From a virus: a stretch of 64,000 nucleotides of DNA. The DNA lies in the IMG/VR virus record IMGVR_UViG_3300017593_000402, positions 62,001-126,000 of that record; one strand, given 5' to 3'. Numbering within the stretch: the first letter of the stretch is position 1; the number at the start of each line of letters is the position of its first letter. Made by a program: the position numbers and the translations under genes. The notes under the pieces are model-generated. The model was not told the origin of the DNA and made no database searches. It saw nothing but the letters and a program-made list of their open reading frames with translations. Positions 1-64,000 of the stretch are shown piece after piece.

Positions 1-1
1 C

Positions 2-976
2 TCTTTGGTATTTTCCACTCAGCAACTTCATGAGAATGTGTCCGAGCTCGCTAACATTGCTGTACAAGATCTGATTCAACAGTACCGACGAGCGGGTGTG
101 GTACTGAGTGAATCGCAGAAACAAGCACTGGAGGACATAACAAGGACTATTACAGGTTACACAGAGTTAACTGAGTTGGCTCGTAGACGAGTTGATACTT
201 TTACGAAGTTCGTGGACGCTAAGCTGGCCGAACAAACACGCGCTTGGTCGCGCAATAAGGATGAAGTTGAAGCTTTTGCTAATGGCTTGAGGACTATTGG
301 CGAGAGTGCAATGCAAGGAATCTTGAAGAACTATGCTGAGATTGGGGCGAAGATCGAGGAAATGGGCGGGTTCTTTGGCGCCCTCGGACAAATGACTCAA
401 GAGGCTGTTGCGAGGACCGCTGCGAGCGCGTTTGATGAGTTGAACAGGGCAATAATTGATTCTATAGTATACGGAAAGCGATTTCAGATGAACTGGCAGG
501 AAATTTTGAGAAGCTTTACGGCAGGTCTTGCTCAGGCAATGCTACAGTTGTTAGAATTTAAACTAGCTATGATGGCGCTGCAGGCGATGGGAATTCGAGT
601 TCCTATGATGAGACGTGGGGGTTTGGTTCCTTTAAGGAGGCAGGCCGGCGGCCCGGTACCTGGGCAAGGACGTGGAGATAGCGTCCCCGCTTTACTAGAA
701 CCAGGAGAATATGTTGTTCCAAGGCCTGTGGTAGAAAAAATAGGAGTTTCGTTCTTTGACGCGCTACGTAAAGGTGTTGTACCTCCGACGATAACACCTT
801 TTCATTACCAAGCGGGAGGCTTGGTTACGCCGATGCAACAACAAACGCAGGAACCGAAGGTAACGGTTGTGACTATTTTCGATGAGAAGGAGCTTAATAA
901 GTATTATAGCTCTCCCACTTATGGCAGGGTTGTTGCGAACAATGTAGGTGAGAGAATCGCGAGGAGGACTAGCTAA
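2..976 (+). CDS. Tail tape measure protein, C-terminal part (cut by the window edge)
   Basis: The frame is open from the window edge, so the beginning of the gene lies outside; the TTG at 5 is unlikely to be the real start. The first 150 residues are helical. Residues 210-280 carry the Gly/Pro-rich tail typical of lambda-like tape measure proteins: AGGPVPGQGRGDSVPALLEP followed by GEYVVP and a second QAGGLV segment. Tape measure proteins set tail length, occupy the tail tube and pass through the envelope on injection. The stop overlaps the next start by one base (TAATG), which fits a tail operon. The family call rests on the C-terminal signature only. Confidence 0.82.
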   Translation, partial: SLVFSTQQLHENVSELANIAVQDLIQQYRRAGVVLSESQKQALEDITRTITGYTELTELARRRVDTFTKFVDAKLAEQTRAWSRNKDEVEAFANGLRTIGESAMQGILKNYAEIGAKIEEMGGFFGALGQMTQEAVARTAASAFDELNRAIIDSIVYGKRFQMNWQEILRSFTAGLAQAMLQLLEFKLAMMALQAMGIRVPMMRRGGLVPLRRQAGGPVPGQGRGDSVPALLEPGEYVVPRPVVEKIGVSFFDALRKGVVPPTITPFHYQAGGLVTPMQQQTQEPKVTVVTIFDEKELNKYYSSPTYGRVVANNVGERIARRTS

Positions 977-1950
977 TGGCTTTTAGAAAAACGTCTGGAA
1001 CTGTATCTTCGCTGTCGGATTTATTTGCTCGAATTAGGACTTTCTTTGTTGGCTCTCTCGGATGGACACAAGTTCACTCAGGAACTCAAATGGGGAGTGC
1101 TTACTACTTTTATCATAGTACAGGAGAGGCTGGAAATAAAGACATTTACATTGGTGTTAGATCTTTCCGGCGCAGTAGCACTTTGTGCGGCTTTCAGTTT
1201 ACAGCTTGTACAGATATAAACACGTCGGAGGATTTCGATAGTCAGCCGGGGGGTTTTGGAACTCCAGACTGTTGTTGCTGCCAGTTTGTAAGGTATCCTA
1301 TCTTAAGCGCTGTTGATGATGGGACGTCGATGGCGTATTGGTTTATTGGGGATAAGGATTTTGCATTTCTTTTGTTTAGAATTGGTTCTAAATATTTATC
1401 AGCTTACGTGGGGTTGATTAATTCGTACTGGAGTGATTACCCTTTACCATTAGTAGTTCTTGGTTCTTTAACCTTCGACCCCTATCTTAGATTTGGCTGT
1501 ACTAGCGTTTGTTGGCGTGATCGTCAGCTTGCAATCCCGTATCGCCGGAATCTGGGGAGTGGTGAAGGTTATGACGCCTTTTTCGGTTGCTGTGGTTCCT
1601 GGCTTCGAAATTGCGGAAATACTGAGTGGTTTCGCCGCTTTGTAACTAATTGTGTAGATAGTTATAATAACTGTGAATTTCTAAGCCATACTAATTCTTG
1701 TTGGTGGTTGGTTACTTACTTCTATTGCCAATCGTATTCGACCCGGTCTCAAGGGCACGTTTTATTTCCTATTTATGTCGGGAGCCCAGAGATTGACCTA
1801 CTCGGTGAGTTGAAATATGTTTACTATTCATACTTTTATGGTAATGTACCGTCTGAGTCTACTATTTACGTTGGGGGCGACCCTTACTTGGTTTTTGTAA
1901 GTACTTATGGAGAAGACTCCGTTTCAATAGCAATAAGGGATTACGAATAA
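976..1950 (+). CDS. Virion-associated protein, first of a paralogous pair
   Basis: A 324-residue protein rich in aromatics and cysteine, including a run of four Cys near residue 98. It aligns by eye with the next gene. Both have an N-terminal segment ending in LGW, then a motif of the type SxGExxxxDIYxG near residue 55. Both end with a GELKxVY segment followed by GDxYxVF and IR. No signal peptide or catalytic motif is visible. It sits directly after the tape measure gene, the place of distal-tail or tail-tip components, so a structural role in the tail tip is inferred. Function is not recognised. Confidence 0.6.
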   Translation: MAFRKTSGTVSSLSDLFARIRTFFVGSLGWTQVHSGTQMGSAYYFYHSTGEAGNKDIYIGVRSFRRSSTLCGFQFTACTDINTSEDFDSQPGGFGTPDCCCCQFVRYPILSAVDDGTSMAYWFIGDKDFAFLLFRIGSKYLSAYVGLINSYWSDYPLPLVVLGSLTFDPYLRFGCTSVCWRDRQLAIPYRRNLGSGEGYDAFFGCCGSWLRNCGNTEWFRRFVTNCVDSYNNCEFLSHTNSCWWLVTYFYCQSYSTRSQGHVLFPIYVGSPEIDLLGELKYVYYSYFYGNVPSESTIYVGGDPYLVFVSTYGEDSVSIAIRDYE

Positions 1951-2900
1951 TGGCATATCATATAGAACACTTAACTGATATAAACGGGCCTCAAGCGTTA
2001 TACAACGCCTTGATTGACTTTATGACAAGTACGTTAGGGTGGGAAGTCAAGAAAACTGGAACTACTGGAGGTAGTTACGGAAGAGATTATACTATCCTTT
2101 ATTCTAGCGGCGAATCAGAGCAAGAAGATATTTACGTTGGATTTAGTTGGTATTATCGTACTAATATTCGTTGCGGCATTCAAGTAAACGCTTATACAGG
2201 GTTCGACAGTGCTTACGGCTTTAGTAGTTTAGGTTCTCTAAATACGGAGAAGTCCCACGGTGTTTATAGGTGGTTGCCCACCGTACTACTTCAGGACACA
2301 AATTACGATCACGTGTGGTTTTGTGGAGATAAAGATAGTTGTTTCGGTGTAGTTAGGTGTGTTACTATTTACCCCCACTTTTGTGTTGGCCTCTTACGAC
2401 GTTATTGGTCACGGTATTTTGATCCTTACCCTCTTTATGCGTTTGGAACTTTCAGTGGCGGATACAATTACCCTTATGACTATGACTGGAACGACTCTTC
2501 GCGGTTCAGAGGAATCAGTTCTTACCGACATGGGGATTACTGTAGAGATTACTTGTGGTACAATCAGGATACTTGGCATTCGGATTTTGGTTACTACCCC
2601 GTGGATCCTGGTACAGGAGATACTATGCGACATGAACATCCTGAAAGAAAAAAGAAAATCTTTACCGCTAATATGTTTATCCACGCAATGGAACTGCCTA
2701 ACAACGAGAAAGCTATTGCCCCTTTTATGATCGCCGATGAGACAGGTATACGCGGCGAAATTAAGTGGGTTTATAAGTTATCTCGAGCTGTTGGGCTGGA
2801 TCCGGAGGACGAAGTTACAATTAACTCGGCTTCGTACAAAGTATTCCCTGGTACAGTAGATCTGAATCTCTCAAGATGGTTTGCAATTAGACTCGCTTAG
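1950..2900 (+). CDS. Virion-associated protein, second of the paralogous pair
   Basis: A 316-residue aromatic-rich protein paralogous to the preceding gene: the N-terminal DIYVG segment and the C-terminal GEIKWVY ... ASYKVF ... FAIRLA block match in order and spacing. The C-terminal block resembles the end of small conserved phage virion proteins encoded near tail genes. The start overlaps the upstream stop by one base, so the two are probably translated together. A local duplication with divergence is the simplest history. Role inferred as tail or tail-tip structure; no enzymatic motif is visible. Confidence 0.6.
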   Translation: MAYHIEHLTDINGPQALYNALIDFMTSTLGWEVKKTGTTGGSYGRDYTILYSSGESEQEDIYVGFSWYYRTNIRCGIQVNAYTGFDSAYGFSSLGSLNTEKSHGVYRWLPTVLLQDTNYDHVWFCGDKDSCFGVVRCVTIYPHFCVGLLRRYWSRYFDPYPLYAFGTFSGGYNYPYDYDWNDSSRFRGISSYRHGDYCRDYLWYNQDTWHSDFGYYPVDPGTGDTMRHEHPERKKKIFTANMFIHAMELPNNEKAIAPFMIADETGIRGEIKWVYKLSRAVGLDPEDEVTINSASYKVFPGTVDLNLSRWFAIRLA

Positions 2901-2913
2901 GAGTTAATTGAGC

Positions 2914-3861
2914 ATGGGTGTGATTAAACTCTATAAGTCAAAAATTGTTAACGATTCGGAGTTCAACGGAGGTTATGAAGATTGCTCGTCCGAGATTTTC
3001 TCAGGACAATATGAGAACCTTTTTCCAGATGTCTCGCCCTCCGAACGTGCTTCTGGGTACGTTCGTTATCGAAAGTTCTTCGTTCACGCAACTGCTCAAA
3101 CTATCTCTAGTTCGTACGTAGGAATCTTTGACAGGAGCCCTGCAGGAGATTATTTTAGACTTCACGCAGCAACTGTTGCTCAGACTCAAGGAAGTTTACT
3201 CGCACTTCCTTCGCACAAGTGGTATGGTACTGGTAGGATTACCCAACCCGTTGCCTCTGGGGCTACAGTTGTAGTTGCGTCTTTTGATGGTGATGTCCCT
3301 GATATTGAAGTGAACGATACCGTTCTTTTGGCTAGTGCGACTGATAATGAACTGCATACTGTGGCCGCTGTTACCAGTTCCGGACTGAGTGTAACCGTTA
3401 CTTTGAGTAATGGTACTAACCACTCGTACGATACGGGTTCTCGTTTGTGCCACTTACTTCCGTTGGGTAGTATTGCCCCTAGTTACTCTGATTGGTTGGA
3501 GTCTAGCTCTTCAGGGACTTATGATGAAGTGAATTACCCTCCTAGTGTGTATAATGTGGGGACGGTTGAAGATGTTTGGACTTTGACGTTTTATAGTTCC
3601 TCTGCGTTTACGTGTGTAGGTTTAACTACGGGAACTGTTGGAACAGGAGATATTAACAACGATTTTTCGCCCAGTAATCCTGTGGGGGGCACCTATTTCA
3701 CACTCTACGCCTCCGGTTGGGGAGGTTCATGGCAGTCTGGAGATTCTGTCTCGTTTAAAACTCACCCGTCTTCGAAGCCTGCTTGGGCTAAAGAAGTTAT
3801 CCCTGCGGGCGCTGCGCCTTGTTTCTCGAATGAGGTGCCCTTTATTGTGATCTATGCTTAA
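2914..3861 (+). CDS. Beta-rich tail-associated virion protein
   Basis: About 315 residues, rich in Ser, Thr, Gly and Tyr with alternating hydrophobic residues, suggesting beta-sandwich folds and no helices of note. The N-terminal region (about residues 30-60) has an LFPDVSPSERASGYVRYRKFF segment of a kind seen in conserved phage tail-region proteins. The ATG at 2914 follows AGGAG at 2899-2903; an in-frame TTG at 2908 is an alternative start. It lies between the paralogous pair and the large adhesin, so a tail fibre or tip role is inferred. Confidence 0.55.
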   Translation: MGVIKLYKSKIVNDSEFNGGYEDCSSEIFSGQYENLFPDVSPSERASGYVRYRKFFVHATAQTISSSYVGIFDRSPAGDYFRLHAATVAQTQGSLLALPSHKWYGTGRITQPVASGATVVVASFDGDVPDIEVNDTVLLASATDNELHTVAAVTSSGLSVTVTLSNGTNHSYDTGSRLCHLLPLGSIAPSYSDWLESSSSGTYDEVNYPPSVYNVGTVEDVWTLTFYSSSAFTCVGLTTGTVGTGDINNDFSPSNPVGGTYFTLYASGWGGSWQSGDSVSFKTHPSSKPAWAKEVIPAGAAPCFSNEVPFIVIYA

Positions 3862-3871
3862 GGGGACCCAG

Positions 3872-3937
3872 ATGACTCTTAAGACGACTACTCCAATTCT
3901 CGAGTCTTACACTCCTAGTGGGCTACTGCGATTATAA
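3872..3937 (+). CDS. Possible 21-residue peptide
   Basis: A short frame with ATG at 3872, preceded by AGGGG at 3861-3865 at good spacing, encoding a peptide that begins MTLKTTTPILES and ends GLLRL. It fills most of the 94-base gap between two tail genes. The next gene has its own AAGGAGAGG site, so this frame is not needed for its translation. It may be a true micro-protein or a translated leader; there is no homology basis. Confidence 0.3.
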   Translation: MTLKTTTPILESYTPSGLLRL

Positions 3938-3955
3938 CTTAAGGAGAGGAAGTAA

Positions 3956-6900
3956 ATGGGCTGGCTCCCAGAATATTCACACAGAATCAGGTTCAAGATT
4001 GATCATGCAAAGATTGACTCTGATCTTACTCACTTCCCTATTACCCTCTTCTTGACTGAAGATAATGCTGATGCAGTCTTTAATGAACTGGGTTCTAACT
4101 ATAAGAAGATTGCAGTTACTTCTGATGATGGTACTACTCAACTTTATGTAGAAGTTGAAGTATGGGACTCAGCGAATAAACAGGCAGTTCTCCATATTTC
4201 TAGGTCGTCTTGGACTATTTCGTCATCTTCAGATACTTATTTTTATCTTTACTACGACGCGTCTGTTGCAGACAACACAACTTACGTTGGAGATCCTGGA
4301 GATTCTGTTGCTGCAAATGTTTGGGATGACAACTTTAAAGCGGTTTACCATTTATCTCAAAATCCCACAGGAGGCAATGGATGTATTAAAGATAGCACCA
4401 GCAACAATAATGACGGTACTCCTCATGGAAGTATGACTTCAGATGATTTAGTTGATGGGGGGGTAGGAAAGGCTCTGGACTTCGACGGAAGTGACGACTA
4501 TGTGGATTGTGGGAGCGACGGCAGCTTGGATATTACTGGTCCTCTTACAATAGAGTCAGTTGTGAAGTTATCTTCTACAGGCGGGAGTCAAGCTTTTTTT
4601 GAAGGGCGTCTGCAATATACATTGTGGGTGAATTCAAGTGGTAGAGTACGCCTTGCAGACACGCAAGGTAACTACTGTGATTCAGATTCTGGTGATTTTG
4701 CCTGGGATGTTTATCAGTACGTAGCTGGCAAGTTTTCGGGTTCTTCTGGAGACTCTATTACCACGTCCAATGCTGCTGTTTTTATAAACGACGCTAATGT
4801 AACAGCAGCTACGGGAGGTACGTGGTTGCCACAGTCTCTTTCTACTGCTGTAATTGCGTGTTCTCCTCAAGCTACGCCCATCTCTTTTGCAGATGGTTTG
4901 ATAGACGAAGTAAGAATTTCCAACGTGGCTCGTTCCGATGCTTGGATCAAGGCGACTTATTATTCTTTATTTAATAGTTTGATAACTGTTTGTGAGCATG
5001 TAACGGCGTGGAGTTATAGAAAGAAAATTACTATTTCTGGTTCTCCAGGAGCCGGAACAGGTTATCAAGTCCTTTTAAAAGTAGGAGAAAGTTCTGGAGC
5101 TAGTAACTGTGATTTCCATGTTGAAGGGCATTCTGCCAAGTTCCCTTCAGGAACCAATGATTCAGGAGACCTTCGTTTTGTAGATAACGATGGTTCTACT
5201 TTTTTAAACTTCTGGGTTGAGAAGGTAGAAGGTGAGGCACCCAATAGAGTAGCTTATTGTTGGGTTAAGATAAACGACAACTTAGATTCGGATGTGAATA
5301 TTTACTGTTATTATGGCAACCCTGGGACAGGTAATGTAAGCAACGGGAAAAATACGTTTGAGTTCTTTGACGATTTTAGCATTGACTCACTTTCAAACTA
5401 TGATCTGATTTCGGTGTTTCACTTCGGCGACGGTACTGATGATAAAACAGCAGGAACTTATGATGTAGTTAATCAGAGAGTAAACATTAACACTGGTGAT
5501 AACCTTGAAACGGTTTATTCCCCGAAAAATTTTACCATCAGAAATTTTCATGCCCAGGCTAAGTTTCTTGTTTCAGGAGGCTACCCGTATGGTGCTACGG
5601 GTACTGTAGTAGGACGGTATCAAGATGACAACAATATGTACACAGGCCAAAAGGCAGCACAACAGTATAGTGAGACTGGGGGGACAGGTTCTTATTGTAG
5701 TTATACATCACCAATAATACGTAAGTGGGTTGCTAGTACCGAGAGTGACATTGCTACACCCCCGTCAAATAATTACATTCCAATGAATACTGAAACTATA
5801 CTAGCTCTAGCAATATATGAAAACAATATAAAATTCTTTGTTGACGGTTCAGAGGTTTTATCGACTACAGACTCTGATTTATCTGATGCAGGCAGGGTGG
5901 CATTTGGAGCGGGTCAGTGGGAGGGCTGGCTGGATGAGATCAGAGTCCGTAAATATGTGTCTCCCGAACCTTCTTTCTCTACTGCAGGAGACGAAGAGCA
6001 ACTTGTCGGCCCTACCTGGTATCAGGCTATTTCTTGTATTCGAAATCGCCTTTACGAGATTGCCTACAATTCTAAACATTACCTTACTTCTACCTTTTAT
6101 ATGTTCTTTAGAATTTGGGGAGGTGATATTACTAAAGTCAAGAACAAAGTATTTGCTGATGCGTTAACTTTAATAGCCAACCAAGTTCGATCCTATCAGC
6201 TCGTGGTCCCTCATTTGATTCAACATTGGGACGGCCCTGAAGGTGATTACCGGCTCGTTCCTCCTTCTACTCGCGAACGTCCATGGTGGTGGTGGCCTTA
6301 TTCTTGCGGTGAACCCGTATCTAAAGGGCAGGAGGGTATTAACTATTCACGTATTTCGAAGGATCGTCGTTACGACACGTTTTTCTCCCCCCAACGGTAT
6401 TATTGGGGTGTAATAGTAGGGACACCGTACTCACGAACTCCCTCATCTTACGCAGGTAAAACAATTGAGGACAAACCAAAGAATTTCTTCTGGAACAGAG
6501 TTTACGTTGTCCCTACAAAAATTGATTTCGGATTTACTAAGGTAGGTTCGTCTCGGTTAATTCACATTTTACATCGTTATGAAGACACCTCTCACGATTT
6601 ACAATCTGTTTCTTCTTCGGATCCTACGTTTTCGGTAACTCTTCCTGAGCCTTTGCCTCACACTATGGCTCCCGGGGCTGAGATGGACGGTCTTGTGAAT
6701 GTGGCACAGGTGGGGGCAGTGAGAGTAGTAGACGCGCCCATCTACTTCCATTTTGATACAGTAGGAGACGCCATTTGTTATGTTTCTGCTACGTTCGCTA
6801 TAGTCCTCTTGAAACCGAGAAAGTATGATCAATGGAATACACCTCATACTTTTCAGAAGATAAAGTTCAAGTTCGAAACAGAATTGGTTCACAACTTAGC

Positions 6901-7948
6901 AAGCAAGCCCACCCGTATTCCTAAACTTTATTACCCTACCCGCTCGTCTTCGTTGCACTTGGGAGCTGTTGATGAGGTTGCATATGATCTTGATTATGAT
7001 GCTATCAATGCGGCTCGTTATTTAGTAGTAGTGCCTGAGTTTCCTCTTAGAGTACGATTAGTGAGCAACGCGCACCAACATGATACCCAGATAGTGGTAG
7101 AAGATGTCACAGACTTTGAGGTAGGGTATTCTGCTGTTTTGTGTAGCTCGCGTCATTTAGAAGCGGGCCAGATCACCGAAATTGACGCAGCCTCGAAAAC
7201 ACTTAAGTTTGCTGGCCAGCTTCAGTATGATTATGATGTGAACGATACCTGGGTGTACCCCAGTTTTACGGGGTACGGCCACGTGCGACGGACTCGTTCT
7301 TTAGTGAAACATAATGTTTACAACCTTGAGATTGACGTAGATGAAATAATCCCTGAGGGCTGTAACGCATTGACAGGTACTACTTCGCAGTGGTACAAAC
7401 GGCCAAGAACGGTGCTTGTTGAAGGGTCTGTAGTTGATAGTAGGGATGTTAAGGGTCTTGAAGTTGGCGTCCCGTCCATTAAAAATCCTTTGAGCTCTCG
7501 TCTGCGTGATAAAATTGTTGTAACGCATAGTTACCAGTTCTTTGGAACTGCTTGGAGGGATTTCAAAGACTTGTTTTTATACGCAAAAGGGCGCTATCAG
7601 AAAGTCAATATAATCACTTGGTTGAGTGAATTACGCGTTTACGAAGACGCTTATCAAGGTTCTGCTTCGCTAAAGATCATACCTCGGACTTACTCTGAGA
7701 TTTGGAGTGCTTACAAGAAGGTGGTGATTGATTATGGATCTACTATAGTTCACACGACCGTTACGGGCGTAGTTACTGCTGAGGATCATTGTGTAGTTAC
7801 CCTTCAAGATAATTTGTCGTTAGACACACCGAAGGGTACCCCACTCCACTTTAAGATTGACGCTTACTTAACAGAGGATACCATCGAGTTTGATTTCAAG
7901 GGCGATGGCTGTTTCGTAACTGTTACTTGGGAGGAAGCGTATGACTAA
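3956..7948 (+). CDS. Large tail adhesin with DUF2341 and LamG-like domains
   Basis: A 1330-residue protein. Residues 1-110 resemble a DUF2341-type beta domain. Residues about 115-330 look like a LamG/concanavalin A-type jelly roll (AVYHLSQ, DSTSNNNDGT, GKALDFDGSDDYV). Residues about 345-480 match DUF2341 (WSYRKKITI, DLRFVDNDGS, YYGNPG). A second lectin-like region ends near 680 (WLDEIRVRK). The C-terminal half is different, with a Trp-rich stretch (RPWWWWP) near 780 and beta-rich segments. LamG and DUF2341 modules usually bind carbohydrate or act as extracellular spacers, so a receptor-binding tail role is inferred. The start has an AAGGAGAGG ribosome site; the stop overlaps the next gene by 8 bases. 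Confidence 0.72.
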   Translation: MGWLPEYSHRIRFKIDHAKIDSDLTHFPITLFLTEDNADAVFNELGSNYKKIAVTSDDGTTQLYVEVEVWDSANKQAVLHISRSSWTISSSSDTYFYLYYDASVADNTTYVGDPGDSVAANVWDDNFKAVYHLSQNPTGGNGCIKDSTSNNNDGTPHGSMTSDDLVDGGVGKALDFDGSDDYVDCGSDGSLDITGPLTIESVVKLSSTGGSQAFFEGRLQYTLWVNSSGRVRLADTQGNYCDSDSGDFAWDVYQYVAGKFSGSSGDSITTSNAAVFINDANVTAATGGTWLPQSLSTAVIACSPQATPISFADGLIDEVRISNVARSDAWIKATYYSLFNSLITVCEHVTAWSYRKKITISGSPGAGTGYQVLLKVGESSGASNCDFHVEGHSAKFPSGTNDSGDLRFVDNDGSTFLNFWVEKVEGEAPNRVAYCWVKINDNLDSDVNIYCYYGNPGTGNVSNGKNTFEFFDDFSIDSLSNYDLISVFHFGDGTDDKTAGTYDVVNQRVNINTGDNLETVYSPKNFTIRNFHAQAKFLVSGGYPYGATGTVVGRYQDDNNMYTGQKAAQQYSETGGTGSYCSYTSPIIRKWVASTESDIATPPSNNYIPMNTETILALAIYENNIKFFVDGSEVLSTTDSDLSDAGRVAFGAGQWEGWLDEIRVRKYVSPEPSFSTAGDEEQLVGPTWYQAISCIRNRLYEIAYNSKHYLTSTFYMFFRIWGGDITKVKNKVFADALTLIANQVRSYQLVVPHLIQHWDGPEGDYRLVPPSTRERPWWWWPYSCGEPVSKGQEGINYSRISKDRRYDTFFSPQRYYWGVIVGTPYSRTPSSYAGKTIEDKPKNFFWNRVYVVPTKIDFGFTKVGSSRLIHILHRYEDTSHDLQSVSSSDPTFSVTLPEPLPHTMAPGAEMDGLVNVAQVGAVRVVDAPIYFHFDTVGDAICYVSATFAIVLLKPRKYDQWNTPHTFQKIKFKFETELVHNLASKPTRIPKLYYPTRSSSLHLGAVDEVAYDLDYDAINAARYLVVVPEFPLRVRLVSNAHQHDTQIVVEDVTDFEVGYSAVLCSSRHLEAGQITEIDAASKTLKFAGQLQYDYDVNDTWVYPSFTGYGHVRRTRSLVKHNVYNLEIDVDEIIPEGCNALTGTTSQWYKRPRTVLVEGSVVDSRDVKGLEVGVPSIKNPLSSRLRDKIVVTHSYQFFGTAWRDFKDLFLYAKGRYQKVNIITWLSELRVYEDAYQGSASLKIIPRTYSEIWSAYKKVVIDYGSTIVHTTVTGVVTAEDHCVVTLQDNLSLDTPKGTPLHFKIDAYLTEDTIEFDFKGDGCFVTVTWEEAYD

Positions 7949-8810
7949 AATAGCACTTGAGCTCACTGGGGGGTTAGGGAAGAATATTGCTTTTACTGCA
8001 GTGCTCCCTTACCTCGACTCTAAACCAACCATTTTATGTTCGTTCCCTGTTGCCTTTGAGAATAGTCCTTATGTGGAGGAGTGTGTGCCGTGGCCTTCTT
8101 CCAACTTTAGGGTGCTGAGTGAGTTTGATATAAGGAAAGTTGAACCCTACTACGTTGCGGATTACCGTCAAGGGAAGATTACTCTGATTGAGGCAATATT
8201 TAGATCCTGTGATGTTAAGCTTGTGCAGGGCGCTGCCCCGAAGCTTTACTTAACTGATAAAGAGAAGAAGGATGCACGGGCCTATCTCGATCGGAAAGGG
8301 CGCCCTGTTATTTTATTCCAACCTTTTGGAGCTTCTACCGACGTATCCAGCCCCCTCTCTTCAGGTCAACGCTCTTTGAGTAAAGATCAAGCGCTGAAGT
8401 TAGCCCGGTTCTTGAGCGATTTTGGTACTGTACTCGTACTGCGCGGTTTGTCCCAACCCTCGCTACCTGGATTTGAGCATCCTGATTTGAACTTAAGGTT
8501 TTCCATCTCTCTTGTGTCAGAAGCGGACGCTCTAGTGGGTGTGGATAGTTGGCTTTGCCACGCCGGGGCTGCACTGGGGAAGAGAGGTTTCTTTATCTTT
8601 ACGTCTACGGACCCGAGACAGTTGTCCTATCCTCTGCACATTTCAGTTCAGTCACCTAACCGCTGCGATTTGTACCCATGCCGCCGTCCTTGGCCAGGAG
8701 TTCCTGACAATTTTGTGTGTCCCTTTGGTTTGAAGTGCCAAGATTTTAATCCTGAAGTATTTTTTGAAGAGATAGAGTCCTATTTGAAGGAGGCCCTCGT
8801 TGAAGTTTGA
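7941..8810 (+). CDS. GT9-like (heptosyltransferase-type) glycosyltransferase
   Basis: A 289-residue GT-B-like protein. The C-terminal half matches glycosyltransferase family 9: ILFQPFGAS near 130, a RSLSKDQ segment after it, VLRGLS near 170, then ISLVSEADALVGVDSWLCHA and ALGKRGFFIFTSTDPRQLS, which correspond to the sugar-nucleotide site of ADP-heptose transferases. A Cys-rich end (DLYPCRRPWPG, CPFGLKC) also resembles GT9 C-termini. It is short for the family and the N-terminal Rossmann part is weakly conserved. It lies inside the tail-tip operon and overlaps genes on both sides, so it is expressed with structural genes. Whether it modifies a tail protein or a host glycan is unknown. Confidence 0.72.
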   Translation: MTKIALELTGGLGKNIAFTAVLPYLDSKPTILCSFPVAFENSPYVEECVPWPSSNFRVLSEFDIRKVEPYYVADYRQGKITLIEAIFRSCDVKLVQGAAPKLYLTDKEKKDARAYLDRKGRPVILFQPFGASTDVSSPLSSGQRSLSKDQALKLARFLSDFGTVLVLRGLSQPSLPGFEHPDLNLRFSISLVSEADALVGVDSWLCHAGAALGKRGFFIFTSTDPRQLSYPLHISVQSPNRCDLYPCRRPWPGVPDNFVCPFGLKCQDFNPEVFFEEIESYLKEALVEV

Positions 8811-9600
8811 CGGCGTAATTCTCGTTTATGGCATGCATACAGACTATTTAATTGCGACTAACTTCCCGTTTACGACCAATGACTCTATTACCTGGGAACC
8901 TCTTATCACGTCTGATATTTCATACGAGCTTTCTGGCGTAGATCGGAAAGAAGCGTTTACTATTAAAATTTTACGGGATAAAGTACCCGATCTCTCAAGT
9001 TACCTTGTAAATCGAGTTGGTTCTGTGACAGTTCGCGCTGTTGAGATTGATGTGGATACGGCAACTTGGTCAGAGTTTTATCAAGGTAATGTCACTAAGT
9101 TTAAAATCGACCTCCACTTTGTCGAACTCGAAGTTGAGAGTATGGTGTCGTTAGGTCTTAGGTCAGCGAATCGTGTCCGCCTTTCTCTAGGATGTATTCG
9201 AACTTTAGACGAATGTGGAGTCGCATGGGATTCTTATTCTGCTTCTGGAATAGTAGCTGGTATTAGTGGGAGAACTATCTCGATTAACTATACTACTCGG
9301 GGTTCAAACTTCCCAGACCCCGTTCCAAATAATTTTCTGAAATATGGGAAGTTAGTTGCGCCAACGGAAGTTAGGAGTATAGTTTTTAATGATGCGGGTT
9401 CTGTGGTGGTGAGGTTTGCTACTCGTGATCTGTCTGTAGGAGATGTTGTTACTGTTTACGCCGGGTGTGATAAATCGATTGCAACTTGTAGAGACAAGTT
9501 TAACAATTTGGATAACTACTTAGGTTTTCCTCATACTCCTACAGAGAGTGCGACTTTAAGAGGAAGACAGGGAAAGACTGCGTCTGGTGGAAAGAAGTAA
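8800..9600 (+). CDS. DUF2163 / BR0599-type tail-tip protein
   Basis: A 266-residue beta-rich protein. The C-terminal AGCDKSIATCRDKFNN followed by GFPHTP is the hallmark of the phage BR0599 / DUF2163 family, and the central LGCIRTLDECGV Cys pair also fits. In gene transfer agents and many siphophages this protein sits in the tail-tip hub just before an NlpC/P60 gene, as here. The TTG start at 8800 is chosen because AAGGAGG lies 7 bases upstream; it overlaps the glycosyltransferase gene by 11 bases. Confidence 0.85.
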   Translation: MKFDGVILVYGMHTDYLIATNFPFTTNDSITWEPLITSDISYELSGVDRKEAFTIKILRDKVPDLSSYLVNRVGSVTVRAVEIDVDTATWSEFYQGNVTKFKIDLHFVELEVESMVSLGLRSANRVRLSLGCIRTLDECGVAWDSYSASGIVAGISGRTISINYTTRGSNFPDPVPNNFLKYGKLVAPTEVRSIVFNDAGSVVVRFATRDLSVGDVVTVYAGCDKSIATCRDKFNNLDNYLGFPHTPTESATLRGRQGKTASGGKK

Positions 9601-10048
9601 GTGCTACAATTGCGTACTCTTTGAGAAGGCTAATGAATGGATTGGTACCCCATTTAAACTCAGGGATTGTGTTAAAGGTAGGGGGGCTGATTGTGTGAGT
9701 GCGCCTCTTTCGATCTTGGTAGATGTAGGTCTACTTCCTAAGGAAACGTTTCTAGATATTTACAGCGCGCGAATGCTCAAACTATTTCGTCAAAACCATC
9801 AAGAGTTCTTACGGCAACTGGCGCATACTTTTGGTGACAATTACATGGTGGTAACTGGAGATAAAAGTGTGAAGTGCGGAGATATTGTGGTGCGAGACAT
9901 TGGGCGCTATAGAGAGATGTTCGCCGCAGTCTATGTGTCCGATAAGTTTCTCGTTGCTAGACCTGTAACCGGAGTTCAGTGGGTTGCTAACTTTGAATTT
10001 GACTACAAAATTTCTAAAGTCAATTTTAGGTGTCCTTGTGAAGTGTGA
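9587..10048 (+). CDS. NlpC/P60-like tail-tip protein, copy 1 (catalytic His not seen)
   Basis: A 153-residue protein with the N-terminal half of an NlpC/P60 domain: ANEWIGTPFKL ... GADCVS, where the Asp-Cys is the place of the catalytic cysteine. The later KCGDIVVRD matches the family GD segment. In active enzymes a strand containing the catalytic His follows, but here it reads FAAVYVSDKFL with no His. An extra CYNC lies at the N-terminus. Position between DUF2163 and the phage-tail_3 gene equals that of the tail peptidase of gene transfer agents. Likely a structural or altered derivative; GTG start at 9587. Confidence 0.7.
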   Translation: MERSKCYNCVLFEKANEWIGTPFKLRDCVKGRGADCVSAPLSILVDVGLLPKETFLDIYSARMLKLFRQNHQEFLRQLAHTFGDNYMVVTGDKSVKCGDIVVRDIGRYREMFAAVYVSDKFLVARPVTGVQWVANFEFDYKISKVNFRCPCEV

Positions 10049-10502
10049 GAATTGTTATTATTATCAGTTAGCACAGAAGTGGGTTAATACCCCTTTCAAG
10101 CTCGGGGGTACTTCTCTTAAGGGAATTGACTGCTTTGGAGTCTCATTACGTATAGCACAAGAGAGTGGTTTGATTTCGGAGGATCAGTTCAAAGTAATTC
10201 ATACTACAACGGTACTTAGGATTCTAAGGAAAGAGGGTGTACATAAATTCAAAACGTTTATTCAGGAAGGGAGTGGTGGACGACTTGTTGAAACAACTAA
10301 CCCAGCAGACTTGAAGTGTGGGGACTGGGTGTTAAGAATTATAGGAAGAAATTTTGACGTTGAGAGTGCTCTGTTTGTAGGAGGTCAGTTTATTACATCT
10401 TTCCCGAAAGAGTGTGTTACTATCACACCTGTGTTTAAGTTTGACTTTGCAATCTCGTGGGGAGGATTTTCGTTTAGGAAATGGCGGTCTTTGCAACTCT
10501 AG
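10038..10502 (+). CDS. NlpC/P60-like tail-tip protein, copy 2 (catalytic His not seen)
   Basis: A tandem paralogue of the preceding gene, about 154 residues: CENC at the N-terminus, AQKWVNTPFKLGG, then GIDCFGV at the catalytic Cys position and KCGDWVLR. As in copy 1, the strand that should carry the catalytic His reads ESALFVGGQFI and has none. The GTG at 10038 aligns with the start of copy 1 and overlaps its stop by 11 bases; the frame extends further upstream to an ATG at 9984, which would overlap 65 bases and has no clear ribosome site. Role in the tail tip is inferred from context. Confidence 0.68.
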   Translation: MKCENCYYYQLAQKWVNTPFKLGGTSLKGIDCFGVSLRIAQESGLISEDQFKVIHTTTVLRILRKEGVHKFKTFIQEGSGGRLVETTNPADLKCGDWVLRIIGRNFDVESALFVGGQFITSFPKECVTITPVFKFDFAISWGGFSFRKWRSLQL

Positions 10503-12820
10503 CAATTTATGCGGCGTTGTTTCTCGCGAGCTACTTTTTGGCGGGGCCACCTAAGACTGAGGACAGTCCGGGCGACCAAAGTGCTAATGAAGTAAAGATT
10601 CCTCGCAACCGAGTTGGGCTGGCGATTCCCTCTGTTTTTGGAAGGGGCCAGGTTGCTGGCGTAATGATTGATATGGTTCCTAAAGTAGAGGCATATGGTC
10701 GTTTCAAGCGGTCATTTCAAGAGGTTGAACATAAGAAGAAGGTAGGTTCTGGTAAGGCTAAGGCAGAAATTACCTATTACACCTACGTGATGGTTGCTCG
10801 TTGGGCCTTTTCTATAGGCCCGGTCGATGAGTTTACGAAGCTAATCCTTGAGTCCACTCGAGTGGATGTAGATCACCCTTCTTCGGGGTGCGATCAGAGT
10901 GAACGAGGTAAGTACCTCGGGGGCTATTGGTACTATGGTACGTCTACGCAAACTCGACATTCTCACGACACCGCTCTTCATGACAGTTCCGACCTATTGA
11001 ACTATCGCAATGTGGCGTACGCTACACTAAATATTTGTTTAGGACAATCTCCATCTCCTATCCACCCACAATGTGAGTTGAAAAGGTTCGTTCAGCCCTT
11101 GACTTCACTTGGGAAGAAAGTTGGAGATGACGCTAATTTGATGCAAGTCCTTTACTACATTCTAACGAATCGATGGTATTTGAACATCCCGGAAAGTTTG
11201 GTCGATAAAGATTCGTTTATAGAGGCAGGTAATGTTCTTGCGTCGGAGGGAATTGGAGGTTCATATGTAGTTTCAACTTCAGCCGACCTAGGACAGGTAA
11301 TAAGAGAGATCTTAGATTGGTGCGGGGCCAAGCTTTATTGGTATCAAAACAAAATTTGCGTTAAGGTAATTAGAAATACAGGGGCTGCAACGTTGACTTT
11401 AACTGATGATGACATTGACAACTTGTCACTCGAGGGGAATCTTTGGACCGCAGTTCATTGTGCAGCTTCGCTGGAGTGGATTGATCCTCACAATGATTAT
11501 GAGACGAACTGGATTTATCAGGTTGACCACGGTACCGAAGCAGTTGCAGGTAATTTTAAACTAAACGAGTTTAGTTATAGGATTATTGCTTCTGATACTA
11601 TTGCAAAGAAAGTGCTTGATCGTAAGATGACTGAGGTTACGTTCCCCCGTATTAAAGCTACTTTCACGACTACTGTGTCTATCGAACCTTACCAAATCAT
11701 TGAGATTGATTCTGACCAGTTTGGAGTAACGGGTACATTTAGGGTTACATCAATTGTTCGAAAGGGAGTGGGCGTTTACGAGCTTGAGGCTATAGAACTT
11801 GTTGAAGCAGAACCTGTTGACATGTCAGACGTTCCTTCTGTTGGTCCAGGAGTAGTTACGCAGGACTTCGAGAGTAGTTGGATTTCCTGGGGTTATCTCG
11901 AAAACCCAATTGGAGGTGTTTACTTCTGGTGTAAACCTGATTTAAGCAATCCTTACTTAAAAGGTTTCTCGATAACCTTGAGTTACGACTCTTTAGAGCT
12001 TTCTACGGCAGAGATTTTGGTTAACTACTTAGGGACGCTAACTCACGATGTTCCTGTTACTCATAAGACTTCTAGGACTTATCAGATCGATGTTACTAGT
12101 GACGTCGCTTTTTCACTACTTGGATCTAGTGATGCTGGTTGGTTCGCTGGTTCTTTGTTATTACTGATCAATAACGAGATAATTTCTGTTAGAGATGTAA
12201 GTGTAGATGAGAGTGGATACCATTTTGTAGGAGTAATCAGGGGATTCTTCAAGACAATCATCTCTTCACATGCTGCTGGAACTGACGTGTTCTATCTGAA
12301 TTACAACTCTCCCGTTACTACGGATAGAAATACGTTTGCGCCTCTTGCTAACCAAACCCTCGATATTGACATGACCCCTCGACATCACTTCCTTGGAGCG
12401 GAAATCGACGATACAGAACACGCGGAGACAGACTCCTTTACGTACAAGGGTAATCCTTTTAGGCCATTGCCAATCTGTAATCTCCAGGTTAATGAGCAAG
12501 GTAATAATCACCGCGTTTCTTCGGGCGATGACGTCAGCATTAGTTGGAGGAACCAATCTAGAGATGGGGCGGGGTTTCATTTCCCAAGTCAGCAAAAGCC
12601 ACAGGATCCTACTCCTGATTATGACCAGATCCGGTTAGAGATTTATGATGGTACCACGCAGGTGAGAGAAGAGATATTAGATGGCACAACTACGTCGTAT
12701 GACTACACGTCCGCGCTGCAATCTTCAGACGGCGTGCTTAACAAGAACTTCACGATTAAAATTACGCCAAGGAACAACGTATGTGAGGCGGACACTGTTG
12801 AACTAACAGTACTACGCTGA
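10481..12820 (+). CDS. Tail tip / host-specificity protein (phage-tail_3 type)
   Basis: A 779-residue protein. Residues 5-20 form a hydrophobic helix. GLAIPSVFGRGQVAGVMI near 50 is typical of the N-terminus of tail-tip proteins. Residues about 260-430 contain the phage-tail_3-like region (ADLGQVIREILDWCGAKLYW, then LTLTDDDI). The C-terminal part is beta-rich and includes a fibronectin-III-like segment near 660-770. In related phages this protein closes the tail tip and begins host recognition. It overlaps the upstream gene by 22 bases and ends the DUF2163-NlpC-tail tip module. Confidence 0.78.
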   Translation: MAVFATLAIYAALFLASYFLAGPPKTEDSPGDQSANEVKIPRNRVGLAIPSVFGRGQVAGVMIDMVPKVEAYGRFKRSFQEVEHKKKVGSGKAKAEITYYTYVMVARWAFSIGPVDEFTKLILESTRVDVDHPSSGCDQSERGKYLGGYWYYGTSTQTRHSHDTALHDSSDLLNYRNVAYATLNICLGQSPSPIHPQCELKRFVQPLTSLGKKVGDDANLMQVLYYILTNRWYLNIPESLVDKDSFIEAGNVLASEGIGGSYVVSTSADLGQVIREILDWCGAKLYWYQNKICVKVIRNTGAATLTLTDDDIDNLSLEGNLWTAVHCAASLEWIDPHNDYETNWIYQVDHGTEAVAGNFKLNEFSYRIIASDTIAKKVLDRKMTEVTFPRIKATFTTTVSIEPYQIIEIDSDQFGVTGTFRVTSIVRKGVGVYELEAIELVEAEPVDMSDVPSVGPGVVTQDFESSWISWGYLENPIGGVYFWCKPDLSNPYLKGFSITLSYDSLELSTAEILVNYLGTLTHDVPVTHKTSRTYQIDVTSDVAFSLLGSSDAGWFAGSLLLLINNEIISVRDVSVDESGYHFVGVIRGFFKTIISSHAAGTDVFYLNYNSPVTTDRNTFAPLANQTLDIDMTPRHHFLGAEIDDTEHAETDSFTYKGNPFRPLPICNLQVNEQGNNHRVSSGDDVSISWRNQSRDGAGFHFPSQQKPQDPTPDYDQIRLEIYDGTTQVREEILDGTTTSYDYTSALQSSDGVLNKNFTIKITPRNNVCEADTVELTVLR

Positions 12821-12832
12821 GGAGGTTAGTAG

Positions 12833-13681
12833 ATGGGATTCTTAGAGCCTTACGAGTTTGAGGAGATGGGGAATGTAATTGGATGGGATGCTATTTGCAC
12901 AGGAAACACTCAAAAAGTAAGAGATGCAATCGGTGCTCCTTGTTATTCGGTTACAGCTGGAGAAAACCTCTCTAAAGGACAAGCTGTTTATATCGCAAGT
13001 GATCAAAGGGCTTATAGAGCTAGCAATACTTCTGACAGTACCATGCCTTGTGTAGGGTTTGTCTATAAGGATGCATCTGCAGGTAACGATGTGTGGATAC
13101 AGTTTGACGGGCGTGCCGCGCTGTTTTCAGGTCTTACAGTTGGGTCTAAGTATTTCGTAGGTACAAATGGAGGGATTACTTCTACACGGCCTACTGGGTC
13201 GAATATAGTTCAATGTGTTGGGATTGCTGTTTCTTCAACCACACTCCTGCTCGTATCTTTGGGGTGCGACTTTGCTAGCACTAGGACGGCAGAAGTAGGA
13301 GGTTTACATATAGTAGGGGCAAGTGACAGCTTTGGAACCGCTCAGGTGATTGATGTTGATGCTTCCCAGAGCGACCCATCTGCTATTACGTCTACTGCAG
13401 TTACCTATGCCGATGCTGCGGCTGTTACTTTAGGAGACGCAGACTTAACGTATGACGCGAATGAGAGAGACTTGATTAACGATCTGAAATCCAAATATAA
13501 CGATCTTGTACCTCTGGTAAACGAGATAAAGAGTGACTATAATGCGTTAAGAGCTGATGTTACTTCTATCCACTCTGTCTTGATAGGGACTATTGATTAC
13601 TGTGATGCTTTAAAAGCGAAAATTAACGAATTACTAGGAGAGCTCCGTAAGACCGGTGGTTGCGGAGTTTTGAATGATTAG
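12833..13681 (+). CDS. Fibre-like virion protein with C-terminal coiled coil
   Basis: A 282-residue protein. Residues 25-145 form a beta-rich domain (AGENLSKGQAVYIASD, VGFVYKDASAGNDVWIQFDG) of the type found as repeated or head-linked domains in phage fibres and decoration proteins. Residues about 205-280 are helical with heptad-like spacing (LINDLKSKYNDLVPLVNEIK), consistent with a trimeric coiled coil. Ribosome site GAGGAGG is 5' of ATG 12833. Likely a tail or head fibre; the attachment site is unknown. Confidence 0.6.
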   Translation: MGFLEPYEFEEMGNVIGWDAICTGNTQKVRDAIGAPCYSVTAGENLSKGQAVYIASDQRAYRASNTSDSTMPCVGFVYKDASAGNDVWIQFDGRAALFSGLTVGSKYFVGTNGGITSTRPTGSNIVQCVGIAVSSTTLLLVSLGCDFASTRTAEVGGLHIVGASDSFGTAQVIDVDASQSDPSAITSTAVTYADAAAVTLGDADLTYDANERDLINDLKSKYNDLVPLVNEIKSDYNALRADVTSIHSVLIGTIDYCDALKAKINELLGELRKTGGCGVLND

Positions 13682-13693
13682 AGGAGGTAGCTT

Positions 13694-14107
13694 ATGATAG
13701 AGTATCCTGTTGTTGAAATTGTAAGGCTAGAGGAGAATGAATCTTACGGCACCTTTGGAGTGCTTCGTATTCAGAAGCAAGTCTTTTGTGTGACTCTCGA
13801 ACCTGCGGACCGATTCAATATGCCCGGAGTTTCATGTATTCCCGCACAGCAGTACATATGTAGAAGGCACGTTTCTAGCCGGTTTGGGGAGACTTTCATA
13901 GTTACAAATGTACCGGGCCGTGTTGGTATTCTATTCCATCCGGGCAATGAAGTTGAAGATACTGCTGGGTGCATTCTTTTGGCGGAACATTATGGGAAGT
14001 TACACGGTGATAGAGCTGTGCTGAATTCGGGTAAGACGTTCAAGAGGTTTATGGAGGTTATGAAGGACTTTGATAAGTTTCATTTGACAATTCTGGAATG
14101 TTATTAA
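13694..14107 (+). CDS. DUF5675 family protein
   Basis: A 137-residue protein matching the DUF5675 pattern: a strand with TFGVLRI, a VTLEP segment, GVSCIPAQQY, then VPGRVGILFHPGNEVEDTAGCILL. The family is common in phages and some bacteria, is about this length, and has no proven reaction. The conserved FHPGN ... GCI resembles the active-site layout of L,D-transpeptidase-like folds, but equivalence is not shown. GAGGAGG precedes ATG 13694. Neighbours are fibre and secreted or membrane genes, suggesting the lysis or surface-modification part of the operon. Confidence 0.72.
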   Translation: MIEYPVVEIVRLEENESYGTFGVLRIQKQVFCVTLEPADRFNMPGVSCIPAQQYICRRHVSSRFGETFIVTNVPGRVGILFHPGNEVEDTAGCILLAEHYGKLHGDRAVLNSGKTFKRFMEVMKDFDKFHLTILECY

Positions 14108-14121
14108 AGGGGGTTAAATTG

Positions 14122-14562
14122 GTGAAAAGAGTTTTAATAGGAGTATTATTGTTGTTTTTAATGAACAGTTCTCTTTGCCTGGCGAAGAATCGGATTACTT
14201 GGCTTAGTTTGCTAAACAACAAGCATTTCTCTGCTGGTGAAGTTGTTTCCACTCGAGTCCTCGATCTTGATAAACTACGCGCTACAGGGTACTTTTCGTT
14301 ACAAGTGACGATTACTGGAGGAGGTGTTTACACTATTAAGGAGAAGTGCAGTCTCGATGAACAGTTTTTCAGAACCCCCGAAGGAGTCCCAGATATTGCG
14401 ACTGAGCTTACTTCTACTTCTGGTCCGGAGAGCGACGGCCATTTGTTTATACCAGTTGATTTGGGTGCAATGACGAAGTATTTGCAGTTTGAGGTGGTTG
14501 AAACTTCTGGGACTTCCGGAGGTACTGTAACAATTCTATTGGGGATAACTGTGGATCGATAA
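14122..14562 (+). CDS. Secreted beta-sandwich-like protein with signal peptide
   Basis: About 146 residues. From GTG 14122 the protein begins VKRVLIGVLLLFLMNSSLCLA, a clear signal peptide with predicted cleavage after the LA. The mature part (YFSLQVTITGGG, TSGPESDGHLFI, YLQFEVVET) is beta-rich and resembles small phage beta-sandwich proteins. AAAGGGGG lies just 5' of this start; a start at 14098 would add residues ahead of the signal peptide and overlap the upstream gene. It may be exported before lysis or be a virion surface part; function unknown. Confidence 0.55.
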   Translation: MKRVLIGVLLLFLMNSSLCLAKNRITWLSLLNNKHFSAGEVVSTRVLDLDKLRATGYFSLQVTITGGGVYTIKEKCSLDEQFFRTPEGVPDIATELTSTSGPESDGHLFIPVDLGAMTKYLQFEVVETSGTSGGTVTILLGITVDR

Positions 14563-15039
14563 GTGATGGTCAGGAAAGTCCTTTCAATTAGTATATTGCT
14601 CTTGGCGATTTTTACAACAAGTGTTTGTGCTCAATGGGTGCGTAAACGTCAATTCGTCTCAGACTCTACAATTACTGTCGCGTGGAACGCTCCTATAGTG
14701 CTGTCTACAGGTGACCCGATTCCAACTGATGCTGTTTTAAAGTACCGGGTTTACATTCGAAGAGTTGGGTCTCCTCCGCGAGAGATTACTTCTGCTCCTA
14801 TTACAGAGACTCAATTTACGTTCGCTCCTCCTAAAGTTGACTTTTGTTTTATTGGTGTACGTGCAGTACTTTACGATTCTAACGGAGTTCAAATTAGTGA
14901 ATCACCTATCGCGTGGTCGTACGACCTTAGAGTAGCAGCTAATGGTCGTACGTTCGGGATGCGTAACTATTCCTCGAAGTTGATAACTATATTGGGGCGA
15001 AGACCTCGATGGGGCCAGCTTTGGCATCATCGATGGTAA
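14563..15039 (+). CDS. Secreted fibronectin-III-like protein with signal peptide
   Basis: 158 residues. The N-terminus (MVRKVLSISILLLAIFTTS, then VCAQW) is a signal peptide with cleavage after CA. Residues 35-125 look like one fibronectin type III domain (STITVAWNAP, KYRVYIRRVG, FCFIGVRAVLYDSNG, ESPIAWSY). The C-terminus is basic and aromatic. The GTG at 14563 abuts the previous stop; ATG 14566 is equally possible. A second secreted protein next to a holin-like gene suggests an envelope-facing function such as lysis or exclusion. This is inference. Confidence 0.55.
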   Translation: MMVRKVLSISILLLAIFTTSVCAQWVRKRQFVSDSTITVAWNAPIVLSTGDPIPTDAVLKYRVYIRRVGSPPREITSAPITETQFTFAPPKVDFCFIGVRAVLYDSNGVQISESPIAWSYDLRVAANGRTFGMRNYSSKLITILGRRPRWGQLWHHRW

Positions 15040-15075
15040 AAAGCACACTAAATTCTAAAACAGGAGGTAGTTAAG

Positions 15076-15291
15076 ATGGAGATTAAACCAGGATACAAAA
15101 CTACTGAGTTTTGGGTAACTGTAACAGCGAAAGCAATTGCCCTGCTTGCGGCTCTAGGTGTGTTTACACCTGAGCAAGCTTCTGTGGTAACTCAAGCGAT
15201 TACTCAACTAGCCGGAGTAGTGGGAGTTGTAGCAGCTGCATTTGGCTACTCTCTGGCAAGAGGTTCTGCTAAGAAAGGGAGTCAACAATAG
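15076..15291 (+). CDS. Holin-like small membrane protein
   Basis: 71 residues with two hydrophobic segments, about 18-30 (VTAKAIALLAALGV) and 41-62 (AITQLAGVVGVVAAAFGYSL), and a charged tail (KKGSQQ). The N-terminal KPGYKTTEFWVTV is typical of a group of small phage holin-like or membrane proteins, such as those with GxKTTEFW starts. ACAGGAGG precedes the ATG. Holins form holes in the cytoplasmic membrane to release endolysin. No recognisable endolysin is next to it, so the lysis role is probable, not proven. Confidence 0.6.
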   Translation: MEIKPGYKTTEFWVTVTAKAIALLAALGVFTPEQASVVTQAITQLAGVVGVVAAAFGYSLARGSAKKGSQQ

Positions 15292-15320
15292 AATACTAAC
15301 TCGCATTAGGGGGTAGAAGA

Positions 15321-15456
15321 GTGTTTACGAGGCTGGTGATCGCTTTAATCTTGTGCTTTTTTCGTGTTTGTTAGTCACGCTCTGGGAGTAGCACGTACTA
15401 GCGCCACTCCCAGACCCGGTCCAGTAAGACCTACAGCACTTAGGGTACTTCATTAG
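15321..15456 (+). pseudogene. Small signal-peptide protein interrupted by a one-base frameshift
   Basis: GTG 15321, preceded by AGGGGG, opens a frame reading MFTRLVIALILCFF and stopping at 15374. If one T of the six-T run at 15357-15362 is skipped, the frame continues as VFVSHALGVARTSATPRPG to a stop at 15456. This gives a 44-residue protein with a textbook signal peptide (cleavage after SHA) and a Pro/Arg-rich short mature part. The site is either a real frameshift, a programmed +1 shift or a homopolymer read error. The position after the holin-like gene suggests a lysis-cassette member. Confidence 0.45.
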
Positions 15457-15547
15457 GTGAGTCAGACCGCTTTGAATCATCGGCAGAGCTTTACACGAGG
15501 GTACAACTGTATTACAGCTATTATCTTCAATTGGGAGGTCCGAAAAA

Positions 15548-16090
15548 ATGGCCGAACTATTAGTCAAGTCTAGTGATACGACAAACCCCGATCCAATAAA
15601 AGATTTACGCGGATGCTACAAAAAGGGTGACGTTGTAGTTGTGAAGCCAGATGGATGGAAATGGGGGAAAGAAGAGTTGAACAAGAATAAGTTCTACATT
15701 CTGTGTGTGCCTGACAAAGAAGTCGATGAATTAAAGTTTTTGACAAAGGAAGATGAAATTGTGCTGGGAAATCGGTACATTGCTGAGTCTCCTGAATTAG
15801 GAGTAATGGCAGAAGGTCCTGATGCAGAGACAGCATCTAAGACTTGCCAAACCCTAGCTGATGCTGTTCTGAAGAGATTACAAGACCACGATTTATCTCC
15901 TAGTTACCAAATCGTAACAAGAATAGAACCTATCAGACACGTTGTGGCCAGGCGCAGACATAGGATCAACATTGAAGATATTGAGGACATCCTACAAAGT
16001 GAGGTAGTTGCTGAAGTAACCAGTGACAAAATCAGCGTAACAGACAAACCTCAGAAAATATCAGCAACCTTAGCGAAGCTGGCTAAGTAA
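15548..16090 (+). CDS. Conserved phage protein of unknown function
   Basis: 180 residues. The N-terminal part (DTTNPDPIKDLRGCYKKGDV, then KPDGWKWG) belongs to a pattern seen in short phage proteins encoded near tail or fibre genes. The rest is mixed helix and strand with a basic HVVARRRHRI segment near 137. GGGAGG precedes ATG 15548. It follows the small secreted genes and precedes the beta-helix fibre by one base, so a virion accessory or assembly role is likely. No catalytic motif recognised. Confidence 0.5.
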   Translation: MAELLVKSSDTTNPDPIKDLRGCYKKGDVVVVKPDGWKWGKEELNKNKFYILCVPDKEVDELKFLTKEDEIVLGNRYIAESPELGVMAEGPDAETASKTCQTLADAVLKRLQDHDLSPSYQIVTRIEPIRHVVARRRHRINIEDIEDILQSEVVAEVTSDKISVTDKPQKISATLAKLAK

Positions 16091-16091
16091 A

Positions 16092-18185
16092 ATGGCAACT
16101 GAAGTTGTAAAGATAGTCGATACAGGAGGAAGTGGAGATTACTCATCTCTAGCTGCTTGGGAAGCAGACTTCGGGAGCTGTACCCAGTCGAACTACCCTT
16201 CTATGTCTGGAGACGGTGACCTTGTGGGAGCGGACTTGATCGCTGTTGCTGATTGTAGGTGTTCAACTGGGGATGAGGATGATAGTGCAGTTACTATTGA
16301 TGGATGGACTTCTGTAGACTCGGATCACTACATTAGGATTTGGACCGATCCAGATCAGGGGTACAGACACCCAGGGAAATGGGATGACACAAAGTACAGG
16401 CTTGTGCTCTCCGAAGGAACTATTTTTGACATACAAGAAGAGTATGTGAGACTTATTGGCTTACAGATGAAAGGAACGAGATCGACAGGGTCTCAGTTGT
16501 TGATACATACATATTACACAAGCCGTTATCTGCGGGTCGAAAAATGTATCCTCTGTAGAGAGAATGCTGGTGGAACAGTAAATACTGGAATTGGTTGTGA
16601 TAATTCTGCTGTACAAATTTATTTGGTCAATAATCTTTTTTATGACATACCTCAATATGCCATTCGTGGAAACGACTATTACTACTTATACAACAATACT
16701 ATTATCAACTGTGGTACTGGTGTAGATGGTGGATCATCAGGGTATTGCAGAGCTATCAACAACATTGTTGACTGTACTACTTGTTTTGTTGGGACTTTTG
16801 ATTCATCTTCTGATTACAACGTATCTTCAGATAATACAGCTCCAGGGCCAAATTCAATCCACAACGCTACAGTTACTTTTGTAGATGCAGCTAATGATGA
16901 CTTCCATCTAGATGCTTCTGATACAGTAGCACGAGACGCAGGTACTGACCTTTCATCCGATCCATATTTAGCTTTCACTGACGACATAGACGGCGAGACC
17001 CGCTCTGCACCTTGGGACATTGGAGCAGATGAGTATGTGAGTGGAGGAGGTGAGATCGTTGTAATATCTGATAATGGCTCTGGTTCTGATTCTTTGCTCC
17101 AGATAACAACGTTACTTTCTATAAATGATACTGGAACGGGTTTAGATTCTACTCCCAACCTCCAAGCTTCTTTGGACCTTTCTGAGCAAGGGTCAGGGGC
17201 TGATTTTTTATCCCAGCTTTCAGCTTTGTTAAATATAAATGATTCTGGTTTTGGGGAAGATAATTTACCTTCTATACCTGTTTCAGCTTTTGTATCAGAT
17301 ACTGGCACTGCTTCTGATTCTATTTCTTCTTTGACCGTTACTTTTTCAATTTCCGATGCAGGAGTAGGCTCAGATAGCCTTTCAGTATTAAAGGAACTTC
17401 TTAAAACCATTTCTGATTCAGGCATCGCTTCTGATCTAATAGCTTCTGTTACTGTAAATGTGTCTGTTCCTGATTTTACGTTAGGCCAAGACAATATAAG
17501 CGGTATATCAGCAACTTTGACATTGTCAGACACAGCGTCTGGGTTAGACGCAATAATAGTTTTAAAAGAGCTTTTAAAACAAGTTATTGATAGTGGATTG
17601 GGAGCGGACAGTGTTTCTTATTTAAACGTATCTTTTGGTCTATCTGATACTGGCAAAGGCAACGATATTTTATCTTCTATTTCTGCTAGGATTCCTATAT
17701 CAGACTTTGGTTTCGCTGTAGATGTAATTTCTGTTTTAACAGAAATAATCAAAAGTATATCCGAATCAGGGCAAGGCACAGACTCGCTTTCTTCTATTTC
17801 CGCAAATTTAGGTGTGACAGATGGTGCAATTGGGACCGATTCTGTTGGAATAAATGTATTTTTAACTGTTTCTGATGTTGCAACTTCAGCGGAAATTTTA
17901 ACGATAGCCAAAACTGCTCTAAAAGTAATAACTGATGGTGGAGTAGGATTAGACATATTAAGTAGTGTTGTAGTTAATGTTCCAGTTAAGGATTATGGGC
18001 AAGGACTTGATCTTATTACGCAAATAATTACAATATTATCTATAATTGACTTAGGAGTTGCTACTGATGTAATTTTAAGATATGATACTGCTGTTAAGTT
18101 AGTTAGTATCTCTTTTAGGCTTAAGAAATCAAATATTGAGTTTGGGCTTAGAACTAATGAAATTGAGTTTAAACTTTACACTTAG
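16092..18185 (+). CDS. Beta-helix fibre-like protein with 18 tandem 19-residue repeats
   Basis: 697 residues. Residues 1-320 look like a right-handed beta-helix of the pectate-lyase / choice-of-anchor type: SGDYSSLAAWEAD at the start, NNTIINCG and AINNIVDCT coils, and the closing DFHLDASDTVARDAGTDLSS and WDIGADEYV. Residues about 325-670 consist of 18 tandem repeats of 19-20 residues with consensus (I/V/L)SDxGxGxDxLSxL. A short C-terminal domain (SISFRLKKSNIEFGLRTNEI) follows. Probably a tail spike or fibre; the N-terminal helix may bind or cleave polysaccharide, and the repeats would form an elongated shaft. No catalytic residues could be assigned. Confidence 0.65.
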   Translation: MATEVVKIVDTGGSGDYSSLAAWEADFGSCTQSNYPSMSGDGDLVGADLIAVADCRCSTGDEDDSAVTIDGWTSVDSDHYIRIWTDPDQGYRHPGKWDDTKYRLVLSEGTIFDIQEEYVRLIGLQMKGTRSTGSQLLIHTYYTSRYLRVEKCILCRENAGGTVNTGIGCDNSAVQIYLVNNLFYDIPQYAIRGNDYYYLYNNTIINCGTGVDGGSSGYCRAINNIVDCTTCFVGTFDSSSDYNVSSDNTAPGPNSIHNATVTFVDAANDDFHLDASDTVARDAGTDLSSDPYLAFTDDIDGETRSAPWDIGADEYVSGGGEIVVISDNGSGSDSLLQITTLLSINDTGTGLDSTPNLQASLDLSEQGSGADFLSQLSALLNINDSGFGEDNLPSIPVSAFVSDTGTASDSISSLTVTFSISDAGVGSDSLSVLKELLKTISDSGIASDLIASVTVNVSVPDFTLGQDNISGISATLTLSDTASGLDAIIVLKELLKQVIDSGLGADSVSYLNVSFGLSDTGKGNDILSSISARIPISDFGFAVDVISVLTEIIKSISESGQGTDSLSSISANLGVTDGAIGTDSVGINVFLTVSDVATSAEILTIAKTALKVITDGGVGLDILSSVVVNVPVKDYGQGLDLITQIITILSIIDLGVATDVILRYDTAVKLVSISFRLKKSNIEFGLRTNEIEFKLYT
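17064..18096 (+). repeat. 18 tandem repeats of about 57-60 bases (19-20 residues)
   Basis: Coding repeats within the beta-helix gene. Each unit starts with a hydrophobic residue, then SD, ND or ED, a Gly/Ser pair, Asp, and a hydrophobic tail; examples are SDTGKGNDILSSI and SESGQGTDSLSSI. Units such as those with VLKELLK recur every third or fourth repeat, suggesting amplification of a multi-unit block. The antisense strand also stays open over long stretches because of this composition. Confidence 0.85.
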
Positions 18186-18194
18186 GAGGCAATT

Positions 18195-18710
18195 ATGGTC
18201 GTAGAAAAAGGCGGACACAAAAGTAAGTGGATAATAACTCGTTATCCTAATGAAGAGGCTTTTAAAAATAAAACCCCTAGTCCAGTAATAGATGCTGAAG
18301 GCCGAGAGTTACCCGCAGTTTCGGTTGTTGAGGGTAATATTTTATTGAATGTAGGTATTGGCGAGATGTGGGATTTGATTTGCGGTCTAGGTTCTCCTAC
18401 TGCTTATGATAATACTAATGCTGAGTTAGGAGTAGGAAACGGAACAACTGCTGCTGATGCTTCTCAGACAGATTTGCAAGGAAGTAGCACTGCTTGGCAA
18501 TCAATGGCAACAGGATACCCACAACGTTCTGGTCAAACAGTGACTTTTAGGGCTGAGTTTGATGGAAGTACAGCTAATTTTAGTTGGCAAGAGTTCGCTG
18601 TGAGGAATGGTTCTACAGCTAACAAGTTGATGAATAGGAAAGTAGAAGATCAGGGAACAAAAGCTTCGGGCCAAGTGTGGACTCTTGAGCTTCAAATAAC
18701 TTTGTCATAG
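18195..18710 (+). CDS. Conserved tail or fibre-associated virion protein
   Basis: 171 residues. The segment NAELGVGNGTTAADASQTDL, then GYPQRSGQTVTFRAEFDGS, NFSWQEFAVRNG, LMNRKVEDQGTKASGQVW and a closing LELQITLS form a pattern I recognise from a widespread family of small phage structural proteins near fibres and capsid genes. AGGAGGC precedes ATG 18195. It is ten bases after the beta-helix fibre, with which it may assemble. No exact function is established. Confidence 0.6.
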   Translation: MVVEKGGHKSKWIITRYPNEEAFKNKTPSPVIDAEGRELPAVSVVEGNILLNVGIGEMWDLICGLGSPTAYDNTNAELGVGNGTTAADASQTDLQGSSTAWQSMATGYPQRSGQTVTFRAEFDGSTANFSWQEFAVRNGSTANKLMNRKVEDQGTKASGQVWTLELQITLS

Positions 18711-18717
18711 AGGGTTT

Positions 18718-19035
18718 ATGAAAAATATAATAAACGAAAATAGCACAGCCTATTTATCTCTGACTTTCAAGAACAAAGAAGGGGAAGTAGAAAGCCCTCA
18801 GGCTGTGACTTATAGTATTCATTGTTTGACTAACGACATAGAAATAAGAGGAGATACTTCGGTGTCTCCAGGGCCTTCAATTGAAATTGTTTTGTCTCCT
18901 ACTGAGAATAGAATTATTGATCCTAATAATAAATATGAACGCCGTTTAGTTACTGTTACAGCTACTTATGGTCCTGATGAGAAAATAACTGGGCAGTATG
19001 AGTATAAGGTTTTGAATTTGAAATATATTTCGTAG
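18718..19035 (+). CDS. Small Ig-like beta-sandwich protein
   Basis: 105 residues with alternating strands (TAYLSLTFKNKEGE, VTYSIHCLTND, IEIVLSP, RLVTVTATYG, GQYEYKVLNLKYI), suggesting one immunoglobulin-like domain. AGAGGG lies just 5' of ATG 18718. It sits between a fibre-associated gene and the scaffold, so a head or connector accessory role is inferred. Confidence 0.5.
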   Translation: MKNIINENSTAYLSLTFKNKEGEVESPQAVTYSIHCLTNDIEIRGDTSVSPGPSIEIVLSPTENRIIDPNNKYERRLVTVTATYGPDEKITGQYEYKVLNLKYIS

Positions 19036-19069
19036 TATGTTAATAACTTATTAGCTAATAGGAGGTTTT

Positions 19070-19999
19070 ATGCCAGTACCAATCGCAGTAAAAAAACAAG
19101 CAGATAAAGCAAGAGACCTTGAGAAAAAATTACTTGATAAAGACAAGGATGATAATAAGGACGATAAGCCTCAGACAGGCGAACCTACTCAACCAGAACC
19201 TTCTTCTACAGGTTCTCAATCTTCTTCAGAACCTGCAACGCCTGCTGAACCTGAACCTAAACCAGAACCTTCTTCTGACGTATGGGAACAGAGATATAAG
19301 ACTTTACAAGGTAAATACAATGCAGAAATTGGAAGATTACAGGATGTGCTAAAGACAATGCAGGCCGAAAACGAATTTCTTAAAGGCAAATTGGCTACTC
19401 TAGAAGATATGGTTAAAACTCAATCTGTGTCTAATCCTCCTGCTCCTTCTCAGCAGGAAGACCCTTTGGCTGTTATTAAGGATACATTGCCTGAAGTATA
19501 TGATGCTCTTATTAAGTATACGTCTCAATTTGTTAAGAAAGATGAAATTCCTGATATAGAAAAAACGGTTGAAAATAAAGTTCAGCCACTTGTTCAAAGT
19601 ACGTTTCAGGCTACATTAGCAAGTCTTGTACCCGATTGGGAGACACTGAACACTGACCCTGATTTTATTGAGTGGCTTCAGCGTCCAGCCCCCTATTCGG
19701 ACAAGACTTTGCATGAGTTAATGTTGGAATATTTTAATCAAGGTGATGCTCATAAAGTAGCTCAATTTTTCTTAGATTATAAGAAAGAAAAACAGGCTAC
19801 TAGCCAGCCCTCGGCTAACGTTGCACCTCCGAGGAGACAGGCTGCCGTAACACAACCGCAGAGTCCCAGACTGATAAAGCGGGACGAGATAGTTCAGTTT
19901 TATAGGGATGCTGCGTTAGGCAGGTACTCTCCTGAACAAAAAACTCAAATGGAGGCCGAGTTTATAAAGGCCATCCGAGAAAATCGTGTGATAGATTAG
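19070..19999 (+). CDS. Capsid scaffolding protein
   Basis: 309 residues. Residues 14-75 are a charged, Pro/Glu-rich disordered region. Residues about 83-125 form a coiled coil starting WEQRYKTLQGKYNAEIGRL, a pattern common in phage scaffolds. The C-terminal part is helical and ends in a basic segment (SPRLIKRDEIVQFYRDAALG). It lies 10 bases upstream of the major capsid gene with an AGGAGG site, the usual order. Scaffolds guide procapsid assembly and are removed before packaging. No protease is fused or adjacent. Confidence 0.8.
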   Translation: MPVPIAVKKQADKARDLEKKLLDKDKDDNKDDKPQTGEPTQPEPSSTGSQSSSEPATPAEPEPKPEPSSDVWEQRYKTLQGKYNAEIGRLQDVLKTMQAENEFLKGKLATLEDMVKTQSVSNPPAPSQQEDPLAVIKDTLPEVYDALIKYTSQFVKKDEIPDIEKTVENKVQPLVQSTFQATLASLVPDWETLNTDPDFIEWLQRPAPYSDKTLHELMLEYFNQGDAHKVAQFFLDYKKEKQATSQPSANVAPPRRQAAVTQPQSPRLIKRDEIVQFYRDAALGRYSPEQKTQMEAEFIKAIRENRVID

Positions 20000-20009
20000 G
20001 AGGTCAACT

Positions 20010-20930
20010 ATGCCAGTTGCAAAAGTGCCAGGTTATCCTGATTATAATGCTACCAAGAATATTCCTGTAATTTTTGCAGGAAAAACCCTTGAGAAATTTT
20101 ATGAAGCTAGCACTGTGGCTAACATTTCGTCTGTGGATTATGTAGGCGAAGTTAAAAACGTCGGGGATACAGTCTATATCAGGACTGTTCCTAATATTAC
20201 TATTAAGGATTACAAAAAAGGCCAGAAACTTGATCTAGAATATCCTGAAAGCCCTTATGTAGAATTTTCAATTAATAAGGCCAAGTACTATAACTTTGCT
20301 TTGGATGATATTGATATTAAGCAGTTCGATCTGAAAATGATGGGCAAATATGCGGACGATGCTGCGGAACAGCTTAAGATTACTCAGGATACTGAAGTCT
20401 TTGCTACTATTTATGCGGATGTGGACGATGCTAATCAGGGAAGTTCTGCAGGAGCTAAAACTGGAAAGTTCAATCTCGGAACGACTGGTTCCCCTGTTAC
20501 GCTGACTAAGGATAATATTATTGATTACATAGTGGACTGCGGAACTGTTCTTGATGAGCAGAATAGACCTTCTACTGATAGGTTTATAGTTATGCCTCCG
20601 CATATTGCTGGACTGATTAAAAAATCTGACCTTAAAGATGCTTCTCTGACTGGAGACGCTAAGTCTATTCTCCGAAGCGGATTGATAGGCTCCATTGACC
20701 GTTTTGACATTTATATTTCTAATTTGCTGCCTATTGTGAATGATGGTGGGACAAATTGTACTTATATTTACTTTGGCCATAAATCTGCTTTGGTGTTTGT
20801 TACGCAGTTAACCAGAGAAGAAATGTATAGGCCCCAGGACACATTTGCCGAAGCTATGAAAGGTTTGGTGGTGTATGATTTTGCTGTTATTCAGCCTGGA
20901 AGTCTCGGCGTATTGTATGTTGAAGTTTAA
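20010..20930 (+). CDS. Major capsid protein, P22 coat-like HK97 fold
   Basis: 306 residues. Features of the P22-coat-like family are an N-terminal IFAGKTLEKFYEAS arm, a VGDTVYIRTVPNITIKDYKKG strand region, NKAKYYNFALDDID, KMMGKYADDAAEQL, IVMPPHIAGLIKKSD and a GLIGSIDRFDIYISNLLP region. The length is usual for the shorter members. It follows the scaffold and precedes a decoration-like gene and a strong terminator. Several hundred copies would build the head. Confident from motifs and context. Confidence 0.87.
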   Translation: MPVAKVPGYPDYNATKNIPVIFAGKTLEKFYEASTVANISSVDYVGEVKNVGDTVYIRTVPNITIKDYKKGQKLDLEYPESPYVEFSINKAKYYNFALDDIDIKQFDLKMMGKYADDAAEQLKITQDTEVFATIYADVDDANQGSSAGAKTGKFNLGTTGSPVTLTKDNIIDYIVDCGTVLDEQNRPSTDRFIVMPPHIAGLIKKSDLKDASLTGDAKSILRSGLIGSIDRFDIYISNLLPIVNDGGTNCTYIYFGHKSALVFVTQLTREEMYRPQDTFAEAMKGLVVYDFAVIQPGSLGVLYVEV

Positions 20931-20947
20931 TTTAGGAGGTAAGACAA

Positions 20948-21385
20948 ATGGCTACTATTAACGGGCTTGGCGGACACTCGGCTGCGGTCCCTTTTAAGGG
21001 ATCAGGAGCAGCCTTTGTATTGGAAAATATAATTGATTTGGATGCTCTTAACATAGCTAGCGGCGATGTTGTACAGGCTCTCCCTGTTAAAGCAGGAATG
21101 AGAATTCTTCTTGTTGAAACTGAAATTGTTACTCCTTCAGACGCTGCTACATCAGCTACGGCTGATATTGGAGATGGAGATGATACTGATGGTTTTGACG
21201 CTTCTGTGGACCTCAAAGCAAGTGCGGGCACTATAGTATGTACTGCTATAGGCACAGATGCTTATGGTACGTCTGGGAAACGCTATACAGGCTCAGACAC
21301 TATTGACCTTACTGTTACGTATTCTGGTGCTGTTACTGTGAAAGGTAAGGTAAAAATTCGGGCACTTGGCTTTATGATGGAATAA
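20948..21385 (+). CDS. Capsid decoration-like protein
   Basis: 145 residues, Ala/Gly/Thr-rich and beta-rich (VVQALPVKAGMRILLVETEI, ATADIGDGDDTDGFDAS, TVTYSGAVTVKGKVKI). Small proteins of this composition right after the major capsid gene commonly cement or decorate the head. AGGAGG precedes ATG 20948. The terminator at 21389 follows immediately, so scaffold, capsid and this gene form one abundant transcript end. Confidence 0.62.
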   Translation: MATINGLGGHSAAVPFKGSGAAFVLENIIDLDALNIASGDVVQALPVKAGMRILLVETEIVTPSDAATSATADIGDGDDTDGFDASVDLKASAGTIVCTAIGTDAYGTSGKRYTGSDTIDLTVTYSGAVTVKGKVKIRALGFMME

Positions 21386-21388
21386 GAT

Positions 21389-21415
21389 AAAGGGGGCTTA
21401 GTGCCCCCTTTTATT
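21389..21415 (+). terminator. Rho-independent terminator after capsid genes
   Basis: A hairpin AAAGGGGGC / GCCCCCTTT with a five-base loop is followed by a T-rich tract. It lies 4 bases after the decoration gene stop and would limit read-through from the capsid genes into the next block. Confidence 0.9.
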
Positions 21416-21431
21416 AGGTTTGGAGGTAGGG

Positions 21432-21632
21432 ATGCGCAAGTTAAAACAGATTACAACAGGGCGAATTTATATTTACACTGAAGCCTTAGCTAAACGTAAA
21501 GATATGGTCTTGATTGAAGATTCTCCAAAACCGAAGAAAGTTAAAAGAAAAGTGAACAAAAAAGTGAAAAAGACTGATGATAAACTTTTTAATGAACTTT
21601 TGCTAGATTCAAAAGAAGATGAACAGAAGTGA
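21432..21632 (+). CDS. Small lysine-rich protein
   Basis: 66 residues from ATG 21432, which has TGGAGG 5 bases upstream; the frame extends to a TTG at 21420 but this would place the ribosome site inside the gene. The middle is strongly basic (PKPKKVKRKVNKKVKK) and the end acidic (DSKEDEQK). The position between capsid and head-adaptor genes suggests a head accessory, possibly DNA-contacting protein. Not recognised. Confidence 0.5.
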   Translation: MRKLKQITTGRIYIYTEALAKRKDMVLIEDSPKPKKVKRKVNKKVKKTDDKLFNELLLDSKEDEQK

Positions 21633-22239
21633 GCTTGTTCAAAGAGTAAGAGAGCTTTTGTTTGACACAGAAATTCCTTATCTGTGGGGAGATTCTGATT
21701 TGGAGTTTTATTATTATCTTTCTGTAAGGGAGATGTGCCGACGCACTCTTCTTTACAGAAAGACTTTTGATCCTATTTTGTCTGTGGCCAATCAGTATAT
21801 ATATGATTATCCAAATCAGCTTATTTTGCCTTTAGAAATTACTTACGACGGAAATGATTTGACTAAGATTGATTATAACAGAATAAAATCCGTTCGTGGC
21901 ACTGTAGGCACAGTTAAGTATTATTGCTTGGATTTTGCTCCTAAACAGATTGTTCTTCATATGACACCAAGCGAATCTGATAAGGAAATAGTTATTTATG
22001 GAGCTGCGATTCCAGATTCTAAGGCTATTGAATCAGCTATTCCAGATGAATATACTGATTATTTAATATATGGAATGTTAATGTTTGCTTTTCAGAAAGC
22101 GGATTCTGAAACAGTTAGCCCGTTTGCTGCTAAGTATGAAACTTTGTGGAATGCGTATATTGAAAAAATTAATCGAGAATTAGACAGGAACAAGTATGTT
22201 CCTTTATCCCAAACTCTTGTGCATCCTGGTTTGTTGTGA
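21619..22239 (+). CDS. Head-tail adaptor-like protein
   Basis: 206 residues. Starts with RSELVQRVRELLFD, then LWGDSDLEFYYYLSVREMCRR and a YIYDYPNQLILPLEITYDG strand region, a pattern of helical head-completion/adaptor proteins of podo- and siphophages. The C-terminal half contains IPDEYTDYLIYGMLMFAFQK. These proteins bind the portal ring and prepare it for the tail. Overlaps the upstream gene by 14 bases and the downstream gene by 4. Family name not certain. Confidence 0.6.
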   Translation: MNRSELVQRVRELLFDTEIPYLWGDSDLEFYYYLSVREMCRRTLLYRKTFDPILSVANQYIYDYPNQLILPLEITYDGNDLTKIDYNRIKSVRGTVGTVKYYCLDFAPKQIVLHMTPSESDKEIVIYGAAIPDSKAIESAIPDEYTDYLIYGMLMFAFQKADSETVSPFAAKYETLWNAYIEKINRELDRNKYVPLSQTLVHPGLL

Positions 22240-22937
22240 AACCATTATTTCAAACAGAGTTGTTTTTAGGAGAAGTACAAACTACTCCTAAATTTGTGGT
22301 GGTGTCTAGAAAGACACCTCTTCCTCTTTTAATTAATGGCTTGCCTACCGATTCGGGTTCTCTCAAGGCTCAGGATTTAACAGGATTGCAATTTGTTGGA
22401 GAAGCACACGCTCCGCCTTTGTCTTTACTTTTTGTCTGTTTAGGTAGGCAATGGAAAGTAGAAGGTAATCGTCTTTACTATAGTCCTCCTTTTACTTCTC
22501 TAAACTTAGAAGGCGGAGAGCATTATGAGGATGACTCTACAAAGGCTATTACTTTTAATCATTTAATAAATGCTGTAAGCATAAGCCCTACTGGGTTGGT
22601 ATGCAAATGGGCTTTATATGTATCGACTACAGAAGCTGTTTATGAGATAAAATTTCAGGGTACTAAGCCTTTGATTCAGAGAATAATTAGTTCTCCAGCT
22701 TTAGGTTCTATAGGTGTAGGCGTTCTGGAGAGGCCTATGTCAGACAGCCTTCCTTCAGGAACCCAGATAGTTATTATTCCTACGCATAAAGGAATTTTTA
22801 TTGCTACTGACGGTGGAACACTGCCATTGACTGAGAGACACCCCAATGTATTGTCAAATTTTGATTATGTACATATTGCCTTTAGTATTAATGATTATGG
22901 GCAGTATTTAGTATTTTTAGATGCTTTGAAAAAGTGA
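22236..22937 (+). CDS. Virion protein, possibly connector or beta-propeller-like
   Basis: 233 residues, beta-rich. The segment ALYVSTTEAVYEIK and the later GTQIVIIPTHKGIFIATDGG resemble single blades of tail-hub propeller proteins that follow the adaptor in podoviruses. GTG start overlaps the upstream stop (GTGA). A perfect copy of the genome-wide palindrome covers the stop codon. Function is inferred from order only. Confidence 0.45.
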   Translation: MKPLFQTELFLGEVQTTPKFVVVSRKTPLPLLINGLPTDSGSLKAQDLTGLQFVGEAHAPPLSLLFVCLGRQWKVEGNRLYYSPPFTSLNLEGGEHYEDDSTKAITFNHLINAVSISPTGLVCKWALYVSTTEAVYEIKFQGTKPLIQRIISSPALGSIGVGVLERPMSDSLPSGTQIVIIPTHKGIFIATDGGTLPLTERHPNVLSNFDYVHIAFSINDYGQYLVFLDALKK

Positions 22938-22948
22938 AAACGTTTTCA
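22935..22948. repeat. Palindrome TGAAAACGTTTTCA, copy 1 (gene boundary)
   Basis: Perfect 14-bp palindrome overlapping the TGA stop of the upstream gene and lying just before the TGGAGG ribosome site of the next gene. First copy in the window; none was seen in the first 22.9 kb. Confidence 0.9.
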
Positions 22949-22965
22949 TTTTTGGAGGTGATTCA

Positions 22966-23769
22966 ATGGGAAATGTAAAGATTTCAACGGGAATGGCCAA
23001 GGCTTTGGCAGTAAGAGACAATTTAAAAAGCTTAATGACAGATTGTGTGCTTCAGATATTTAGTGGTTCTGTTCCTAATTCTGCTGATGACGCTGAAACT
23101 GGTAGTTTGTTGGTAACTATTACTACTGACGGCAATAGTTGGTCGGCCAGTGAAAGGCAAGTGATGAATTTTAGCATTACTGCAGTTGGTAACAGTGGAG
23201 ATACTCTAACAATTACTATCAGCCCTGTAATTCCTTCTGGTACTAATGAAGTTATTCAATATACTAAGTCTGATTCTGAATCTACAGTAAATGAAGTAGC
23301 CAAAGCGGTAGTCGATTTAATAAATGCTAATTCGGAATTAGTTGATGCCGTTGTAGGTTCAAATGGTGAAGTTATTTTAGTATCCAAATATGCAGGGGAT
23401 AGTTTTTCTGTGACTGCTGTGCCTAGTGGAAGTTTGACTGTAAGTGCTGTGAGTGAATTGGTAACAAATGTTAGAGGAAATGGTTTGCATTTTGAGTCTC
23501 CACAAAATGTGGACAATGGTATACTTCAAAAAACTGATGAGACTTGGAAAGGAACAGTGTCTGCGTCAGGCACTGCTTCTTATTTTAGATTAAAAGCTAT
23601 TACAGATGCTGGGGCACAGGATAGTTCTGGTGTTTATAAGAGAATTCAAGGTACAGTGGGGACTTTGTCTGATTCACCTTTGCAATTGTCTGGAAGTTCT
23701 ACACTAACTAAAGATACGACAATAACAATAGGCTCGTTTTCTATACAAATTCCTTTGGCTAATGCTTAA
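22966..23769 (+). CDS. Virion protein with a split tail-fibre domain
   Basis: 267 residues. An N-terminal piece (CVLQIFSGSVPNSADDAETG) and a C-terminal piece (TWKGTVSASGTASYFRLKAI, then RIQGTVGT) together match the C-terminal domain of the protein at 25501. Here they are separated by a beta-rich insertion of about 100 residues (VMNFSITAVGNSGDTLTITI ... VILVSKYAGDSFSVTAVPSG). TGGAGG precedes ATG 22966. Probably a fibre or head-surface protein; the inserted domain may be the variable ligand-binding part. Confidence 0.5.
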   Translation: MGNVKISTGMAKALAVRDNLKSLMTDCVLQIFSGSVPNSADDAETGSLLVTITTDGNSWSASERQVMNFSITAVGNSGDTLTITISPVIPSGTNEVIQYTKSDSESTVNEVAKAVVDLINANSELVDAVVGSNGEVILVSKYAGDSFSVTAVPSGSLTVSAVSELVTNVRGNGLHFESPQNVDNGILQKTDETWKGTVSASGTASYFRLKAITDAGAQDSSGVYKRIQGTVGTLSDSPLQLSGSSTLTKDTTITIGSFSIQIPLANA

Positions 23770-25489
23770 AAAGATTTTATTTGGCTCTAAAGCGTATGAA
23801 TATCTGCCTTTGGCTAGGCATTTATGGAATAAAATGCCTGAAGGCAAAAAGTCTTATAGGTTTTCTGGAGTGTATATTGATTTAGCCAAAGGCATTAATA
23901 ATTATATTCGTATACGAACGGTTGAAGCTAAAGAAGAAGCCATTTGTTTGTTTGCAACTTATAAATATGACATGTTTGCTAATTATTCTCTTTCAATTTG
24001 GAGAGTAGATTTGCATGGCAATTTAGATATTTTGTTGCTACCTGATACTAGCATTAGAAAGATTAAGAATGGACATCCTGGCGATGTGGCTTGTGGAAGA
24101 TTTAACCATGACAATCCTTCAGAGTTTATTCTCTGCATTCAGGATTCTTCTGTTTTTTATACTACTCTTAACTATGTTGAAGGAACATACAGGGACTGCC
24201 TTGAAGATGTACGAGGAGAAGCTTATCAATATTTTTTTAAGGTGTTATGTGATTTTAAGTCGATGACTATCAATTGTTCTCAGATGACTAAAATTAAATA
24301 TTATGATTATTATTCTCATTTTGGTTGTTATCCAGATTGTAATATTTATTACCCACCAGGTAGTTGGGAATTTAGGTGGAGTTCTGAGAAATGTGAGGGA
24401 GAGAAATCCTGGACTAGAGATTCTATTTTTGACATATTTGTTAATAACGATGGTATAAAAAGATTATTAAGTTCTACTTATTATATGTATCAATGGAACC
24501 CTGTTCAACAAAGATGGAACATACCTCAACAAGAAACTCCTCCGTCTGAATCTAGGCGTGGACATGAAGTTATTCGCAGATTTATCCATTACGAAGGTGG
24601 TAATCAAATTTCATTAGAAGACACAGACCGTTACTCTTATAGTTATAGGAAATGGGGTGGAGATTCTTATTATTTTGGGTGGAAGTTTATTGATCCTCAA
24701 AATCTTATTCAAGATGTATATAATTGTAAGGTTATTAATTCAAAAGCATTTGTTTATTTCAGAAATGATATTGGTGATTCTGCTCATGTACAAATTCGGG
24801 TAACTGATAGTAAATATGGAGACTCTGGTGTTCTTGCTAATTTGACAGTACCTTATGAACCAAAGTACTATGGTAGAGAACATGGAGGTAATTATCCAGT
24901 TTATCCGACTATCACTTTGCTTCGAGACGAAGGAATATCTCTTACTATTGATGCTCGGTTTGTGTCTTTGTTTTCGTGGGCTTTTCATGATTTTCTATCA
25001 TATAGTTTTTGGGTTGGTAGTTTTGCTGATTCTTTGGAAGATAATAATTCTCTATTTGAAAGCCATAATACATGGTTAACTGGCTTTCCTAATCCTTTTA
25101 ACAAAAAGGAATATTTTGGAATTTGGTATAGTGATGTTCCTGATTTTGGAAATGGCGGGCTGGGTTGGTCCGATCCTTATTTTTGGGATGGATTTTTTTG
25201 TATTCCTTTTTCTAGTTGGGATGCAAAAATCTCAGGATGGCATGAAATCAGACCTGTTAAAAAAGAAAACTTTGCTCCATCGCTTTTAAGTCCTTATTTT
25301 AGAAATACAATTATTGTTCCTACTCGTCCTTTTAAAGGTTTTTATGCCAAAGGGTCTGAACCTACGGCTGATTGGGATGCTAATATTTTGTTAGATGCAA
25401 CAGTTGTGCAATCAAAAAACGGAAAAGTATATGTAAACGGTGATATGAAAAAGAATTCAGTAGATAAAACTAAATTACAAATAAAATAG
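23762..25489 (+). CDS. Large aromatic-rich virion protein, unknown
   Basis: 575 residues, extremely rich in Tyr, Trp, Phe and Asp/Asn and with few long helices, as in carbohydrate-binding beta proteins. WRVDLHGNLDILL and DIFVNNDGIKRLL hint at repeated beta blades. No signal peptide or known catalytic motif. It overlaps the upstream gene by 8 bases and precedes a CBM-like protein, so a host-surface contact role is plausible. Confidence 0.4.
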   Translation: MLKKILFGSKAYEYLPLARHLWNKMPEGKKSYRFSGVYIDLAKGINNYIRIRTVEAKEEAICLFATYKYDMFANYSLSIWRVDLHGNLDILLLPDTSIRKIKNGHPGDVACGRFNHDNPSEFILCIQDSSVFYTTLNYVEGTYRDCLEDVRGEAYQYFFKVLCDFKSMTINCSQMTKIKYYDYYSHFGCYPDCNIYYPPGSWEFRWSSEKCEGEKSWTRDSIFDIFVNNDGIKRLLSSTYYMYQWNPVQQRWNIPQQETPPSESRRGHEVIRRFIHYEGGNQISLEDTDRYSYSYRKWGGDSYYFGWKFIDPQNLIQDVYNCKVINSKAFVYFRNDIGDSAHVQIRVTDSKYGDSGVLANLTVPYEPKYYGREHGGNYPVYPTITLLRDEGISLTIDARFVSLFSWAFHDFLSYSFWVGSFADSLEDNNSLFESHNTWLTGFPNPFNKKEYFGIWYSDVPDFGNGGLGWSDPYFWDGFFCIPFSSWDAKISGWHEIRPVKKENFAPSLLSPYFRNTIIVPTRPFKGFYAKGSEPTADWDANILLDATVVQSKNGKVYVNGDMKKNSVDKTKLQIK

Positions 25490-25500
25490 GAGGGTGTTCT

Positions 25501-26352
25501 ATGGCTCTTAGATTTTCAACTGGTTTGAAAAACATTTTATTGGGACTTACTAGGGATTCAGTAGAAAATGGCAGTTTTACATCAGATACCAGTGGTTGGA
25601 GTGCAATAGACGCAACTTTGGCTTCTGTGTCTGGGGGACAAGATGGTAATTGTTTACAAATAACTAATAATACTTCTGCAAAAGGATATGCTTATCAGGC
25701 TCAGCAAGTTAAAAATGGGCATAGGTATATGCTAGAGTTGTATCACAAAAACGGTACTGGTCAGGGTTTTGTTAAAGTTGGAACATCGCCAAATGATGGT
25801 ACATTTATTGACCTAGCTGCTCTAGACGATTCTGACTGGACTAAGTATTATTTTTTGATAGAAAGTAACATACAAGGAAGCATTTATGTGACATTAGGTG
25901 TAGATGATGATACTTCTGGGCATACTACTCTTTTTGACGAAGTCAAATTTATATGGGAAGCCTCTTCTATTAAAGAAATTTTTAAGAATTCGAAATTGAT
26001 TATTTATACGGGTTCGCAGCCTGCTAGTGCGGATGATGCTCCTACTGGAACTAAATTAGTTGAGATTACCAAAAATGGTTCTGGAAACTTTGATCTAGAG
26101 TTTGATGAGGCTGATGATGGTTCTATTAATAAAATTCCAGGCGACAATTGGAGTGGTCAAGCTATAAGTAGTGGAACTGCTGGGTGGTTTCGGTTATTAG
26201 TTAATGGCGACACTGAAGTATATAATACTAATGATCCTCGTATAGATGGGGCTGTAGGTACGAGTAATGCCGAGTTAATTATGGCAGATACTAATATAGT
26301 AACTGATTCAGTTCAAACTATTTCAGTTTTTAGGTTGAGTGTTTCTGTCTAA
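25501..26352 (+). CDS. Virion protein with CBM-like and fibre domains
   Basis: 283 residues. Residues 20-150 look like a jelly-roll carbohydrate-binding module (ENGSFTSDTSGWSAID, NCLQITNN, GHRYMLELYHKNGTG, DDDTSGHTTLFDEVKF). Residues 160-283 (LIIYTGSQPASADDAPTGT, NWSGQAISSGTAGWFRLLV, RIDGAVGT) are homologous to the split domain of the protein at 22966. AGGAGGG precedes ATG 25501. A fibre or head-surface protein that binds glycans is inferred. Confidence 0.6.
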   Translation: MALRFSTGLKNILLGLTRDSVENGSFTSDTSGWSAIDATLASVSGGQDGNCLQITNNTSAKGYAYQAQQVKNGHRYMLELYHKNGTGQGFVKVGTSPNDGTFIDLAALDDSDWTKYYFLIESNIQGSIYVTLGVDDDTSGHTTLFDEVKFIWEASSIKEIFKNSKLIIYTGSQPASADDAPTGTKLVEITKNGSGNFDLEFDEADDGSINKIPGDNWSGQAISSGTAGWFRLLVNGDTEVYNTNDPRIDGAVGTSNAELIMADTNIVTDSVQTISVFRLSVSV

Positions 26353-28682
26353 TGGGCGTTAAAGATTCAGTTATTTTTGGTGCTAGTAGCTACAAAACTT
26401 CTGGCGGTGCAACCTCTATGGGAGGTTTGTACTACAATGGGTATATTTATGTTTTAGGTTTTAATCCTGATGAAAACACTGTTTATTTAACTAAATCAGA
26501 TGTAGCAGGAAATAGGCTGTGGGAACTACCTTTCTATAGTTCTGAAACTTGGTATGCTGGTGATGGTTACGATGCAGGTGCTCCTCTTATTTGTAACGGC
26601 AGAATTTATTACAAAAATCAAATAAATAATACTATTTGTTGGGTACCTTTTTCTGATCCTATAATACCAAATCAGACTTCTACTAAAATATTGGATTGTG
26701 GTGGAGCTGAAACTGATTATCATTCAGTAGGGCACAAATATTGGTTTGGGAATTTGATTAAAGGAGAATATATTTTTCATATAGAGCGTGATGCGCATAC
26801 TATTTTAGTTACTGATTTAGATGGAAATTTTATTGGGAGATTTGGAGAATATGGAACCGATTTAGGACAATTTACGTATCCTAGTTGGGCTATGTATTAT
26901 CCTCCAGATCGTATTTATACTTGTGAGCTTTCTCCTGGGAGGAAGGTTACAGAATGGAGGGTAGAATCATGGCAAGACCCTTTTATTATAACACCTGTAG
27001 CTATAAGGTTAGATTTTAGAGAAAGCGGTCATGCTTACGATCGTTTAGGGGGATGTGCTTATAGAAATAATCAATTTTTTCTTTTTCATTTTTATCCTGC
27101 GTGGATGGGTTTAAGTTTCTATCGAATAGAAGAAGATTTTTCTTTAGTTTATGATTCATCAGTTAAAATAACTTACCCTGGAGTGTCTTATAACACTTAT
27201 TATGGTTTAGGTGTTTTTGCAGATGATACCAAAGTCGTGTGTTTTCCCAATCGAGGCGGAAGTGTTTGGGCTTTTGCTGGGACTATTACTGCTATAGAAA
27301 ACGGCTTGGACGAAGATTTTTCAGTTGACATTTATGCTATGATTTCTGGGGTAGGCATAGATGTCAATTTTTCTTTGGAAAGTGGTATTCCCCAGGCATT
27401 TGGAGATTTAAATTTTGAATTAACTGCCGAAGGATATATTCAACAGAATGCTTTTGATGAAAAGTTTTTCTTTTCTGCTGAGGCTTTATGTGGTCATTAT
27501 GATATGATCGCTGACTTCGGTTTTAATTTGGTTAGTGGGGAGTACGGTGTTAGAGATACATTTGGGTTTGATTTATTTGCTAGCCAGAATCATTTAGAAG
27601 AATTATTTGGTTTTGAACTTTATACTGAAACTTCTATAACTAAATTTTCTGAATTGGAAGAAGCTTTTGGTTTTGAATTATTAGGCAGTTCTCCCCATAG
27701 TGGAAAGTTATCTTTAGAACTTGAAACTTTTGAATTTCATGGTTTTGCTGCAACAGATTTAATCGCAGATTGTCAGTTAACACTCGAATCTCTAAATCTC
27801 TTTTCATATGAAGGTCTGACCAGTACGTTAATGCTTCCTTCTTTGGAAGTAAACGCTGCTGTTTTTGTACCAGCTATTGCTAGTGGCAGTCTTGTTTTGT
27901 CTGGACCGAGTATTACCTCTACTCTTTCTGTACCTATTTCTGCTTCTGCGGAACTGAAATTGGAAAATCTAGCAGCGACGGGCCTTGCTCTTATTCACGG
28001 ACAACTAAATGGAAATTTGATACTGCCTTTGCTGTCCACTCAAGGTATTATGTCAATGGGAGCATCTGCGGGGCAATTAGAGGTTGTTCTAAACAATGTT
28101 CAAATTCAAAGCTGGACCGCAGTAGTTCCTTCTGTAGCAGGTACTTTAACTATGCCTGCGGTAGATGTTTTTGCTTCGCAAACTATTGAGTTATATAGTA
28201 TTTCTGAACTTTATGACGGAACTTCAATAATCCATATCTCTAATGGGAGTTATAGCCAAGTAGATTTGTCATCCTTACCTGAGTTAGAGGAAGATTTGTT
28301 TGATATTCAGGGAATAGCTATAAATTTGCGAACTACAGCAATTAGTAAAATAGGTTATCCTTCTGACTATAACGTAATTGATCTTGGGTATTTAGATGTG
28401 CATAAAGGAGCAGTCAATGACTACTTAGTATTTTTCTTGTTTGGTGATATGCCTACTCAAGAAAATTTAGTAGGACGATTAATAGTAGGTGATTATTCTT
28501 ATGAAATAAAACAATGGATTAGCGAAGGAGAGTGGAGAGTAGTAGTTGGTAAGGGCATTACTAAGCGATTTTTTAGAGACCCAAGCAAACGCTATCAAAG
28601 AGTTATATTGCAATTGAAAAAAGATTTTGAGCTTAAAGGATTAAGTATTTTAGCTACTCCAAATCCCAGGAGATTACGTTAA
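26352..28682 (+). CDS. Beta-propeller-like virion protein with repeated FGFEL segments
   Basis: 776 residues. Residues 1-320 have propeller-like repeats, including an NHL-type blade (VTDLDGNFIGRFGEYGTDLG) and GGCAYRNNQFFLFHF. Residues about 325-450 hold irregular repeats of the type DxFGF(E/D)L. Residues 450-600 are rich in SxLxLxxLxxxG units resembling fibre shafts. The C-terminus is globular, ending in a basic segment. The start overlaps the upstream stop by one base. Probably a tail or head appendage; no enzyme motif recognised. Confidence 0.45.
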   Translation: MGVKDSVIFGASSYKTSGGATSMGGLYYNGYIYVLGFNPDENTVYLTKSDVAGNRLWELPFYSSETWYAGDGYDAGAPLICNGRIYYKNQINNTICWVPFSDPIIPNQTSTKILDCGGAETDYHSVGHKYWFGNLIKGEYIFHIERDAHTILVTDLDGNFIGRFGEYGTDLGQFTYPSWAMYYPPDRIYTCELSPGRKVTEWRVESWQDPFIITPVAIRLDFRESGHAYDRLGGCAYRNNQFFLFHFYPAWMGLSFYRIEEDFSLVYDSSVKITYPGVSYNTYYGLGVFADDTKVVCFPNRGGSVWAFAGTITAIENGLDEDFSVDIYAMISGVGIDVNFSLESGIPQAFGDLNFELTAEGYIQQNAFDEKFFFSAEALCGHYDMIADFGFNLVSGEYGVRDTFGFDLFASQNHLEELFGFELYTETSITKFSELEEAFGFELLGSSPHSGKLSLELETFEFHGFAATDLIADCQLTLESLNLFSYEGLTSTLMLPSLEVNAAVFVPAIASGSLVLSGPSITSTLSVPISASAELKLENLAATGLALIHGQLNGNLILPLLSTQGIMSMGASAGQLEVVLNNVQIQSWTAVVPSVAGTLTMPAVDVFASQTIELYSISELYDGTSIIHISNGSYSQVDLSSLPELEEDLFDIQGIAINLRTTAISKIGYPSDYNVIDLGYLDVHKGAVNDYLVFFLFGDMPTQENLVGRLIVGDYSYEIKQWISEGEWRVVVGKGITKRFFRDPSKRYQRVILQLKKDFELKGLSILATPNPRRLR

Positions 28683-30677
28683 ATGAACATCAATGACCTT
28701 TTGGGTTTTTATTCATCTATTACTGATACAATTAATTTTGTAAGTGGAGAAATATCTAGTTTTGCTGAAGAGGTTAGTGATGTAATTAATTTTGATTTTA
28801 GTGTGCCAGAGCCAACTGAATTTCCTACGAATTTAACTAGATATTCTGACCCATTGGTTGATTTTTCACATTTACCTCAGCTAACTTCAGATTATCCTGA
28901 TTTTGAGGCGTCTCCTGAAAATTATAAGGCGACAATAACTGAATTGCGCCATGCAGTAGATGGTCTTTTAAATACACTCCAAGATATTACGCCTGATTTG
29001 GGTTGTTTTGAATTAAATTCTTTACCCGATCCTCCTAATACTGATATTAATCCTGATTACCCTTCTTTGACATTGGAGTTTGGGAATATACCTTCTCCTC
29101 CAAATATTCCTGACTTAAATATTCCTTCCATACCAAATTTAGAAGAGATTTCGGTTGCAAAAGAAAAACACGTTGTTGAGGATATAATAAGTTATTTTGA
29201 GTCTCTAGCAAATTATATCGGTCAGATCAAACAACTTTTACAGAATCAGTCAATAGATGTTGATACAGACTTTCCTAATGGGGTAAATATCGCTCCTGCT
29301 AAAAAGACTTTAGAAGATTGGTTAGAATGTGATTATAATCCAACTATGACTAAATTAACCAATATAGATTTAGACGGCCTTGCTGATGCAGTAGCTGGTA
29401 CGAATATTGATAGTTACAGATATTATATGCTTCCAGATGGATTTGTCGAGGCTGTTATGGATTTTGCGGAAAACATAGAAGGACTGGATTTAATACGTAA
29501 AGAACCTCTTTCTTATTTAGATTCTTTGAGACTCAGCCGAGAAATAGAAGATATATTAGGTGAGGCTACTGTTAGAGGTTTTAACGAGGATGTAATAGAT
29601 GAAAGAGTAGCCTATGATATTACTTTACACAGAATTCAAACACAGCTTGGTCTTACTGAGAAAAAAGGAAAGATACTGTCTTCGTGTAGTGAACAAATGT
29701 GGAAGGCTGTTGACAGAAAGCCAAAACTTTATAATCAGTTATCTACTTGGCTTCTTGTGTCTTATTATTCTCTTGTTGATAATATACTTAAACTATATCA
29801 AGTTAAAATTAAAACTATTCAGGAAAGGATAGACTTAGTTGACAAAGCTATAAAAGCGAACCAGTCTAGGTTACAAATTCTTTCTGCTTCTGCCTTAAAT
29901 CTTTTTGCTAATATTGAAACTCAAATTCGTAATTTTGTGTCTAAATTAAAATCCCAGGTGTTAGAAATTCAAAGCGAAACTTTGATTTCGCAAGCTGATC
30001 TTTTAGAATCTCAGGCAATAGTCAAAAAAATTACAGAATATGTTCAAAAAATAAGAATTACAGAAGCAAAGCTCAAAGAAATTCAGTCAAGACTTAGTTT
30101 GTATGAAGTTAAAGCAGGATTATTTGAAAGCCAGCTTCGATTTGAAGTCTTAAAGAATAATCAAGTAATACTCGAAAACCAGAATAATGTTTTGTCTACG
30201 TTAACTCAGTTTATTGATTATGATAAGCTTGTAGAGCAATATAGGTTACTAGCCAACATACAAGAAGGAAAATTAAGTGTGTTTAATGATTATATTTCTT
30301 ATTTGATTACAGTAGTATCTAAGCTAACTCAAACACCAAAAGTGGTTAAACTTAGAGGCAGACTAAAAAACCTCCAAGCACAAATAAACAAATTTTTAGT
30401 TCAGAGACAAGCAAAAGATACTGTTATGAATACTTGGCAAGCTTCTCTTTCTGATCGGTGGACTGTTGATTCTTATGACTATAAAAAATTAATGCAAAAA
30501 ATAGTTTATGATGCTCAGGCTGCTGTTACTTTTGCTGAAACTCATTTAATAGATAGAATGGCCAAGGCTTCTGGGAAATTTAATACTTTAGGAGAGTATT
30601 ACTCTAAAAAAGTGGCAGGAGCTTTGTCTGCTGCCCATACAGTTGTTGGAATAACTAACAGGATACTGGAAGGATAA
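28683..30677 (+). CDS. Coiled-coil virion protein, first of a similar pair
   Basis: 664 residues. The first 200 are Pro/Asp-rich (FSVPEPTEFPTNLTRYSDPL, NIPSPPNIPDLNIPSIPNL). The remainder is long amphipathic helix rich in Lys, Gln, Leu and Ile. Starts directly after the previous stop. The next gene has the same layout, suggesting duplication. Proteins of this type and position, upstream of a giant virion protein, are often ejected with the DNA or form internal head structures; this is inference. Confidence 0.5.
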   Translation: MNINDLLGFYSSITDTINFVSGEISSFAEEVSDVINFDFSVPEPTEFPTNLTRYSDPLVDFSHLPQLTSDYPDFEASPENYKATITELRHAVDGLLNTLQDITPDLGCFELNSLPDPPNTDINPDYPSLTLEFGNIPSPPNIPDLNIPSIPNLEEISVAKEKHVVEDIISYFESLANYIGQIKQLLQNQSIDVDTDFPNGVNIAPAKKTLEDWLECDYNPTMTKLTNIDLDGLADAVAGTNIDSYRYYMLPDGFVEAVMDFAENIEGLDLIRKEPLSYLDSLRLSREIEDILGEATVRGFNEDVIDERVAYDITLHRIQTQLGLTEKKGKILSSCSEQMWKAVDRKPKLYNQLSTWLLVSYYSLVDNILKLYQVKIKTIQERIDLVDKAIKANQSRLQILSASALNLFANIETQIRNFVSKLKSQVLEIQSETLISQADLLESQAIVKKITEYVQKIRITEAKLKEIQSRLSLYEVKAGLFESQLRFEVLKNNQVILENQNNVLSTLTQFIDYDKLVEQYRLLANIQEGKLSVFNDYISYLITVVSKLTQTPKVVKLRGRLKNLQAQINKFLVQRQAKDTVMNTWQASLSDRWTVDSYDYKKLMQKIVYDAQAAVTFAETHLIDRMAKASGKFNTLGEYYSKKVAGALSAAHTVVGITNRILEG

Positions 30678-30678
30678 A

Positions 30679-32556
30679 ATGAGTTACGATGTAACCTCTC
30701 TTATTTCGGAAAGACTTGATGCTATTGAACACGGAGCGGCTACTACTACAGGAGCGATTAATAGTTTTTTGGATGAGTTTTTGCACAGAGGTGGAATAAG
30801 CATTAGTCTTGCTCCAATTAAAGATTTGCCTATTCAGGTTGAACCTATTCCTGACTTACCAGAGGAAATAAATGTTTCTGATTTAGATTATATTCCTACT
30901 GATTTAACTTTTCCTGATCATCCTATAGAAGAATTTGATTTAAACGAGCTTGTTTCTGAATTTGATTCTATTTCTACAGAAATAGGGCAGAATATAGACA
31001 AACCTCTTATTAGTTCTGTATCTCAAGCTTTAGATTCTATTTCTATGCCTGAAATTCCTGACGATTTAGATTCCATAACTGAACCTTCGTTAGAAGCAAT
31101 TTCTTTGCCTACGCTGCCTTCGTTTGATAAAGTGTCGGTTCCTTATCCAGAATCAATTACAACTGAGTTTTCTCCTGCGGATATACCTTCTCTTGCATTT
31201 ATTGAAACGCAACAGTTATTTAAAGAATTTGATTCTCTTTTACAAAAAGATTTGCAATTTTCTAGGTATGCACATGAATTGATAAGAGATAGACGCTCTC
31301 GAATTAAGGAGTTAATAAATTTTTACGAACGAGTTTTGAATATTCTCAAAACTACCAATCCTCTCCAAAGAGTTGAAAAAGTTATCAATGAAATAAATTT
31401 TATTGTAGATGAGGGAGAGAAAAGATTTATTAGTCCTATTTATGAGAGATACAGTTCTTTTGCTTCTAAAGATGTCAGAGATAAGTTAGAGAATTTGTAT
31501 TACCAGGCCAAAATTTTGAGTACGGGTCAATTGAAAGAAAAATACTTTAGTGAAAACGTTTTCACTGACCGTGATAAAGAAGATGAAATAGAATCTTTAG
31601 AACTTCAACTCAAGGAAGACTTAGATAAACACGAGACTGCTTATATAGATGCCTGCATTCAAGTTTGGAATGTTACTACTTCATATGTTCTTTTGTATGT
31701 AACCAAATTATTAATAGAATTTCAGCAAAGGCTTAATTATGAAAATATTTTGGTTCAGCTCCATGAGGACCTAAGTAAAGCAATTTTGAGATATTATGAT
31801 ATGTATAATGCTTTGCTCCAAGCTGAAAATACACAATTAGATAAGTTCAAAGCTGTTTTGAATAGAGCTAGTATGGAGTTAGATAAAATTCAATCAATTC
31901 TTGAAAAGAACAACGCCTATATAGAGGCTTATGCTGCTCAGGTTAGAGGGCTCCAAACTTTGGTTGATAAGTATAATGTAGATAGAAGACTATACCAAGC
32001 TCAGCTTGCTGAAAGATCATCTAGAGTAGATTTAGCTAGAAGCGTTTATCAAAACAATCAAGCTAAAGTTGATTTATATCAAAGAGCTGTAGCTCTGGTT
32101 AACAAGCTTTATGGTCTAAGACAAGAAAAAGTGAGAGATATTCTTAACAGAGGTAGAATTAAATTGGGGTTTGCTAAAGCTCAACAACAGTTAGACGTGA
32201 CAGTTTCTAAAGCTTTGGAAAACATTTATAATATTTATGGTGATATTATGGAAGTAGATATAGACAGATATAAAGCTGAATATAATAATATTTTGAATGA
32301 TAGTATTTTGGATTATAAAACTAAAGTTAGATTGAATGCGGAACGAGCTAATTTATTAAAACAAGCTTACTCTGTGTTTCTCCAAAAAGTGGGGCAAGAA
32401 GATAGGTATATTTTAACAAGTACTCGATTGATCAATGATATGGCAAACAGATTAGCTATGGAAGCTTTTAGGCCTTTGGCTTCTATGTCTTCTGGATTAT
32501 TGAGTGCTATTGATGCTGTTGTTAATGGGTTATACGAATTTGTAGCTGAGGGATAA
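30679..32556 (+). CDS. Coiled-coil virion protein, second of a similar pair
   Basis: 625 residues with the same arrangement as the gene before it: about 180 Pro/Asp/Ile-rich residues (LPEEINVSDLDYIPTDLTFP), then long helices (LENLYYQAKILSTGQLKEKY). A palindrome copy lies inside at 31551, encoding Ser-Glu-Asn-Val-Phe-Thr. Spacing of one base from both neighbours shows tight coupling. Possible ejection or internal head protein. Confidence 0.5.
   Translation: MSYDVTSLISERLDAIEHGAATTTGAINSFLDEFLHRGGISISLAPIKDLPIQVEPIPDLPEEINVSDLDYIPTDLTFPDHPIEEFDLNELVSEFDSISTEIGQNIDKPLISSVSQALDSISMPEIPDDLDSITEPSLEAISLPTLPSFDKVSVPYPESITTEFSPADIPSLAFIETQQLFKEFDSLLQKDLQFSRYAHELIRDRRSRIKELINFYERVLNILKTTNPLQRVEKVINEINFIVDEGEKRFISPIYERYSSFASKDVRDKLENLYYQAKILSTGQLKEKYFSENVFTDRDKEDEIESLELQLKEDLDKHETAYIDACIQVWNVTTSYVLLYVTKLLIEFQQRLNYENILVQLHEDLSKAILRYYDMYNALLQAENTQLDKFKAVLNRASMELDKIQSILEKNNAYIEAYAAQVRGLQTLVDKYNVDRRLYQAQLAERSSRVDLARSVYQNNQAKVDLYQRAVALVNKLYGLRQEKVRDILNRGRIKLGFAKAQQQLDVTVSKALENIYNIYGDIMEVDIDRYKAEYNNILNDSILDYKTKVRLNAERANLLKQAYSVFLQKVGQEDRYILTSTRLINDMANRLAMEAFRPLASMSSGLLSAIDAVVNGLYEFVAEG
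31551..31564. repeat. Palindrome TGAAAACGTTTTCA, copy 2 (in gene)
   Basis: Perfect copy flanked by G and C (16-bp palindrome), inside the coiled-coil gene, read as SENVFT. Confidence 0.9.
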
Positions 32557-32557
32557 A

Positions 32558-33568
32558 ATGCCTCGTTATTATGATCCAAATAAGCCTGTAAAAATAGACA
32601 AAAAACTGATTGAACAAGAAGCTCTCCAGACTCCTTGGATAGACCCTATTGATTTATTGACGTTTGGACGTGGAATTCTAGGCAAGGCTGGTGTAAAAGG
32701 AGCTGGAGAGGCTTTGAGTGCATTATCTATTAAAGGAGCGTCGAAAATGGGGCTAGCTAACAAAGCATTTAGTTTAGGAGGTAAGGCTCTAAAGAAAGGA
32801 TGGCCTGTGTTATTAGGCTATGCTTTAGGTTCTATGGGTGGTAAAGGTGAAAAACAAGAAGCTTTGCCTTCTGTAGAAAAACCTGCTCTTACTAGAGAGC
32901 AATTTCAAAGCTTTGTTGATCAAATTAATAGCATTTTAGGCGGAGGTATTCCTATTAATGAGTATTCTAGGCAGGCTGTAGAGCTAGCAACTAAAGCCTT
33001 GCCTACGCTGCAAGCCGCTTATACTCCTGTTATTGAAAGCGGCAGGGAAGCTGCAAAACGTTTAACTAAATTAACCTCAGCTATTCCTCTGACAACTACG
33101 CAAGGGCCGAGCTATTATGATACAGGACTACTAGACGTAATGGGTTCGCAGATTTCCAGGTTGCTAAGCCAGGCCCAACCTGCCGATATGAGTTTTGGTT
33201 CTTTATTAAGAGCTAAATACGCCAGGCGTGCTTTGCAAACAGCTCTGCCTACTTATGCAAGTCTGATAAATGCTGGGCGTCGATCAGTAGCCCCTTCATC
33301 TGTAGTGCCTAATTTAATAACTGCTGCTTATACTGCACAAACACAACCGCAACTTAATATGCTTGCTGCTTTGCCTCAGCTTCTTACAACAGCACAGACT
33401 ACTTTGCGTCAAATTGGAGCAGGACAACAGGCAAAGGCAGCTATGCTTCTCAATACATTGTTAGGGAGCCAAAACCGTATGGACGTAGCTACTTTAACTG
33501 CTTTAACAAGACTAGGTGCGCTTGATCCTACAATCAGAGATTTAATTCTTCAAAATTATATTCAATAA
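32558..33568 (+). CDS. Ala/Gly-rich membrane-active-like virion protein
   Basis: 336 residues. Residues 45-105 contain Gly/Ala-rich hydrophobic segments (GWPVLLGYALGSMGGKG), and the C-terminal 200 residues are amphipathic helices rich in Ala, Leu, Gln and Thr. This composition is typical of internal virion proteins that cross the envelope during injection. It sits directly before the giant protein gene. Inference from composition and order. Confidence 0.45.
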   Translation: MPRYYDPNKPVKIDKKLIEQEALQTPWIDPIDLLTFGRGILGKAGVKGAGEALSALSIKGASKMGLANKAFSLGGKALKKGWPVLLGYALGSMGGKGEKQEALPSVEKPALTREQFQSFVDQINSILGGGIPINEYSRQAVELATKALPTLQAAYTPVIESGREAAKRLTKLTSAIPLTTTQGPSYYDTGLLDVMGSQISRLLSQAQPADMSFGSLLRAKYARRALQTALPTYASLINAGRRSVAPSSVVPNLITAAYTAQTQPQLNMLAALPQLLTTAQTTLRQIGAGQQAKAAMLLNTLLGSQNRMDVATLTALTRLGALDPTIRDLILQNYIQ

Positions 33569-33580
33569 GGAGAAAAACAA

Positions 33581-36500
33581 ATGCCTAATAATGCTCTTGC
33601 AGAACTTATAGCAAGAAGAATGTTAGGACTTCCTTTGCAGGGAGACTTAAATCTGCCTTCTGAGCAGGAGCAAGTAGGATTACCTCCTACTCCTGTTTCT
33701 CAATTACCACAAACTGCTATTCCTGCTGGAACTGCATTGGTTCAAGTTCCCCAAGCCCCTACTATGAGACAAGTAGTGGGTGAAGAGGAATCGTGGCCTA
33801 GTATTCTTGCTAAGTCTGCTGCTAGCGGATTAAGCCAAGTTGCTACAGGTGCGTTGGGAGCGGCATCAGGTATTTTGGAAAATTTAGGAGCTAATACTCA
33901 AGAGCTTCAAAATCTGGCTAATGAAATCAATCAAGCTTTGGCTCCTAAAGTAGGTAAAAGTAGAGCTAAATCATGGGTTGCTGGAATTATCCAGTCTACA
34001 ATAAACTCTTTAGCTCAATATGCCTTATCAAGAAGATTTGGGATTCCTTTACTTCCTATGTTTGGGGTTACCAGTGGAGGACAGAAATACTTACAAACTA
34101 GGCAAGAAGGGTATGCTCCTAGTACAGCTTTAAAAGCTGCTGTTCCTACTGGTTTGTCCGAAGCTCTTACTGAGAAGATTCCTTTTGAAGCAGTGTTTAA
34201 AGATGTGGGCAAGCCTATTGTTAAACGGTTGATTAAACTATATGGAGGCGAGCTATTAGGAGAGAACATTAATACTTTAACTGAAGATATTGTAAACCGA
34301 GTAGTTTTGCATCAGCCTCAGACACTTAATGATTATATTCGTGATCTGGTTGATACTACTGTTATTACATTAGGCCAGACCAGTTTGACTGGATTACCAG
34401 GAATTGTTGCTCAAACACAACTAGAAAAGAGAAGAAAAGCAGCTATTCCTTCAACTGAAAAAGTTATTGAAGAAGCTCTAAAAGCAACAAAACAGGCTCC
34501 GACTCCTGAAGCGGCTAGCGAAACTGTATTAGATGTTCTGCCTTTGGTTATAAAGTCTTTAAGTGCTTCTAAAGTAGAAGCAAATGACTATCAAGGTTGG
34601 GCTAGGGAAGCAGTCAAAGCTTATAGTAAAATTGCTAATGCAATTCCTGACGAAGACCTCTCTGTCAAGCGAACGCTTAATGATACCGTTAAGGCTTTTA
34701 AGCTTATAGCAAGTGGCAGAAAGTTAAAAGATGAAGAACTACCTATTTTATCTCATGCTAGTGCAGAAGTTACAGAGTGGCCTGATGATATTCCAGGAAA
34801 ACAGGCTTTGCTAAAAGCTATTGACACGCTAGTCAAAACTAACGAACCTCCCAAACCTAAAACTGCTATTCCTGAATCTAATTTACTTACTCTTGGATTT
34901 AAGCCTTCTGAGCAAAAGAAGCTTAGTGCTGAAGATAAAGAGAAGATTCTAAAGAACAAGATCAGTAGAAAGGACGTCATCCTCAAAAGAGATGGGACTG
35001 TAGTTTATAAGAAGGAAAAAGCTCCGACCAAAGAGCTGATTCCTAAACAAGAAGCTATTCCTACTAAAAAAGAAACTCCAGTTAAGAAAAAAGTTCCTGC
35101 TAAGAAGAAACCTGTTGAGAAACCAACTACGGGTTCCTTGGATGAAACTATACAAGAGTTCAAAAACTTAGGTTATACCATTAAGGAAATAACCTCCTTA
35201 AAACCTGAGGATATGGTCAAGATTAAGGAGGAGAAAATACCCAGAGACCAGGTAGAGATAAAAGAAGGCAAGTTAATACTTAAGCCAAAGAAAGAGGCCG
35301 TTCCAAAAAAGAAAGCTCTTCCTGAAAAAGAATTAATTCCTAAAGAAGCTATTCCTAAGAAGTCTGAAAAAGAACTAATTCCCAAGGAGAAAAAACCTGT
35401 ACAGGCTATTGATATTACTAAAATTGCTCAAACTCCGAAATCTAAAATAAAAGGATTGGTAACTATTGATGAGAAGGCCAAAGAAATTGTCCAAATAAAA
35501 GACAATAAGGTTATAGTACATCCAGATTTCTTTAAAAAGAGGAAAGTAACTCGTAAAAAATTGCTTAAAGAAGCTTTAACGCCGAAACCCGTAGCAAAAG
35601 AACCAATAGTAAAAAAAGGAGCAGCGGCTCCAGCTACGCCTAAATTTACTGAGCAAGAAAGAAAATCACTCAAAAAGCTTGGGTATAGCGACAAGCAAAT
35701 ACAGCGTATGAAACCCGAAGCTGCTAAGGAACTCCTTTCTAAGAAAATCAAAGCAGATTTTGTAAGCGTAAAACAGGACGGAACTATCAAAGTTTTAAAA
35801 CCAGAAGAAGTTAATGAAGTAGAAGCCGCTCTGAAAAAGAAGGTCAAAACACTTACTAAAAAACCCAAGCCTTTGTCTTTAATTGAACTTCCTAAAATGA
35901 AAAAAGGAGCCGAGTCTCCTGAATTAGCTGCTAAAGTTTACAAAGTTCACTACGATGGTCAGTGGCCCGAAGGCCCGATGATGGGAAAATTAAGCGGTGC
36001 GTATTCTTTTACTTTAACTGAAAAAACTCACCCTATTTTTGGGAAAAAAGGAGGAGCTACCAGTATAGTTGTGCCTAGAGGGGAACTCTCCAAGTTGCCT
36101 GAAATAATAGAACAAAAAATTAGAGAGTATGCAGAAGCTGAAGGTTTGGCTCAACCAGAGTTGATACCAGGGCATCCTGTTAAGTCTGAGTCCCGCAACC
36201 TAGAAGCAACTTCTAGAAACAAGATGCGGTTGTTTAAGACAAACCTAAAAGCACTGAAAAAAGCAATTCCGCATCCTACTATCGAGGACAGAATTACTGC
36301 TGCTTATTATAGATTTAAGCCTGCATGGGAAAAGTTTACTGGAAAAGGAAAATACTTAATTCCTAATTTGGGTAGGACTAAATATGTGCAAGAAGAAGCC
36401 AAAGCTAGAAAAGTAGAAGATAAAGATTTATTTAAACTGGATTATCTCCTGAGTGCCAAAGAATGGCTGGCTGGTACTAATTTCAAAGAACAAATTAAAA

Positions 36501-39500
36501 AAGGATTGATAACTGAAAAGGAAGCCCAGGCTCGAATTAGATTCTTTGATAAGTTCGGTGAAAACGTTTTCAGATTTAAGTCCGAACTAACGTCTGGTTT
36601 AACAGATATGTTTCGCAAATGGGCAGAAGGAGAGCCATATAAACTTGACCCAGAAGAACCAGATTCCCCTCATATCAATAACATAATTATGGAGGCCCTT
36701 GGTACTCCCAAAGAAAAAATAGCTCCTCGTTATACTTTAGAAGAACTGCTTCATCCTCCAAAAGATAAAGCTGAGGAAATTTCCCATCATCTAGCCTATG
36801 GCTTTGCTTATACCATAATGGACAGGTATATTCGTTTGGCAAGAAATATTCCAGTTTCTACTGTTGAAGACATATTAGATAATATGCTTACTTACGGATT
36901 GGTTCATTATGAAATGGCGTTTGAGGATGAAGATTCTTTCTTCTTTAACGAATTGGCTCCGACCGAACTTTCTGATGAGCAAATTAAACAGTTATTAAAG
37001 AATGCTACGTTTGACAAAATAGCAGACTATTTGGAAAATTTTCACTTTTTCTTCCTAAAGAATAATATGGGTCTCCATAAATTGGATACTATTTTAGGTC
37101 TGTCCGCAGGATTAATGAAATACACAATGGATTTAATTAGGTCTGAGGAGTATTTTGAGTCTACTGATGCTGGCCGAGTTGTAAGGAACGAAGTGAAAAA
37201 TGTGGTAATGCCTGCTATCCAGAGAATAATTCAGGCTGCTGATAAGTTGATGGTTGTAAGCCGAGACCTAAAGCATATTGTAGGTATAAAAGGTATTATG
37301 AAAAAGCTAGAGCGAACGATTCTAGCTTATCAAAATAAAGAAATAGATGATCCTGAAAAATATATTAGAACATTAGAGCCTTATTGGAGAAAAGTAATTC
37401 TCCCTTATCTAACATCTAATGAAAAGGCTTTAGCTGAAAAGATAGGAAGCGAAGAATTTTACAAAGCTAAGAAAGCTGGGATAGCAGATAAGATTTTGAA
37501 CAACCTTGCAGACCGTATGACTGCTTACTCGACCAGTGCGAATGGTTTTAAGAGTCTGGTTACCCAGCCAAATACAAATGCTTATCAAGCTCTTCTCTAT
37601 CTTTCAAAACATGCACAAAGTTTGCATGTTCGACAGATGGCTAGCATTTTGGCCGAGCTAGGTTATGTTGCCAAAGCTCTTCCAGACGTTCCATTGGAAA
37701 TACGCAGGGTAGCCTCTTCTTCTCGTGCGGTATTCAATAGCAGGGGACCTCATGTTGGTACTATTACTGTTCGACCTAACTTGAGCCCTTATGAACTTGA
37801 GGTTTCCTTTTTGCACGAAGTAACACACGCTCTGACTTATTATAGACTTTCTGTTAACAAAGAAGCCCTCCAGACCGTTAACAATTTGATGGTTAAGGCT
37901 AGAGAACACATATCTGACACGGAAAAGAAAGTAGCGGATTTGCTGCTTCGTCAGGTTAGGCTAAAAGAAGCTGTAGATTGGGACGAGATTAACGAGCTAA
38001 CAAAAGATGATGAATCATTTAAAGCTCATTATAAAGAATATGGTGACAAGTGGTACTTGGTTTTGTACGGATTAGCTCATCCCCATGAGTTTGTGGCAAA
38101 CGCCATATCTGATCCTGCTACATATTTGTTTTTAAATGGCATTGAAGTAGAAAAGAAACAGAGTTTGTGGGACAAGGTAATTGATTTCGTTGTCAATGTT
38201 TTAGGAATAGGAAAAGACAAAGCTACTTTATGGACTGAATCTGTCAAAGAAATTTTGGATATTATTAATAAAAGCAAATTAGATGATGTGGTTTTCCTCA
38301 AACAGTTAAGAAGAGAACCTCAAATTTCGAATTACCTCAAACAACAATTAGAAGCTACTGAACTAGCTGATCCTGTATTGAAAGATTTTCAGGTACAGCA
38401 ATTTGAAGAGAAGCTACAGCAGTTTGCACCTTCTTTGAACGATTATGATTATGAACATTTGAAAGGATTTGCTAAGCAGCTTCTTAAACAATCACCTAAA
38501 GCGGCTCCTAAGCTTGCAGATATAGGCAAAGTAAGACAAGCTGTAGGTTTGCCTTTGTGGACATCTCTTATCCATCCAGAATTTGCTCCTTTATTTAAAC
38601 ATACAGTTAAAGCGATGGAGGAGAAAAATTTTGCTCTCCACAATATTTTGGAGACGGGTAATATTTATTTTTCCCAGCTTAATGATGAAGAAAAAGAAGT
38701 TGTTAATGCTGCAATTAAGATAAGTGATGCTTTGAATATACAATTTACCAGGAAAGAATTGGCTAATTTTCCAAATACAGTTAAAAGCCTTAAAGCTCTT
38801 TTCAATAAGCTGTTTATTTACAGAAAAGCTCCTTCGGTTGTTCGCCAGCAAATTCTGGAGCAGTCTCCTTTTGATCTGCCAAAAGAATACTCACAACCAG
38901 AGTATATTAAGAGGTTTAAGTACTTTTTTGATTATGCTCTGCCTAGTTTTAAGATACAGAAAATTTATGGAGTTATGGCTGATGGTTACTATAACTATTG
39001 TGAAGTAACCAACAAAACAGCAGAACATATTTCGGATAAACTTCTTACTCTTATTATCGACGTTGTAGTAAAAGACCCGATGGCTTCTAATACTATTTTT
39101 GCTCTAATCAAACATCCAGAATTGAAAAAGAAAATATCTGAAGATGCTTTAGCAACTTATGAGCCAATTCTTGAAGAAGTAGAAAATCATCCGCTTTTTA
39201 AAAAGTATGAAAGAATTAGAGATTTGATTGATAAGTTAGACTTTTATAGTCCTCGTTACAGAGACCAAGATGCTTCTGAAATGATTGTAGCTTTTGACAA
39301 AGAAGCTTTTGCCAAATCATTTAAGAAACACATAGCCCAAACTGGGAGCAGAGCTAAGGCTCTGGAAAAAGTTTATGACGACTTGTCTCAGCAAAACAAA
39401 GTATATCTAAGAGAACACGTAAGAAGAATTGATCCTGATATGCAGAAAAAGCTAGAAAGAGCCAAAAGAGTGTTTGGCAAAGACAATGTTGTCCTTCTAC

Positions 39501-41353
39501 TTCCAAATTATAGATTAGCTGAGAGCGTATATGGAGATATTACTGAAGGCAATGTCGGTGCTTTTCTTGAAGCTTTGGCGAATAAGACTAAAAGCGGCAA
39601 GGCTAGCCCAGAAACTCTAGACGAAATTCTTTCGGAAATTTCAAACATGATTGAAGAAGAGTTGCTGGCTAGAAGTAGAGCAGGACAAAAATTCCTCCAC
39701 AGAAATCCTTATTTGATCCTGGGTTATCATTTAGATAAGACTACAGAGGAAACATTTAATTATGTCAATAATGCAGCTAACTATATGGCTCGTATAGAAG
39801 CATTAGTAAACGGACTTCCTTTGCTTAATAGGATTGATCCAAAACAACAAGCCAAGTTAAGAGATTATGCACATAAATGGTTTTTTGATCAGCTTAAACC
39901 ACAGACTCAGTTTGATAAAGTTGTTGGTAAAACTAAAGCATATATGTTTTTGTGGTATTTAAGTGGAATGTTAAGGCCCGCAGCGGTTCAGGCTACGCAG
40001 ATGTTTGTAAGCACTATTCCTTTGGCTAAGATTATTTATAAACTGCCTTTGAGCAAGGTTAGTGCTTTGTTTATGAAAGCGTATAAAGATGTTATCCTCA
40101 ACGGAAATATAGAAGAAAATGAAAATCTAACTGAAGACGAGAAAAAGTTTCTTAATATTACTTACGCTAAAGGCGTAACCACTGCCCAGTTTATTAACCA
40201 AATACGAGACGAAGTAGCAGGTAGCGGAGGTTGGACTGTAAAAGCTGCGACTTGGCTTGCTACACCTTTTGCTTACATGGAACAAACCAACCGCTTGGCC
40301 ACTGCTTTAGGAGTGTACCGATTTTTTAAACAACACAATCCCAGCTTGAAACCTGATGATCCTACTGTAGTCAACGAAGCTACTGATTTAATTAATATGA
40401 CCCATTTCTTAATGGGCAAACTTAACTTGCCTTCTATTGCTACAGGAGGGACAGTACCACAAGGCTTGGCTAGGCTTGCTGTAACTTTTAGATCATTCAC
40501 TATGAATTTGCTAGAACTTTATAATTATACTCTCAGGCATATGCCTGCTAGCAAAAAGCTATGGGGTTTGAACAAGGAAGGGCTAGAATTCGTAGCTTAC
40601 AGTCTTTTGGCTTTCAGCATGTTTGGCGGTATTTTGTCTATACCTTTCCTCGATGATCTTATCAAACTGCTAGAACGGCAAACAGGAAAACCTCTTAGAC
40701 GATTGTTCTTTAAGAAAATTGGAGACATCAATAATCCTTTGGCTTATAGCTTAGAAAGAGGTCTTCCTTCTTTAATTGGCGTGGATTTAAGCGGTTCTCT
40801 AAAAATAGAAATACCCACTTCTCCTTCAGATGTATTGAATGCAATATTTGGAGTATATGGAGGATTGGCCAAGAATGCTACAGATTCCCTTGTTGCTTAT
40901 CAAGGATTTGATAAAATCAATGCTGTGTATCGAATTTTACCGCAATTTATAGGTAATCCTCTTAAAGCATATGAGGCCTATAAAGGATTGAAAAATCCTT
41001 ATAATAAACCTATATATGACGAAAACGGTAAGCCGATTAAAGTTAGTTTGCCAGAAGCCTTATTAATCGCTACTGGGTTTAGACCAACTAGATTTGGCAA
41101 GACATATGCGTATAAAAGTGCTGCTAGAAATATTTCTGCATATTTTAGGAAGAGGAGAAATGAGATTTATAATATGTTTAGGTCTGCTCAGACTCCAAAG
41201 CAAAGAGCCAAGGTACTTGCTGAAATAGTAAAATACAACAAGGAAGCATCTAAATATATTACTGTCCCACGAATAACTCTTAGGTCTTTGGCTACTGCTA
41301 TAATGCCTAAACAAGAAAAATTGGCTGAGGAACTTAGGATGAGAGGTCTTTAA
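33581..41353 (+). CDS. Giant virion protein (2590 residues) with HExxH metalloprotease-like domain
   Basis: The largest gene in the window. Residues 60-250 contain Ala/Gly helices. Residues about 430-745 hold three copies of a 45-residue helical repeat (LGFKPSEQKKLS, LGYTIKEITSLK, LGYSDKQIQRMK) joined by Lys/Pro-rich linkers. Residues 1412-1416 are HEVTH, followed by HPHEFVANAIS with Glu 1503, as in gluzincin-like domains of large polyvalent phage proteins. The C-terminal third has hydrophobic helices (GLEFVAYSLLAFSMFGGIL). Such proteins are packaged and injected. AAGGAG precedes ATG 33581. Contains a palindrome copy at 36559 and ends tail-to-tail with the polymerase gene. Confidence 0.7.
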   Translation: MPNNALAELIARRMLGLPLQGDLNLPSEQEQVGLPPTPVSQLPQTAIPAGTALVQVPQAPTMRQVVGEEESWPSILAKSAASGLSQVATGALGAASGILENLGANTQELQNLANEINQALAPKVGKSRAKSWVAGIIQSTINSLAQYALSRRFGIPLLPMFGVTSGGQKYLQTRQEGYAPSTALKAAVPTGLSEALTEKIPFEAVFKDVGKPIVKRLIKLYGGELLGENINTLTEDIVNRVVLHQPQTLNDYIRDLVDTTVITLGQTSLTGLPGIVAQTQLEKRRKAAIPSTEKVIEEALKATKQAPTPEAASETVLDVLPLVIKSLSASKVEANDYQGWAREAVKAYSKIANAIPDEDLSVKRTLNDTVKAFKLIASGRKLKDEELPILSHASAEVTEWPDDIPGKQALLKAIDTLVKTNEPPKPKTAIPESNLLTLGFKPSEQKKLSAEDKEKILKNKISRKDVILKRDGTVVYKKEKAPTKELIPKQEAIPTKKETPVKKKVPAKKKPVEKPTTGSLDETIQEFKNLGYTIKEITSLKPEDMVKIKEEKIPRDQVEIKEGKLILKPKKEAVPKKKALPEKELIPKEAIPKKSEKELIPKEKKPVQAIDITKIAQTPKSKIKGLVTIDEKAKEIVQIKDNKVIVHPDFFKKRKVTRKKLLKEALTPKPVAKEPIVKKGAAAPATPKFTEQERKSLKKLGYSDKQIQRMKPEAAKELLSKKIKADFVSVKQDGTIKVLKPEEVNEVEAALKKKVKTLTKKPKPLSLIELPKMKKGAESPELAAKVYKVHYDGQWPEGPMMGKLSGAYSFTLTEKTHPIFGKKGGATSIVVPRGELSKLPEIIEQKIREYAEAEGLAQPELIPGHPVKSESRNLEATSRNKMRLFKTNLKALKKAIPHPTIEDRITAAYYRFKPAWEKFTGKGKYLIPNLGRTKYVQEEAKARKVEDKDLFKLDYLLSAKEWLAGTNFKEQIKKGLITEKEAQARIRFFDKFGENVFRFKSELTSGLTDMFRKWAEGEPYKLDPEEPDSPHINNIIMEALGTPKEKIAPRYTLEELLHPPKDKAEEISHHLAYGFAYTIMDRYIRLARNIPVSTVEDILDNMLTYGLVHYEMAFEDEDSFFFNELAPTELSDEQIKQLLKNATFDKIADYLENFHFFFLKNNMGLHKLDTILGLSAGLMKYTMDLIRSEEYFESTDAGRVVRNEVKNVVMPAIQRIIQAADKLMVVSRDLKHIVGIKGIMKKLERTILAYQNKEIDDPEKYIRTLEPYWRKVILPYLTSNEKALAEKIGSEEFYKAKKAGIADKILNNLADRMTAYSTSANGFKSLVTQPNTNAYQALLYLSKHAQSLHVRQMASILAELGYVAKALPDVPLEIRRVASSSRAVFNSRGPHVGTITVRPNLSPYELEVSFLHEVTHALTYYRLSVNKEALQTVNNLMVKAREHISDTEKKVADLLLRQVRLKEAVDWDEINELTKDDESFKAHYKEYGDKWYLVLYGLAHPHEFVANAISDPATYLFLNGIEVEKKQSLWDKVIDFVVNVLGIGKDKATLWTESVKEILDIINKSKLDDVVFLKQLRREPQISNYLKQQLEATELADPVLKDFQVQQFEEKLQQFAPSLNDYDYEHLKGFAKQLLKQSPKAAPKLADIGKVRQAVGLPLWTSLIHPEFAPLFKHTVKAMEEKNFALHNILETGNIYFSQLNDEEKEVVNAAIKISDALNIQFTRKELANFPNTVKSLKALFNKLFIYRKAPSVVRQQILEQSPFDLPKEYSQPEYIKRFKYFFDYALPSFKIQKIYGVMADGYYNYCEVTNKTAEHISDKLLTLIIDVVVKDPMASNTIFALIKHPELKKKISEDALATYEPILEEVENHPLFKKYERIRDLIDKLDFYSPRYRDQDASEMIVAFDKEAFAKSFKKHIAQTGSRAKALEKVYDDLSQQNKVYLREHVRRIDPDMQKKLERAKRVFGKDNVVLLLPNYRLAESVYGDITEGNVGAFLEALANKTKSGKASPETLDEILSEISNMIEEELLARSRAGQKFLHRNPYLILGYHLDKTTEETFNYVNNAANYMARIEALVNGLPLLNRIDPKQQAKLRDYAHKWFFDQLKPQTQFDKVVGKTKAYMFLWYLSGMLRPAAVQATQMFVSTIPLAKIIYKLPLSKVSALFMKAYKDVILNGNIEENENLTEDEKKFLNITYAKGVTTAQFINQIRDEVAGSGGWTVKAATWLATPFAYMEQTNRLATALGVYRFFKQHNPSLKPDDPTVVNEATDLINMTHFLMGKLNLPSIATGGTVPQGLARLAVTFRSFTMNLLELYNYTLRHMPASKKLWGLNKEGLEFVAYSLLAFSMFGGILSIPFLDDLIKLLERQTGKPLRRLFFKKIGDINNPLAYSLERGLPSLIGVDLSGSLKIEIPTSPSDVLNAIFGVYGGLAKNATDSLVAYQGFDKINAVYRILPQFIGNPLKAYEAYKGLKNPYNKPIYDENGKPIKVSLPEALLIATGFRPTRFGKTYAYKSAARNISAYFRKRRNEIYNMFRSAQTPKQRAKVLAEIVKYNKEASKYITVPRITLRSLATAIMPKQEKLAEELRMRGL
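36559..36572. repeat. Palindrome TGAAAACGTTTTCA, copy 3 (in gene)
   Basis: Perfect copy inside the giant gene, read as GENVFR. Confidence 0.9.
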
Positions 41354-43707
41354 AAACTCAAATTAGTTCCTATTTTTCCTTCTGTTTCTATGGGGTATTC
41401 GACTGTAATACCCCAATGTTTTTTTATGTACTCTTTAGTTCTGTTTTCAAAACAGTCCTTTAGTATTTCTTGGCATTTTTCTATTACATCTTCTCTAGCT
41501 CGATAGTAATAAGCATCGTGAATAAACAAGTTGGTAAGTTTTACTTTAGTTCTCAATTTAGGTTGGCTGTTTATTTCCTTATAAAAAAGGCTAACTCCTA
41601 GACATGCTAGTTCACTGCTAAAATTTTGTACTGGAGTGTTAATAGCTTGTCGTTCGGCCTTGCTTCTGAAGTAAATATTTTTGTCATTAATTCTAGGCAG
41701 ATGTCTTTTCCTTCCAAGCACACAACGAATGTATCCACGCCTAGATGCAATAGCTACCATCTTTTTGTGATAAATAGGCAATCTCCAGTACCCGTTAGGA
41801 GCTGAGAAAAATTTTTCTCTGTATTCCACTGCTTCCTTTTCTGTAAGCACAATATCATAGTTTTTAAAAGCATAATCCACTAAAGTTTTTGCTTGCATTC
41901 CATACAACAATCCAAATACAACAGGCTTTGCTTTTTGTCTTTGCTCTTTGCTTACTTTGTTATAAGGAGTTCCTGTCAATATAGAAGCAGTGTATGTATG
42001 TATATCCAATCCTTTGCGTAGTGTTCCTAGTATGTTTTGGTCATTGGCTAACCAGCCTGCGATTCTAACTTCACTTTGAGACAAATCTTGTGTTCCAATC
42101 AAGTAGCCATCTTCTGCGGTAATCAATTCAAGTATGTATTTGGCTAATTCTCCGTGAGTAGGAAATTGTTGCATAGGAGGGTCAAGCATAACTGTTCTAC
42201 CAGTTACAGTTCCAGTTAGAAAAATTTTAGGATAAATATATCCGTTAGGTTTAAGGTTTTTCCTTATTAAAGGAATATAAGTCGAAAGAATTTTTTTAAT
42301 CTTGTTGTATTTAATAAGATTAGCAACCCAGGGATGGTCTTTAAACCGCTTAAGATGATGTTTGTCTGTTGAAGGTTGGTTGGTTTTTTCTGTAAATGAA
42401 ATAGGCTTCAATCCTAAGCCTTTTTTCGTAAACATATATTCAGCAATAACATTAGGGGTAAGTTTCTCAGCTCCTGGCGGTAAGAGTTTTTCTTCTAATG
42501 TATGTAACTCGTCATACAAAGCGTCTTCGTTTTCATCAAGTTTGTTTATGTTTATAGGCCAACCCGTTTGCGATATATCAGCAAAGGCTTTTTCTACAGG
42601 AACTATATAATAGCGATAATACCGCATTAACTTCTTATCTTTCTTTATATGCGTTGTTAAGTTTTTGTATATTTCTAACGTGGATTTAGCATCAATAGCT
42701 ACGTATTTGATTAATCTTTTCTTTTCTATTTTGTCTAAGTTAGTTCTGTCATTGTTTACTATGTTTTTAATGTTATGAAAATTGGTATACACGTTAGCTA
42801 GGTGTTCCAAGTTATACGACTCCATATTTTCGTCCACAATGTGAGCCATATTCATTACATCATAAACAGGGCCTTTTACTTCACATTTTAAATTTACTTT
42901 GCATACCCATTCATCAAAAGGACGATTGTGTACTATTTTGATTATTTTTGGACTGCTTAAAATTTCTCTGACTTTGGGTTTGAGAGTATTGTTTTTAATC
43001 TGGGAGGAATAAATCTTATCTGTTCCTGCTAAGGAAATGGCCAAAACTTTCCCGTTAGTGTGCATTACATTCAAATTTTCAGTTTCCAAATCAAAAGCTA
43101 CTACATTGGACGTAGGCAGCTCAATGGAAGAATAGTCTATGTCTATTTCTGATAGTTTTCCGCTTTTAAAATATTCTACTGCTTCCTTCAAATCAGAATA
43201 AAAAAGCTTTTCAGCTTCCTTCATTTTAGAGACAGGGATATAAGGGTACCCTGTGTGGGCCTGGCGTAACACATATGAGGGATGGTATGTGGCAATGTAA
43301 GTATAAGGACCTAAAGTATGAAATGCACCTCTGAATTTACCTATTTTCTTTTTGTTTAAATGTTGGAATAAAGCCCACTCCCCAAGTAAAACTATAAGGT
43401 TAGGTTGGAGCATTTCCAGGGCTTTCATTGCATATTCTTTACAGTGCTTCACAGCCTTTTCTATGTCTGTTCTAGAATCATCAGGGTATTTAGGGCATCT
43501 CATAGAATTTAGAATTGAATAGTCCTTTCGTTTTAATCCCAGCAGTGAAAACGTTTTCATTAATAATTGACCGCTTGGTCCGATAAAAGGCTTGCCTGCT
43601 TCTAGCTCTTCTTTGCCAGGGCATTCTCCTATTACAACAAGCTTGGGAGAATTTTTTTCATATTTAACTTTTGGCCTTCCTCTAAAAGGACAACCTTTGC
43701 AACTCAT
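41350..43707 (-). CDS. DNA polymerase I family A with N-terminal UDG-like domain
   Basis: 785 residues in three parts. Residues 1-185 form a family-4-type uracil-DNA glycosylase domain: CKGC, GECPGKEE, the cysteines in MRCPKY and KHCKE (four potential 4Fe-4S ligands) and the TYHPSYVLR motif. Residues about 200-390 are a 3'-5' exonuclease (VVAFDLETENL). The rest is a family A polymerase: motif A DLSQSEVRIAG (Asp 541), motif B RQKAKPVVFGLLYG, motif C FIHDAYYY (Asp 731). The usual Glu after that Asp is Ala here. It is the last gene of the leftward replication operon and contains a palindrome copy at 43546. Confidence 0.88.
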   Translation of the reverse strand: MSCKGCPFRGRPKVKYEKNSPKLVVIGECPGKEELEAGKPFIGPSGQLLMKTFSLLGLKRKDYSILNSMRCPKYPDDSRTDIEKAVKHCKEYAMKALEMLQPNLIVLLGEWALFQHLNKKKIGKFRGAFHTLGPYTYIATYHPSYVLRQAHTGYPYIPVSKMKEAEKLFYSDLKEAVEYFKSGKLSEIDIDYSSIELPTSNVVAFDLETENLNVMHTNGKVLAISLAGTDKIYSSQIKNNTLKPKVREILSSPKIIKIVHNRPFDEWVCKVNLKCEVKGPVYDVMNMAHIVDENMESYNLEHLANVYTNFHNIKNIVNNDRTNLDKIEKKRLIKYVAIDAKSTLEIYKNLTTHIKKDKKLMRYYRYYIVPVEKAFADISQTGWPININKLDENEDALYDELHTLEEKLLPPGAEKLTPNVIAEYMFTKKGLGLKPISFTEKTNQPSTDKHHLKRFKDHPWVANLIKYNKIKKILSTYIPLIRKNLKPNGYIYPKIFLTGTVTGRTVMLDPPMQQFPTHGELAKYILELITAEDGYLIGTQDLSQSEVRIAGWLANDQNILGTLRKGLDIHTYTASILTGTPYNKVSKEQRQKAKPVVFGLLYGMQAKTLVDYAFKNYDIVLTEKEAVEYREKFFSAPNGYWRLPIYHKKMVAIASRRGYIRCVLGRKRHLPRINDKNIYFRSKAERQAINTPVQNFSSELACLGVSLFYKEINSQPKLRTKVKLTNLFIHDAYYYRAREDVIEKCQEILKDCFENRTKEYIKKHWGITVEYPIETEGKIGTNLSF
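43546..43559. repeat. Palindrome TGAAAACGTTTTCA, copy 4 (in gene)
   Basis: Perfect copy inside the UDG domain of the polymerase gene, read on the minus strand as MKTFSL. Confidence 0.9.
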
Positions 43708-43949
43708 AATGTTTCACCATCCAAATAGGTTTGCATGTTGTGCATTAAACGACTTAATAAGCCTAATAAAATAGTCACTCTGTCTTTTCCTGCAAAGAAA
43801 GTACCCACTAACGTATTTTTGTCTTCAGGATCGTCCCACTCGTATGCTATACAAAAATTGCGTAGTCTCCCTTTTTCTAGTAATTCTAGCACTTCTGATA
43901 ATACAGCGTGTGCTTGCCCATGCTCGACTAACTTGATTATTTCAGCCAT
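43704..43949 (-). CDS. Small conserved-looking protein, unknown
   Basis: 81 residues, helix-rich at both ends with a central FCIAYEWDDPEDKNTLVGTF strand-like segment. It overlaps the polymerase start by 4 bases and the upstream nuclease stop by 8, so it is translated with them. No motif recognised; a polymerase or nuclease partner is possible from position. Confidence 0.5.
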   Translation of the reverse strand: MAEIIKLVEHGQAHAVLSEVLELLEKGRLRNFCIAYEWDDPEDKNTLVGTFFAGKDRVTILLGLLSRLMHNMQTYLDGETL

Positions 43950-44247
43950 TATTCCTCTCCTCTAAAATAGCTAGTAAATCTTTGATTCTCAATACAGCAT
44001 AATCGTTTTCGTATCTTTTACCTTTAATATGTACGATTAATAAAGGAAGCTTATCTTTGGGCGTGTATTTTTCTGCCTGGGCAAACCAGCTTTCTATTAC
44101 TGCTTTGGTTCTAGATTTACATTCGATAGCAAATTTTTCTGTTAATACGTCTACTTTACCTAATGTCCCAAGATTTAAGCCCTTAAAAAACTCAGCCACT
44201 TTTTTCTGATGTTCTTTTCCTCTTGCTCTGTTTCGTTTTGGGTTCAT
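43942..44247 (-). CDS. Hjc/VRR-type PD-(D/E)XK nuclease (resolvase-like)
   Basis: 101 residues from ATG 44247, which has GGGAGG upstream; a longer frame to 44283 would overlap the next gene more. RARGKEHQKKVAEFF at the N-terminus, KVDVLTEKFAIECKSR with the D ... E-x-K catalytic core, and a following LIVHIKGK strand fit small archaeal-type Holliday-junction resolvases or phage VRR nucleases. Likely trims or resolves recombination and replication intermediates. Context with RecA, a Cas4-like nuclease and polymerase supports this. Confidence 0.68.
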   Translation of the reverse strand: MNPKRNRARGKEHQKKVAEFFKGLNLGTLGKVDVLTEKFAIECKSRTKAVIESWFAQAEKYTPKDKLPLLIVHIKGKRYENDYAVLRIKDLLAILEERNNG

Positions 44248-45022
44248 TAAAACATTCCTCCCTAAACATACATTTTTTTGCATTAGGACTAAGTTTAGTC
44301 CTGCACGTCCTTTCGGGAATTTCTTTACTAACTATTTGCTTAAGAAGTTCAGGAATTCTGTGATGAAGATTATATTCTTTTTTGTCTACTAAATAGGGCT
44401 TAATAGCAATTTTTTTGAAATCCTTTTTGAAATAGATGATATAGGCTTTTTCATTGCTTACATGAAATAATTCAAAAGCTGGGTCTTTCTTTACAAATTT
44501 ATTGTTATACATCCAAAGATAACCACATGTTTGAAATATATGGTCAAATAAAGGTTCTTCTAGCGAGTCAAAATCTTCTGGTCTGATACTCTTTATTTCA
44601 GCAATAAAAACTTGCTTTCCTACTCGTATTAAGGCGTCCACGCTTCCTGTCAATGTAAACCAACCTCTAGATAAATTTAGGTAATATTCTTCTAATTTCA
44701 TATTTTTTCGATTGCACTTTAAAGACTTTCCATAAGACAAGTAATGAGTTTCTCCGCACTGAAAACACTTCCACTTTGAAATTAAATAAGAACTATATTT
44801 CGCAAGAAGATTCTGTATGAGGATTCCATAAGTAAATGCCAGGACCATTGGTTTAGGGTATGTTCGTTTGAATCTAAAATTTTTGCCAGTTTTTCTGGCA
44901 AACCACACTGCTCTAGGGCATATATTTACTAAATCACTTATGTGTAACCGCAATCCTGACCTGTGCTTAGCATCATTAGTAGAAAACAGATTGTACATAT
45001 TCTTATATAAATCATCTTCCAT
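44192..45022 (-). CDS. Cas4/RecB-like PD-(D/E)XK exonuclease with C-terminal Cys cluster
   Basis: About 276 residues. HISDLVNICPRAVWFAR holds the first Cys of the family. GSVDALIRVGKQVFIAEIKS is the catalytic D ... E-x-K core, followed by HIFQTCGYLWMY. The C-terminus carries CRTKLSPNAKKCMFREECF, matching the iron-sulfur cysteines of Cas4 and related nucleases; an extra CFQC lies mid-protein. ATG 45022 follows an AGGA site. Probably a 5' end-processing exonuclease feeding the phage RecA; not part of a CRISPR locus here. Confidence 0.75.
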   Translation of the reverse strand: MEDDLYKNMYNLFSTNDAKHRSGLRLHISDLVNICPRAVWFARKTGKNFRFKRTYPKPMVLAFTYGILIQNLLAKYSSYLISKWKCFQCGETHYLSYGKSLKCNRKNMKLEEYYLNLSRGWFTLTGSVDALIRVGKQVFIAEIKSIRPEDFDSLEEPLFDHIFQTCGYLWMYNNKFVKKDPAFELFHVSNEKAYIIYFKKDFKKIAIKPYLVDKKEYNLHHRIPELLKQIVSKEIPERTCRTKLSPNAKKCMFREECFNEPKTKQSKRKRTSEKSG

Positions 45023-45239
45023 TCTTGTTCCTAACAATTATAGCCTCCTTAAATCTCTGCAAAGCTACTAACACGTCAATTAGCTTGCTATACTGTTTTT
45101 CGTTGTAAGATTCCAGTGTCAATAGAGTTTCTCTTATTTCGTCTATTTCTGATTTTAGTACAGCAGGAGTAATAGCCACGGCATTTTTATAGCCTTTTCT
45201 ATTATAATAATTTCTTATGAGTATCTCTTTGAGGTTCAT
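45012..45239 (-). CDS. Small helical protein, unknown
   Basis: 75 residues, mainly helical (LKSEIDEIRETLLTLESYNE, KLIDVLVALQRFKEAI). It overlaps both neighbours by 4 to 11 bases in the replication operon. No recognised domain; may be an adaptor for the flanking nucleases. Confidence 0.45.
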   Translation of the reverse strand: MNLKEILIRNYYNRKGYKNAVAITPAVLKSEIDEIRETLLTLESYNEKQYSKLIDVLVALQRFKEAIIVRNKNGR

Positions 45240-45661
45240 ATTATTTTGAATAACTTAAGCATATTTTCTGATAGGATTATCAAAGGACCTATTGTTTTTC
45301 GGTACAACCTGGTTTTCTTTTGCGCTCCAGATTCCCACACTCCTTTAATTTCTATTACATGCCCGTTTACCAAAAAATCTGGGATATATTGTTTTCCATG
45401 AGGCAACAAAAAACTGTAAGGTTCATATTTGAAATTTAAATCATTTTCTTTGCAAAACCTGGCAAAAGATTCTTCCCAATTGCTTTTGTAGTCCCAACTT
45501 TTGGGCAAAGGCCTTCCTCCTGTAGGTGGATCAACTGGAATGCTCAGATAATCAATTAAGCAATCTCTAGAGCAAAAATAGTTTCCATCGTAACCTATTA
45601 TTTTCAAGTCTCTTTTATCTGCTATAAATTTATCCTGGCAATGTAGGCATTTAACCAGCAT
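45236..45661 (-). CDS. Zinc-finger PD-(D/E)XK endonuclease
   Basis: 141 residues. The N-terminal CLHC ... CSRDC is a zinc knuckle of about 25 residues. The C-terminal part has SNWEESFARFCKEND, KYEPYSFLLPHG, YIPDFLVNGHVIEIKGVW, which is the E, PD and E-x-K layout of phage endonucleases related to very-short-patch or T7 endonuclease I folds. A role in junction or branch cleavage is inferred. Overlaps the RecA gene by 11 bases. Confidence 0.65.
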   Translation of the reverse strand: MLVKCLHCQDKFIADKRDLKIIGYDGNYFCSRDCLIDYLSIPVDPPTGGRPLPKSWDYKSNWEESFARFCKENDLNFKYEPYSFLLPHGKQYIPDFLVNGHVIEIKGVWESGAQKKTRLYRKTIGPLIILSENMLKLFKII

Positions 45662-46643
45662 TGTATAGCTCCTTATGATATTGATTGATAATTGCTTTGA
45701 CTACCATGTTCTTGAAGTCTTCGTCTTCTAATAGTTTCTTCAGTTCTTTCAGTGTGGTCCTGGTTTCACCTAGCAAAGAGAAAGATTTTTTATTCTTAGA
45801 CAAAAGGTTATACCGCTTTGCATATTCAAGAATAGGTTTTTCGTCTTCTACTTTACCATTAATTAAATCTATAACAAATTCTCCACTCATTTTAGGTAAT
45901 CCTAGTCTGTTCTTTTCAACGGTAAACGAATGAATACTGGAACGAGGAAACCCGTCTACAGTTTTATAGCTTTTATGATACAGTTTTAAAGTAAGGCTGG
46001 TGAGATGGTCTATGATTTTGCCTCCTGGCATTCTAGTTTGTGAGGCAAACTTTTGTGCGCCTATATTAGCTCTGACTTGGTTTATAATTAATACAGTCAA
46101 TAACCTATTGTTTTGTTTAGCTTGGCTCATTGCTACTAATAATTTGTTAAATAATTGTCTTATTAATCTGGCAGAAGGGCCTACAAAATTGGACTCAGAG
46201 CTTGCTTCTACTTCATTTATACTGAATATCATTGCTACGCTATCTATTACTATAAGACCAATATCATCTGCTTGTGCTAGTTCGTAGACGCTGTCTACTC
46301 CGTGTTCTCCGTAAAGAGGCTCAAATAAAATTAGTCTATCCATATTAGTTATAAATTTTTCAGCCCATGCTTTGTTAAATCCTTTTTCAAAATCTACGTA
46401 GACACATTTATACTCGGTTGCTTTAAAATAACTGTCGATAATCTTGTAAGAAAGAGTGCTTTTTCCTGAACTCTTAGGTCCCCAAAGCACTGTAAATTTG
46501 TTTAGTGGAATTCCACCTGTCAACAAATCGACTGTAAACACACCTGTTCTCAGTTGAACAATATTAGAGGTGCTGGATGCTTTTTTGATAGTATCTGGAA
46601 ACTTGGATTCTAGAGTTTGAATGATTTTGTCTGAGCTAATCAT
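45651..46643 (-). CDS. RecA/UvsX-type recombinase
   Basis: 330 residues. Walker A is GPKSSGKST, Walker B is GLIVIDSVAMI, then INQVRANIG and MPGGKIIDHLTSLTLKL, as in phage RecA and UvsX proteins. It promotes strand exchange and recombination-dependent replication. The start at 46643 is chosen because ATG overlaps the upstream stop (ATGA); a GTG at 46655 would shorten ribosome-site spacing. It is surrounded by nucleases, helicase and polymerase. Confidence 0.86.
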   Translation of the reverse strand: MISSDKIIQTLESKFPDTIKKASSTSNIVQLRTGVFTVDLLTGGIPLNKFTVLWGPKSSGKSTLSYKIIDSYFKATEYKCVYVDFEKGFNKAWAEKFITNMDRLILFEPLYGEHGVDSVYELAQADDIGLIVIDSVAMIFSINEVEASSESNFVGPSARLIRQLFNKLLVAMSQAKQNNRLLTVLIINQVRANIGAQKFASQTRMPGGKIIDHLTSLTLKLYHKSYKTVDGFPRSSIHSFTVEKNRLGLPKMSGEFVIDLINGKVEDEKPILEYAKRYNLLSKNKKSFSLLGETRTTLKELKKLLEDEDFKNMVVKAIINQYHKELYNAG

Positions 46644-46921
46644 TCTATTCCCCACTCCTTCAATTTTTCGTCCATCTTAGTTTCTACGAATTTAGCAGCT
46701 TTTTTGTACATTTTATTGATATTTTTCTTAGTACAAGGAACAGTCAACCCTATTCTAAATTTCAGCATTTCCATGTTTCCTACGTTTATTGTCCTGCCAA
46801 ATTCATAAGTAACATAAGCCATGTCTTCTGTAGCAGGAGTATCTGACGGAACTTGCTGAATATCATCGTTTTGTATTAACGTTGTCTGTACCGTTTTGTT
46901 TTTTGTAGATTTCTTTGACAT
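46640..46921 (-). CDS. Small protein between RecA and helicase, unknown
   Basis: 93 residues: a polar N-terminal 30 residues, then a strand-rich segment (AYVTYEFGRTINVGNMEML, RIGLTVPC) and a basic helix. It is translationally coupled to RecA. The YEFGRTINVGNME pattern resembles short phage proteins near recombination genes, but I cannot name the family. Confidence 0.45.
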   Translation of the reverse strand: MSKKSTKNKTVQTTLIQNDDIQQVPSDTPATEDMAYVTYEFGRTINVGNMEMLKFRIGLTVPCTKKNINKMYKKAAKFVETKMDEKLKEWGIE

Positions 46922-47225
46922 AATTTTCTACCTCCCTGGGCTTAAAATGTGGGTATTTTCTAAAGTGATAATAAGTTTGTTCCAATATGCTTCGGGGAAC
47001 CCATCTTAATCTTATAAACTCTATACATAAGTCCGCCAGAAATGTGAACATTCCATATGATCTCAATACCTTCTTACAAGGGCTTCCTTTGCTGCTCCAG
47101 ATACGAGCTACAGGTCTTCCATTGTACTCGCCGTAAGAGTGCTTTATTCGCTTCGTCCTAAAAAACCACAAATTTATTAATCCATCATCTGCTCTTCTCA
47201 ATAATTTGGAATCTACTGTAGGCAT
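46863..47225 (-). CDS. Basic helical protein, unknown
   Basis: 120 residues from ATG 47225 (GGAAGAGG upstream). Basic and aromatic: LRRADDGLINLWFFRTKRIK, RPVARIWSSKGSPCKK, LEQTYYHFRKYPHFKPREVE. A longer frame to 47363 would lie inside the helicase gene and is rejected. Likely nucleic-acid binding from composition; overlaps both neighbours. Confidence 0.45.
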   Translation of the reverse strand: MPTVDSKLLRRADDGLINLWFFRTKRIKHSYGEYNGRPVARIWSSKGSPCKKVLRSYGMFTFLADLCIEFIRLRWVPRSILEQTYYHFRKYPHFKPREVENYVKEIYKKQNGTDNVNTKR

Positions 47226-48450
47226 CTCTCTTTTTCCTCTTCCAATAGTTATTAGCTTGTTTACAAAGTACATCAACAACGTCAAACACCATAACTGGTT
47301 TGTTTCCTGTGTACCTACTAAGTCTTCCAATAGCTTGTGTAACATTAGAACGAGGAGTAGCAAATATCACACAGTTTATTTCTGGAGCATCAAATCCTAT
47401 TCCAGCAGCTTGATATGTTCCAAAAATAATATCCTCCTTACCAGTGTAAGTTTTTTTAGAGCCAGTTAACCAGGCAATGTTCTTGGTTTCAACCAGCCTG
47501 GCATACTGATCTAATAATGCCAAAGAGTCGGAAAGAATGAGTACTTTATTTCTTCTTTTTACTGCTGTGTCTGCTAGTTTAGCTATTAGCCTATTTCGTC
47601 TTGGAACATCCAGTTTTTCATTATACTTACTTCTAATAAACTTGTTTCCTCTATAACATCCTCTTCCAGATGTTTTGGGGTCTGCATACTCAATTTTAAT
47701 GACTTTAAAATCTTTTCTTTCTGCTTTGTAAGAAGCTAAAATCGGCCCAATATGCCATTTAAATATATAAGTTTTACCATCTGCACGAGTAGGAGTAGCA
47801 GACAGCCCTGTTCTTATTTTGGGATTAAACTTAGGAGCTGTCTCAGAAAACTTTTCCGCTCCCATAATATGGACTTCATCGTAAATAATATGCCCAAAAG
47901 TTTCTGGAGGAATAGAAGCATTAAGCAGAGTTTGGATCATAGCTACTGTAATAGGTCTGTAGTCTCTTACAGATTGTTGGATTAGCCCTGGTTCTTGCCC
48001 TGTAAATTTTCTTATAGCTTCTAACCATTGATTCCTGATAACTTCTGTATGTACAACTATCATGGTTTTGTAACCCAAAAGACAAGCCAGAGCTATTCCA
48101 ACAACTGTTTTACCAGTGCCTGTCGGCATTTGAATAATTCCACCATAAGGAAACCGTTTAAGGTTTCGCATGTACATATCTATGACTTTTTGTTGATAAG
48201 GACGCAACTTTCCAATAAAAGGGATATGTATCGTTTCCCATTTTCCTTTTACAGGAGGATATTTAGTTTGGTTTATATAGTAGCGAGGAACTCCGACTCT
48301 GCCGTATTTAAACCGCATCAGCGTGTAACTACCTTTGTTAGTTCCAAAGAAGTTAACACGCTGAACGGTTAACTTAGCTTTGTCTTCCTCCGTCAACTCT
48401 TCTTTTGGGATGTAAACCAGCTCTTTAACTAAATAGCTCTTCGAGGTCAT
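47185..48450 (-). CDS. SF2 helicase (UvsW/XPB-like)
   Basis: About 421 residues. KLRPYQQKVIDMYM (Q-motif region), MPTGTGKT (motif I), IIYDEVHIMG (DEVH box), GLSATPTRADGK (motif III), KVLILSDSLALL, and QAIGRLSRY (motif VI). The layout matches phage UvsW and XPB-like helicases that migrate branches and remodel recombination intermediates. ATG 48450 lies after GAGGAAGG within the end of the ssDNA-binding gene. Confidence 0.83.
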   Translation of the reverse strand: MTSKSYLVKELVYIPKEELTEEDKAKLTVQRVNFFGTNKGSYTLMRFKYGRVGVPRYYINQTKYPPVKGKWETIHIPFIGKLRPYQQKVIDMYMRNLKRFPYGGIIQMPTGTGKTVVGIALACLLGYKTMIVVHTEVIRNQWLEAIRKFTGQEPGLIQQSVRDYRPITVAMIQTLLNASIPPETFGHIIYDEVHIMGAEKFSETAPKFNPKIRTGLSATPTRADGKTYIFKWHIGPILASYKAERKDFKVIKIEYADPKTSGRGCYRGNKFIRSKYNEKLDVPRRNRLIAKLADTAVKRRNKVLILSDSLALLDQYARLVETKNIAWLTGSKKTYTGKEDIIFGTYQAAGIGFDAPEINCVIFATPRSNVTQAIGRLSRYTGNKPVMVFDVVDVLCKQANNYWKRKKRDAYSRFQIIEKSR

Positions 48451-49177
48451 CGCCTTCCTCTTCTTCCTCAGATTCTGGCTCAACACCCTCTTCCTCCTCT
48501 TCTACGGTATTAAATATATCATCAATCTCTTCGCTTACATCTTCCTCTGATCCAACAATTGTCGTGTCAATACCTAGTGCTTCTAATTCTTCGTCCGTAG
48601 GAGGAGCAAGTACCGTTTCATAATCAAACGGTTTATTATCTTCAAATTTTCTCAAATCTATCTTGCCCAGAATTTCGAAATAATTACCGCAATTAGGGTC
48701 ATTAGCTGTATACCGCTTAACCCTTGCTACTAAACCCCTAAGTTTTTTGTGTTTCTTTTTGACATCCTCCAAGAAGTTTATTGCAGAGCCCTTAAGTGGA
48801 AGAAGTACTTTTCTATTCTTTACTACCTTGCCGTCACTGGTAGTGAATTTTCTGCCGTCGATTATGCTGTAATAAGCAGTATAAGTAGGCCTGTACCCTT
48901 CCTTGCAAACAGAGCATGGCGCAAAATCGTCTGTACAGGTTATGTAGTTACCCCACTTTCCTCCTATTTTTAGATTGTGTTCCTTGATATAAAAACCGTC
49001 GGAATCAAGAAAGACAATCTTTGCCTCTTCTCCTGGCTGTAGCCAAAAACGAGGAGCGTATTTTTCTTTCCTCTTTTCTGCTATCGCATCTAATTTCCTT
49101 TTTTCCTCAAAGCCTTCTCTGCCTTTTTTGAACCATGAAGAATTTTTTCCTGACTTGCTTGTTCTCTTTTTAGCCAT
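48425..49177 (-). CDS. Phage single-stranded DNA-binding protein
   Basis: 250 residues. A basic N-terminus (KKRTSKSGKNSSWFKKG), a core with aromatic strands and a zinc knuckle (CTDDFAPCSVCKEG), and a very acidic C-terminal tail (EEEEEGVEPESEEEEEGDDL), the architecture of gp32-like phage SSBs. The acidic tail usually recruits helicase, polymerase and recombinase partners, whose genes surround it. AGGAGG precedes ATG 49177. Confidence 0.75.
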   Translation of the reverse strand: MAKKRTSKSGKNSSWFKKGREGFEEKRKLDAIAEKRKEKYAPRFWLQPGEEAKIVFLDSDGFYIKEHNLKIGGKWGNYITCTDDFAPCSVCKEGYRPTYTAYYSIIDGRKFTTSDGKVVKNRKVLLPLKGSAINFLEDVKKKHKKLRGLVARVKRYTANDPNCGNYFEILGKIDLRKFEDNKPFDYETVLAPPTDEELEALGIDTTIVGSEEDVSEEIDDIFNTVEEEEEGVEPESEEEEEGDDLEELFS

Positions 49178-49179
49178 TT

Positions 49180-50121
49180 CTAAACCTCCTTGATAGTTGA
49201 TAAAACTTTTTTAATTAGCTTTTTTTCGACTGCTTCTGCTGGGTCATTGCAGCCTTTGTAATTAGTAACCTCGTAGAACTTTATATAATCTTTTAGTTTT
49301 GTATAAACCCTTTCCTTTGCTTTCTCACCTCCTTTGTCGTTGTCAAAGAATAAAATCATTGTTTTGGCTTCACACTTTCGAAGCGTTTTTAGTTGAGCAT
49401 TGCTTATTTCTGCCCCACCGCTAGCCCACACATTTGCTATTCCGTAGTCAAATAGAGCAAGCAAATTTCTCTCTCCTTCTACTAAGATTAAGGGCTTGGA
49501 AGGGTCAATAGAACGATGGTAACCAAACCACACTCCGAGACTGTGGGGCATCGTGCCTCCCAGCTCTTTATAAAATCTGTACTTCATATTTTCTTCAATG
49601 TATTTATCTTTGCCCAAGTATCGTCCTTTTAAGGCTACTACTCTGTTGTTATAGTACCGAATCGGTATTACAAGTCTTCTCTCGCTGGCATCATAGCGTA
49701 GTGAAAACACGTGAATTGTCCTCATGGAGAACATATTTCCTTTGTATAAGGGAAAAGGAATGACGTTGATATACTTTGGCTGGCGAGGCGAAATACCACA
49801 AAATAGTCTTGGAATAAATTCATAAGACGACAGCATTGCTTTTAACGTTGGGTCTTTTACACCAGTTATCTTCTTCCAAATTCTGGGTAAATCACGGATG
49901 TGCCCTTTAGTACCACAGGCAAAGCAATTGAACACGCCGTTGTTAGTGTTTATTCCAAAAGAAGGATGCTCATCCACTCCGTGTTCATGTGTCCACCTAG
50001 CAAAAGGGCAGGAAGCTCTTATCCAAACAGAGGGTTTGGATGTATCGTATTTAATCTTCGTGCAACCCAGATACTTCAAGACTTCCAGGAATAAGTTCAC
50101 GTTTGCTGGCACATTTCCCAT
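49180..50121 (-). CDS. DnaG-type primase
   Basis: About 313 residues. The N-terminal zinc domain follows the CHC2 pattern: CPFARWTHEHG, HPSFGI, FNCFACGTKGHI. The C-terminal TOPRIM fold has PLILVEGERNLLAL (catalytic Glu) and MILFFDNDKGGEKA (D-x-D). It is compact compared with bacterial DnaG and lacks a fused helicase; the DnaB-like helicase is encoded two genes upstream. Lays RNA primers at the phage fork. Confidence 0.85.
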   Translation of the reverse strand: MGNVPANVNLFLEVLKYLGCTKIKYDTSKPSVWIRASCPFARWTHEHGVDEHPSFGINTNNGVFNCFACGTKGHIRDLPRIWKKITGVKDPTLKAMLSSYEFIPRLFCGISPRQPKYINVIPFPLYKGNMFSMRTIHVFSLRYDASERRLVIPIRYYNNRVVALKGRYLGKDKYIEENMKYRFYKELGGTMPHSLGVWFGYHRSIDPSKPLILVEGERNLLALFDYGIANVWASGGAEISNAQLKTLRKCEAKTMILFFDNDKGGEKAKERVYTKLKDYIKFYEVTNYKGCNDPAEAVEKKLIKKVLSTIKEV

Positions 50122-50362
50122 AGTTTGCAATCTCCTTTCTTGTTGGCTCTATGTACCATTCTCGACAATAGTCCATGTACCTCTTCCAATCTTCTTCGGT
50201 AAAAAACTTGTCTGGCTCACCTACTAATGCAAATACAATAAGCGTTTCTAGGATGTACGGACTAACGTCCATAACCCTATCGCCTAAAACAAGAAGAAAA
50301 GCTTTCAGCATTCTACGCTGTTTTTTGTTTAGTTTGACTCTTAAGGTTTTCTTTATTTTCAT
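50051..50362 (-). CDS. Small protein between primase and helicase, unknown
   Basis: 103 residues, basic at the N-terminus (MKIKKTLRVKLNKKQRRMLK), hydrophobic-helical in the middle and with DWKRYMDYCREWYIEPTRKE later. Overlaps the primase by 71 bases and the helicase stop by 4. A loader or adaptor at the fork is possible by position only. Confidence 0.45.
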   Translation of the reverse strand: MKIKKTLRVKLNKKQRRMLKAFLLVLGDRVMDVSPYILETLIVFALVGEPDKFFTEEDWKRYMDYCREWYIEPTRKEIANYGKCASKRELIPGSLEVSGLHED

Positions 50363-51564
50363 TCTAACGGTGACTCCGCTTCAACTTCTGAAAAATCCAT
50401 TCGTTCCCAATCCCAGTGGATTTGGAAGATACAATTTACGCCTTCTCTGTTTGCTATAGTTTCGACTGTTTTTACATTTGCTCCTTCTTCGCCATATATG
50501 CTCATGGCTACGGAGCAAAGCTGTGACAAAGCGTCAGTTAAATGTATGTGTTCAAGTCCACCAGACTTTTTCTCCTTTGGAGCTTCTCTGTTGAATTGGA
50601 ACGAAACTACCAAAGGTATGTTAAAATTGAGTGCCATTAGTTTTAATTCTTGTGCGATTTCACTGGCAACCTCCCACTTTGCTTTATATTTGCTGTTAAT
50701 TTTTATCAAATACCCTCCATCTATAAACACTAAATTAGGTTCGTGTTCATCTATTAACACAAATATGTCATCAATCGTGTGACGGAATTTTCCGTCAACA
50801 TAGATTAGAGGAGGCGCATTGGTCTTTGATTCCTCAATAGCTTTTTCAGCAAAGGTTGAAATCTCACCTTTCTTTACAGCCTCAAATTTGAGCTTGTGCG
50901 CCATAGCAATAATTCTTTTTGCTTGTTGCATTAATCCCATTTCCATTGAGATTAACATAGCTTTATAACCAGCTTTGCTAGCTTGATAGGCCGAGTAGAC
51001 CATTGACATGCTTTTGCCCTTCTTGGGCCTCGCTAAAATTAAATTTAAGTCTCCAGGCTGATAGCCTTCTATAGCCTCATCGAGGCTTTTCCATCCAGTC
51101 GGAATTCCAAATGGTAGGCCAATCTTAGCCCTTCTTTCTCTTACGTACCCCAAAAACACATCGACTAATTCGTCGAACATATAGACGCCATCATCCGTCT
51201 TTTTCATAGACCTGTATCGGTCTGTAATTTCTTTCATTATTCGTAAAGCACTATCCAGGTCGTGTTTGACCAACGCTCCTTCAATTTGTTTTGAGGCTTC
51301 TACTAAATCCTCCTTAAATTTCCTTTCGATACACCTTTCAAGTAGCAAGTCAATTGGTGTATCTGGTATAAGAAGAGCTTCCTCATCGAGCAGTTCTGCT
51401 AAAGTTGAAAGTCGAGGTAATTCGTTGTATTTGTCTACATATTTTTTGATTATATGGTAAGCTTCTCTCTCGTCTTCAATGAAAACGTTTTCACTCAGCT
51501 TTTTGAACAGCTTTATGTTGTCTTTCTCTACTATCGCTGTGAGCAGTTTTAAACCAACTGACAT
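50359..51564 (-). CDS. DnaB-like replicative helicase
   Basis: 401 residues. An N-terminal helical domain, then GIPTGWKSLDEAIEGYQPGD, Walker A ARPKKGKSM, ISMEM, a LVFIDGGYLI Walker B segment and VVSFQFNREA. These are the DnaB/T4 gp41-like RecA-fold helicase motifs. In the gene order it follows two small proteins and precedes the primase. A palindrome copy lies in the 5' part (51480). Confidence 0.8.
   Translation of the reverse strand: MSVGLKLLTAIVEKDNIKLFKKLSENVFIEDEREAYHIIKKYVDKYNELPRLSTLAELLDEEALLIPDTPIDLLLERCIERKFKEDLVEASKQIEGALVKHDLDSALRIMKEITDRYRSMKKTDDGVYMFDELVDVFLGYVRERRAKIGLPFGIPTGWKSLDEAIEGYQPGDLNLILARPKKGKSMSMVYSAYQASKAGYKAMLISMEMGLMQQAKRIIAMAHKLKFEAVKKGEISTFAEKAIEESKTNAPPLIYVDGKFRHTIDDIFVLIDEHEPNLVFIDGGYLIKINSKYKAKWEVASEIAQELKLMALNFNIPLVVSFQFNREAPKEKKSGGLEHIHLTDALSQLCSVAMSIYGEEGANVKTVETIANREGVNCIFQIHWDWERMDFSEVEAESPLE
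51480..51493. repeat. Palindrome TGAAAACGTTTTCA, copy 5 (in gene)
   Basis: Perfect copy inside the DnaB-like gene, read as SENVFI on the minus strand. Confidence 0.9.
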
Positions 51565-51986
51565 TACTTACCCTCGACTATCAAGTAAGCGTTTGACAGT
51601 AACATATCTGCATAGGCAACGCCCAGTGTTTGTTTAAGTACCAGCTCGTCATAAGCGTTTACGACTATTTCCTTGTCTTCGTAAACCATCACCATCACTT
51701 CTTTTGGGTTGAATACATTCGTAAGTGCCGTGTCTATGAAAACTATCTTTCCTTTGCAGTCTGGGTACACGGATAAAACTGCTGCGTCTGTCCTCCCTTG
51801 TCTACGTATCTTTAAGGCAATAATTGTAGAAATCAAAGCTCTCTTTTTCTCATTGTATTGCCCTATTATTACTACCTGCTTTGCGTTCCTGGCTTTTTTA
51901 AGCATATCCAGGTCAAAATTATAGGCCAATGGGTTCCCCAAAGGAATTCTTCGGAGTTTTATTAGCTTAAGAATCTCGACTTGCAT
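51564..51986 (-). CDS. Replication-operon protein, unknown
   Basis: 140 residues of mixed alpha/beta (KQVVIIGQYNEKKRALISTI, GKIVFIDTALTNVF, MVMVYEDKEIVVNAYDEL). The stop touches the helicase start. No nucleotide-binding P-loop is visible. Not recognised; likely an accessory to the helicase. Confidence 0.45.
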   Translation of the reverse strand: MQVEILKLIKLRRIPLGNPLAYNFDLDMLKKARNAKQVVIIGQYNEKKRALISTIIALKIRRQGRTDAAVLSVYPDCKGKIVFIDTALTNVFNPKEVMVMVYEDKEIVVNAYDELVLKQTLGVAYADMLLSNAYLIVEGK

Positions 51987-52336
51987 TAGTAGACTCCTCT
52001 TTCAGTTGAAAGGGTTGCCTTAGATAGTGCGAGGTGTTTTATGTCTGAATAATTGAAACAAAATGAAATGATGCCACAGTCGTACCGTGGCACAAATTTT
52101 CTCAATGTCTCAAAGTTGGTAGCAGCAAATGTAATAACTGAAGGCAAATCTTTGTCAGAGTAACTGAGGAATTTCTTTAATATTGCTTTGGTCTTGTAAG
52201 TATTAGGCGTAAACTTAGGAGCAACATTCTGCATTTTGTGAGCAAGATACCAATACTTCTGGAAATCTGCTTCTGACCATCCTTGTCTTTCGTATTTCTC
52301 TTCAAGCTCCTCTAATGCTTCAACCAAATCCAACAT
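51986..52336 (-). CDS. First gene of the inner replication operon, unknown
   Basis: 116 residues, helical at the N-terminus (LVEALEELEEKYERQGWSEA) and with LPSVITFAATNFETLRKFVP in the middle. It is directly downstream of a perfect leftward promoter (52369-52397) and has a GAAAGGAGAG ribosome site. It could be a regulator or loader; no motif recognised. Confidence 0.5.
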   Translation of the reverse strand: MLDLVEALEELEEKYERQGWSEADFQKYWYLAHKMQNVAPKFTPNTYKTKAILKKFLSYSDKDLPSVITFAATNFETLRKFVPRYDCGIISFCFNYSDIKHLALSKATLSTERGVY

Positions 52337-52368
52337 TTTTTCTCTCCTTTCATCATTTGATATGCGAA

Positions 52369-52397
52369 AATATAATTCGTCAAATAAAATTTGTCAA
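52369..52397 (-). promoter_or_regulatory. Leftward sigma-70-type promoter for the replication genes
   Basis: On the minus strand: TTGACA (52392-52397), 17-base spacer, TATATT (52369-52374). It drives the operon from 52336 down to the polymerase. Confidence 0.85.
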
Positions 52398-52411
52398 GCA
52401 GAAAATTTCGA

Positions 52412-52440
52412 TTGACATTTTTGTTAGTGATGATTATTAT
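52412..52440 (+). promoter_or_regulatory. Rightward sigma-70-type promoter in the replication gap
   Basis: TTGACA (52412-52417), 17-base spacer, TATTAT (52435-52440). Its -35 lies 14 bases from that of the leftward promoter. No rightward gene follows; only a terminator about 70 bases downstream. Confidence 0.82.
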
Positions 52441-52446
52441 TTAGAT

Positions 52447-52534
52447 GATTTCTCCAGTTCCTCCTTTCATTAGCGGCTCTATTGGGTCGCAGAACAGTTT
52501 CTTTCAAAGGCCTCAAATGAGGCCTTTTTATTTT
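52447..52534 (+). ncRNA. Candidate small RNA with anti-ribosome-site segment
   Basis: A predicted transcript of about 88 bases from a perfect promoter to an intrinsic terminator. Bases 52458-52472 (TTCCTCCTTTCATTA) are complementary to the TGAAAGGAGG leader type used by phage genes, with 10-11 base matches to leaders of the genes starting at 57039, 56675 and 62387. It could sequester ribosome sites in trans. Alternatively it is the minus-strand remnant of a leader (a 9-codon frame MKGGTGEII exists). No direct evidence of expression. Confidence 0.5.
52506..52534 (+). terminator. Rho-independent terminator of the candidate small RNA
   Basis: A 9-bp stem with GGCCTC / GAGGCC core and AAAT loop, followed by TTATTTT. 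Confidence 0.85.
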
Positions 52535-52587
52535 GGGATTTTGGACCCCCCTCGGACTTAAGCGGGCCTGCTAGCACTTAACGGACT

Positions 52588-52769
52588 CCCATTTATATTT
52601 ATAAATTTTTAATTTATAAATAAAATAAATGGGAAAATATATAAATCTTCGATTTATATTTAGAAAATTTTCAATTTTCTTTATTTTATATCCTATTATC
52701 TTCGATAATCGGCCAAACTATTATAATATTATAAACTACAATAAATTGTATTTTATAATCTTCTAATAC
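52588..52769. repeat. AT-rich hairpin array with three-base loops
   Basis: This part of the gene-free gap 52337-52791 holds a long imperfect inverted repeat (52588-52633, arms CCCATTTAT / ATAAATGGG plus 11 bp more). Three hairpins follow whose loops are TTC on the plus strand and GAA on the minus: 52639-52659 (9 bp), 52662-52680 (8 bp), 52695-52709 (6 bp). Next come the palindrome TTATAATATTATAA (52721-52734) and TACAAT-AA-ATTGTA (52737-52750). No open frame. It could be an origin or primase site, or a set of RNA processing or termination hairpins for the leftward transcript. Confidence 0.65.
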
Positions 52770-52791
52770 TTTGGATTAGTTACAATTTAGC

Positions 52792-53013
52792 CTAGCTCTC
52801 CTTTCCATCTAGTAGGAGATACCACCTAGCTTCTCCATACCCGTAGAAATTTTTGTCGGGACACTCGTCCAAATCTGCTATGTATTTTGGTTCAAAATTA
52901 AATGTGCATATCCTCCAGGGAGTCCTGTAGAATATGCACAGTCTTTCTCCTACTTCACAATACTTTATCCACTTGTCATTTCTTATTGGAAAACCAGGTA
53001 TTAATTCTTTCAT
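52792..53013 (-). CDS. Small protein after the AAA+ gene, unknown
   Basis: 73 residues (IPGFPIRNDKWIKYCEVGER, YRTPWRICTFNFEPKY, CPDKNFYGYGEARWYLLLDG). Beta-rich with two scattered cysteines. It overlaps the AAA+ gene by 4 bases and is the last gene of the outer leftward group. Not recognised. Confidence 0.45.
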   Translation of the reverse strand: MKELIPGFPIRNDKWIKYCEVGERLCIFYRTPWRICTFNFEPKYIADLDECPDKNFYGYGEARWYLLLDGKES

Positions 53014-54536
53014 GTTAATAATACTTTTGTGGATTTGCTTACTTTCGGAACTTGGTTAGCAATCCTTGCTCTGGTAGTTCCCCACTTTCTCAGTTCTTCA
53101 ATTTCTTCTTTTCTGCTAATTGATAGAGGAACAGTAACGTCGCAAATTTCCAAAATATCTTGGGTAGTTACGTCTCTTTCTTCATAAAAAGCTTTAACTT
53201 TTGATTGCTTCAACACGTTCTCTATTTCAGCTCCTGTAAATCCTTCTGTTACTTTTACAATCTTGTCGAGTGAAAACGTTTTCACTTCCAGTCTGAGTTT
53301 TTTCATGTGTATTTTAATTATTTCTTCTCTTTCTATTTTCTTTGGTAAATCAACAAACCACAGCTCATCGATTCTACCTTTTCGTTCTAGCTCTGGAGGA
53401 AGAGCATGGACATTATTTACTGTAAAAGCAAAGAAAATCGGAGCTGTAGTTTCCTGCATAAAATAAAGGAACGAACCAATTACTCGTGCTGTAGTTCCAG
53501 CGTCTGTAAAATCTGAAGAACCCATTCCACTAAAAGCTTTTTCTGCTTCGTCTATCATCACCACTACAGGAGCTTGTGCTTCTATTTCCTTCAATACTCT
53601 CCTTGTATTCTCTTCAGTTTCACCAAGTCTTGGACCAAACAGACTTCCCACATCTACTCTAAGCAAGGGAACATTAAAAAGATTTGCCAGTATCTTACAG
53701 CTCAATGTTTTGCCTGTACCAGGAACACCAGCTAACAACATTCCTTTAGGGACTGGGACTTTTTCTGCTATTGCCTTAGCTCGATTGTTAAATACTTTTG
53801 CTGCCATTACTGCCCAATGCCTAAAAGCGTGGAGGCCTCCTAAATCATCTATTGTGTCTTCAGGACTTAAGTATTCTATCATTCCATTTTTCCTTACTTT
53901 TTCAGCCTTCAATTTTTGAAGTAAGTTTAAGTCTAATTTGCCTTTGCCTTGCACTAATGCTGTTTTAAAAGCCAGGTTAGCTTCGTGCATAGTAAGGCCT
54001 GTTAAATATTCCGCTGCCTGCTTGCACTTGGCTTTACTGATTTTTACTTTGTTGTTCTTTACGATGTCTTCTACAATTTTTAATAGCTCTTCTTGAGTAG
54101 GAAAAGGAATGTCTATCATTCCACAATATTGAGAAATTTCTTCTGGCAGATTGAAATTGCCTTGCATTATGCAAATAGTGAAAGAGTCTGAGCTGGCTAT
54201 CTTCCTGAGATATGTAGTAATTAGCGGTAAATTAAATCTTTCAGTTAAGTACCAATGAAAATTGGTTAGCAAATATATGTGTGGTTCGTTATCGGCCGCA
54301 ATATGCCTTAAAATATCCATATGGTTAGAGCATTCTCCGTTTACTCCGTCTATGGAGTTCCAAATCTTTAAGGAATACCCCTTTTCTGCTAAATCGGGAG
54401 GAACTACTTTTGATTTTTTGAGTTCCTCGTTCAATTCTTTTACTGTATTTTTTACTATTTCTGTAATTCGTTCTGTTTCGATTGAATTAATTAAAATGAT
54501 TTTATACCGACTTTTTATCATTGTTTTTAACATCAT
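53010..54536 (-). CDS. Ycf46-like AAA+ ATPase
   Basis: 508 residues. N-terminal 230 residues form a degenerate ATPase-like domain (SRYKIILINSIETERI, IYLLTNFHWYL, LPEEISQYCGMIDIPFPTQE, LTGLTMHEANLAF). A linker, NGMIEYLSPEDTIDDLGGL, leads to the active AAA+ module: GMLLAGVPGTGKT, RVDVGSLFGPRLGETEEN, VVVMIDEAEKAFSG, TTARVIGSFLYFMQE, LPPELERKGRIDELWF. Order and motifs match the Ycf46 family of cyanobacteria and plastids. The start ATG 54536 overlaps the stop of the Cys-rich frame (ATGA). A palindrome copy lies at 53271. Confidence 0.8.
   Translation of the reverse strand: MMLKTMIKSRYKIILINSIETERITEIVKNTVKELNEELKKSKVVPPDLAEKGYSLKIWNSIDGVNGECSNHMDILRHIAADNEPHIYLLTNFHWYLTERFNLPLITTYLRKIASSDSFTICIMQGNFNLPEEISQYCGMIDIPFPTQEELLKIVEDIVKNNKVKISKAKCKQAAEYLTGLTMHEANLAFKTALVQGKGKLDLNLLQKLKAEKVRKNGMIEYLSPEDTIDDLGGLHAFRHWAVMAAKVFNNRAKAIAEKVPVPKGMLLAGVPGTGKTLSCKILANLFNVPLLRVDVGSLFGPRLGETEENTRRVLKEIEAQAPVVVMIDEAEKAFSGMGSSDFTDAGTTARVIGSFLYFMQETTAPIFFAFTVNNVHALPPELERKGRIDELWFVDLPKKIEREEIIKIHMKKLRLEVKTFSLDKIVKVTEGFTGAEIENVLKQSKVKAFYEERDVTTQDILEICDVTVPLSISRKEEIEELRKWGTTRARIANQVPKVSKSTKVLLT
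53271..53284. repeat. Palindrome TGAAAACGTTTTCA, copy 6 (in gene)
   Basis: Perfect copy with G and C flanks inside the AAA+ gene, read as VKTFSL on the minus strand. Confidence 0.9.
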
Positions 54537-54724
54537 CCGCACCATCCTTTCTTACAATTTTTGCAATTTTTTATGGGGCACTGCTCACATTCGTCAAGCC
54601 AAATTTGGAGCTGTGCCCCTCTTACAACTATGATGATATTTTTATTGTTGTCTCTTGGATTAACGGCTTCTCTTCTAGAATCTCTCCTAGTTTGTTCGCC
54701 ACTTCTTCGATTGGTTCCTTGCAT
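54533..54724 (-). CDS. Cys-rich small protein (start uncertain)
   Basis: The last 30 codons encode RGAQLQIWLDECEQCPIKNC followed by KNCKKGWCG: six cysteines in a possible metal or iron-sulfur pattern. The stop overlaps the AAA+ start (ATGA), which supports real translation. The only in-frame ATG (54724) lies inside the DUF2997 gene and would add an Arg-rich stretch, so translation may instead begin at a rare codon near 54630 or by a -1 shift at the end of the DUF2997 frame. Confidence 0.42.
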   Translation of the reverse strand: MQGTNRRSGEQTRRDSRREAVNPRDNNKNIIIVVRGAQLQIWLDECEQCPIKNCKNCKKGWCG

Positions 54725-54798
54725 TCGTCTCCCCAAAATCCTTCTCCTTTGATAGTCACGGTTCCATTCTTGTTAATCTTTATTCTTATTTGCGGCAT
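54628..54798 (-). CDS. DUF2997-like small protein
   Basis: 56 residues: PQIRIKINKNGTVTIKGEGF, then WGDECKEPIEEVANKLGEIL. The strand-strand then G-x-x-C ... helix pattern is that of DUF2997 (about 50-60 residues). AGGAGG precedes ATG 54798. DUF2997 genes commonly sit beside DUF1257 and AAA+ genes in bacteria, as recalled from genome contexts, and the same arrangement is seen here. Function unknown. Confidence 0.65.
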   Translation of the reverse strand: MPQIRIKINKNGTVTIKGEGFWGDECKEPIEEVANKLGEILEEKPLIQETTIKISS

Positions 54799-54809
54799 AC
54801 TTTTACCTC

Positions 54810-55103
54810 CTATAGAAGAAAAACTGCGCTGTTGATAAATAGGCTTCCATTTGAAACTGCAATTACATACACAATAATTCTATCTTGTGGGTAAGAAGTC
54901 GATTTGAAATATTTCACAGGAATACCAAACAATTCCTTTACTGGGACACCATTAAATAACTTTCTTGCTGATAAAGTAAGTAGTATTTCGGCTGGGTTGG
55001 CATTATATTTTTCCTTATTATGTCTAATCAAATTCTCCACTTTCAATAAAAAATCCTCTTGTTTTGGCTCTTCCAATTTTACAGATTGATTCATTTTGTA
55101 CAT
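54810..55103 (-). CDS. Small protein next to DUF2997, unknown
   Basis: 97 residues from ATG 55103 (AGAGGAG upstream). Helical N-terminus (FLLKVENLIRHNKEKYNANP), then ILLTLSARKLFNGVPVKELF and a strand-rich end (DRIIVYVIAVSNGSLFI). Phage-like small alpha/beta protein in the AAA+ gene group. Not recognised. Confidence 0.5.
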   Translation of the reverse strand: MYKMNQSVKLEEPKQEDFLLKVENLIRHNKEKYNANPAEILLTLSARKLFNGVPVKELFGIPVKYFKSTSYPQDRIIVYVIAVSNGSLFINSAVFLL

Positions 55104-55128
55104 TTTATTCTCCTCTTTCCATATCGTT

Positions 55129-55389
55129 TTAGATGCGGATAATGATTTCATTTCCTACCTCCTCTTTTATTCCACCAGTTTTTTCTACTAAATAATCTAC
55201 AATTAAATCAGTAACTTTGCTAACATCCATAACGTCATACTTTAACTTTTTATCTTGAATTTTTATCGGTCTAAATAGCTCTGTGTTAGTGAAAACGTTT
55301 TCACTTGTTTCTTTATAACCTTTTTTTATTGCGATTTCCCTGAACAAATCAGGTTCTACTTTTAATTCTACTTCAACTATTCTGCTCAT
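55129..55389 (-). CDS. Small protein, possibly DUF1257 (Ycf35)-like
   Basis: 86 residues from ATG 55389, chosen for its AAGGAG spacing. MSRIVEVELKVEPDLFREIA, KGYKE and a late YDVMDVSKVTDLIVDYL resemble the shape of DUF1257 proteins, which begin with a similar strand and helix and end with a Tyr-Asp strand. Identity is weak and rests partly on the neighbouring DUF2997 and Ycf46-like genes. A palindrome copy lies inside at 55290. Confidence 0.4.
   Translation of the reverse strand: MSRIVEVELKVEPDLFREIAIKKGYKETSENVFTNTELFRPIKIQDKKLKYDVMDVSKVTDLIVDYLVEKTGGIKEEVGNEIIIRI
55290..55303. repeat. Palindrome TGAAAACGTTTTCA, copy 7 (in gene)
   Basis: Perfect copy with G and C flanks, read as SENVFT on the minus strand. 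Confidence 0.9.
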
Positions 55390-55400
55390 TTTCATTCTCC

Positions 55401-55844
55401 TTACCACCAAATAGTTTGTTTAGTTTTTGTTATTTTTTCTAACATTTCATTCTTTCCTTGAAGAAATTTTCCAGATGTTTTTATCCACAGACTTGGAGCA
55501 TCTTTTACTCTCACTAAAATTTCTGGGACATTATCTAATTCTATGAAGCCAAAATGGGAGTGAGTGGGCCTCCCCCACTCCATGATTTTTGTGTTTAATA
55601 CTATCAATACTGAGTCTGGAATGTCTAATTTACAAACTACCCGTACAATATACGGGTAGGAGGAGCAATCTTTTTTGTATACCATCCATTCGTGAGGAAA
55701 TAAATAACTAACATGACGATAGACCCACTTCACTCCTTTCTGCTTTATTTCTTTAAGGCTGGTGTGGTAAAGAAAGCCCACACTCAGCCGAATGGATGAC
55801 CTGGCAGAGGTAGATAATGTCCCTCTGCTGAATTGTAATTCCAT
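55401..55844 (-). CDS. Unknown protein of the outer leftward operon
   Basis: 147 residues, beta-rich with many aromatic residues (VKWVYRHVSYLFPHEWMVYK, YPYIVRVVCKLDIPDSVLIV, HSHFGFIELDNVPEILVRVK). No motif recognised. The start touches the upstream stop. Confidence 0.42.
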   Translation of the reverse strand: MELQFSRGTLSTSARSSIRLSVGFLYHTSLKEIKQKGVKWVYRHVSYLFPHEWMVYKKDCSSYPYIVRVVCKLDIPDSVLIVLNTKIMEWGRPTHSHFGFIELDNVPEILVRVKDAPSLWIKTSGKFLQGKNEMLEKITKTKQTIWW

Positions 55845-56476
55845 TATTCCTCCTCATCATCGTCAAACTCTACTTCTCCCCATTCTTCTTCCTCTATAGG
55901 TTCATCTGACATCAAGAATTCTTGACAGATATATTCGAGGGCGGCTCCGTTGCTGTCTGTTCCAACCATTTGTTTAGCTTTCTCGATTGCTTGGTTGACA
56001 ACATCGTATTGGTCTTCAATTAAATTGAATGTTATTTTAGTGATATTAATTTCCTTTTTAGGTGCAATGTTTTTTCTAAGTTGTTTTACAGTATCTTTTA
56101 CTTCTTGGAATGTCATATTTGGAGCTTTCTTAAGTAGTTTTTCTATTTCTTCTTTGTTATCTAACAGGCTTATTTCTTTGAATTTGGTCCAGGAAACATT
56201 TAAAATCACCTCCTTTGGAATATTGTATTTAGAAATAGTTTCTCCCATTTGGGCATACCAAAGAGCAATCCTGTACTCCAGACTCAATTCTCCTTCTACG
56301 TAATCTTTATAACTCTCATAGCCCCAGGATGCGTATTGCTCTTTTTCTTTGACTTCATAGAGCTTGAGATATAAGTCATACCTGCTTTCGTCGATATTCC
56401 TGGCGAGAGTTTTGATTTCCTCTCTAATGCTGACCTTGGCTTTTTTTTCCATTTTTACGCTTTTTTTCTTTGCCAT
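55844..56476 (-). CDS. Helical protein with acidic tail, possible DNA-binding
   Basis: About 210 residues from ATG 56476 (GAGGAGG upstream). A basic N-terminus (AKKKSVKMEKKAKVSIREEI) is followed by a region like YASWGYESYKDYVEGELSLE with helix-turn-helix-like shape, a central NVSWTKFKEISLLDNKEEIE and a very acidic end (EEEEWGEVEFDDDEEE). It resembles DUF3102-type phage proteins, but this is tentative. Possible early regulator. Confidence 0.4.
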   Translation of the reverse strand: MAKKKSVKMEKKAKVSIREEIKTLARNIDESRYDLYLKLYEVKEKEQYASWGYESYKDYVEGELSLEYRIALWYAQMGETISKYNIPKEVILNVSWTKFKEISLLDNKEEIEKLLKKAPNMTFQEVKDTVKQLRKNIAPKKEINITKITFNLIEDQYDVVNQAIEKAKQMVGTDSNGAALEYICQEFLMSDEPIEEEEWGEVEFDDDEEE

Positions 56477-56480
56477 TTTA

Positions 56481-56675
56481 CTACCTCCTCTTATGTAAGA
56501 TTTTTGTGTATTTACTGCTGTTAGGAAACGCATACTTTGCTCCTTCTAATTTAAAGAAGGCAAAACCGCTTCTAAAACAACCAGTCTCAATGACTCTTCC
56601 AGACCAAACACCACAAAGCTTTTTGTTTTTAGGATAGTTGACTTCTACTGTCACAACTTCTCCTTTTCTTATCAT
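56481..56675 (-). CDS. Small SH3-like protein, unknown
   Basis: 64 residues, strand-rich (GEVVTVEVNYPKNKKLCGVW, GRVIETGCFRSGFAFFKLEG). GAAAGGAGG precedes ATG 56675, one of the leaders complementary to the candidate small RNA. Not recognised. Confidence 0.45.
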   Translation of the reverse strand: MIRKGEVVTVEVNYPKNKKLCGVWSGRVIETGCFRSGFAFFKLEGAKYAFPNSSKYTKILHKRR

Positions 56676-56691
56676 TTCCTTTCCTCCTTTC

Positions 56692-57039
56692 TTATTTTAC
56701 TCTGTATTGATAGTAAGTCGTCACTTTCTTGATCAATTTATTCAATTCTGTAGGCAAAAAGAATTTCTTTATTGCTGAGGTAATTCTGATGACTTTGACC
56801 AATTCTTTTTTAGGCATCCTCATCGCAACCTTTACAGGGTCGTATTCTACTCTCTCATTTTCTGTAACTACTAGCTCATATTTTTGTCCCTTGTATTCTC
56901 CGTAATAAGTACCAGTAGTGAGGGGCATTTCTTCTAATTCCGTTCTTAGCTGTTTTTGTCTACTTTGTAATTCTTTTATTTTCGTGTCAAGCGCACAATA
57001 CTCTCCTATCTTTTGTTTAATGTTATTGTTTTTAGCCAT
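56692..57039 (-). CDS. First gene of the leftward operon, helical, unknown
   Basis: 115 residues from ATG 57039, which follows GAAAGGAGG. The N-terminal 45 residues are coiled coil (ALDTKIKELQSRQKQLRTEL), then a strand pair (TGTYYGEYKGQKYELVVTEN) and a basic C-terminus. Shape resembles phage anti-nuclease or early regulatory proteins but no family is assigned. It is the first gene behind the 57.09 kb promoter. Confidence 0.45.
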   Translation of the reverse strand: MAKNNNIKQKIGEYCALDTKIKELQSRQKQLRTELEEMPLTTGTYYGEYKGQKYELVVTENERVEYDPVKVAMRMPKKELVKVIRITSAIKKFFLPTELNKLIKKVTTYYQYRVK

Positions 57040-57087
57040 TACATAACCTCCTTTCATCATTGAATTTTTTGGATTTGGTTGCTCAAA

Positions 57088-57116
57088 AATTTAAATTCTC
57101 AGTTTTCATTTGTCAA
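57088..57116 (-). promoter_or_regulatory. Leftward promoter for the 57039 to 52792 genes
   Basis: On the minus strand: TTGACA (57111-57116), 17-base spacer, TAAATT (57088-57093). Its -35 overlaps the -35 of the rightward promoter, so both cannot be bound at once. Confidence 0.8.
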
Positions 57117-57138
57117 GTGGAAATTTTTTGGATAGAAT
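57110..57138 (+). promoter_or_regulatory. Rightward promoter for the small-terminase gene
   Basis: TTGTCA (57110-57115), 17-base spacer, TAGAAT (57133-57138). The first transcribed gene starts at 57168 with a GATGGAGG ribosome site. Confidence 0.75.
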
Positions 57139-57167
57139 CTAAATAATTGAAATGATGGAGGAAAAAA

Positions 57168-57605
57168 ATGAAAACGTTTTCACTTTTGCCATCGACTGAG
57201 CCCAAACAATTTTCTGATGATGAATTGGATGGATTTGATCTCCTTCCTCAGTCTTGGAAAACATTTGCTATCGAATATTTAAAACATCGACGGCCTATTC
57301 GAGCAGCGAAAATTGCTGGATTTAAAGACCCCAAAAAAATGGCGAAACGCCTGCTCCAGAATGAAAAAGTAAAGCGTTATATGGAATATGAACAAGAAAG
57401 AATGAAAGAGCTAGCTCGAATAGACAGAGAATATGTTGTTCTCAAATTAAAAGAAATAGCAGAAAAAGGAGCAAAAACGAGCGACCGACTCCAAGCTTTG
57501 AATTTGCTTGCCAGGATCGAAGGCTTACTCCAAGACAAAGCCGCCCAACAGCCTCCTGTTCTTCTTTTTAACTTCCAGGGCTTAAAGGTAGAGAGCGAAG
57601 ACTAG
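57168..57605 (+). CDS. Terminase small subunit
   Basis: 145 residues. SWKTFAIEYLKHRRPIRAAK, AGFKDPKKMAKRLLQNEKVK and RYMEY form the helix-turn-helix and arm of Terminase_2-type small subunits; ARIDREYVVLKLKEIAEKG and DRLQALNLLARIEGLL match the C-terminal helix. It binds packaging sites and recruits the large subunit, which is not in the window. The start codon lies within a palindrome copy, which fixes the first residues as MKTFSL. Confidence 0.8.
   Translation: MKTFSLLPSTEPKQFSDDELDGFDLLPQSWKTFAIEYLKHRRPIRAAKIAGFKDPKKMAKRLLQNEKVKRYMEYEQERMKELARIDREYVVLKLKEIAEKGAKTSDRLQALNLLARIEGLLQDKAAQQPPVLLFNFQGLKVESED
57169..57182. repeat. Palindrome TGAAAACGTTTTCA, copy 8 (start codon)
   Basis: Perfect copy beginning at the second base of the small-terminase ATG, 31 bases after the -10 of its promoter; an operator-like position. 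Confidence 0.9.
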
Positions 57606-57606
57606 A

Positions 57607-57641
57607 GTAGGTTTGCAAAAATTTTTCGAGGCTTGTAAAAT
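57607..57641 (+). promoter_or_regulatory. Phage-type promoter GTAGGTTTGCAA-N17-TAAAAT (copy 1)
   Basis: TTGCAA at 57613-57618, 17 bases, TAAAAT at 57636-57641, with conserved GTAGGT upstream. Precedes the gene at 57676. Confidence 0.75.
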
Positions 57642-57675
57642 CAGGCCAAAAATTTTGGAGAAAGGAGGAATTGAA

Positions 57676-59346
57676 ATGTCATACGACACAGGTTTTTACT
57701 TCATTTCAGCGAGTCCTGGAGACCAAAAGAAATTCAGGAACACCTTGGAGTATATGGAAGTGAAGTCTCAAAAACTTAGTGGCATCCTGTCCCTTGATTT
57801 GGTTGCCGCTGATTTAGGGCATAGTTATCTAAGCCCTGATTTTACTTGGTATTGGTCTCCCAAAAACAGAAAACTGTATGAGGTATATAAAACAGACAAT
57901 TTGCTCATCAGTGAGGTCCCAGATATAAAAGCTAAATGGATGGGAACTTATCATGATGTCCTCATCCGAATATGTCCTGAAAAACCGAGGCACGGAATAC
58001 TAGATAACATCTTTATCCCTAAAGAAAAGCTGAGAGAGAAAGGGATAAAGAAATTTTTACCGCCTGATTATGAGGCGGTGGTCCAACCCAAACTAGAAGG
58101 GGACAACGTAGTATTTAACAAGTTTACTCTATCAATTGGAAGAGGGACAGATGGAGTCACAAACAAAGGGGAAAGTTATACTTTCCCTGGAGGAATTTTC
58201 TACCCCATTACTACTTGCATTAAGCTGTGTGCGGAATGCCTCGATCAGGTAGAGATTGAGGCAATAGTTAAGAAAGGCGATATTACTTGTGTTCAAATAC
58301 GCAGAACCCCTTCTCCTATCTCTCCGCAGGGAGAGGCTAAGGGGAAGTGGCAGGGCTTTAATTTCAACGGTGAACGGATTGAAAAGTATAAAATAATCGA
58401 AGACTTAGATGACCTTGCTGAAATAGAGTGTCTGGAAACAAAAACAGTTCTAATACATGTAGAAGGAAGCCTTAATTCCCACGCCGCAGCGTGGGCAAGA
58501 GAAAAAGGATTTCCTTATCTTATTGTAGAGAGTGAAGAAGAAGCCCTAGACTTGATTAAGAAAAAAGTAAAACTATACAGTAACGGGGTAATGGTAGATA
58601 CCAAACCTTATAAAGAAAGGAAGCACAGAAGTTACGCATTTCCTACCTATTTTAAACTAGGTAGGGAATTTGGAATGGTGTATGACCTGCCCATTGACTT
58701 AGAATTGATCGGCAGATGGACAGTTACATCGGTATTATTTTTAATGTCTTACTTAAGTGGCTGGCCACACAGTAAGAAAGGTGCTTTCATAGCAGGGCTG
58801 GCCTCTGATATTCTCCCTCGCATAGCTATAATGCTATGTGTCGGAGAAGCGAGGCATCAAAATCATATATATTCAAATAACGTAGATACACCGATACTAG
58901 ACGAGCTGATAGTAAACCCTGCCAATGGCTTATTATTTCCTGAAAGCCTAGAAGGGAGAAAGTCTTTGTATTATCATTACTTACCAAGAAGTAGCGATAT
59001 TGATCAAATAAAACTAGCCTCCGAATTAGAGCAACTTTTTGTGCTAAACAGATGGGAAAAGGGTTACGGAGGCAGGGCCTGGGGTAAAATTGCTAGACTT
59101 GCCAAACGATGTCTAGCAAGCAGAACGAACGCACAGTTTAAGAGCTATTTGAACAAGTTGATCAATGCCGTTCATAACGGCGGCTGGTTTTTAGATAAAG
59201 TTACACTTCGGCACTATTTCGACGCAATAGCTGAGCCGAAATGCAATTTTATAAACTATATCCAGGCAGTCAATTTAGCTTTTGATTTAGTACAAAAAAT
59301 AGTTTTGCTAGAAGAGAAAGGAGGCAACTATGTTAAAAAGTTATAA
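57676..59346 (+). CDS. PEP-utilizer-like protein with phosphohistidine-swivel segment
   Basis: 556 residues from ATG 57676 (AAAGGAGG upstream); a longer frame would run through the promoter. Residues about 220-240 (EIEAIVKKGDITCVQIRR) resemble the end of the ATP-grasp part of PEP synthase and rifampin phosphotransferases. Near residue 270, HVEGSLNSHAAAWAREKGFP corresponds to the swivel-domain TSHAAIVARELG pattern with its phospho-accepting His. The C-terminal 220 residues are helical and unknown. No standard PEP-binding barrel is visible. Followed by a phosphatase-like gene. Confidence 0.5.
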   Translation: MSYDTGFYFISASPGDQKKFRNTLEYMEVKSQKLSGILSLDLVAADLGHSYLSPDFTWYWSPKNRKLYEVYKTDNLLISEVPDIKAKWMGTYHDVLIRICPEKPRHGILDNIFIPKEKLREKGIKKFLPPDYEAVVQPKLEGDNVVFNKFTLSIGRGTDGVTNKGESYTFPGGIFYPITTCIKLCAECLDQVEIEAIVKKGDITCVQIRRTPSPISPQGEAKGKWQGFNFNGERIEKYKIIEDLDDLAEIECLETKTVLIHVEGSLNSHAAAWAREKGFPYLIVESEEEALDLIKKKVKLYSNGVMVDTKPYKERKHRSYAFPTYFKLGREFGMVYDLPIDLELIGRWTVTSVLFLMSYLSGWPHSKKGAFIAGLASDILPRIAIMLCVGEARHQNHIYSNNVDTPILDELIVNPANGLLFPESLEGRKSLYYHYLPRSSDIDQIKLASELEQLFVLNRWEKGYGGRAWGKIARLAKRCLASRTNAQFKSYLNKLINAVHNGGWFLDKVTLRHYFDAIAEPKCNFINYIQAVNLAFDLVQKIVLLEEKGGNYVKKL

Positions 59347-59905
59347 AAAATCAAATTGTAAATGCAACGTTTATGGTCTTACTAGAGCATTCCGTATAGA
59401 GAACTTGATCTTCTATGGTGGTTCAATAGGTGATGCTTTGTATGATAGATATGATTTAATTATTAACGCTAGTGGACGGTCTATTGCTAACATTGTGGAA
59501 GCAAATGAATTGGCAAAGAATCTTTTTCCTAGTGCTTTAAAGGCTAGTTTAACTGATACAGCTATTATTGAGATAGATTGGACGGACGGCAGCGTTCCTG
59601 CCTTAGGGGTAGACTTTTGGCAAGGGCTAGTAGATGGCCTCAAAAAAATTAAGCAAGAAAAATTTAAAATTGCCTGCTGTTGTTTCGGCGGGCATGGCCG
59701 CACAGGGACGATGTTGAGTGTTTTTGCAGGGTTATTTGACCTTGCGGATGACCCTGTAACTTTCATCCGCAAAAGATATTGTCCTTGTGCGGTAGAAACA
59801 TACGTTCAAATTTCCTATGTTGAACGTATGACAGGAAAGGAGGTGAGAGCGAAGGCTGGGCGTAATACATACATATGGGGAGGTGATATAAACGAGATGT
59901 ATTAG
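59330..59905 (+). CDS. Protein-tyrosine-phosphatase-like protein
   Basis: 191 residues. The P-loop is CFGGHGRTGT, a C-x5-R-T-G motif as in dual-specificity phosphatases, with a downstream YCPCAVETYVQISYVERM helix typical of PTP domains. The general-acid Asp is probably in EIDWTDGSVP. The residue before the catalytic Cys is Cys rather than the usual His. AAAGGAGG precedes ATG 59330, which overlaps the upstream gene by 17 bases, so the two are co-expressed. Substrate unknown. Confidence 0.72.
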   Translation: MLKSYKKSNCKCNVYGLTRAFRIENLIFYGGSIGDALYDRYDLIINASGRSIANIVEANELAKNLFPSALKASLTDTAIIEIDWTDGSVPALGVDFWQGLVDGLKKIKQEKFKIACCCFGGHGRTGTMLSVFAGLFDLADDPVTFIRKRYCPCAVETYVQISYVERMTGKEVRAKAGRNTYIWGGDINEMY

Positions 59906-59918
59906 ATGCAATTTATTG

Positions 59919-60065
59919 ATGTTCAGAGTAAAAAACTTGACATACAAATGCCCGCTTTGCGGGGACACATTAACTCTTAACGTAAACGTAAAGGAGGAGA
60001 AAAATGGTAAAAGCACAAGTAAGACAGACAGACGAGTACTTTCTGCACGTACAAGTCAAAACTGA
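59919..60065 (+). CDS. Possible small CPxCG zinc protein
   Basis: A 48-codon frame with TYKCPLCGDTLTLNV near the start, one half of a zinc knuckle. It has no strong ribosome site and its end overlaps the next gene. A TTG at 59937 is another possible start. A second, definite CPxC protein follows at 60464, which makes this one more plausible. Confidence 0.35.
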   Translation: MFRVKNLTYKCPLCGDTLTLNVNVKEEKNGKSTSKTDRRVLSARTSQN

Positions 60066-60483
60066 CAAGGACGATCTTAGCTCTCCCATGAATAGAAGCT
60101 ATGGTTATGCTTTCAACCTAGAAATGAATGAGGAGGAGAATGAACGCTTTTTGGAGGCTACTGAGGGCCTGCAGGCCGAGCTTCCCAGTTTAGCGAATAC
60201 GGAAGCTCGATATTACCCTGCTGAGATTATCGGGGACGGTCTATATGTAGACGGCAAGTTTATTCTCAATCTACCTGACCAATACGCTGAGTATGGCGAA
60301 GAAGAACCACCAAAAGAGAAAGAAAAAGTCAAAGACAAAGACCTTGTGAAAGCAGGTCCTGGCCTGAACACCACGGACAAGTGGGCGATCTTTTTTGGTG
60401 ACTATCTTGTCTTTGTACAAAGTAAAGATAAACCCGAAGTAAGGAAAGTAAAGGAGGTTATCAATGTTAATAATATGTCCTAG
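60004..60483 (+). CDS. Early-region protein, unknown
   Basis: 159 residues, acidic with a Lys/Glu-rich linker near 98-115 (EEEPPKEKEKVKDKDLVKAG). AAAGGAGGAG precedes ATG 60004. N-terminal strands (YFLHVQVKTDKDDLS) and a late WAIFFGDYLVFVQSK strand pair. No motif recognised. Confidence 0.5.
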   Translation: MVKAQVRQTDEYFLHVQVKTDKDDLSSPMNRSYGYAFNLEMNEEENERFLEATEGLQAELPSLANTEARYYPAEIIGDGLYVDGKFILNLPDQYAEYGEEEPPKEKEKVKDKDLVKAGPGLNTTDKWAIFFGDYLVFVQSKDKPEVRKVKEVINVNNMS

Positions 60484-60580
60484 TTGTAGAAAAGGGTATC
60501 TCCATATTTACAGGGACGGGTATAAATGTCCTATCTGCGGGTATATAGTAAAATTACTTGAAATACCCGTTAAACGCTAA
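60464..60580 (+). CDS. 38-residue zinc-ribbon protein
   Basis: MLIICPSCRKGYLHIYRDGY then KCPICGYIVKLLEIP: two CPxC knuckles 18 residues apart form a classic zinc ribbon. AAAGGAGG precedes ATG 60464, which overlaps the upstream gene by 20 bases. A terminator lies 9 bases after the stop. Such micro-proteins often bind host transcription or DNA complexes; the target is unknown. Confidence 0.75.
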   Translation: MLIICPSCRKGYLHIYRDGYKCPICGYIVKLLEIPVKR

Positions 60581-60589
60581 TTCCAAGAT

Positions 60590-60616
60590 AGGGGAGGCTT
60601 GGCCTCCCCTTTTTTA
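60590..60616 (+). terminator. Rho-independent terminator
   Basis: Stem AGGGGAGGC / GCCTCCCCT with a three-base loop and a T tract; ends the 57.6-60.6 kb transcript. Confidence 0.9.
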
Positions 60617-60636
60617 TTACCCTTTATCAGGCTAGC

Positions 60637-60671
60637 GTAGGTTTGCAAGCGCAAAAATGGCCTGATAAAAT
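60637..60671 (+). promoter_or_regulatory. Phage-type promoter GTAGGTTTGCAA-N17-TAAAAT (copy 2)
   Basis: TTGCAA at 60643-60648, 17 bases, TAAAAT at 60666-60671, directly after the terminator and 34 bases before the next gene. Confidence 0.78.
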
Positions 60672-60704
60672 GCAGGCAAAAAACCACGAAAGGGGGATGT
60701 AAAC

Positions 60705-61187
60705 ATGGACGACAGACCTACAAAAAGCAGGTTATACCAGTCCTTGCCGCATGGCAGCGGCATTGACCTAGACTGGTACATTGAGGAAACCCGTAAATCT
60801 TTTAGGTGCTACAACGGGTATCACTGTATGGACGAAAACGGGTTTTACGAGGGGTGGGCCGATTTTGTCTTGATAGTACCAAAAGCTAACCCGTTGGAGT
60901 TTAAGCTTCAATTCCGTGGACGCAGGAGCCAATATTTAGCCAGGAAGCATATGTTAAGAGATTATTTGGAGGACGCATTCCTATTTGCGTTAACAAGCGA
61001 ATTCCCACGGTATGTCAGCGATATACCAAAACACTATGTTCTGGTGTACAATAGTCAAGATATAAGGGCGTTGGGAGTCAATCCTTGGGACTACCCACTG
61101 ATATTCTACGATCCCGAAAGCGAAAGAATTTATGGGATTAAAAACAACGTGGCTTATTTGAATTTACCTGTAGTAAGGGTAAAATGA
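60705..61187 (+). CDS. Early-region protein, unknown
   Basis: 160 residues. KSRLYQSLPHGSGIDLDWYI, YNGYHCMDENGFYEGWADFV, HMLRDYLEDAFLFALTSEFP and YVLVYNSQDIRALGVNPWDY. Compact alpha/beta with many aromatics; no known motif. AAAGGGGG precedes ATG 60705. Expressed from promoter copy 2. Confidence 0.5.
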   Translation: MDDRPTKSRLYQSLPHGSGIDLDWYIEETRKSFRCYNGYHCMDENGFYEGWADFVLIVPKANPLEFKLQFRGRRSQYLARKHMLRDYLEDAFLFALTSEFPRYVSDIPKHYVLVYNSQDIRALGVNPWDYPLIFYDPESERIYGIKNNVAYLNLPVVRVK

Positions 61188-61441
61188 AAACGTTTTCACT
61201 AGACTGGGAGGAATTAGATATGGCACGATTTCAGGGAATAGTTGAAACTGATAGGGCAAAGAGGACTAGCCGACTAGCGAACAAGTGGGGGACGGTTCAA
61301 CTAAATACATGGGATAAGGGCGTCCTTGTGGAGGCCCAATACAACGACACTACAAAGCAGATAATTTTTTCAGTATGGGAAACTGGGGGGAGCAATTACC
61401 CCAGGCCCAAGAAACTGTTAGCTAGAATAGAGGAAGGCTAG
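61184..61441 (+). CDS. Small protein starting in a palindrome, unknown
   Basis: 85 residues beginning MKTFSLDWEELDMARFQGIV. The ATG overlaps the previous stop (ATGA) and is part of a palindrome copy, as in the small-terminase gene. The remainder is strand-rich and basic (KWGTVQLNTWDKGVLVEAQY). There is no ribosome site of its own, so translation depends on the upstream gene; an ATG at 61220 with GGGAGG upstream is an alternative start. Confidence 0.5.
   Translation: MKTFSLDWEELDMARFQGIVETDRAKRTSRLANKWGTVQLNTWDKGVLVEAQYNDTTKQIIFSVWETGGSNYPRPKKLLARIEEG
61185..61198. repeat. Palindrome TGAAAACGTTTTCA, copy 9 (start codon)
   Basis: Perfect copy over the start of the 61184 gene and the stop of the upstream gene. 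Confidence 0.9.
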
Positions 61442-61442
61442 T

Positions 61443-61477
61443 GTAGGTTTGCAACCAAGGTCTGCTAAAGCGGTAAC
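61443..61477 (+). promoter_or_regulatory. Partial phage-type promoter box (copy 3)
   Basis: GTAGGTTTGCAA at 61443-61454 is perfect, but 17 bases downstream the -10 reads GGTAAC rather than TAAAAT. It may be weak or need an activator. Confidence 0.45.
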
Positions 61478-61489
61478 TCCATGTCACTA

Positions 61490-61525
61490 GGGAGGGCCTA
61501 GTAGCTCAAAGGCCTAGGTTCTCCC
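61490..61525 (+). other. 12-bp hairpin between two promoter boxes
   Basis: Arms GGGAGGGCCTAG and CTAGGTTCTCCC (two G-T wobbles) with a 12-base loop. No T tract, so not a standard terminator. Confidence 0.5.
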
Positions 61526-61560
61526 GTAGGTTTGCAATAGTTTTTCGCCTGTGTTAAAGT
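61526..61560 (+). promoter_or_regulatory. Phage-type promoter GTAGGTTTGCAA-N17-TAAAGT (copy 4)
   Basis: TTGCAA at 61532-61537, 17 bases, TAAAGT at 61555-61560. Drives the gene at 61628. Confidence 0.75.
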
Positions 61561-61627
61561 ACAACCAAAACATCGGCAATAACCTTGCCTTGCGAGGGCC
61601 GATGAATAGTAAAGGAAGGAGCTAGGT

Positions 61628-61900
61628 ATGGAATTGGTGATTAAAGGTGTAAGGACTCTGGTTAAGAACGGAGATAGGAAAAGCGAATTGGACGAAGGTA
61701 AGCTTGTAGTGGATTTAGAAAACAAAACGTTAATATACGGAAAAAAGAAGATAGAACTAGAAGGGATAGAAAAGGAAAAATCAATTCATTACCTCTGGGT
61801 GCAGGTATTTAGCAATGATGGGAATGTTACCTTTTCGGGTAACATGCTAGAATACAAGCGGAAAAAGAAACAGACCAAAAAATCAAACAGCCTTCTATAG
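61628..61900 (+). CDS. Small early-region protein, unknown
   Basis: 90 residues: ELVIKGVRTLVKNGDRKSEL, DLENKTLIYGKKKIELEGIE, then HYLWVQVFSNDGNVTFSGNM and a Lys-rich end. Probably a small beta-barrel of PH or SH3 type. AAGGAAGGAG precedes ATG 61628. Followed by a terminator. Confidence 0.5.
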   Translation: MELVIKGVRTLVKNGDRKSELDEGKLVVDLENKTLIYGKKKIELEGIEKEKSIHYLWVQVFSNDGNVTFSGNMLEYKRKKKQTKKSNSLL

Positions 61901-61909
61901 CCTGCCTTG

Positions 61910-61947
61910 ACTCCCTAGGGTATCGGACACCTAGGGAGTGTTTTTTT
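61910..61947 (+). terminator. Rho-independent terminator before the iteron gap
   Basis: Stem ACTCCCTAGG / CCTAGGGAGT with a ten-base loop, then GTTTTTTT. It isolates the following 440-base non-coding region from upstream transcription. Confidence 0.88.
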
Positions 61948-61983
61948 AAGGGCGTGGGCGATTTTTATCAACCCTCCCATACG

Positions 61984-62278
61984 AAATGTAAAAAGTAAAA
62001 GTGAAAATGTTTTCACATACAAAATGTAAAAAATGAAAGTGAAAATATTTTCACGCACAAAATAAAAATGAAAACGTTTTCACTCGCTCAGTGGGAGTGT
62101 TTCCAGAAAAAATAAAGTGAGAATATTTTAGGTTGCGAGTGAAAACGTTTTCACTCATAAAAAATAAATTAGAAGGTGAGGTTGTTCCAGGAATTTATTA
62201 AGTGAAAATATTTTCACTGTTGAAGATGTTTTTAGTTTTTGAGAGTGTGGTTATCCACAAAAGTGAAAATATTTTCAC
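61984..62278. repeat. Iteron-like cluster of the palindrome
   Basis: Within the gene-free gap 61901-62386 lie GTGAAAATGTTTTCAC (62001-62016), GTGAAAATATTTTCAC (62039-62054, 62202-62217, 62263-62278), and the perfect form at 62069-62082 and 62140-62153. A degenerate copy is at about 62117-62131. The first two sit in direct repeats of about 38 bases (61984-62020 and 62022-62058). No open frame of note is present. The arrangement resembles origin iterons, a partition site or an operator array. Confidence 0.85.
62251..62259 (+). promoter_or_regulatory. DnaA-box consensus TTATCCACA
   Basis: A perfect match to the bacterial DnaA-box consensus, four bases upstream of the last palindrome in the iteron cluster. 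Supports, but does not prove, a replication origin. Confidence 0.55.
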
Positions 62279-62311
62279 TTTGAAATAAAAAAGTTTTAGT
62301 CAAATTTTTTC

Positions 62312-62346
62312 TTGACAGTAATATAAGGTTGTGTTATATTACTGTC
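62312..62346 (+). promoter_or_regulatory. Promoter with overlapping 13-bp inverted-repeat operator
   Basis: TTGACA (62312-62317), 17-base spacer, TATATT (62335-62340). The perfect inverted repeat GACAGTAATATAA (62314-62326) / TTATATTACTGTC (62334-62346) with a seven-base spacer covers both boxes, so a dimeric repressor there would block RNA polymerase. It drives the genes from 62387 on. Confidence 0.85.
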
Positions 62347-62386
62347 CAAAAAGTAGATGTGAAATGTATTGAAAGGAGGGAGTGTT

Positions 62387-62623
62387 ATGGCAACGATTTT
62401 GGTATGCGACCTTTGTGGTAGTAAGCAAAGTGTGAAAAGGTGTTCTTGGACGATTGATCGAGAGACGGATGCCGCAGGAAGCGCAGACGATGTTTTTATG
62501 AATGTAGATTTATGTTTGAAATGCGAAAATCGGTTACTTAGACGAGTCATTGATAGTCTAATAAAGGATGAAATAGAGTTCGGTAAAAGGATGTGGGATG
62601 AATATAGAAATATTCTTAGGTAA
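62387..62623 (+). CDS. Zinc-finger-like small protein
   Basis: 78 residues from ATG 62387 with GAAAGGAGGG upstream. VCDLCGSKQSVKRCSWTIDR and DLCLKCENRL give two Cys pairs, a likely zinc ribbon, followed by a helix. First gene behind the operator-promoter. A DNA- or RNA-polymerase-binding role is possible but unproven. Confidence 0.6.
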   Translation: MATILVCDLCGSKQSVKRCSWTIDRETDAAGSADDVFMNVDLCLKCENRLLRRVIDSLIKDEIEFGKRMWDEYRNILR

Positions 62624-62646
62624 TTAATTATGAAGGGAGTGTGCCA

Positions 62647-62883
62647 ATGGATGCAACGAAAGAGTTAGAAAAGGTAAAGGTTACTCCAGATCAAGAAGCC
62701 TGGCTTAAGGAAAGGATAGAAACAGCAATTCAGATGGCAATGTCATTGAAACAAGCTAGGGAAGTTCAAGCAGACTACTATGCTTATACGTACGGTTTAG
62801 ATGGCGTGATTGAAGGAACTGCGCTTGAAATTATTCACCTGCTTGGTCTGGAGCCTGCTTATGTAAATTTGAGACGAAAATGA
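62647..62883 (+). CDS. Small helical protein, unknown
   Basis: 78 residues, almost wholly helical (TPDQEAWLKERIETAIQMAM, EVQADYYAYTYGLDGVIEGT). GAAGGGAG precedes ATG 62647. Not recognised. Confidence 0.5.
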   Translation: MDATKELEKVKVTPDQEAWLKERIETAIQMAMSLKQAREVQADYYAYTYGLDGVIEGTALEIIHLLGLEPAYVNLRRK

Positions 62884-62915
62884 ATGTAACTTTATATAGT
62901 TTTAAGGAGGTAAAG

Positions 62916-63341
62916 ATGAAAAAATACAAAAAGAAGCCAGTAATAGTAAAAGCAGAGAAATGGGCAGGGGAGTTTACGCCTGAGCTTTTGGAAGCATTGA
63001 AAGCAAGCGATCGTCGGTTTGCCAAAGCTAGCAATGGAGACTTATTAATTTCGACTTTGGAAGGTACTATGCGAGCAGCTAAAGGAGACTATATCATCTT
63101 TGGTGTTAATAATGAACCTTATCCTTGTAAACCTGATATTTTTATGAAAACTTATGAGAGGGTTGGAGAAGATGAGTCGCCTAAAGTTTGGAGGGTGGCT
63201 GTTCTTCTAAAGAAAGACTCGAATGAGTGTGATTTTAGGTACCGCATTTTAAGACCCCAGTATTATAGCAAAAAATGGTATTGCGGTAAGCTCAGTGGTA
63301 CTCAGGAATGCACATACGAAAATTGTCCATTTAAGCTATAA
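62916..63341 (+). CDS. KYRKKPV-type conserved phage protein with C-terminal extension
   Basis: 141 residues from ATG 62916 (AAGGAGG upstream); a longer frame from 62880 has a poorer site. The start (KKYKKKPVIVKAEKWAG) and GDYIIFGVNNEPYPCKPDIF, MKTYERV match a very common phage family of unknown function. An added C-terminal 45 residues carry a Cys pair (YCGKLSGTQECTYENC). Confidence 0.7.
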   Translation: MKKYKKKPVIVKAEKWAGEFTPELLEALKASDRRFAKASNGDLLISTLEGTMRAAKGDYIIFGVNNEPYPCKPDIFMKTYERVGEDESPKVWRVAVLLKKDSNECDFRYRILRPQYYSKKWYCGKLSGTQECTYENCPFKL

Positions 63342-63344
63342 CAG

Positions 63345-63545
63345 ATGTATAAGCAGGAAAGAAGGATATTTGAAGGCGAAAGAATCTATGTGCGCTGTCC
63401 AAAGAGGAGGGACAAAGGTTTGATACCGATTGGGGCGTGTAAATCATGTGCTATATATAATAGGTATGCCGTTGCCTTCGAAACCAATGGGATTGAATTA
63501 GAAATGGAGGTAGAAACATGGAAGTGCAGTTCAAAGTCTTCGTAG
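63345..63545 (+). CDS. Small Cys-containing protein, unknown
   Basis: 66 residues: IYVRCPKRRDKGLIPIGACK, SCAIYNRYAVAF and a late KCSS. Three or four cysteines could hold a metal. It starts 3 bases after the upstream stop without a strong ribosome site, so it is likely coupled. Confidence 0.45.
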   Translation: MYKQERRIFEGERIYVRCPKRRDKGLIPIGACKSCAIYNRYAVAFETNGIELEMEVETWKCSSKSS

Positions 63546-63718
63546 AAAAAGAAGAATATGGACATAGCTTGATAATAGGAGAATATGCTGTGTGTCCTAC
63601 TTGTAACCATGAAAGTTTGAGAAGGCACGTAAGAATAGACCTCCCTACTTTCGAGGTTACTAAACAAGATTTATTGGAAAAGTTTGAAACTGTAGTGAGG
63701 TTTTTGAGCGATGAATGA
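63518..63718 (+). CDS. Small protein with a Cys pair, unknown
   Basis: 66 residues: QFKVFVEKEEYGHSLIIGEY, AVCPTCNHESLRRHVRIDLP. One CPxC knuckle. AATGGAGG precedes ATG 63518; overlaps the upstream gene by 28 bases. Confidence 0.45.
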   Translation: MEVQFKVFVEKEEYGHSLIIGEYAVCPTCNHESLRRHVRIDLPTFEVTKQDLLEKFETVVRFLSDE

Positions 63719-64000
63719 TTATTATAAATTTTTTCATTTCACAGTTACGCTTGGATTGGAATGCGGTTTGGATCATCCTATTGAGTGGGCTGTTAATGTA
63801 TCTAGAACGCCTGGCGGTACTTTGTCTTCTGATTATTATAAAAGAGTAATCAAATACCTCCCTCGTTATCTAGTAGAAATATTTGAGTGCTTTTATTTGA
63901 GACGCCCTGATAACGCTAATGAAGTTTTGAGGATGTGTGACGATCATTATCCAGAAGGACATTTATGTAAAGGTTATTTTTCTGCCCTGAAACCAAAAAT
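63711..64000 (+). CDS. Partial gene at the window end, unknown
   Basis: The frame from ATG 63711 stays open to the window edge (96 codons): NDYYKFFHFTVTLGLECGLD, then HPIEWAVNVSRTPGG and LPRYLVEIFECFYLRRPDNA. It overlaps the upstream stop. Helical and aromatic, no family recognised. The C-terminus is outside the window. Confidence 0.5.
   Translation, partial: MNDYYKFFHFTVTLGLECGLDHPIEWAVNVSRTPGGTLSSDYYKRVIKYLPRYLVEIFECFYLRRPDNANEVLRMCDDHYPEGHLCKGYFSALKPK

Follow-up and report, generated by a model that had tools for sequence, protein, structure and literature searches.

KorB, a ParB-family protein of plasmid RK2, acts on palindromic plasmid operators (OB) and silences distant genes (PMC11790492). 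The stoperators recognised by the cluster A repressor, as in phage L5, comprise more than 20 phage-specific sites genome-wide, often in short intergenic spaces, and are asymmetric 13-mers that are bound by a monomer and whose orientation is tied to transcription (PMC9283540). In SPbeta, the SPBRE element is bound by MrpR, a protein with a tyrosine-recombinase fold, with about 10 peaks in promoter regions (PMC10516654), and the SAS elements of cluster K mycobacteriophages are asymmetric, lie essentially in one orientation and are restricted to the non-structural half (PMC3203893).

The palindrome described here was found in a window of 64,000 nucleotides, the whole stretch of DNA that was analysed, within a hot-spring phage contig of 137,043 bp. 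This contig is a chimera of two phages joined at a 1,249-bp segment of 90% identity; the initial ~77.5 kb, which reach to ~15.5 kb in the window, are another phage without the sites, and the palindrome-bearing phage, hereafter the window phage, has a genome of ~58 kb. Relatives of the window phage are 60–70 kb in size, mostly complete circles, and carry 6–25 copies each. The only literature match to the window motif was Streptococcus work not concerned with phages, and searches on siphophage motifs and dispersed phage palindromes returned no description of this array.

Sequence, placement and spacing of the palindromes

The window-phage palindrome is TGAAAACGTTTTCA, with two near-invariant 6-bp arms and variation confined to the central two bases. 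All 11 perfect copies counted in the earlier note were located in the window at the coordinates it gave, together with the four variants it reported near 62 kb, at 62002 (TG centre) and at 62040, 62203 and 62264 (TA centre). The whole contig contains 14 perfect copies, all within 84,935–134,339, and a single further site at ≤1 mismatch. The claimed excess over chance held up, with 16 matches at ≤2 mismatches against 0.74 in shuffles; TGAAAANNTTTTCA was observed 18 times against 0.06 expected from a first-order Markov model, and other N6-NN-N6 palindromes of the window phage reach at most two copies each. The sites are absent from shuffled sequence and likewise from the unrelated phage to which the window phage is fused. 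Copies are indeed missing from the first 22.9 kb of the window, as had been remarked, although this is partly an artefact of that fusion.

Sites occur whichever way transcription runs, in replication as well as structural genes, and also within genes. The earlier description of the copies as mostly inside genes has to be revised, as 10 of 18 sites lie at least partly outside coding sequence, against 1.45 expected, and non-coding placement is thus enriched. In the window phage, many sites directly precede a ribosome-binding site or overlap a start or stop codon, and many copies are located 27–43 nt ahead of start codons. The palindrome at 22935..22948 provides the TGA stop codon of the upstream gene, with the next start codon 31 nt on, and at 61185..61198 the TGA similarly terminates a gene, the next start following 35 nt later. 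The latter copy is kept in the relative G004, as is that at 57169..57182, which overlaps the ATG of the small terminase subunit gene and whose counterpart in G006 lies 40 nt upstream of that gene.

In related phages the sites recur at conserved positions, and for in-gene sites the position relative to the codons is unchanged in as many as four genomes. The copies at 31551..31564 (in a gene, SENVFT frame) and 43546..43559 (nt +148 of the PolA-UDG gene) occupy the same positions in G004, G006 and G003, that at 51480..51493 (nt +71 of the DnaB gene) the same position in G004 and G006, and that at 53271..53284, in the AAA+ gene, the same codon in G004 and G003 (TG/CA centre); those at 36559..36572 and 55290..55303, within genes encoding 2590 aa and 86 aa, are kept in G004. 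Since in-gene sites occur in two frames, with constant codon positions and fixed codons in unrelated proteins, the constraint acts on the DNA.

A dense cluster at 62002..62277 combines the four variants with the CG-centred copies at 62069 and 62140, and lies 34 bp upstream of a sigma70-like promoter on the plus strand (62312..62340; TTGACA, 17 bp, TATATT). A five-site cluster (28193–28328) and a similar promoter are also present in G004. The reported crowding of copies towards 62 kb is real as a local cluster (61,990–62,280), recurring in G004, but a gradient beyond it is unsupported. One DnaA box lies inside the cluster (62251); an origin/DnaA reading was rejected, no DnaA box being found in G004. 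With the cluster merged, spacing in the window phage does not depart significantly from random, with no more than a trend to regularity (P 0.08). In ten phages, namely PG28, LV6, HJ05, DLP_3, RcZahn, RcDurkin, JP1, SM1, SIO-2 and G019, the sites are spaced more evenly than expected at random (P <0.0004 to 0.02), and the usual distance between sites across family phages is 2–4 kb.

Association with phrog_17202 and a replication module

A dispersed palindrome of the TG[A/C]AA-N4-TT[T/G]CA type is present in 17/17 distinct tested genomes carrying phrog_17202, which are not independent lineages and among which a near variant was counted for the Vibrio phages LV6 and SIO-2, and in 0/9 tested genomes without it. 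The hosts of the motif-bearing phages include Vibrio, Rhizobium, Rhodobacter, Stenotrophomonas, Aeromonas, Pseudomonas and Agrobacterium. The palindrome of Agrobacterium phage JP1, TGCAAACGTTTGCA, differs from the window motif by one symmetric base change and has the same centre preference (ACGT > ACAT > ATAT), that of Vibrio phage PG28 is TGCAATTAATTGCA, with ~35 sites, the Rhizobium phages TM16 and L338C have TGCAA arms in common, and Stenotrophomonas phage DLP_3 contains 34 sites at ≤1 mismatch. RHph_TM3_14A, a Rhizobium phage that is a structural relative without phrog_17202, has an unrelated palindrome, and Vibrio VA-RY-3 has no such palindrome. A jumbo-phage-like contig found by an 18-mer (G008) was set aside, as it carries a different element, TGAAARCGYTTTCA, mostly ~70–90 nt upstream of gene starts.

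Between the hot-spring phages and the seven siphophages in the comparison, a replication module is shared, and no tested structural gene family is; the palindrome follows this shared module, not structural genes. In the window, the part shared with siphophages (41350..51564, minus strand) encodes PolA-UDG, a PD-(D/E)XK nuclease, RecA, a helicase, an ssDNA-binding-like protein, a primase and DnaB, and is accompanied by an AAA+ ATPase (phrog_8638; 53010..54545, minus strand) that co-occurs with the phrog_17202 candidate binder in genomes tested for it. Because the AAA+ protein co-occurs equally closely, the candidate is not separated from this partner. Bacteroides phage BS162P1 matches most module families, is without phrog_17202 and the AAA+ protein, and shows no motif above chance. 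A Holliday-junction resolvase gene precedes the candidate gene in PG28 and TM16.

The earlier note recognised no DNA-binding gene in the window; the candidate proposed here is the 210-aa product of 55844..56476 (minus strand), assigned to phrog_17202 (function unknown) and predicted to be all-helical with a weak ParB/Noc-like match. The phrog_17202 profile matches the window protein with an E value of 1.9e-22, and also the PG28, TM16, G019, G022 and G004 proteins. ParB/Noc entries recur in the Foldseek search with probabilities of 0.41–0.57 but E values of 2–7, for a model with a pLDDT of 62.5, and the Noc-DNA complex 7ol9 aligns weakly with the model, over 70 columns at 2.3 Å. Pfam found no ParB domain, ParB_N CTPase included, in the members scanned, and a sequence-profile search of the PDB gave no relevant solved structure. 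The putative recognition helix is unlike among G000, G019 and G022 despite an identical 14-mer, and there are hot-spring phages with the unaltered 14-mer in which the candidate protein is only 23–28% identical to the window one. Two other proteins were considered and rejected: an HTH plus zinc-ribbon (NrdR-like) protein beside site G000:128401, as a general binder, was not found in G019, G022 or the siphophages, and for a ParB_N protein adjoining terL in PG28 and TM16 no counterpart was found in LV6, HJ05 or the hot-spring phages.

Explanations of the array

With a little better than even confidence, we infer binding and function alike: the palindromes would be sites of the phage-encoded, ParB/Noc-like phrog_17202 protein, which would organise the phage genome. 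One protein dimer probably sits on each palindrome, on sites spread roughly evenly (about 2–4 kb apart in most family phages) over the whole phage chromosome. The bound array would most likely bridge, compact or partition the DNA during replication or in the plasmid state, or binding may instead silence the phage chromosome in a plasmid-like lysogen. The array would belong to a replication/recombination module with PolA, RecA, DnaB, primase, the single-strand-binding-like protein and the AAA+ ATPase. More tentatively, at somewhat under even confidence, phrog_17202 proteins may represent a kind of phage chromosome organiser that is new, a parallel in phages to nucleoid-organising systems, using an evenly spaced genome-wide palindrome lattice and carried by a replication module that passes between virions of unrelated type.

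A possible, though distinctly less probable, alternative is a stoperator or operator system in which the same or another phage protein blocks transcription initiation and elongation everywhere and keeps a plasmid-like prophage silent. Lysogeny is documented for the Stenotrophomonas relatives DLP3 and DLP5 alone; both are temperate, DLP5 having been isolated as a phagemid and DLP3 being thought to lysogenize as one (PMC7326821), and the 34 sites of DLP_3, the sites at ribosome-binding sites and start or stop codons, and the position of the 62-kb cluster upstream of a strong promoter-like sequence all suit such silencing. However, even spacing and sites deep within genes match operators poorly, intergenic placement may merely reflect the sparing of proteins, and the genes examined include no recognisable integrase or classical repressor. 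A close prophage of the window-phage lineage was not found in bacterial genomes, where the matches were distant terminases only. The class first suggested for the array (parS/ParB, stoperator or nucleoid-organising) fits best as a broad dispersed-site class; mycobacteriophage stoperators are unsupported, since the orientation dependence of L5 stoperators is impossible with symmetric sites.

It is unlikely that the palindromes mark replication restart, primase or helicase loading, or recombination by module enzymes; co-inheritance with PolA, DnaB, primase, RecA and the ssDNA-binding-like protein, even spacing and the preceding resolvase gene in PG28 and TM16 would agree with this, but BS162P1 has that replication enzymology yet lacks the sites, and individual sites are tied to no origin or skew pattern. 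A host factor, either a LacI/CcpA-type regulator, whose operators the earlier note found similar, or a nucleoid protein, is very improbable. TGAAAACGTTTTCA agrees with the textbook catabolite-response consensus, and the 14-mer stays constant among hot-spring phages whose candidate proteins have diverged; however, the arms are near-invariant, unlike a graded host regulon, and the TGCAA arms of TM16 and L338C stand against the different palindrome of RHph_TM3_14A and the lack of one in VA-RY-3. The LacI/CcpA-type operator was rejected as the main reading because, over several host genera, the motif tracks a family of phage proteins and not the host. An mRNA hairpin ahead of ribosome-binding sites can hardly be credited, for although many copies precede start codons by 27–43 nt, many others lie within genes far from starts, variation is in the centre only, and the almost unchanged arms offer no compensatory pairs.

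Under the favoured reading, in which the phrog_17202 protein binds and organises the genome, phages would evolve evenly spaced whole-chromosome binding arrays that extend into genes and fix amino acids there as a cost; this would be a new level of organisation in phage genomes and give a simple sequence signature for finding such phages and predicting binding specificity. A family of phage proteins to which no function is assigned is linked to a precise DNA motif across phages of many hosts, and several motif phages are cultured isolates (Vibrio, Rhizobium, Rhodobacter, Stenotrophomonas, Pseudomonas), making a role in organisation, partition or silencing directly testable.

Comparison with described systems

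The SAS/ESAS repeats resemble the present sites in lying near start codons, ESAS having an upstream inverted repeat, but the present sites also occur in structural genes, inside genes and in either direction of transcription. SPBRE, too, is a phage-specific element in repeated copies and is bound by a protein of the phage, MrpR, as would be the case here; unlike MrpR, the candidate is a helical protein of ~210 aa with no recombinase matches, and its putative sites are genome-wide. L5 stoperators are similar in that numerous sites particular to the phage are spread over its genome, often in short gaps between genes, whereas all sites here are perfect or centre-varied palindromes, also lie within genes and are evenly spaced in many phages. 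KorB-OB offers palindromic sites of a ParB-family protein, here a candidate only; KorB is a CTP clamp working with KorA, whereas neither a CTPase domain nor KorA was identified here and the site sequence is different. With Noc-NBS and ParB-parS, the bacterial systems of nucleoid occlusion and partition, the array has in common a palindromic, strictly conserved site, here putatively also for one protein, and, in the case of Noc, dispersed copies; the fold match of the candidate to Noc/ParB is weak. The differences are that the ParB_N CTPase domain was not found in the candidate and the site sequence is another one, and that the sites described here are on a phage, with an even 2–4 kb spacing and a link to a phage replication module.

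The palindrome and the contig that carries it

The earlier note reported 11 perfect copies of a 14-bp palindrome, TGAAAACGTTTTCA, and all of these were confirmed (window 22935, 31551, 36559, 43546, 51480, 53271, 55290, 57169, 61185, 62069 and 62140), together with the variants in the 62-kb cluster, one TG-centred and three TA-centred. The whole 137,043-bp contig (G000) contains 14 perfect copies, ranging from 84,935 to 134,339; with the centre left free there are 18 copies versus 0.06 expected under a first-order Markov model, and no other palindrome of the same form exceeds two copies. Across the hot-spring relatives the TGAAAA/TTTTCA arms are nearly invariant, and the centre is CG or, more rarely, TG/CA, TA or TT/AG. 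The two flanking bases outside the 14-mer have a weaker bias to A and G. A further repeat, GTAGGTTTGCAA, occurs four times in a single orientation close to gene ends (window 57607, 60637, 61443 and 61526). Downstream of the cluster, an inverted repeat, TAATATAA-N7-TTATATTA (window 62319-62341), lies between -35 and -10 boxes, with a similar arrangement in G004, and is possibly a further operator.

The first ~76 kb of the contig has no palindrome sites and encodes the polymerase, recombinase, ribonucleotide reductase, ligase, DnaB, portal, capsid and tail proteins of a second phage. The IMG/VR record is thus chimeric or a recombinant, uniting two different phages; the join is explained by its last 1,249 bp (G000:135795-137043), which are 90% identical to G000 77,547-78,792 (window 15547-16792). 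Given the second phage and the repeated segment, the site-bearing phage therefore starts near window 16-17 kb and is about 58 kb in size.

Relatives were obtained by terminase and motif searches and are called hot-spring phages as shorthand, an origin presumed from the IMG sample numbers. Direct terminal repeats of 123 bp in G004 (61,085 bp) and G006 (60,121 bp) and of 127 bp in G019 and G022 are as expected of complete circles. Site counts are 14 (G003), 18 (G004), 25 (G006), 25 (G019) and 6 (G022). Over a 20-kb stretch of a jumbo-phage-like contig (G008:119073-139088), most copies of the palindrome TGAAARCGYTTTCA precede a gene start by 70-90 nt; this palindrome is followed by an AT-rich element and looks like a phage-specific promoter element.

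Placement of the sites

Non-coding placement is strongly enriched in the window phage (10 of 18 sites versus 1.45 expected), usually directly upstream of the ribosome-binding site, and the TGA of the palindrome is frequently the stop codon of the preceding gene. In-gene sites are read in two frames, as S-E-N-V-F-T or (V/M)-K-T-F-S-L, among unrelated proteins. The polymerase gene and a structural-region gene each carry a site at an identical codon position in four genomes, and synonymous positions within conserved in-gene sites are fixed, centre changes excepted, which places the constraint at the DNA level. G006 has an extra polymerase site, where the other genomes encode similar residues without the site. 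The window polymerase (41350-43707) is a DNA polymerase A with a fused N-terminal uracil-DNA-glycosylase domain. An intein/LAGLIDADG insertion interrupts the portal gene (G000:130666-133710) and apparently contains the palindrome at G000:133038, which lies in sequence that the G006 and G003 portals lack.

Association with the replication module and phrog_17202

No terminase, portal or capsid family is common to the siphophages and the hot-spring phages; the two groups share the polymerase, nuclease, RecA, a 93-aa protein, helicase, an ssDNA-binding-like protein, primase, DnaB, an AAA+ protein and phrog_17202. Rhizobium phage RHph_TM3_14A is a relative by its capsid and terminase, lacks phrog_17202, and carries its own dispersed 18-bp palindrome, GTTACCTNNNNAGGTAAC, unrelated to the window motif (41 sites at ≤2 mismatches). 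On these gene complements, the palindrome array travels with the replication module.

Among families common to all hot-spring genomes, the leading candidate for site-specific DNA binding is a small protein (minus strand, window 55844-56476) from phrog_17202, a family without an assigned function. Its structure model (pLDDT 62.5) has weak matches to ParB and Noc; no ParB CTPase domain was found in the protein. Homologs were identified in phage isolates of Vibrio, Rhizobium, Rhodobacter, Stenotrophomonas, Aeromonas and Pseudomonas. Isolates were screened for repeated palindromes of any sequence, and a palindrome of the TGCAAN-NN-NTTGCA type, or near it, was found in each of PG28, LV6, TM16, RcZahn, L338C, HJ05 and DLP_3. 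A second set comprised phages with the ssDNA-binding-like protein of the module. BLAST gave no phrog_17202 match in RcDurkin and JP1, profile searches revealed diverged copies in both, and the SM1 copy is distant; the palindrome occurs in each of these three phages. Vibrio phage SIO-2 has 24 palindrome copies at ≤1 mismatch. The palindrome is absent from Bacteroides phage BS162P1, which has most module families and lacks phrog_17202 and the AAA+ protein. With near-identical contigs G002, G007 and G021 left out, the palindrome is present in 17 of 17 genomes with phrog_17202 versus 0 of 9 without it (Fisher P 3e-7, shared ancestry ignored). We infer that the palindromes are bound by the phrog_17202 candidate.

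Spacing and proposed role

When sites <300 bp apart were merged, spacing in PG28 (mean 2.4 kb) was more even than random (CV 0.37 versus 0.83), as it was in LV6, HJ05, DLP_3, RcZahn, G019, RcDurkin, JP1, SM1 and SIO-2. Evenness was borderline in L338C and not significant in TM16, G003, G004, G006, G022 and the window phage. An array that is evenly spaced, symmetric, genome-wide and linked to a single DNA-binding-like protein suggests a role in genome organisation, in which a phrog_17202-type protein on the palindromes would act by bridging, compaction or partition of the phage genome. The main rival is that the array silences a plasmid-like lysogen, since DLP3 lysogenizes stably and DLP5 was recovered in phagemid form (PMC7326821). 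In the literature searched, which included few subscription journals, we found no published account of an even lattice, in-gene sites, a phrog_17202 link or transfer with a replication module; dispersed protein-binding arrays as such are already known from stoperators, SPBRE, Noc and KorB.

Follow-up and report, generated by a model that had tools for sequence, protein, structure and literature searches.

A dense group of palindromes at about 62 kb of a viral DNA had been read, in an original prediction, as an iteron-type replication origin or a partition centromere. The question raised by this locus is whether these palindromes serve the place where they are crowded or the genome as a whole, and which protein could recognise them. 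The DNA analysed, called here the window, is a stretch of 64,000 nucleotides (positions 62,001 to 126,000) of the 137,043-base virus record IMGVR_UViG_3300017593_000402. Positions are those of the window unless the record is named.

The palindrome cluster and its phage

The last ~420 bases of the record are an identical copy of its bases ~78,373–78,792 (window ~16,373–16,792), about 85% similarity is seen directly upstream of this duplicated stretch, and the GC content shifts within the record at about 78–80 kb. Because of the identity between the end and the internal stretch, together with the GC shift, the record is most readily understood as chimeric, with two phages fused at a common gene. 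Phage A (about 78 kb, 44% GC) accounts for window position 1 to ~16.4 kb. Phage B, which is circular, with 58,251 bp and 37% GC, accounts for the window from ~16.4 kb on and holds the palindrome cluster. Its close relatives are 60–61 kb long, with circular ends in two of them: G1 (IMGVR_UViG_3300010330_000002, 61 kb), G3 (3300013103_000002, 60 kb) and G4 (3300028908_000010, 61 kb); G2 is a fragment. A G3-type contig of 60,244 bases can also be found under a Candidatus Cloacimonadota MAG (QMNM01000001.1, B8_Guay9), which may be either a hint about the host or a binning artefact.

The cluster comprises six copies of the 14-bp core TGAAAANNTTTTCA within 276 bp (62002–62015, 62040–62053, 62069–62082, 62140–62153, 62203–62216 and 62264–62277), with a degenerate seventh copy at 62115. 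The main features are as follows, the palindromic sites being given without strand.

61910..61947, plus strand: terminator-like hairpin and T-run left of the cluster, seen by eye; kept in G1 and G2
62001..62016: cluster site 1, GTGAAAATGTTTTCAC, TG centre
62039..62054: cluster site 2, GTGAAAATATTTTCAC, TA centre, perfect palindrome
62068..62083: cluster site 3, ATGAAAACGTTTTCAC, CG centre
62139..62154: cluster site 4, GTGAAAACGTTTTCAC, CG centre, perfect palindrome
62202..62217: cluster site 5, GTGAAAATATTTTCAC, TA centre, perfect palindrome
62263..62278: cluster site 6, GTGAAAATATTTTCAC, TA centre, perfect palindrome
62312..62340, plus strand: strong sigma70-like promoter, TTGACA at 62312, 17-nt spacer, TATATT ending at 62340; 11 of 12 matches, top of the scan

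Most of what had been described at this place is borne out. The announced six copies are there, although their division into two perfect and four variant palindromes does not hold: four are perfect 16-bp palindromes (GTGAAAATATTTTCAC three times, GTGAAAACGTTTTCAC once) and the other two are near-perfect. The direct repeat of about 38 bases lies at 61975–62012 and 62013–62050 (87%), and the DnaA-box-like 9-mer TTATCCACA is present, exact, at 62251. The terminator proposed on the left is recognised as a 10-bp stem (61910–61919/61930–61939) with a loop of 10 followed by T7, and is absent from the list of the hairpin scanner since the loop limit of the latter is 8; the promoter proposed on the right is the sigma70-like one listed above. 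Six sites within 280 bp were obtained in none of 20,000 random placements of 18 sites, and a 300-bp stretch at the cluster reaches the 99.7th percentile of AT content within phage B. No match to named phages was found by megablast of the cluster region.

G1 and G2 have, at the equivalent position, a cluster of five copies in about 135 bp, bounded by the orthologous terminator and the same promoter, and G4 has no cluster according to its core count. On the basis of these sequence comparisons, the cluster is a conserved trait of one subgroup, and the dispersed set of sites described below is the general trait.

Two minor features were observed next to the promoter. An inverted repeat of 19 nt (62308–62352, 89% complementary) flanks the promoter itself, with a similar AT-rich repeat in G1 and G2, and could be a second operator. 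The first gene past the cluster promoter in B (62387–62623) encodes a product related to a small protein of phage A (record 3564–3830, 41% identity), both having a zinc-ribbon-like start.

A set of sites spread over the genome

The same palindrome is also found outside the cluster, which had been missed: the original prediction captured the densest part of a real but larger feature. The core is a strict 14-bp palindrome, TGAAAA(YR)TTTTCA, with TG[A/C]AA-N4-TT[T/G]CA as the general form. Phage B has 18 exact cores, namely 6 in the cluster and 12 dispersed (9 in the window and 3 elsewhere in the record), and the counts are 18 in G1, 25 in G3, 14 in G4 and 12 in the fragment G2, against 0–0.2 expected for B, G1, G3 and G4. 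When up to three mismatches are allowed, 17 matches are counted in the window for 1.7 expected, a number reached by no shuffle, so that the abundance of sites is far above chance. Sites with one mismatch are not in excess in B, G1, G3 and G4, and the motif is thus nearly all-or-none. Phage A contains zero palindromes, all the copies of the record being in B. A search of all IMG/VR for a pattern of two neighbouring cores yielded three contigs only, all of them relatives of B that were also found by terminase search.

The dispersed sites of the window are the following.

22934..22949: GTGAAAACGTTTTCAT, overlaps a stop codon and precedes the following gene; kept in G1, G3 and G4
31550..31565: within a 625-aa ORF; kept in G1
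36558..36573: within a 2590-aa ORF; kept in G1
43545..43560: near the start of the UDG-PolA gene; kept in G1 and G4, in G3 at the same 154 bp from that start
51479..51494: near the start of a DnaB-like helicase gene; kept in G1, in G3 at the same 77 bp from that start
53270..53285: within the AAA+ gene; kept in G1 and G4, with altered centre
55289..55304: within a small ORF; kept in G1
57168..57183: over the start codon of a terminase-small-subunit-like gene and 136 bp ahead of the divergently oriented P210 operon
61184..61199: over a stop/start junction; kept in G1

The centre of the sites is nearly always a pyrimidine-purine step, which is CG in most dispersed copies. A TA or TG centre is found in 8 of the 11 cluster copies of B and G1, versus 1 of their 25 dispersed copies (Fisher P=4e-5, not phylogenetically corrected).

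Sites that could be mapped between B and G1, most of which are inside genes, were compared. The core is identical in 10 of 10 cases, with flanks (120 bases on each side) that are 64–85% identical; the log10 P of this core identity is about -13 when bases are treated as independent. Purifying selection is shown, at the level of sequence conservation, to act on the sites as DNA. Some of them are also preserved in G3 and G4; others have been subject to turnover. A function as RNA hairpins appears unlikely, because the sequence itself is fixed, beyond what mere pairing would require.

Intergenic positions are clearly preferred (10 of 18 sites in B, 8 of 18 in G1, 13 of 25 in G3 and 6 of 14 in G4), compared with an intergenic share of 7–10% of the sequence. 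Sites are often located just upstream of a ribosome-binding site or over a stop or start codon, and many are found mid-gene.

P210 and the phages that share it

The genes common to all four phages include those for PolA with a UDG domain, RecA, a helicase, a primase, DnaB, an AAA+ protein and a protein of 210 residues, P210. In the first of these, at 41350–43707 on the minus strand, a uracil-DNA-glycosylase domain and an exonuclease/PolA polymerase are fused in a single gene. Two products of this set could be relevant to the recognition of the palindromes.

55844..56476, minus strand: P210, PHROG_17202 profile match, predicted Noc/ParB-like N-domain and RHH-like C-domain; proposed palindrome binder
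53010..54536, minus strand: AAA+ ATPase (PHROG_8638), common to other P210-family phages; possible partner

The whole P210 protein matches the profile of PHROG_17202, a family of unknown function, with E=1.9e-22 (homologs 1e-46 to 1e-129). An AlphaFold model of its N-domain has a mean pLDDT of 84.7, and its nine best PDB matches by Foldseek, with E-values of 0.47–2.0, are all ParB or Noc; one of them, 7ng0, has a probability of 0.98 and a TM score of 0.56, and the Noc-DNA complex 6y93 a probability of about 0.9. The Foldseek E-values (0.5–3) are weak. The predicted model is consistent with a likeness to the Noc/ParB DNA-binding fold, without being decisive. Judged from its sequence, the C-terminal part reads as strand-helix-helix and RHH-like. 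B and G3/G4 have the same core motif, but the residues of the RHH-like strand that are predicted to face the DNA are not the same in B as in G3/G4. No match was obtained for P210 in a sequence search of the PDB. With HTH_ParB (PF17762), nothing exceeded the cut-off, P210 included, the sole weak match being in phage A (record 5449). Phage B and its relatives (G000, G001, G003 and G004) gave no match to the ParB_N CTPase domain (PF02195), and a ParA-type ATPase (PF13614) is absent from B and its relatives. Among viral structure predictions, several DUF3102 proteins and the homolog of phage SM1 resemble the P210 N-domain, and DUF3102 could represent a DNA-binding domain of the same type.

P210 is the best candidate binder of the palindromes. 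In 11 of 14 genomes, a site is found 68–201 bp upstream of its gene (in the B family, upstream of the operon), with a combined P of 8e-7 that is overstated since the sites favour intergenic DNA. A search with the N-terminal half of the AAA+ protein against phages gave no match and does not serve to separate this protein from P210. An HTH and Zn-ribbon protein encoded downstream (L009:2531-2878) was also considered and set aside: it is poorly conserved (25–56%), its Zn ribbon is NrdR-like and it was not traced in P210-family phages.

The distribution of P210 extends well beyond the relatives of B, with homologs detected by tblastn in 45 named phage records. These phages share the replication block with B, not its structural genes. 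Genomes of named phages with P210 homologs were scanned blind, for any over-represented palindrome and with no motif supplied. In most of them one architecture came out among the top motifs: TGCAA-N4-TTGCA in RcZahn, HJ05, DLP5, TM16, L338C and YDF132, with close variants in PG28, LV6 and SIO-2. In 13 homolog-bearing phages, which include the close pairs DLP3/DLP5 and TM16/Y1_11 and thus amount to roughly six or seven independent lineages, the counts of TGMAA-N4-TTKCA range from 1 to 52, with a median of 25 per 100 kb. In contrast, the count is 0 or 1 (median 0) in eleven controls that share the terminase or polymerase with B and were picked by their absence from the P210 search, not by the PHROG_17202 profile (P=1.3e-5). 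A held-out check was made on four phages chosen by helicase similarity alone. SM1 has PHROG_17202 (7.6e-23) and 30 copies of the motif; in pVp-1 and YS40_Isch, the helicase occurs without PHROG_17202 and the motif at background counts; KarBoss has PHROG_17202 and few copies. VHS1 and Vibrio phage 1.215.A are further exceptions with PHROG_17202 or a P210 homolog and few sites, and the site may have been lost or changed in this group. ParB_N is encoded by some P210-family phages; it is not the common factor, since neither the B family nor RcZahn nor SIO-2 has it. Finally, P210 comes as part of a complete inherited replication module that also includes the polymerase, RecA, helicases, primase and AAA+, and the association alone therefore does not single it out.

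The sites of these phages are often spaced quasi-regularly, at 2–4 kb. Gaps are more even than random, all with P<0.001, in HJ05 (CV 0.36), DLP5 (0.48), TM16 (0.53), SM1 (0.55), YDF132 (0.57) and L338C (0.66), and at P 0.013–0.028 in G1 (P=0.016), SIO-2 and G3. The spacing in phage B is borderline and not significantly even (P=0.057); in G4, RcZahn and PG28, evenness against random placement is not significant.

What the sites may do

Several known systems have part of these features. Noc, the nucleoid occlusion protein of Bacillus and Geobacillus, also uses short palindromes dispersed over a genome, and the fold predicted for the P210 N-domain is Noc-like. However, P210 has no ParB_N/CTPase domain and has an RHH-like end, its proposed sites are of the TG[A/C]AA-N4-TT[T/G]CA form, and they mark a phage genome rather than a chromosome. 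MatP binds DNA through an RHH-type domain, at dispersed palindromes (matS) of the GTGA...TCAC type that are confined to the Ter region of E. coli; it is comparable in binding type and in dispersed palindromes, unlike in the Ter confinement, and likened here by description, not by sequence. The ParB–parS systems, including those of plasmid prophages, combine a palindromic site with an HTH protein, and some P210-family phages are indeed extrachromosomal: DLP5 is maintained as a phagemid (PMC5834331) and VHS1 persists extrachromosomally (PMC3148565). In contrast, phage B and its relatives have neither ParA nor ParB_N, and have tens of genome-wide sites instead of one centromere. The proposal of a partition centromere is thus retained in part: the palindromes are of the parS/Noc type and their putative binder is predicted to be Noc/ParB-like, but the partners are missing and the sites are not confined to one locus.

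The reading that we prefer, with confidence evenly balanced, is that the palindromes are the sites of a phage Noc/ParB-like protein that would organise or maintain the phage genome, the cluster being their densest array. P210, with its Noc/ParB-like domain, its RHH-like tail and no CTPase, would bind the sites as a dimer and, acting like Noc, MatP or ParB, organise the phage chromosome while it replicates or persists extrachromosomally: the DNA would be compacted, scaffolded or segregated. The extrachromosomal persistence of DLP5 and VHS1 would fit such a maintenance role by analogy. The cluster, with its TA- and TG-centred variants beside a strong promoter, could be a local high-occupancy array controlling this promoter, and would perhaps nucleate assembly. 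More tentatively, the PHROG_17202 family might consist of widespread, hitherto unrecognised phage chromosome organisers, in which a CTPase-less Noc/ParB-like domain and an RHH-like domain would use palindromes every 2–4 kb to fold, protect or segregate DNA without ParA. Several points count against P210 as an organiser: the weak Foldseek E-values, the lack of an HTH_ParB match, the differing DNA-facing residues of B and G3/G4, the inheritance of P210 with the rest of its module, the preference for gene junctions, the spacing that is not significantly even in B, G4, RcZahn and PG28, and the VHS1, KarBoss and 1.215.A exceptions.

The main rival is silencing of the stoperator type, to which we give a limited though appreciable probability. 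P210 or another phage repressor would block transcription initiation and elongation genome-wide, silencing or timing genes, and the cluster would act as a major operator ahead of the 62312 promoter. The gene-junction preference of the sites suits a transcription role too, as do the intergenic enrichment in B and G3, the frequent stop/start-junction sites about 20–30 bp upstream of start codons, the strong conserved promoter adjoining the cluster and the site that precedes the gene or operon of P210. Repressors with many dispersed sites are known: mycobacteriophage L5 has more than 20 short stoperators per genome, many at gene junctions (PMC9283540), and one phage-encoded protein, MrpR, binds the repeated SPBRE site of SPbeta (PMC10516654), a role that is inferred for P210. 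The resemblance is limited, as the 13-mer sites of L5 are asymmetric and oriented, a monomer binds them and they act in an orientation-dependent way (PMC9283540), whereas the B-type sites are symmetric, roughly half intragenic and often quasi-regular; MrpR has a tyrosine-recombinase fold and promoter-region sites, whereas P210 is predicted to be Noc/ParB-like and RHH-like. In addition, many sites are mid-gene in long genes, far from promoters, and several phages have a spacing more even than random, which would not be expected of a gene-specific regulator. An integrase profile search of phage B and its relatives found none over the cut-off, which also speaks against such a repressor. T1-like phages described as lytic or virulent (T1, TLS, Stevie) also have about 16–20 dispersed repeats, with a role described as unknown (PMC4319613, PMC11447400), although these are asymmetric 22-bp repeats oriented with transcription.

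The other explanations appear less probable. A direct service of the sites in replication or recombination, as dispersed loading or initiation sites possibly bound by another protein of the module such as the AAA+ ATPase, is rather improbable. The motif does track the replication module and not the structural genes, and is absent from phages sharing only the terminase or polymerase, but the other module proteins examined have no recognised site-specific DNA-binding domain, and pVp-1 and YS40_Isch have the helicase with the motif at background. An iteron-type or DnaA-dependent origin confined to the cluster, as first proposed, has become very improbable. Its dense repeats, its high AT content, its single exact DnaA-box-like 9-mer and its position kept in G1 and G2 speak for it; yet TTATCCACA is absent from the G1 and G2 clusters, most copies of the palindrome are kilobases away, some inside genes, G4 has no cluster, and the scanned proteins include no recognisable RepA-like initiator. 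The suggested GC-skew check gave the same sign on both sides of the cluster in B and G1; the detrended skew reaches its minimum about 5 kb from there, in the region of the divergent operons. Least probable of all are cre operators of the LacI family, to which CcpA or another host regulator would bind. The CG-centred sites look like an ideal cre palindrome, TGAAAACGTTTTCA resembling the cre consensus, but the TA-centred cluster sites do not fit, a strict core that is dispersed and partly mid-gene is unlike cre sites, no LacI family protein exceeded the cut-off in phage B and its relatives, and P210-family phages of several proteobacterial hosts use the TGCAA version with the same architecture.

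These results tie PHROG_17202 to a DNA code that is specific and genome-wide, and that occurs in phages infecting Rhizobium, Rhodobacter, Aeromonas, Vibrio, Stenotrophomonas and Pseudomonas and in those of uncultured hosts. If the organising role of P210 is true, phages would use a Noc/ParB-like marking system for organising or maintaining their own DNA, and extrachromosomal prophages such as DLP5 would be partly explained. Dispersed sites that organise or silence a replicon are of an already known kind; a phage-encoded genome marking linked to this family appears to be new. No description of the link between PHROG_17202 and palindromes was found in the open-access papers searched, nor anything directly relevant on dispersed phage palindromes, DUF3102 or L338C. 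One of the controls, Rhizobium phage RHph_TM3_14A, which has terminase and capsid genes in common with B, contains a different dispersed palindrome, GTTACC-N6-GGTAAC, in 15 copies, and dispersed palindromes may be commoner than thought.
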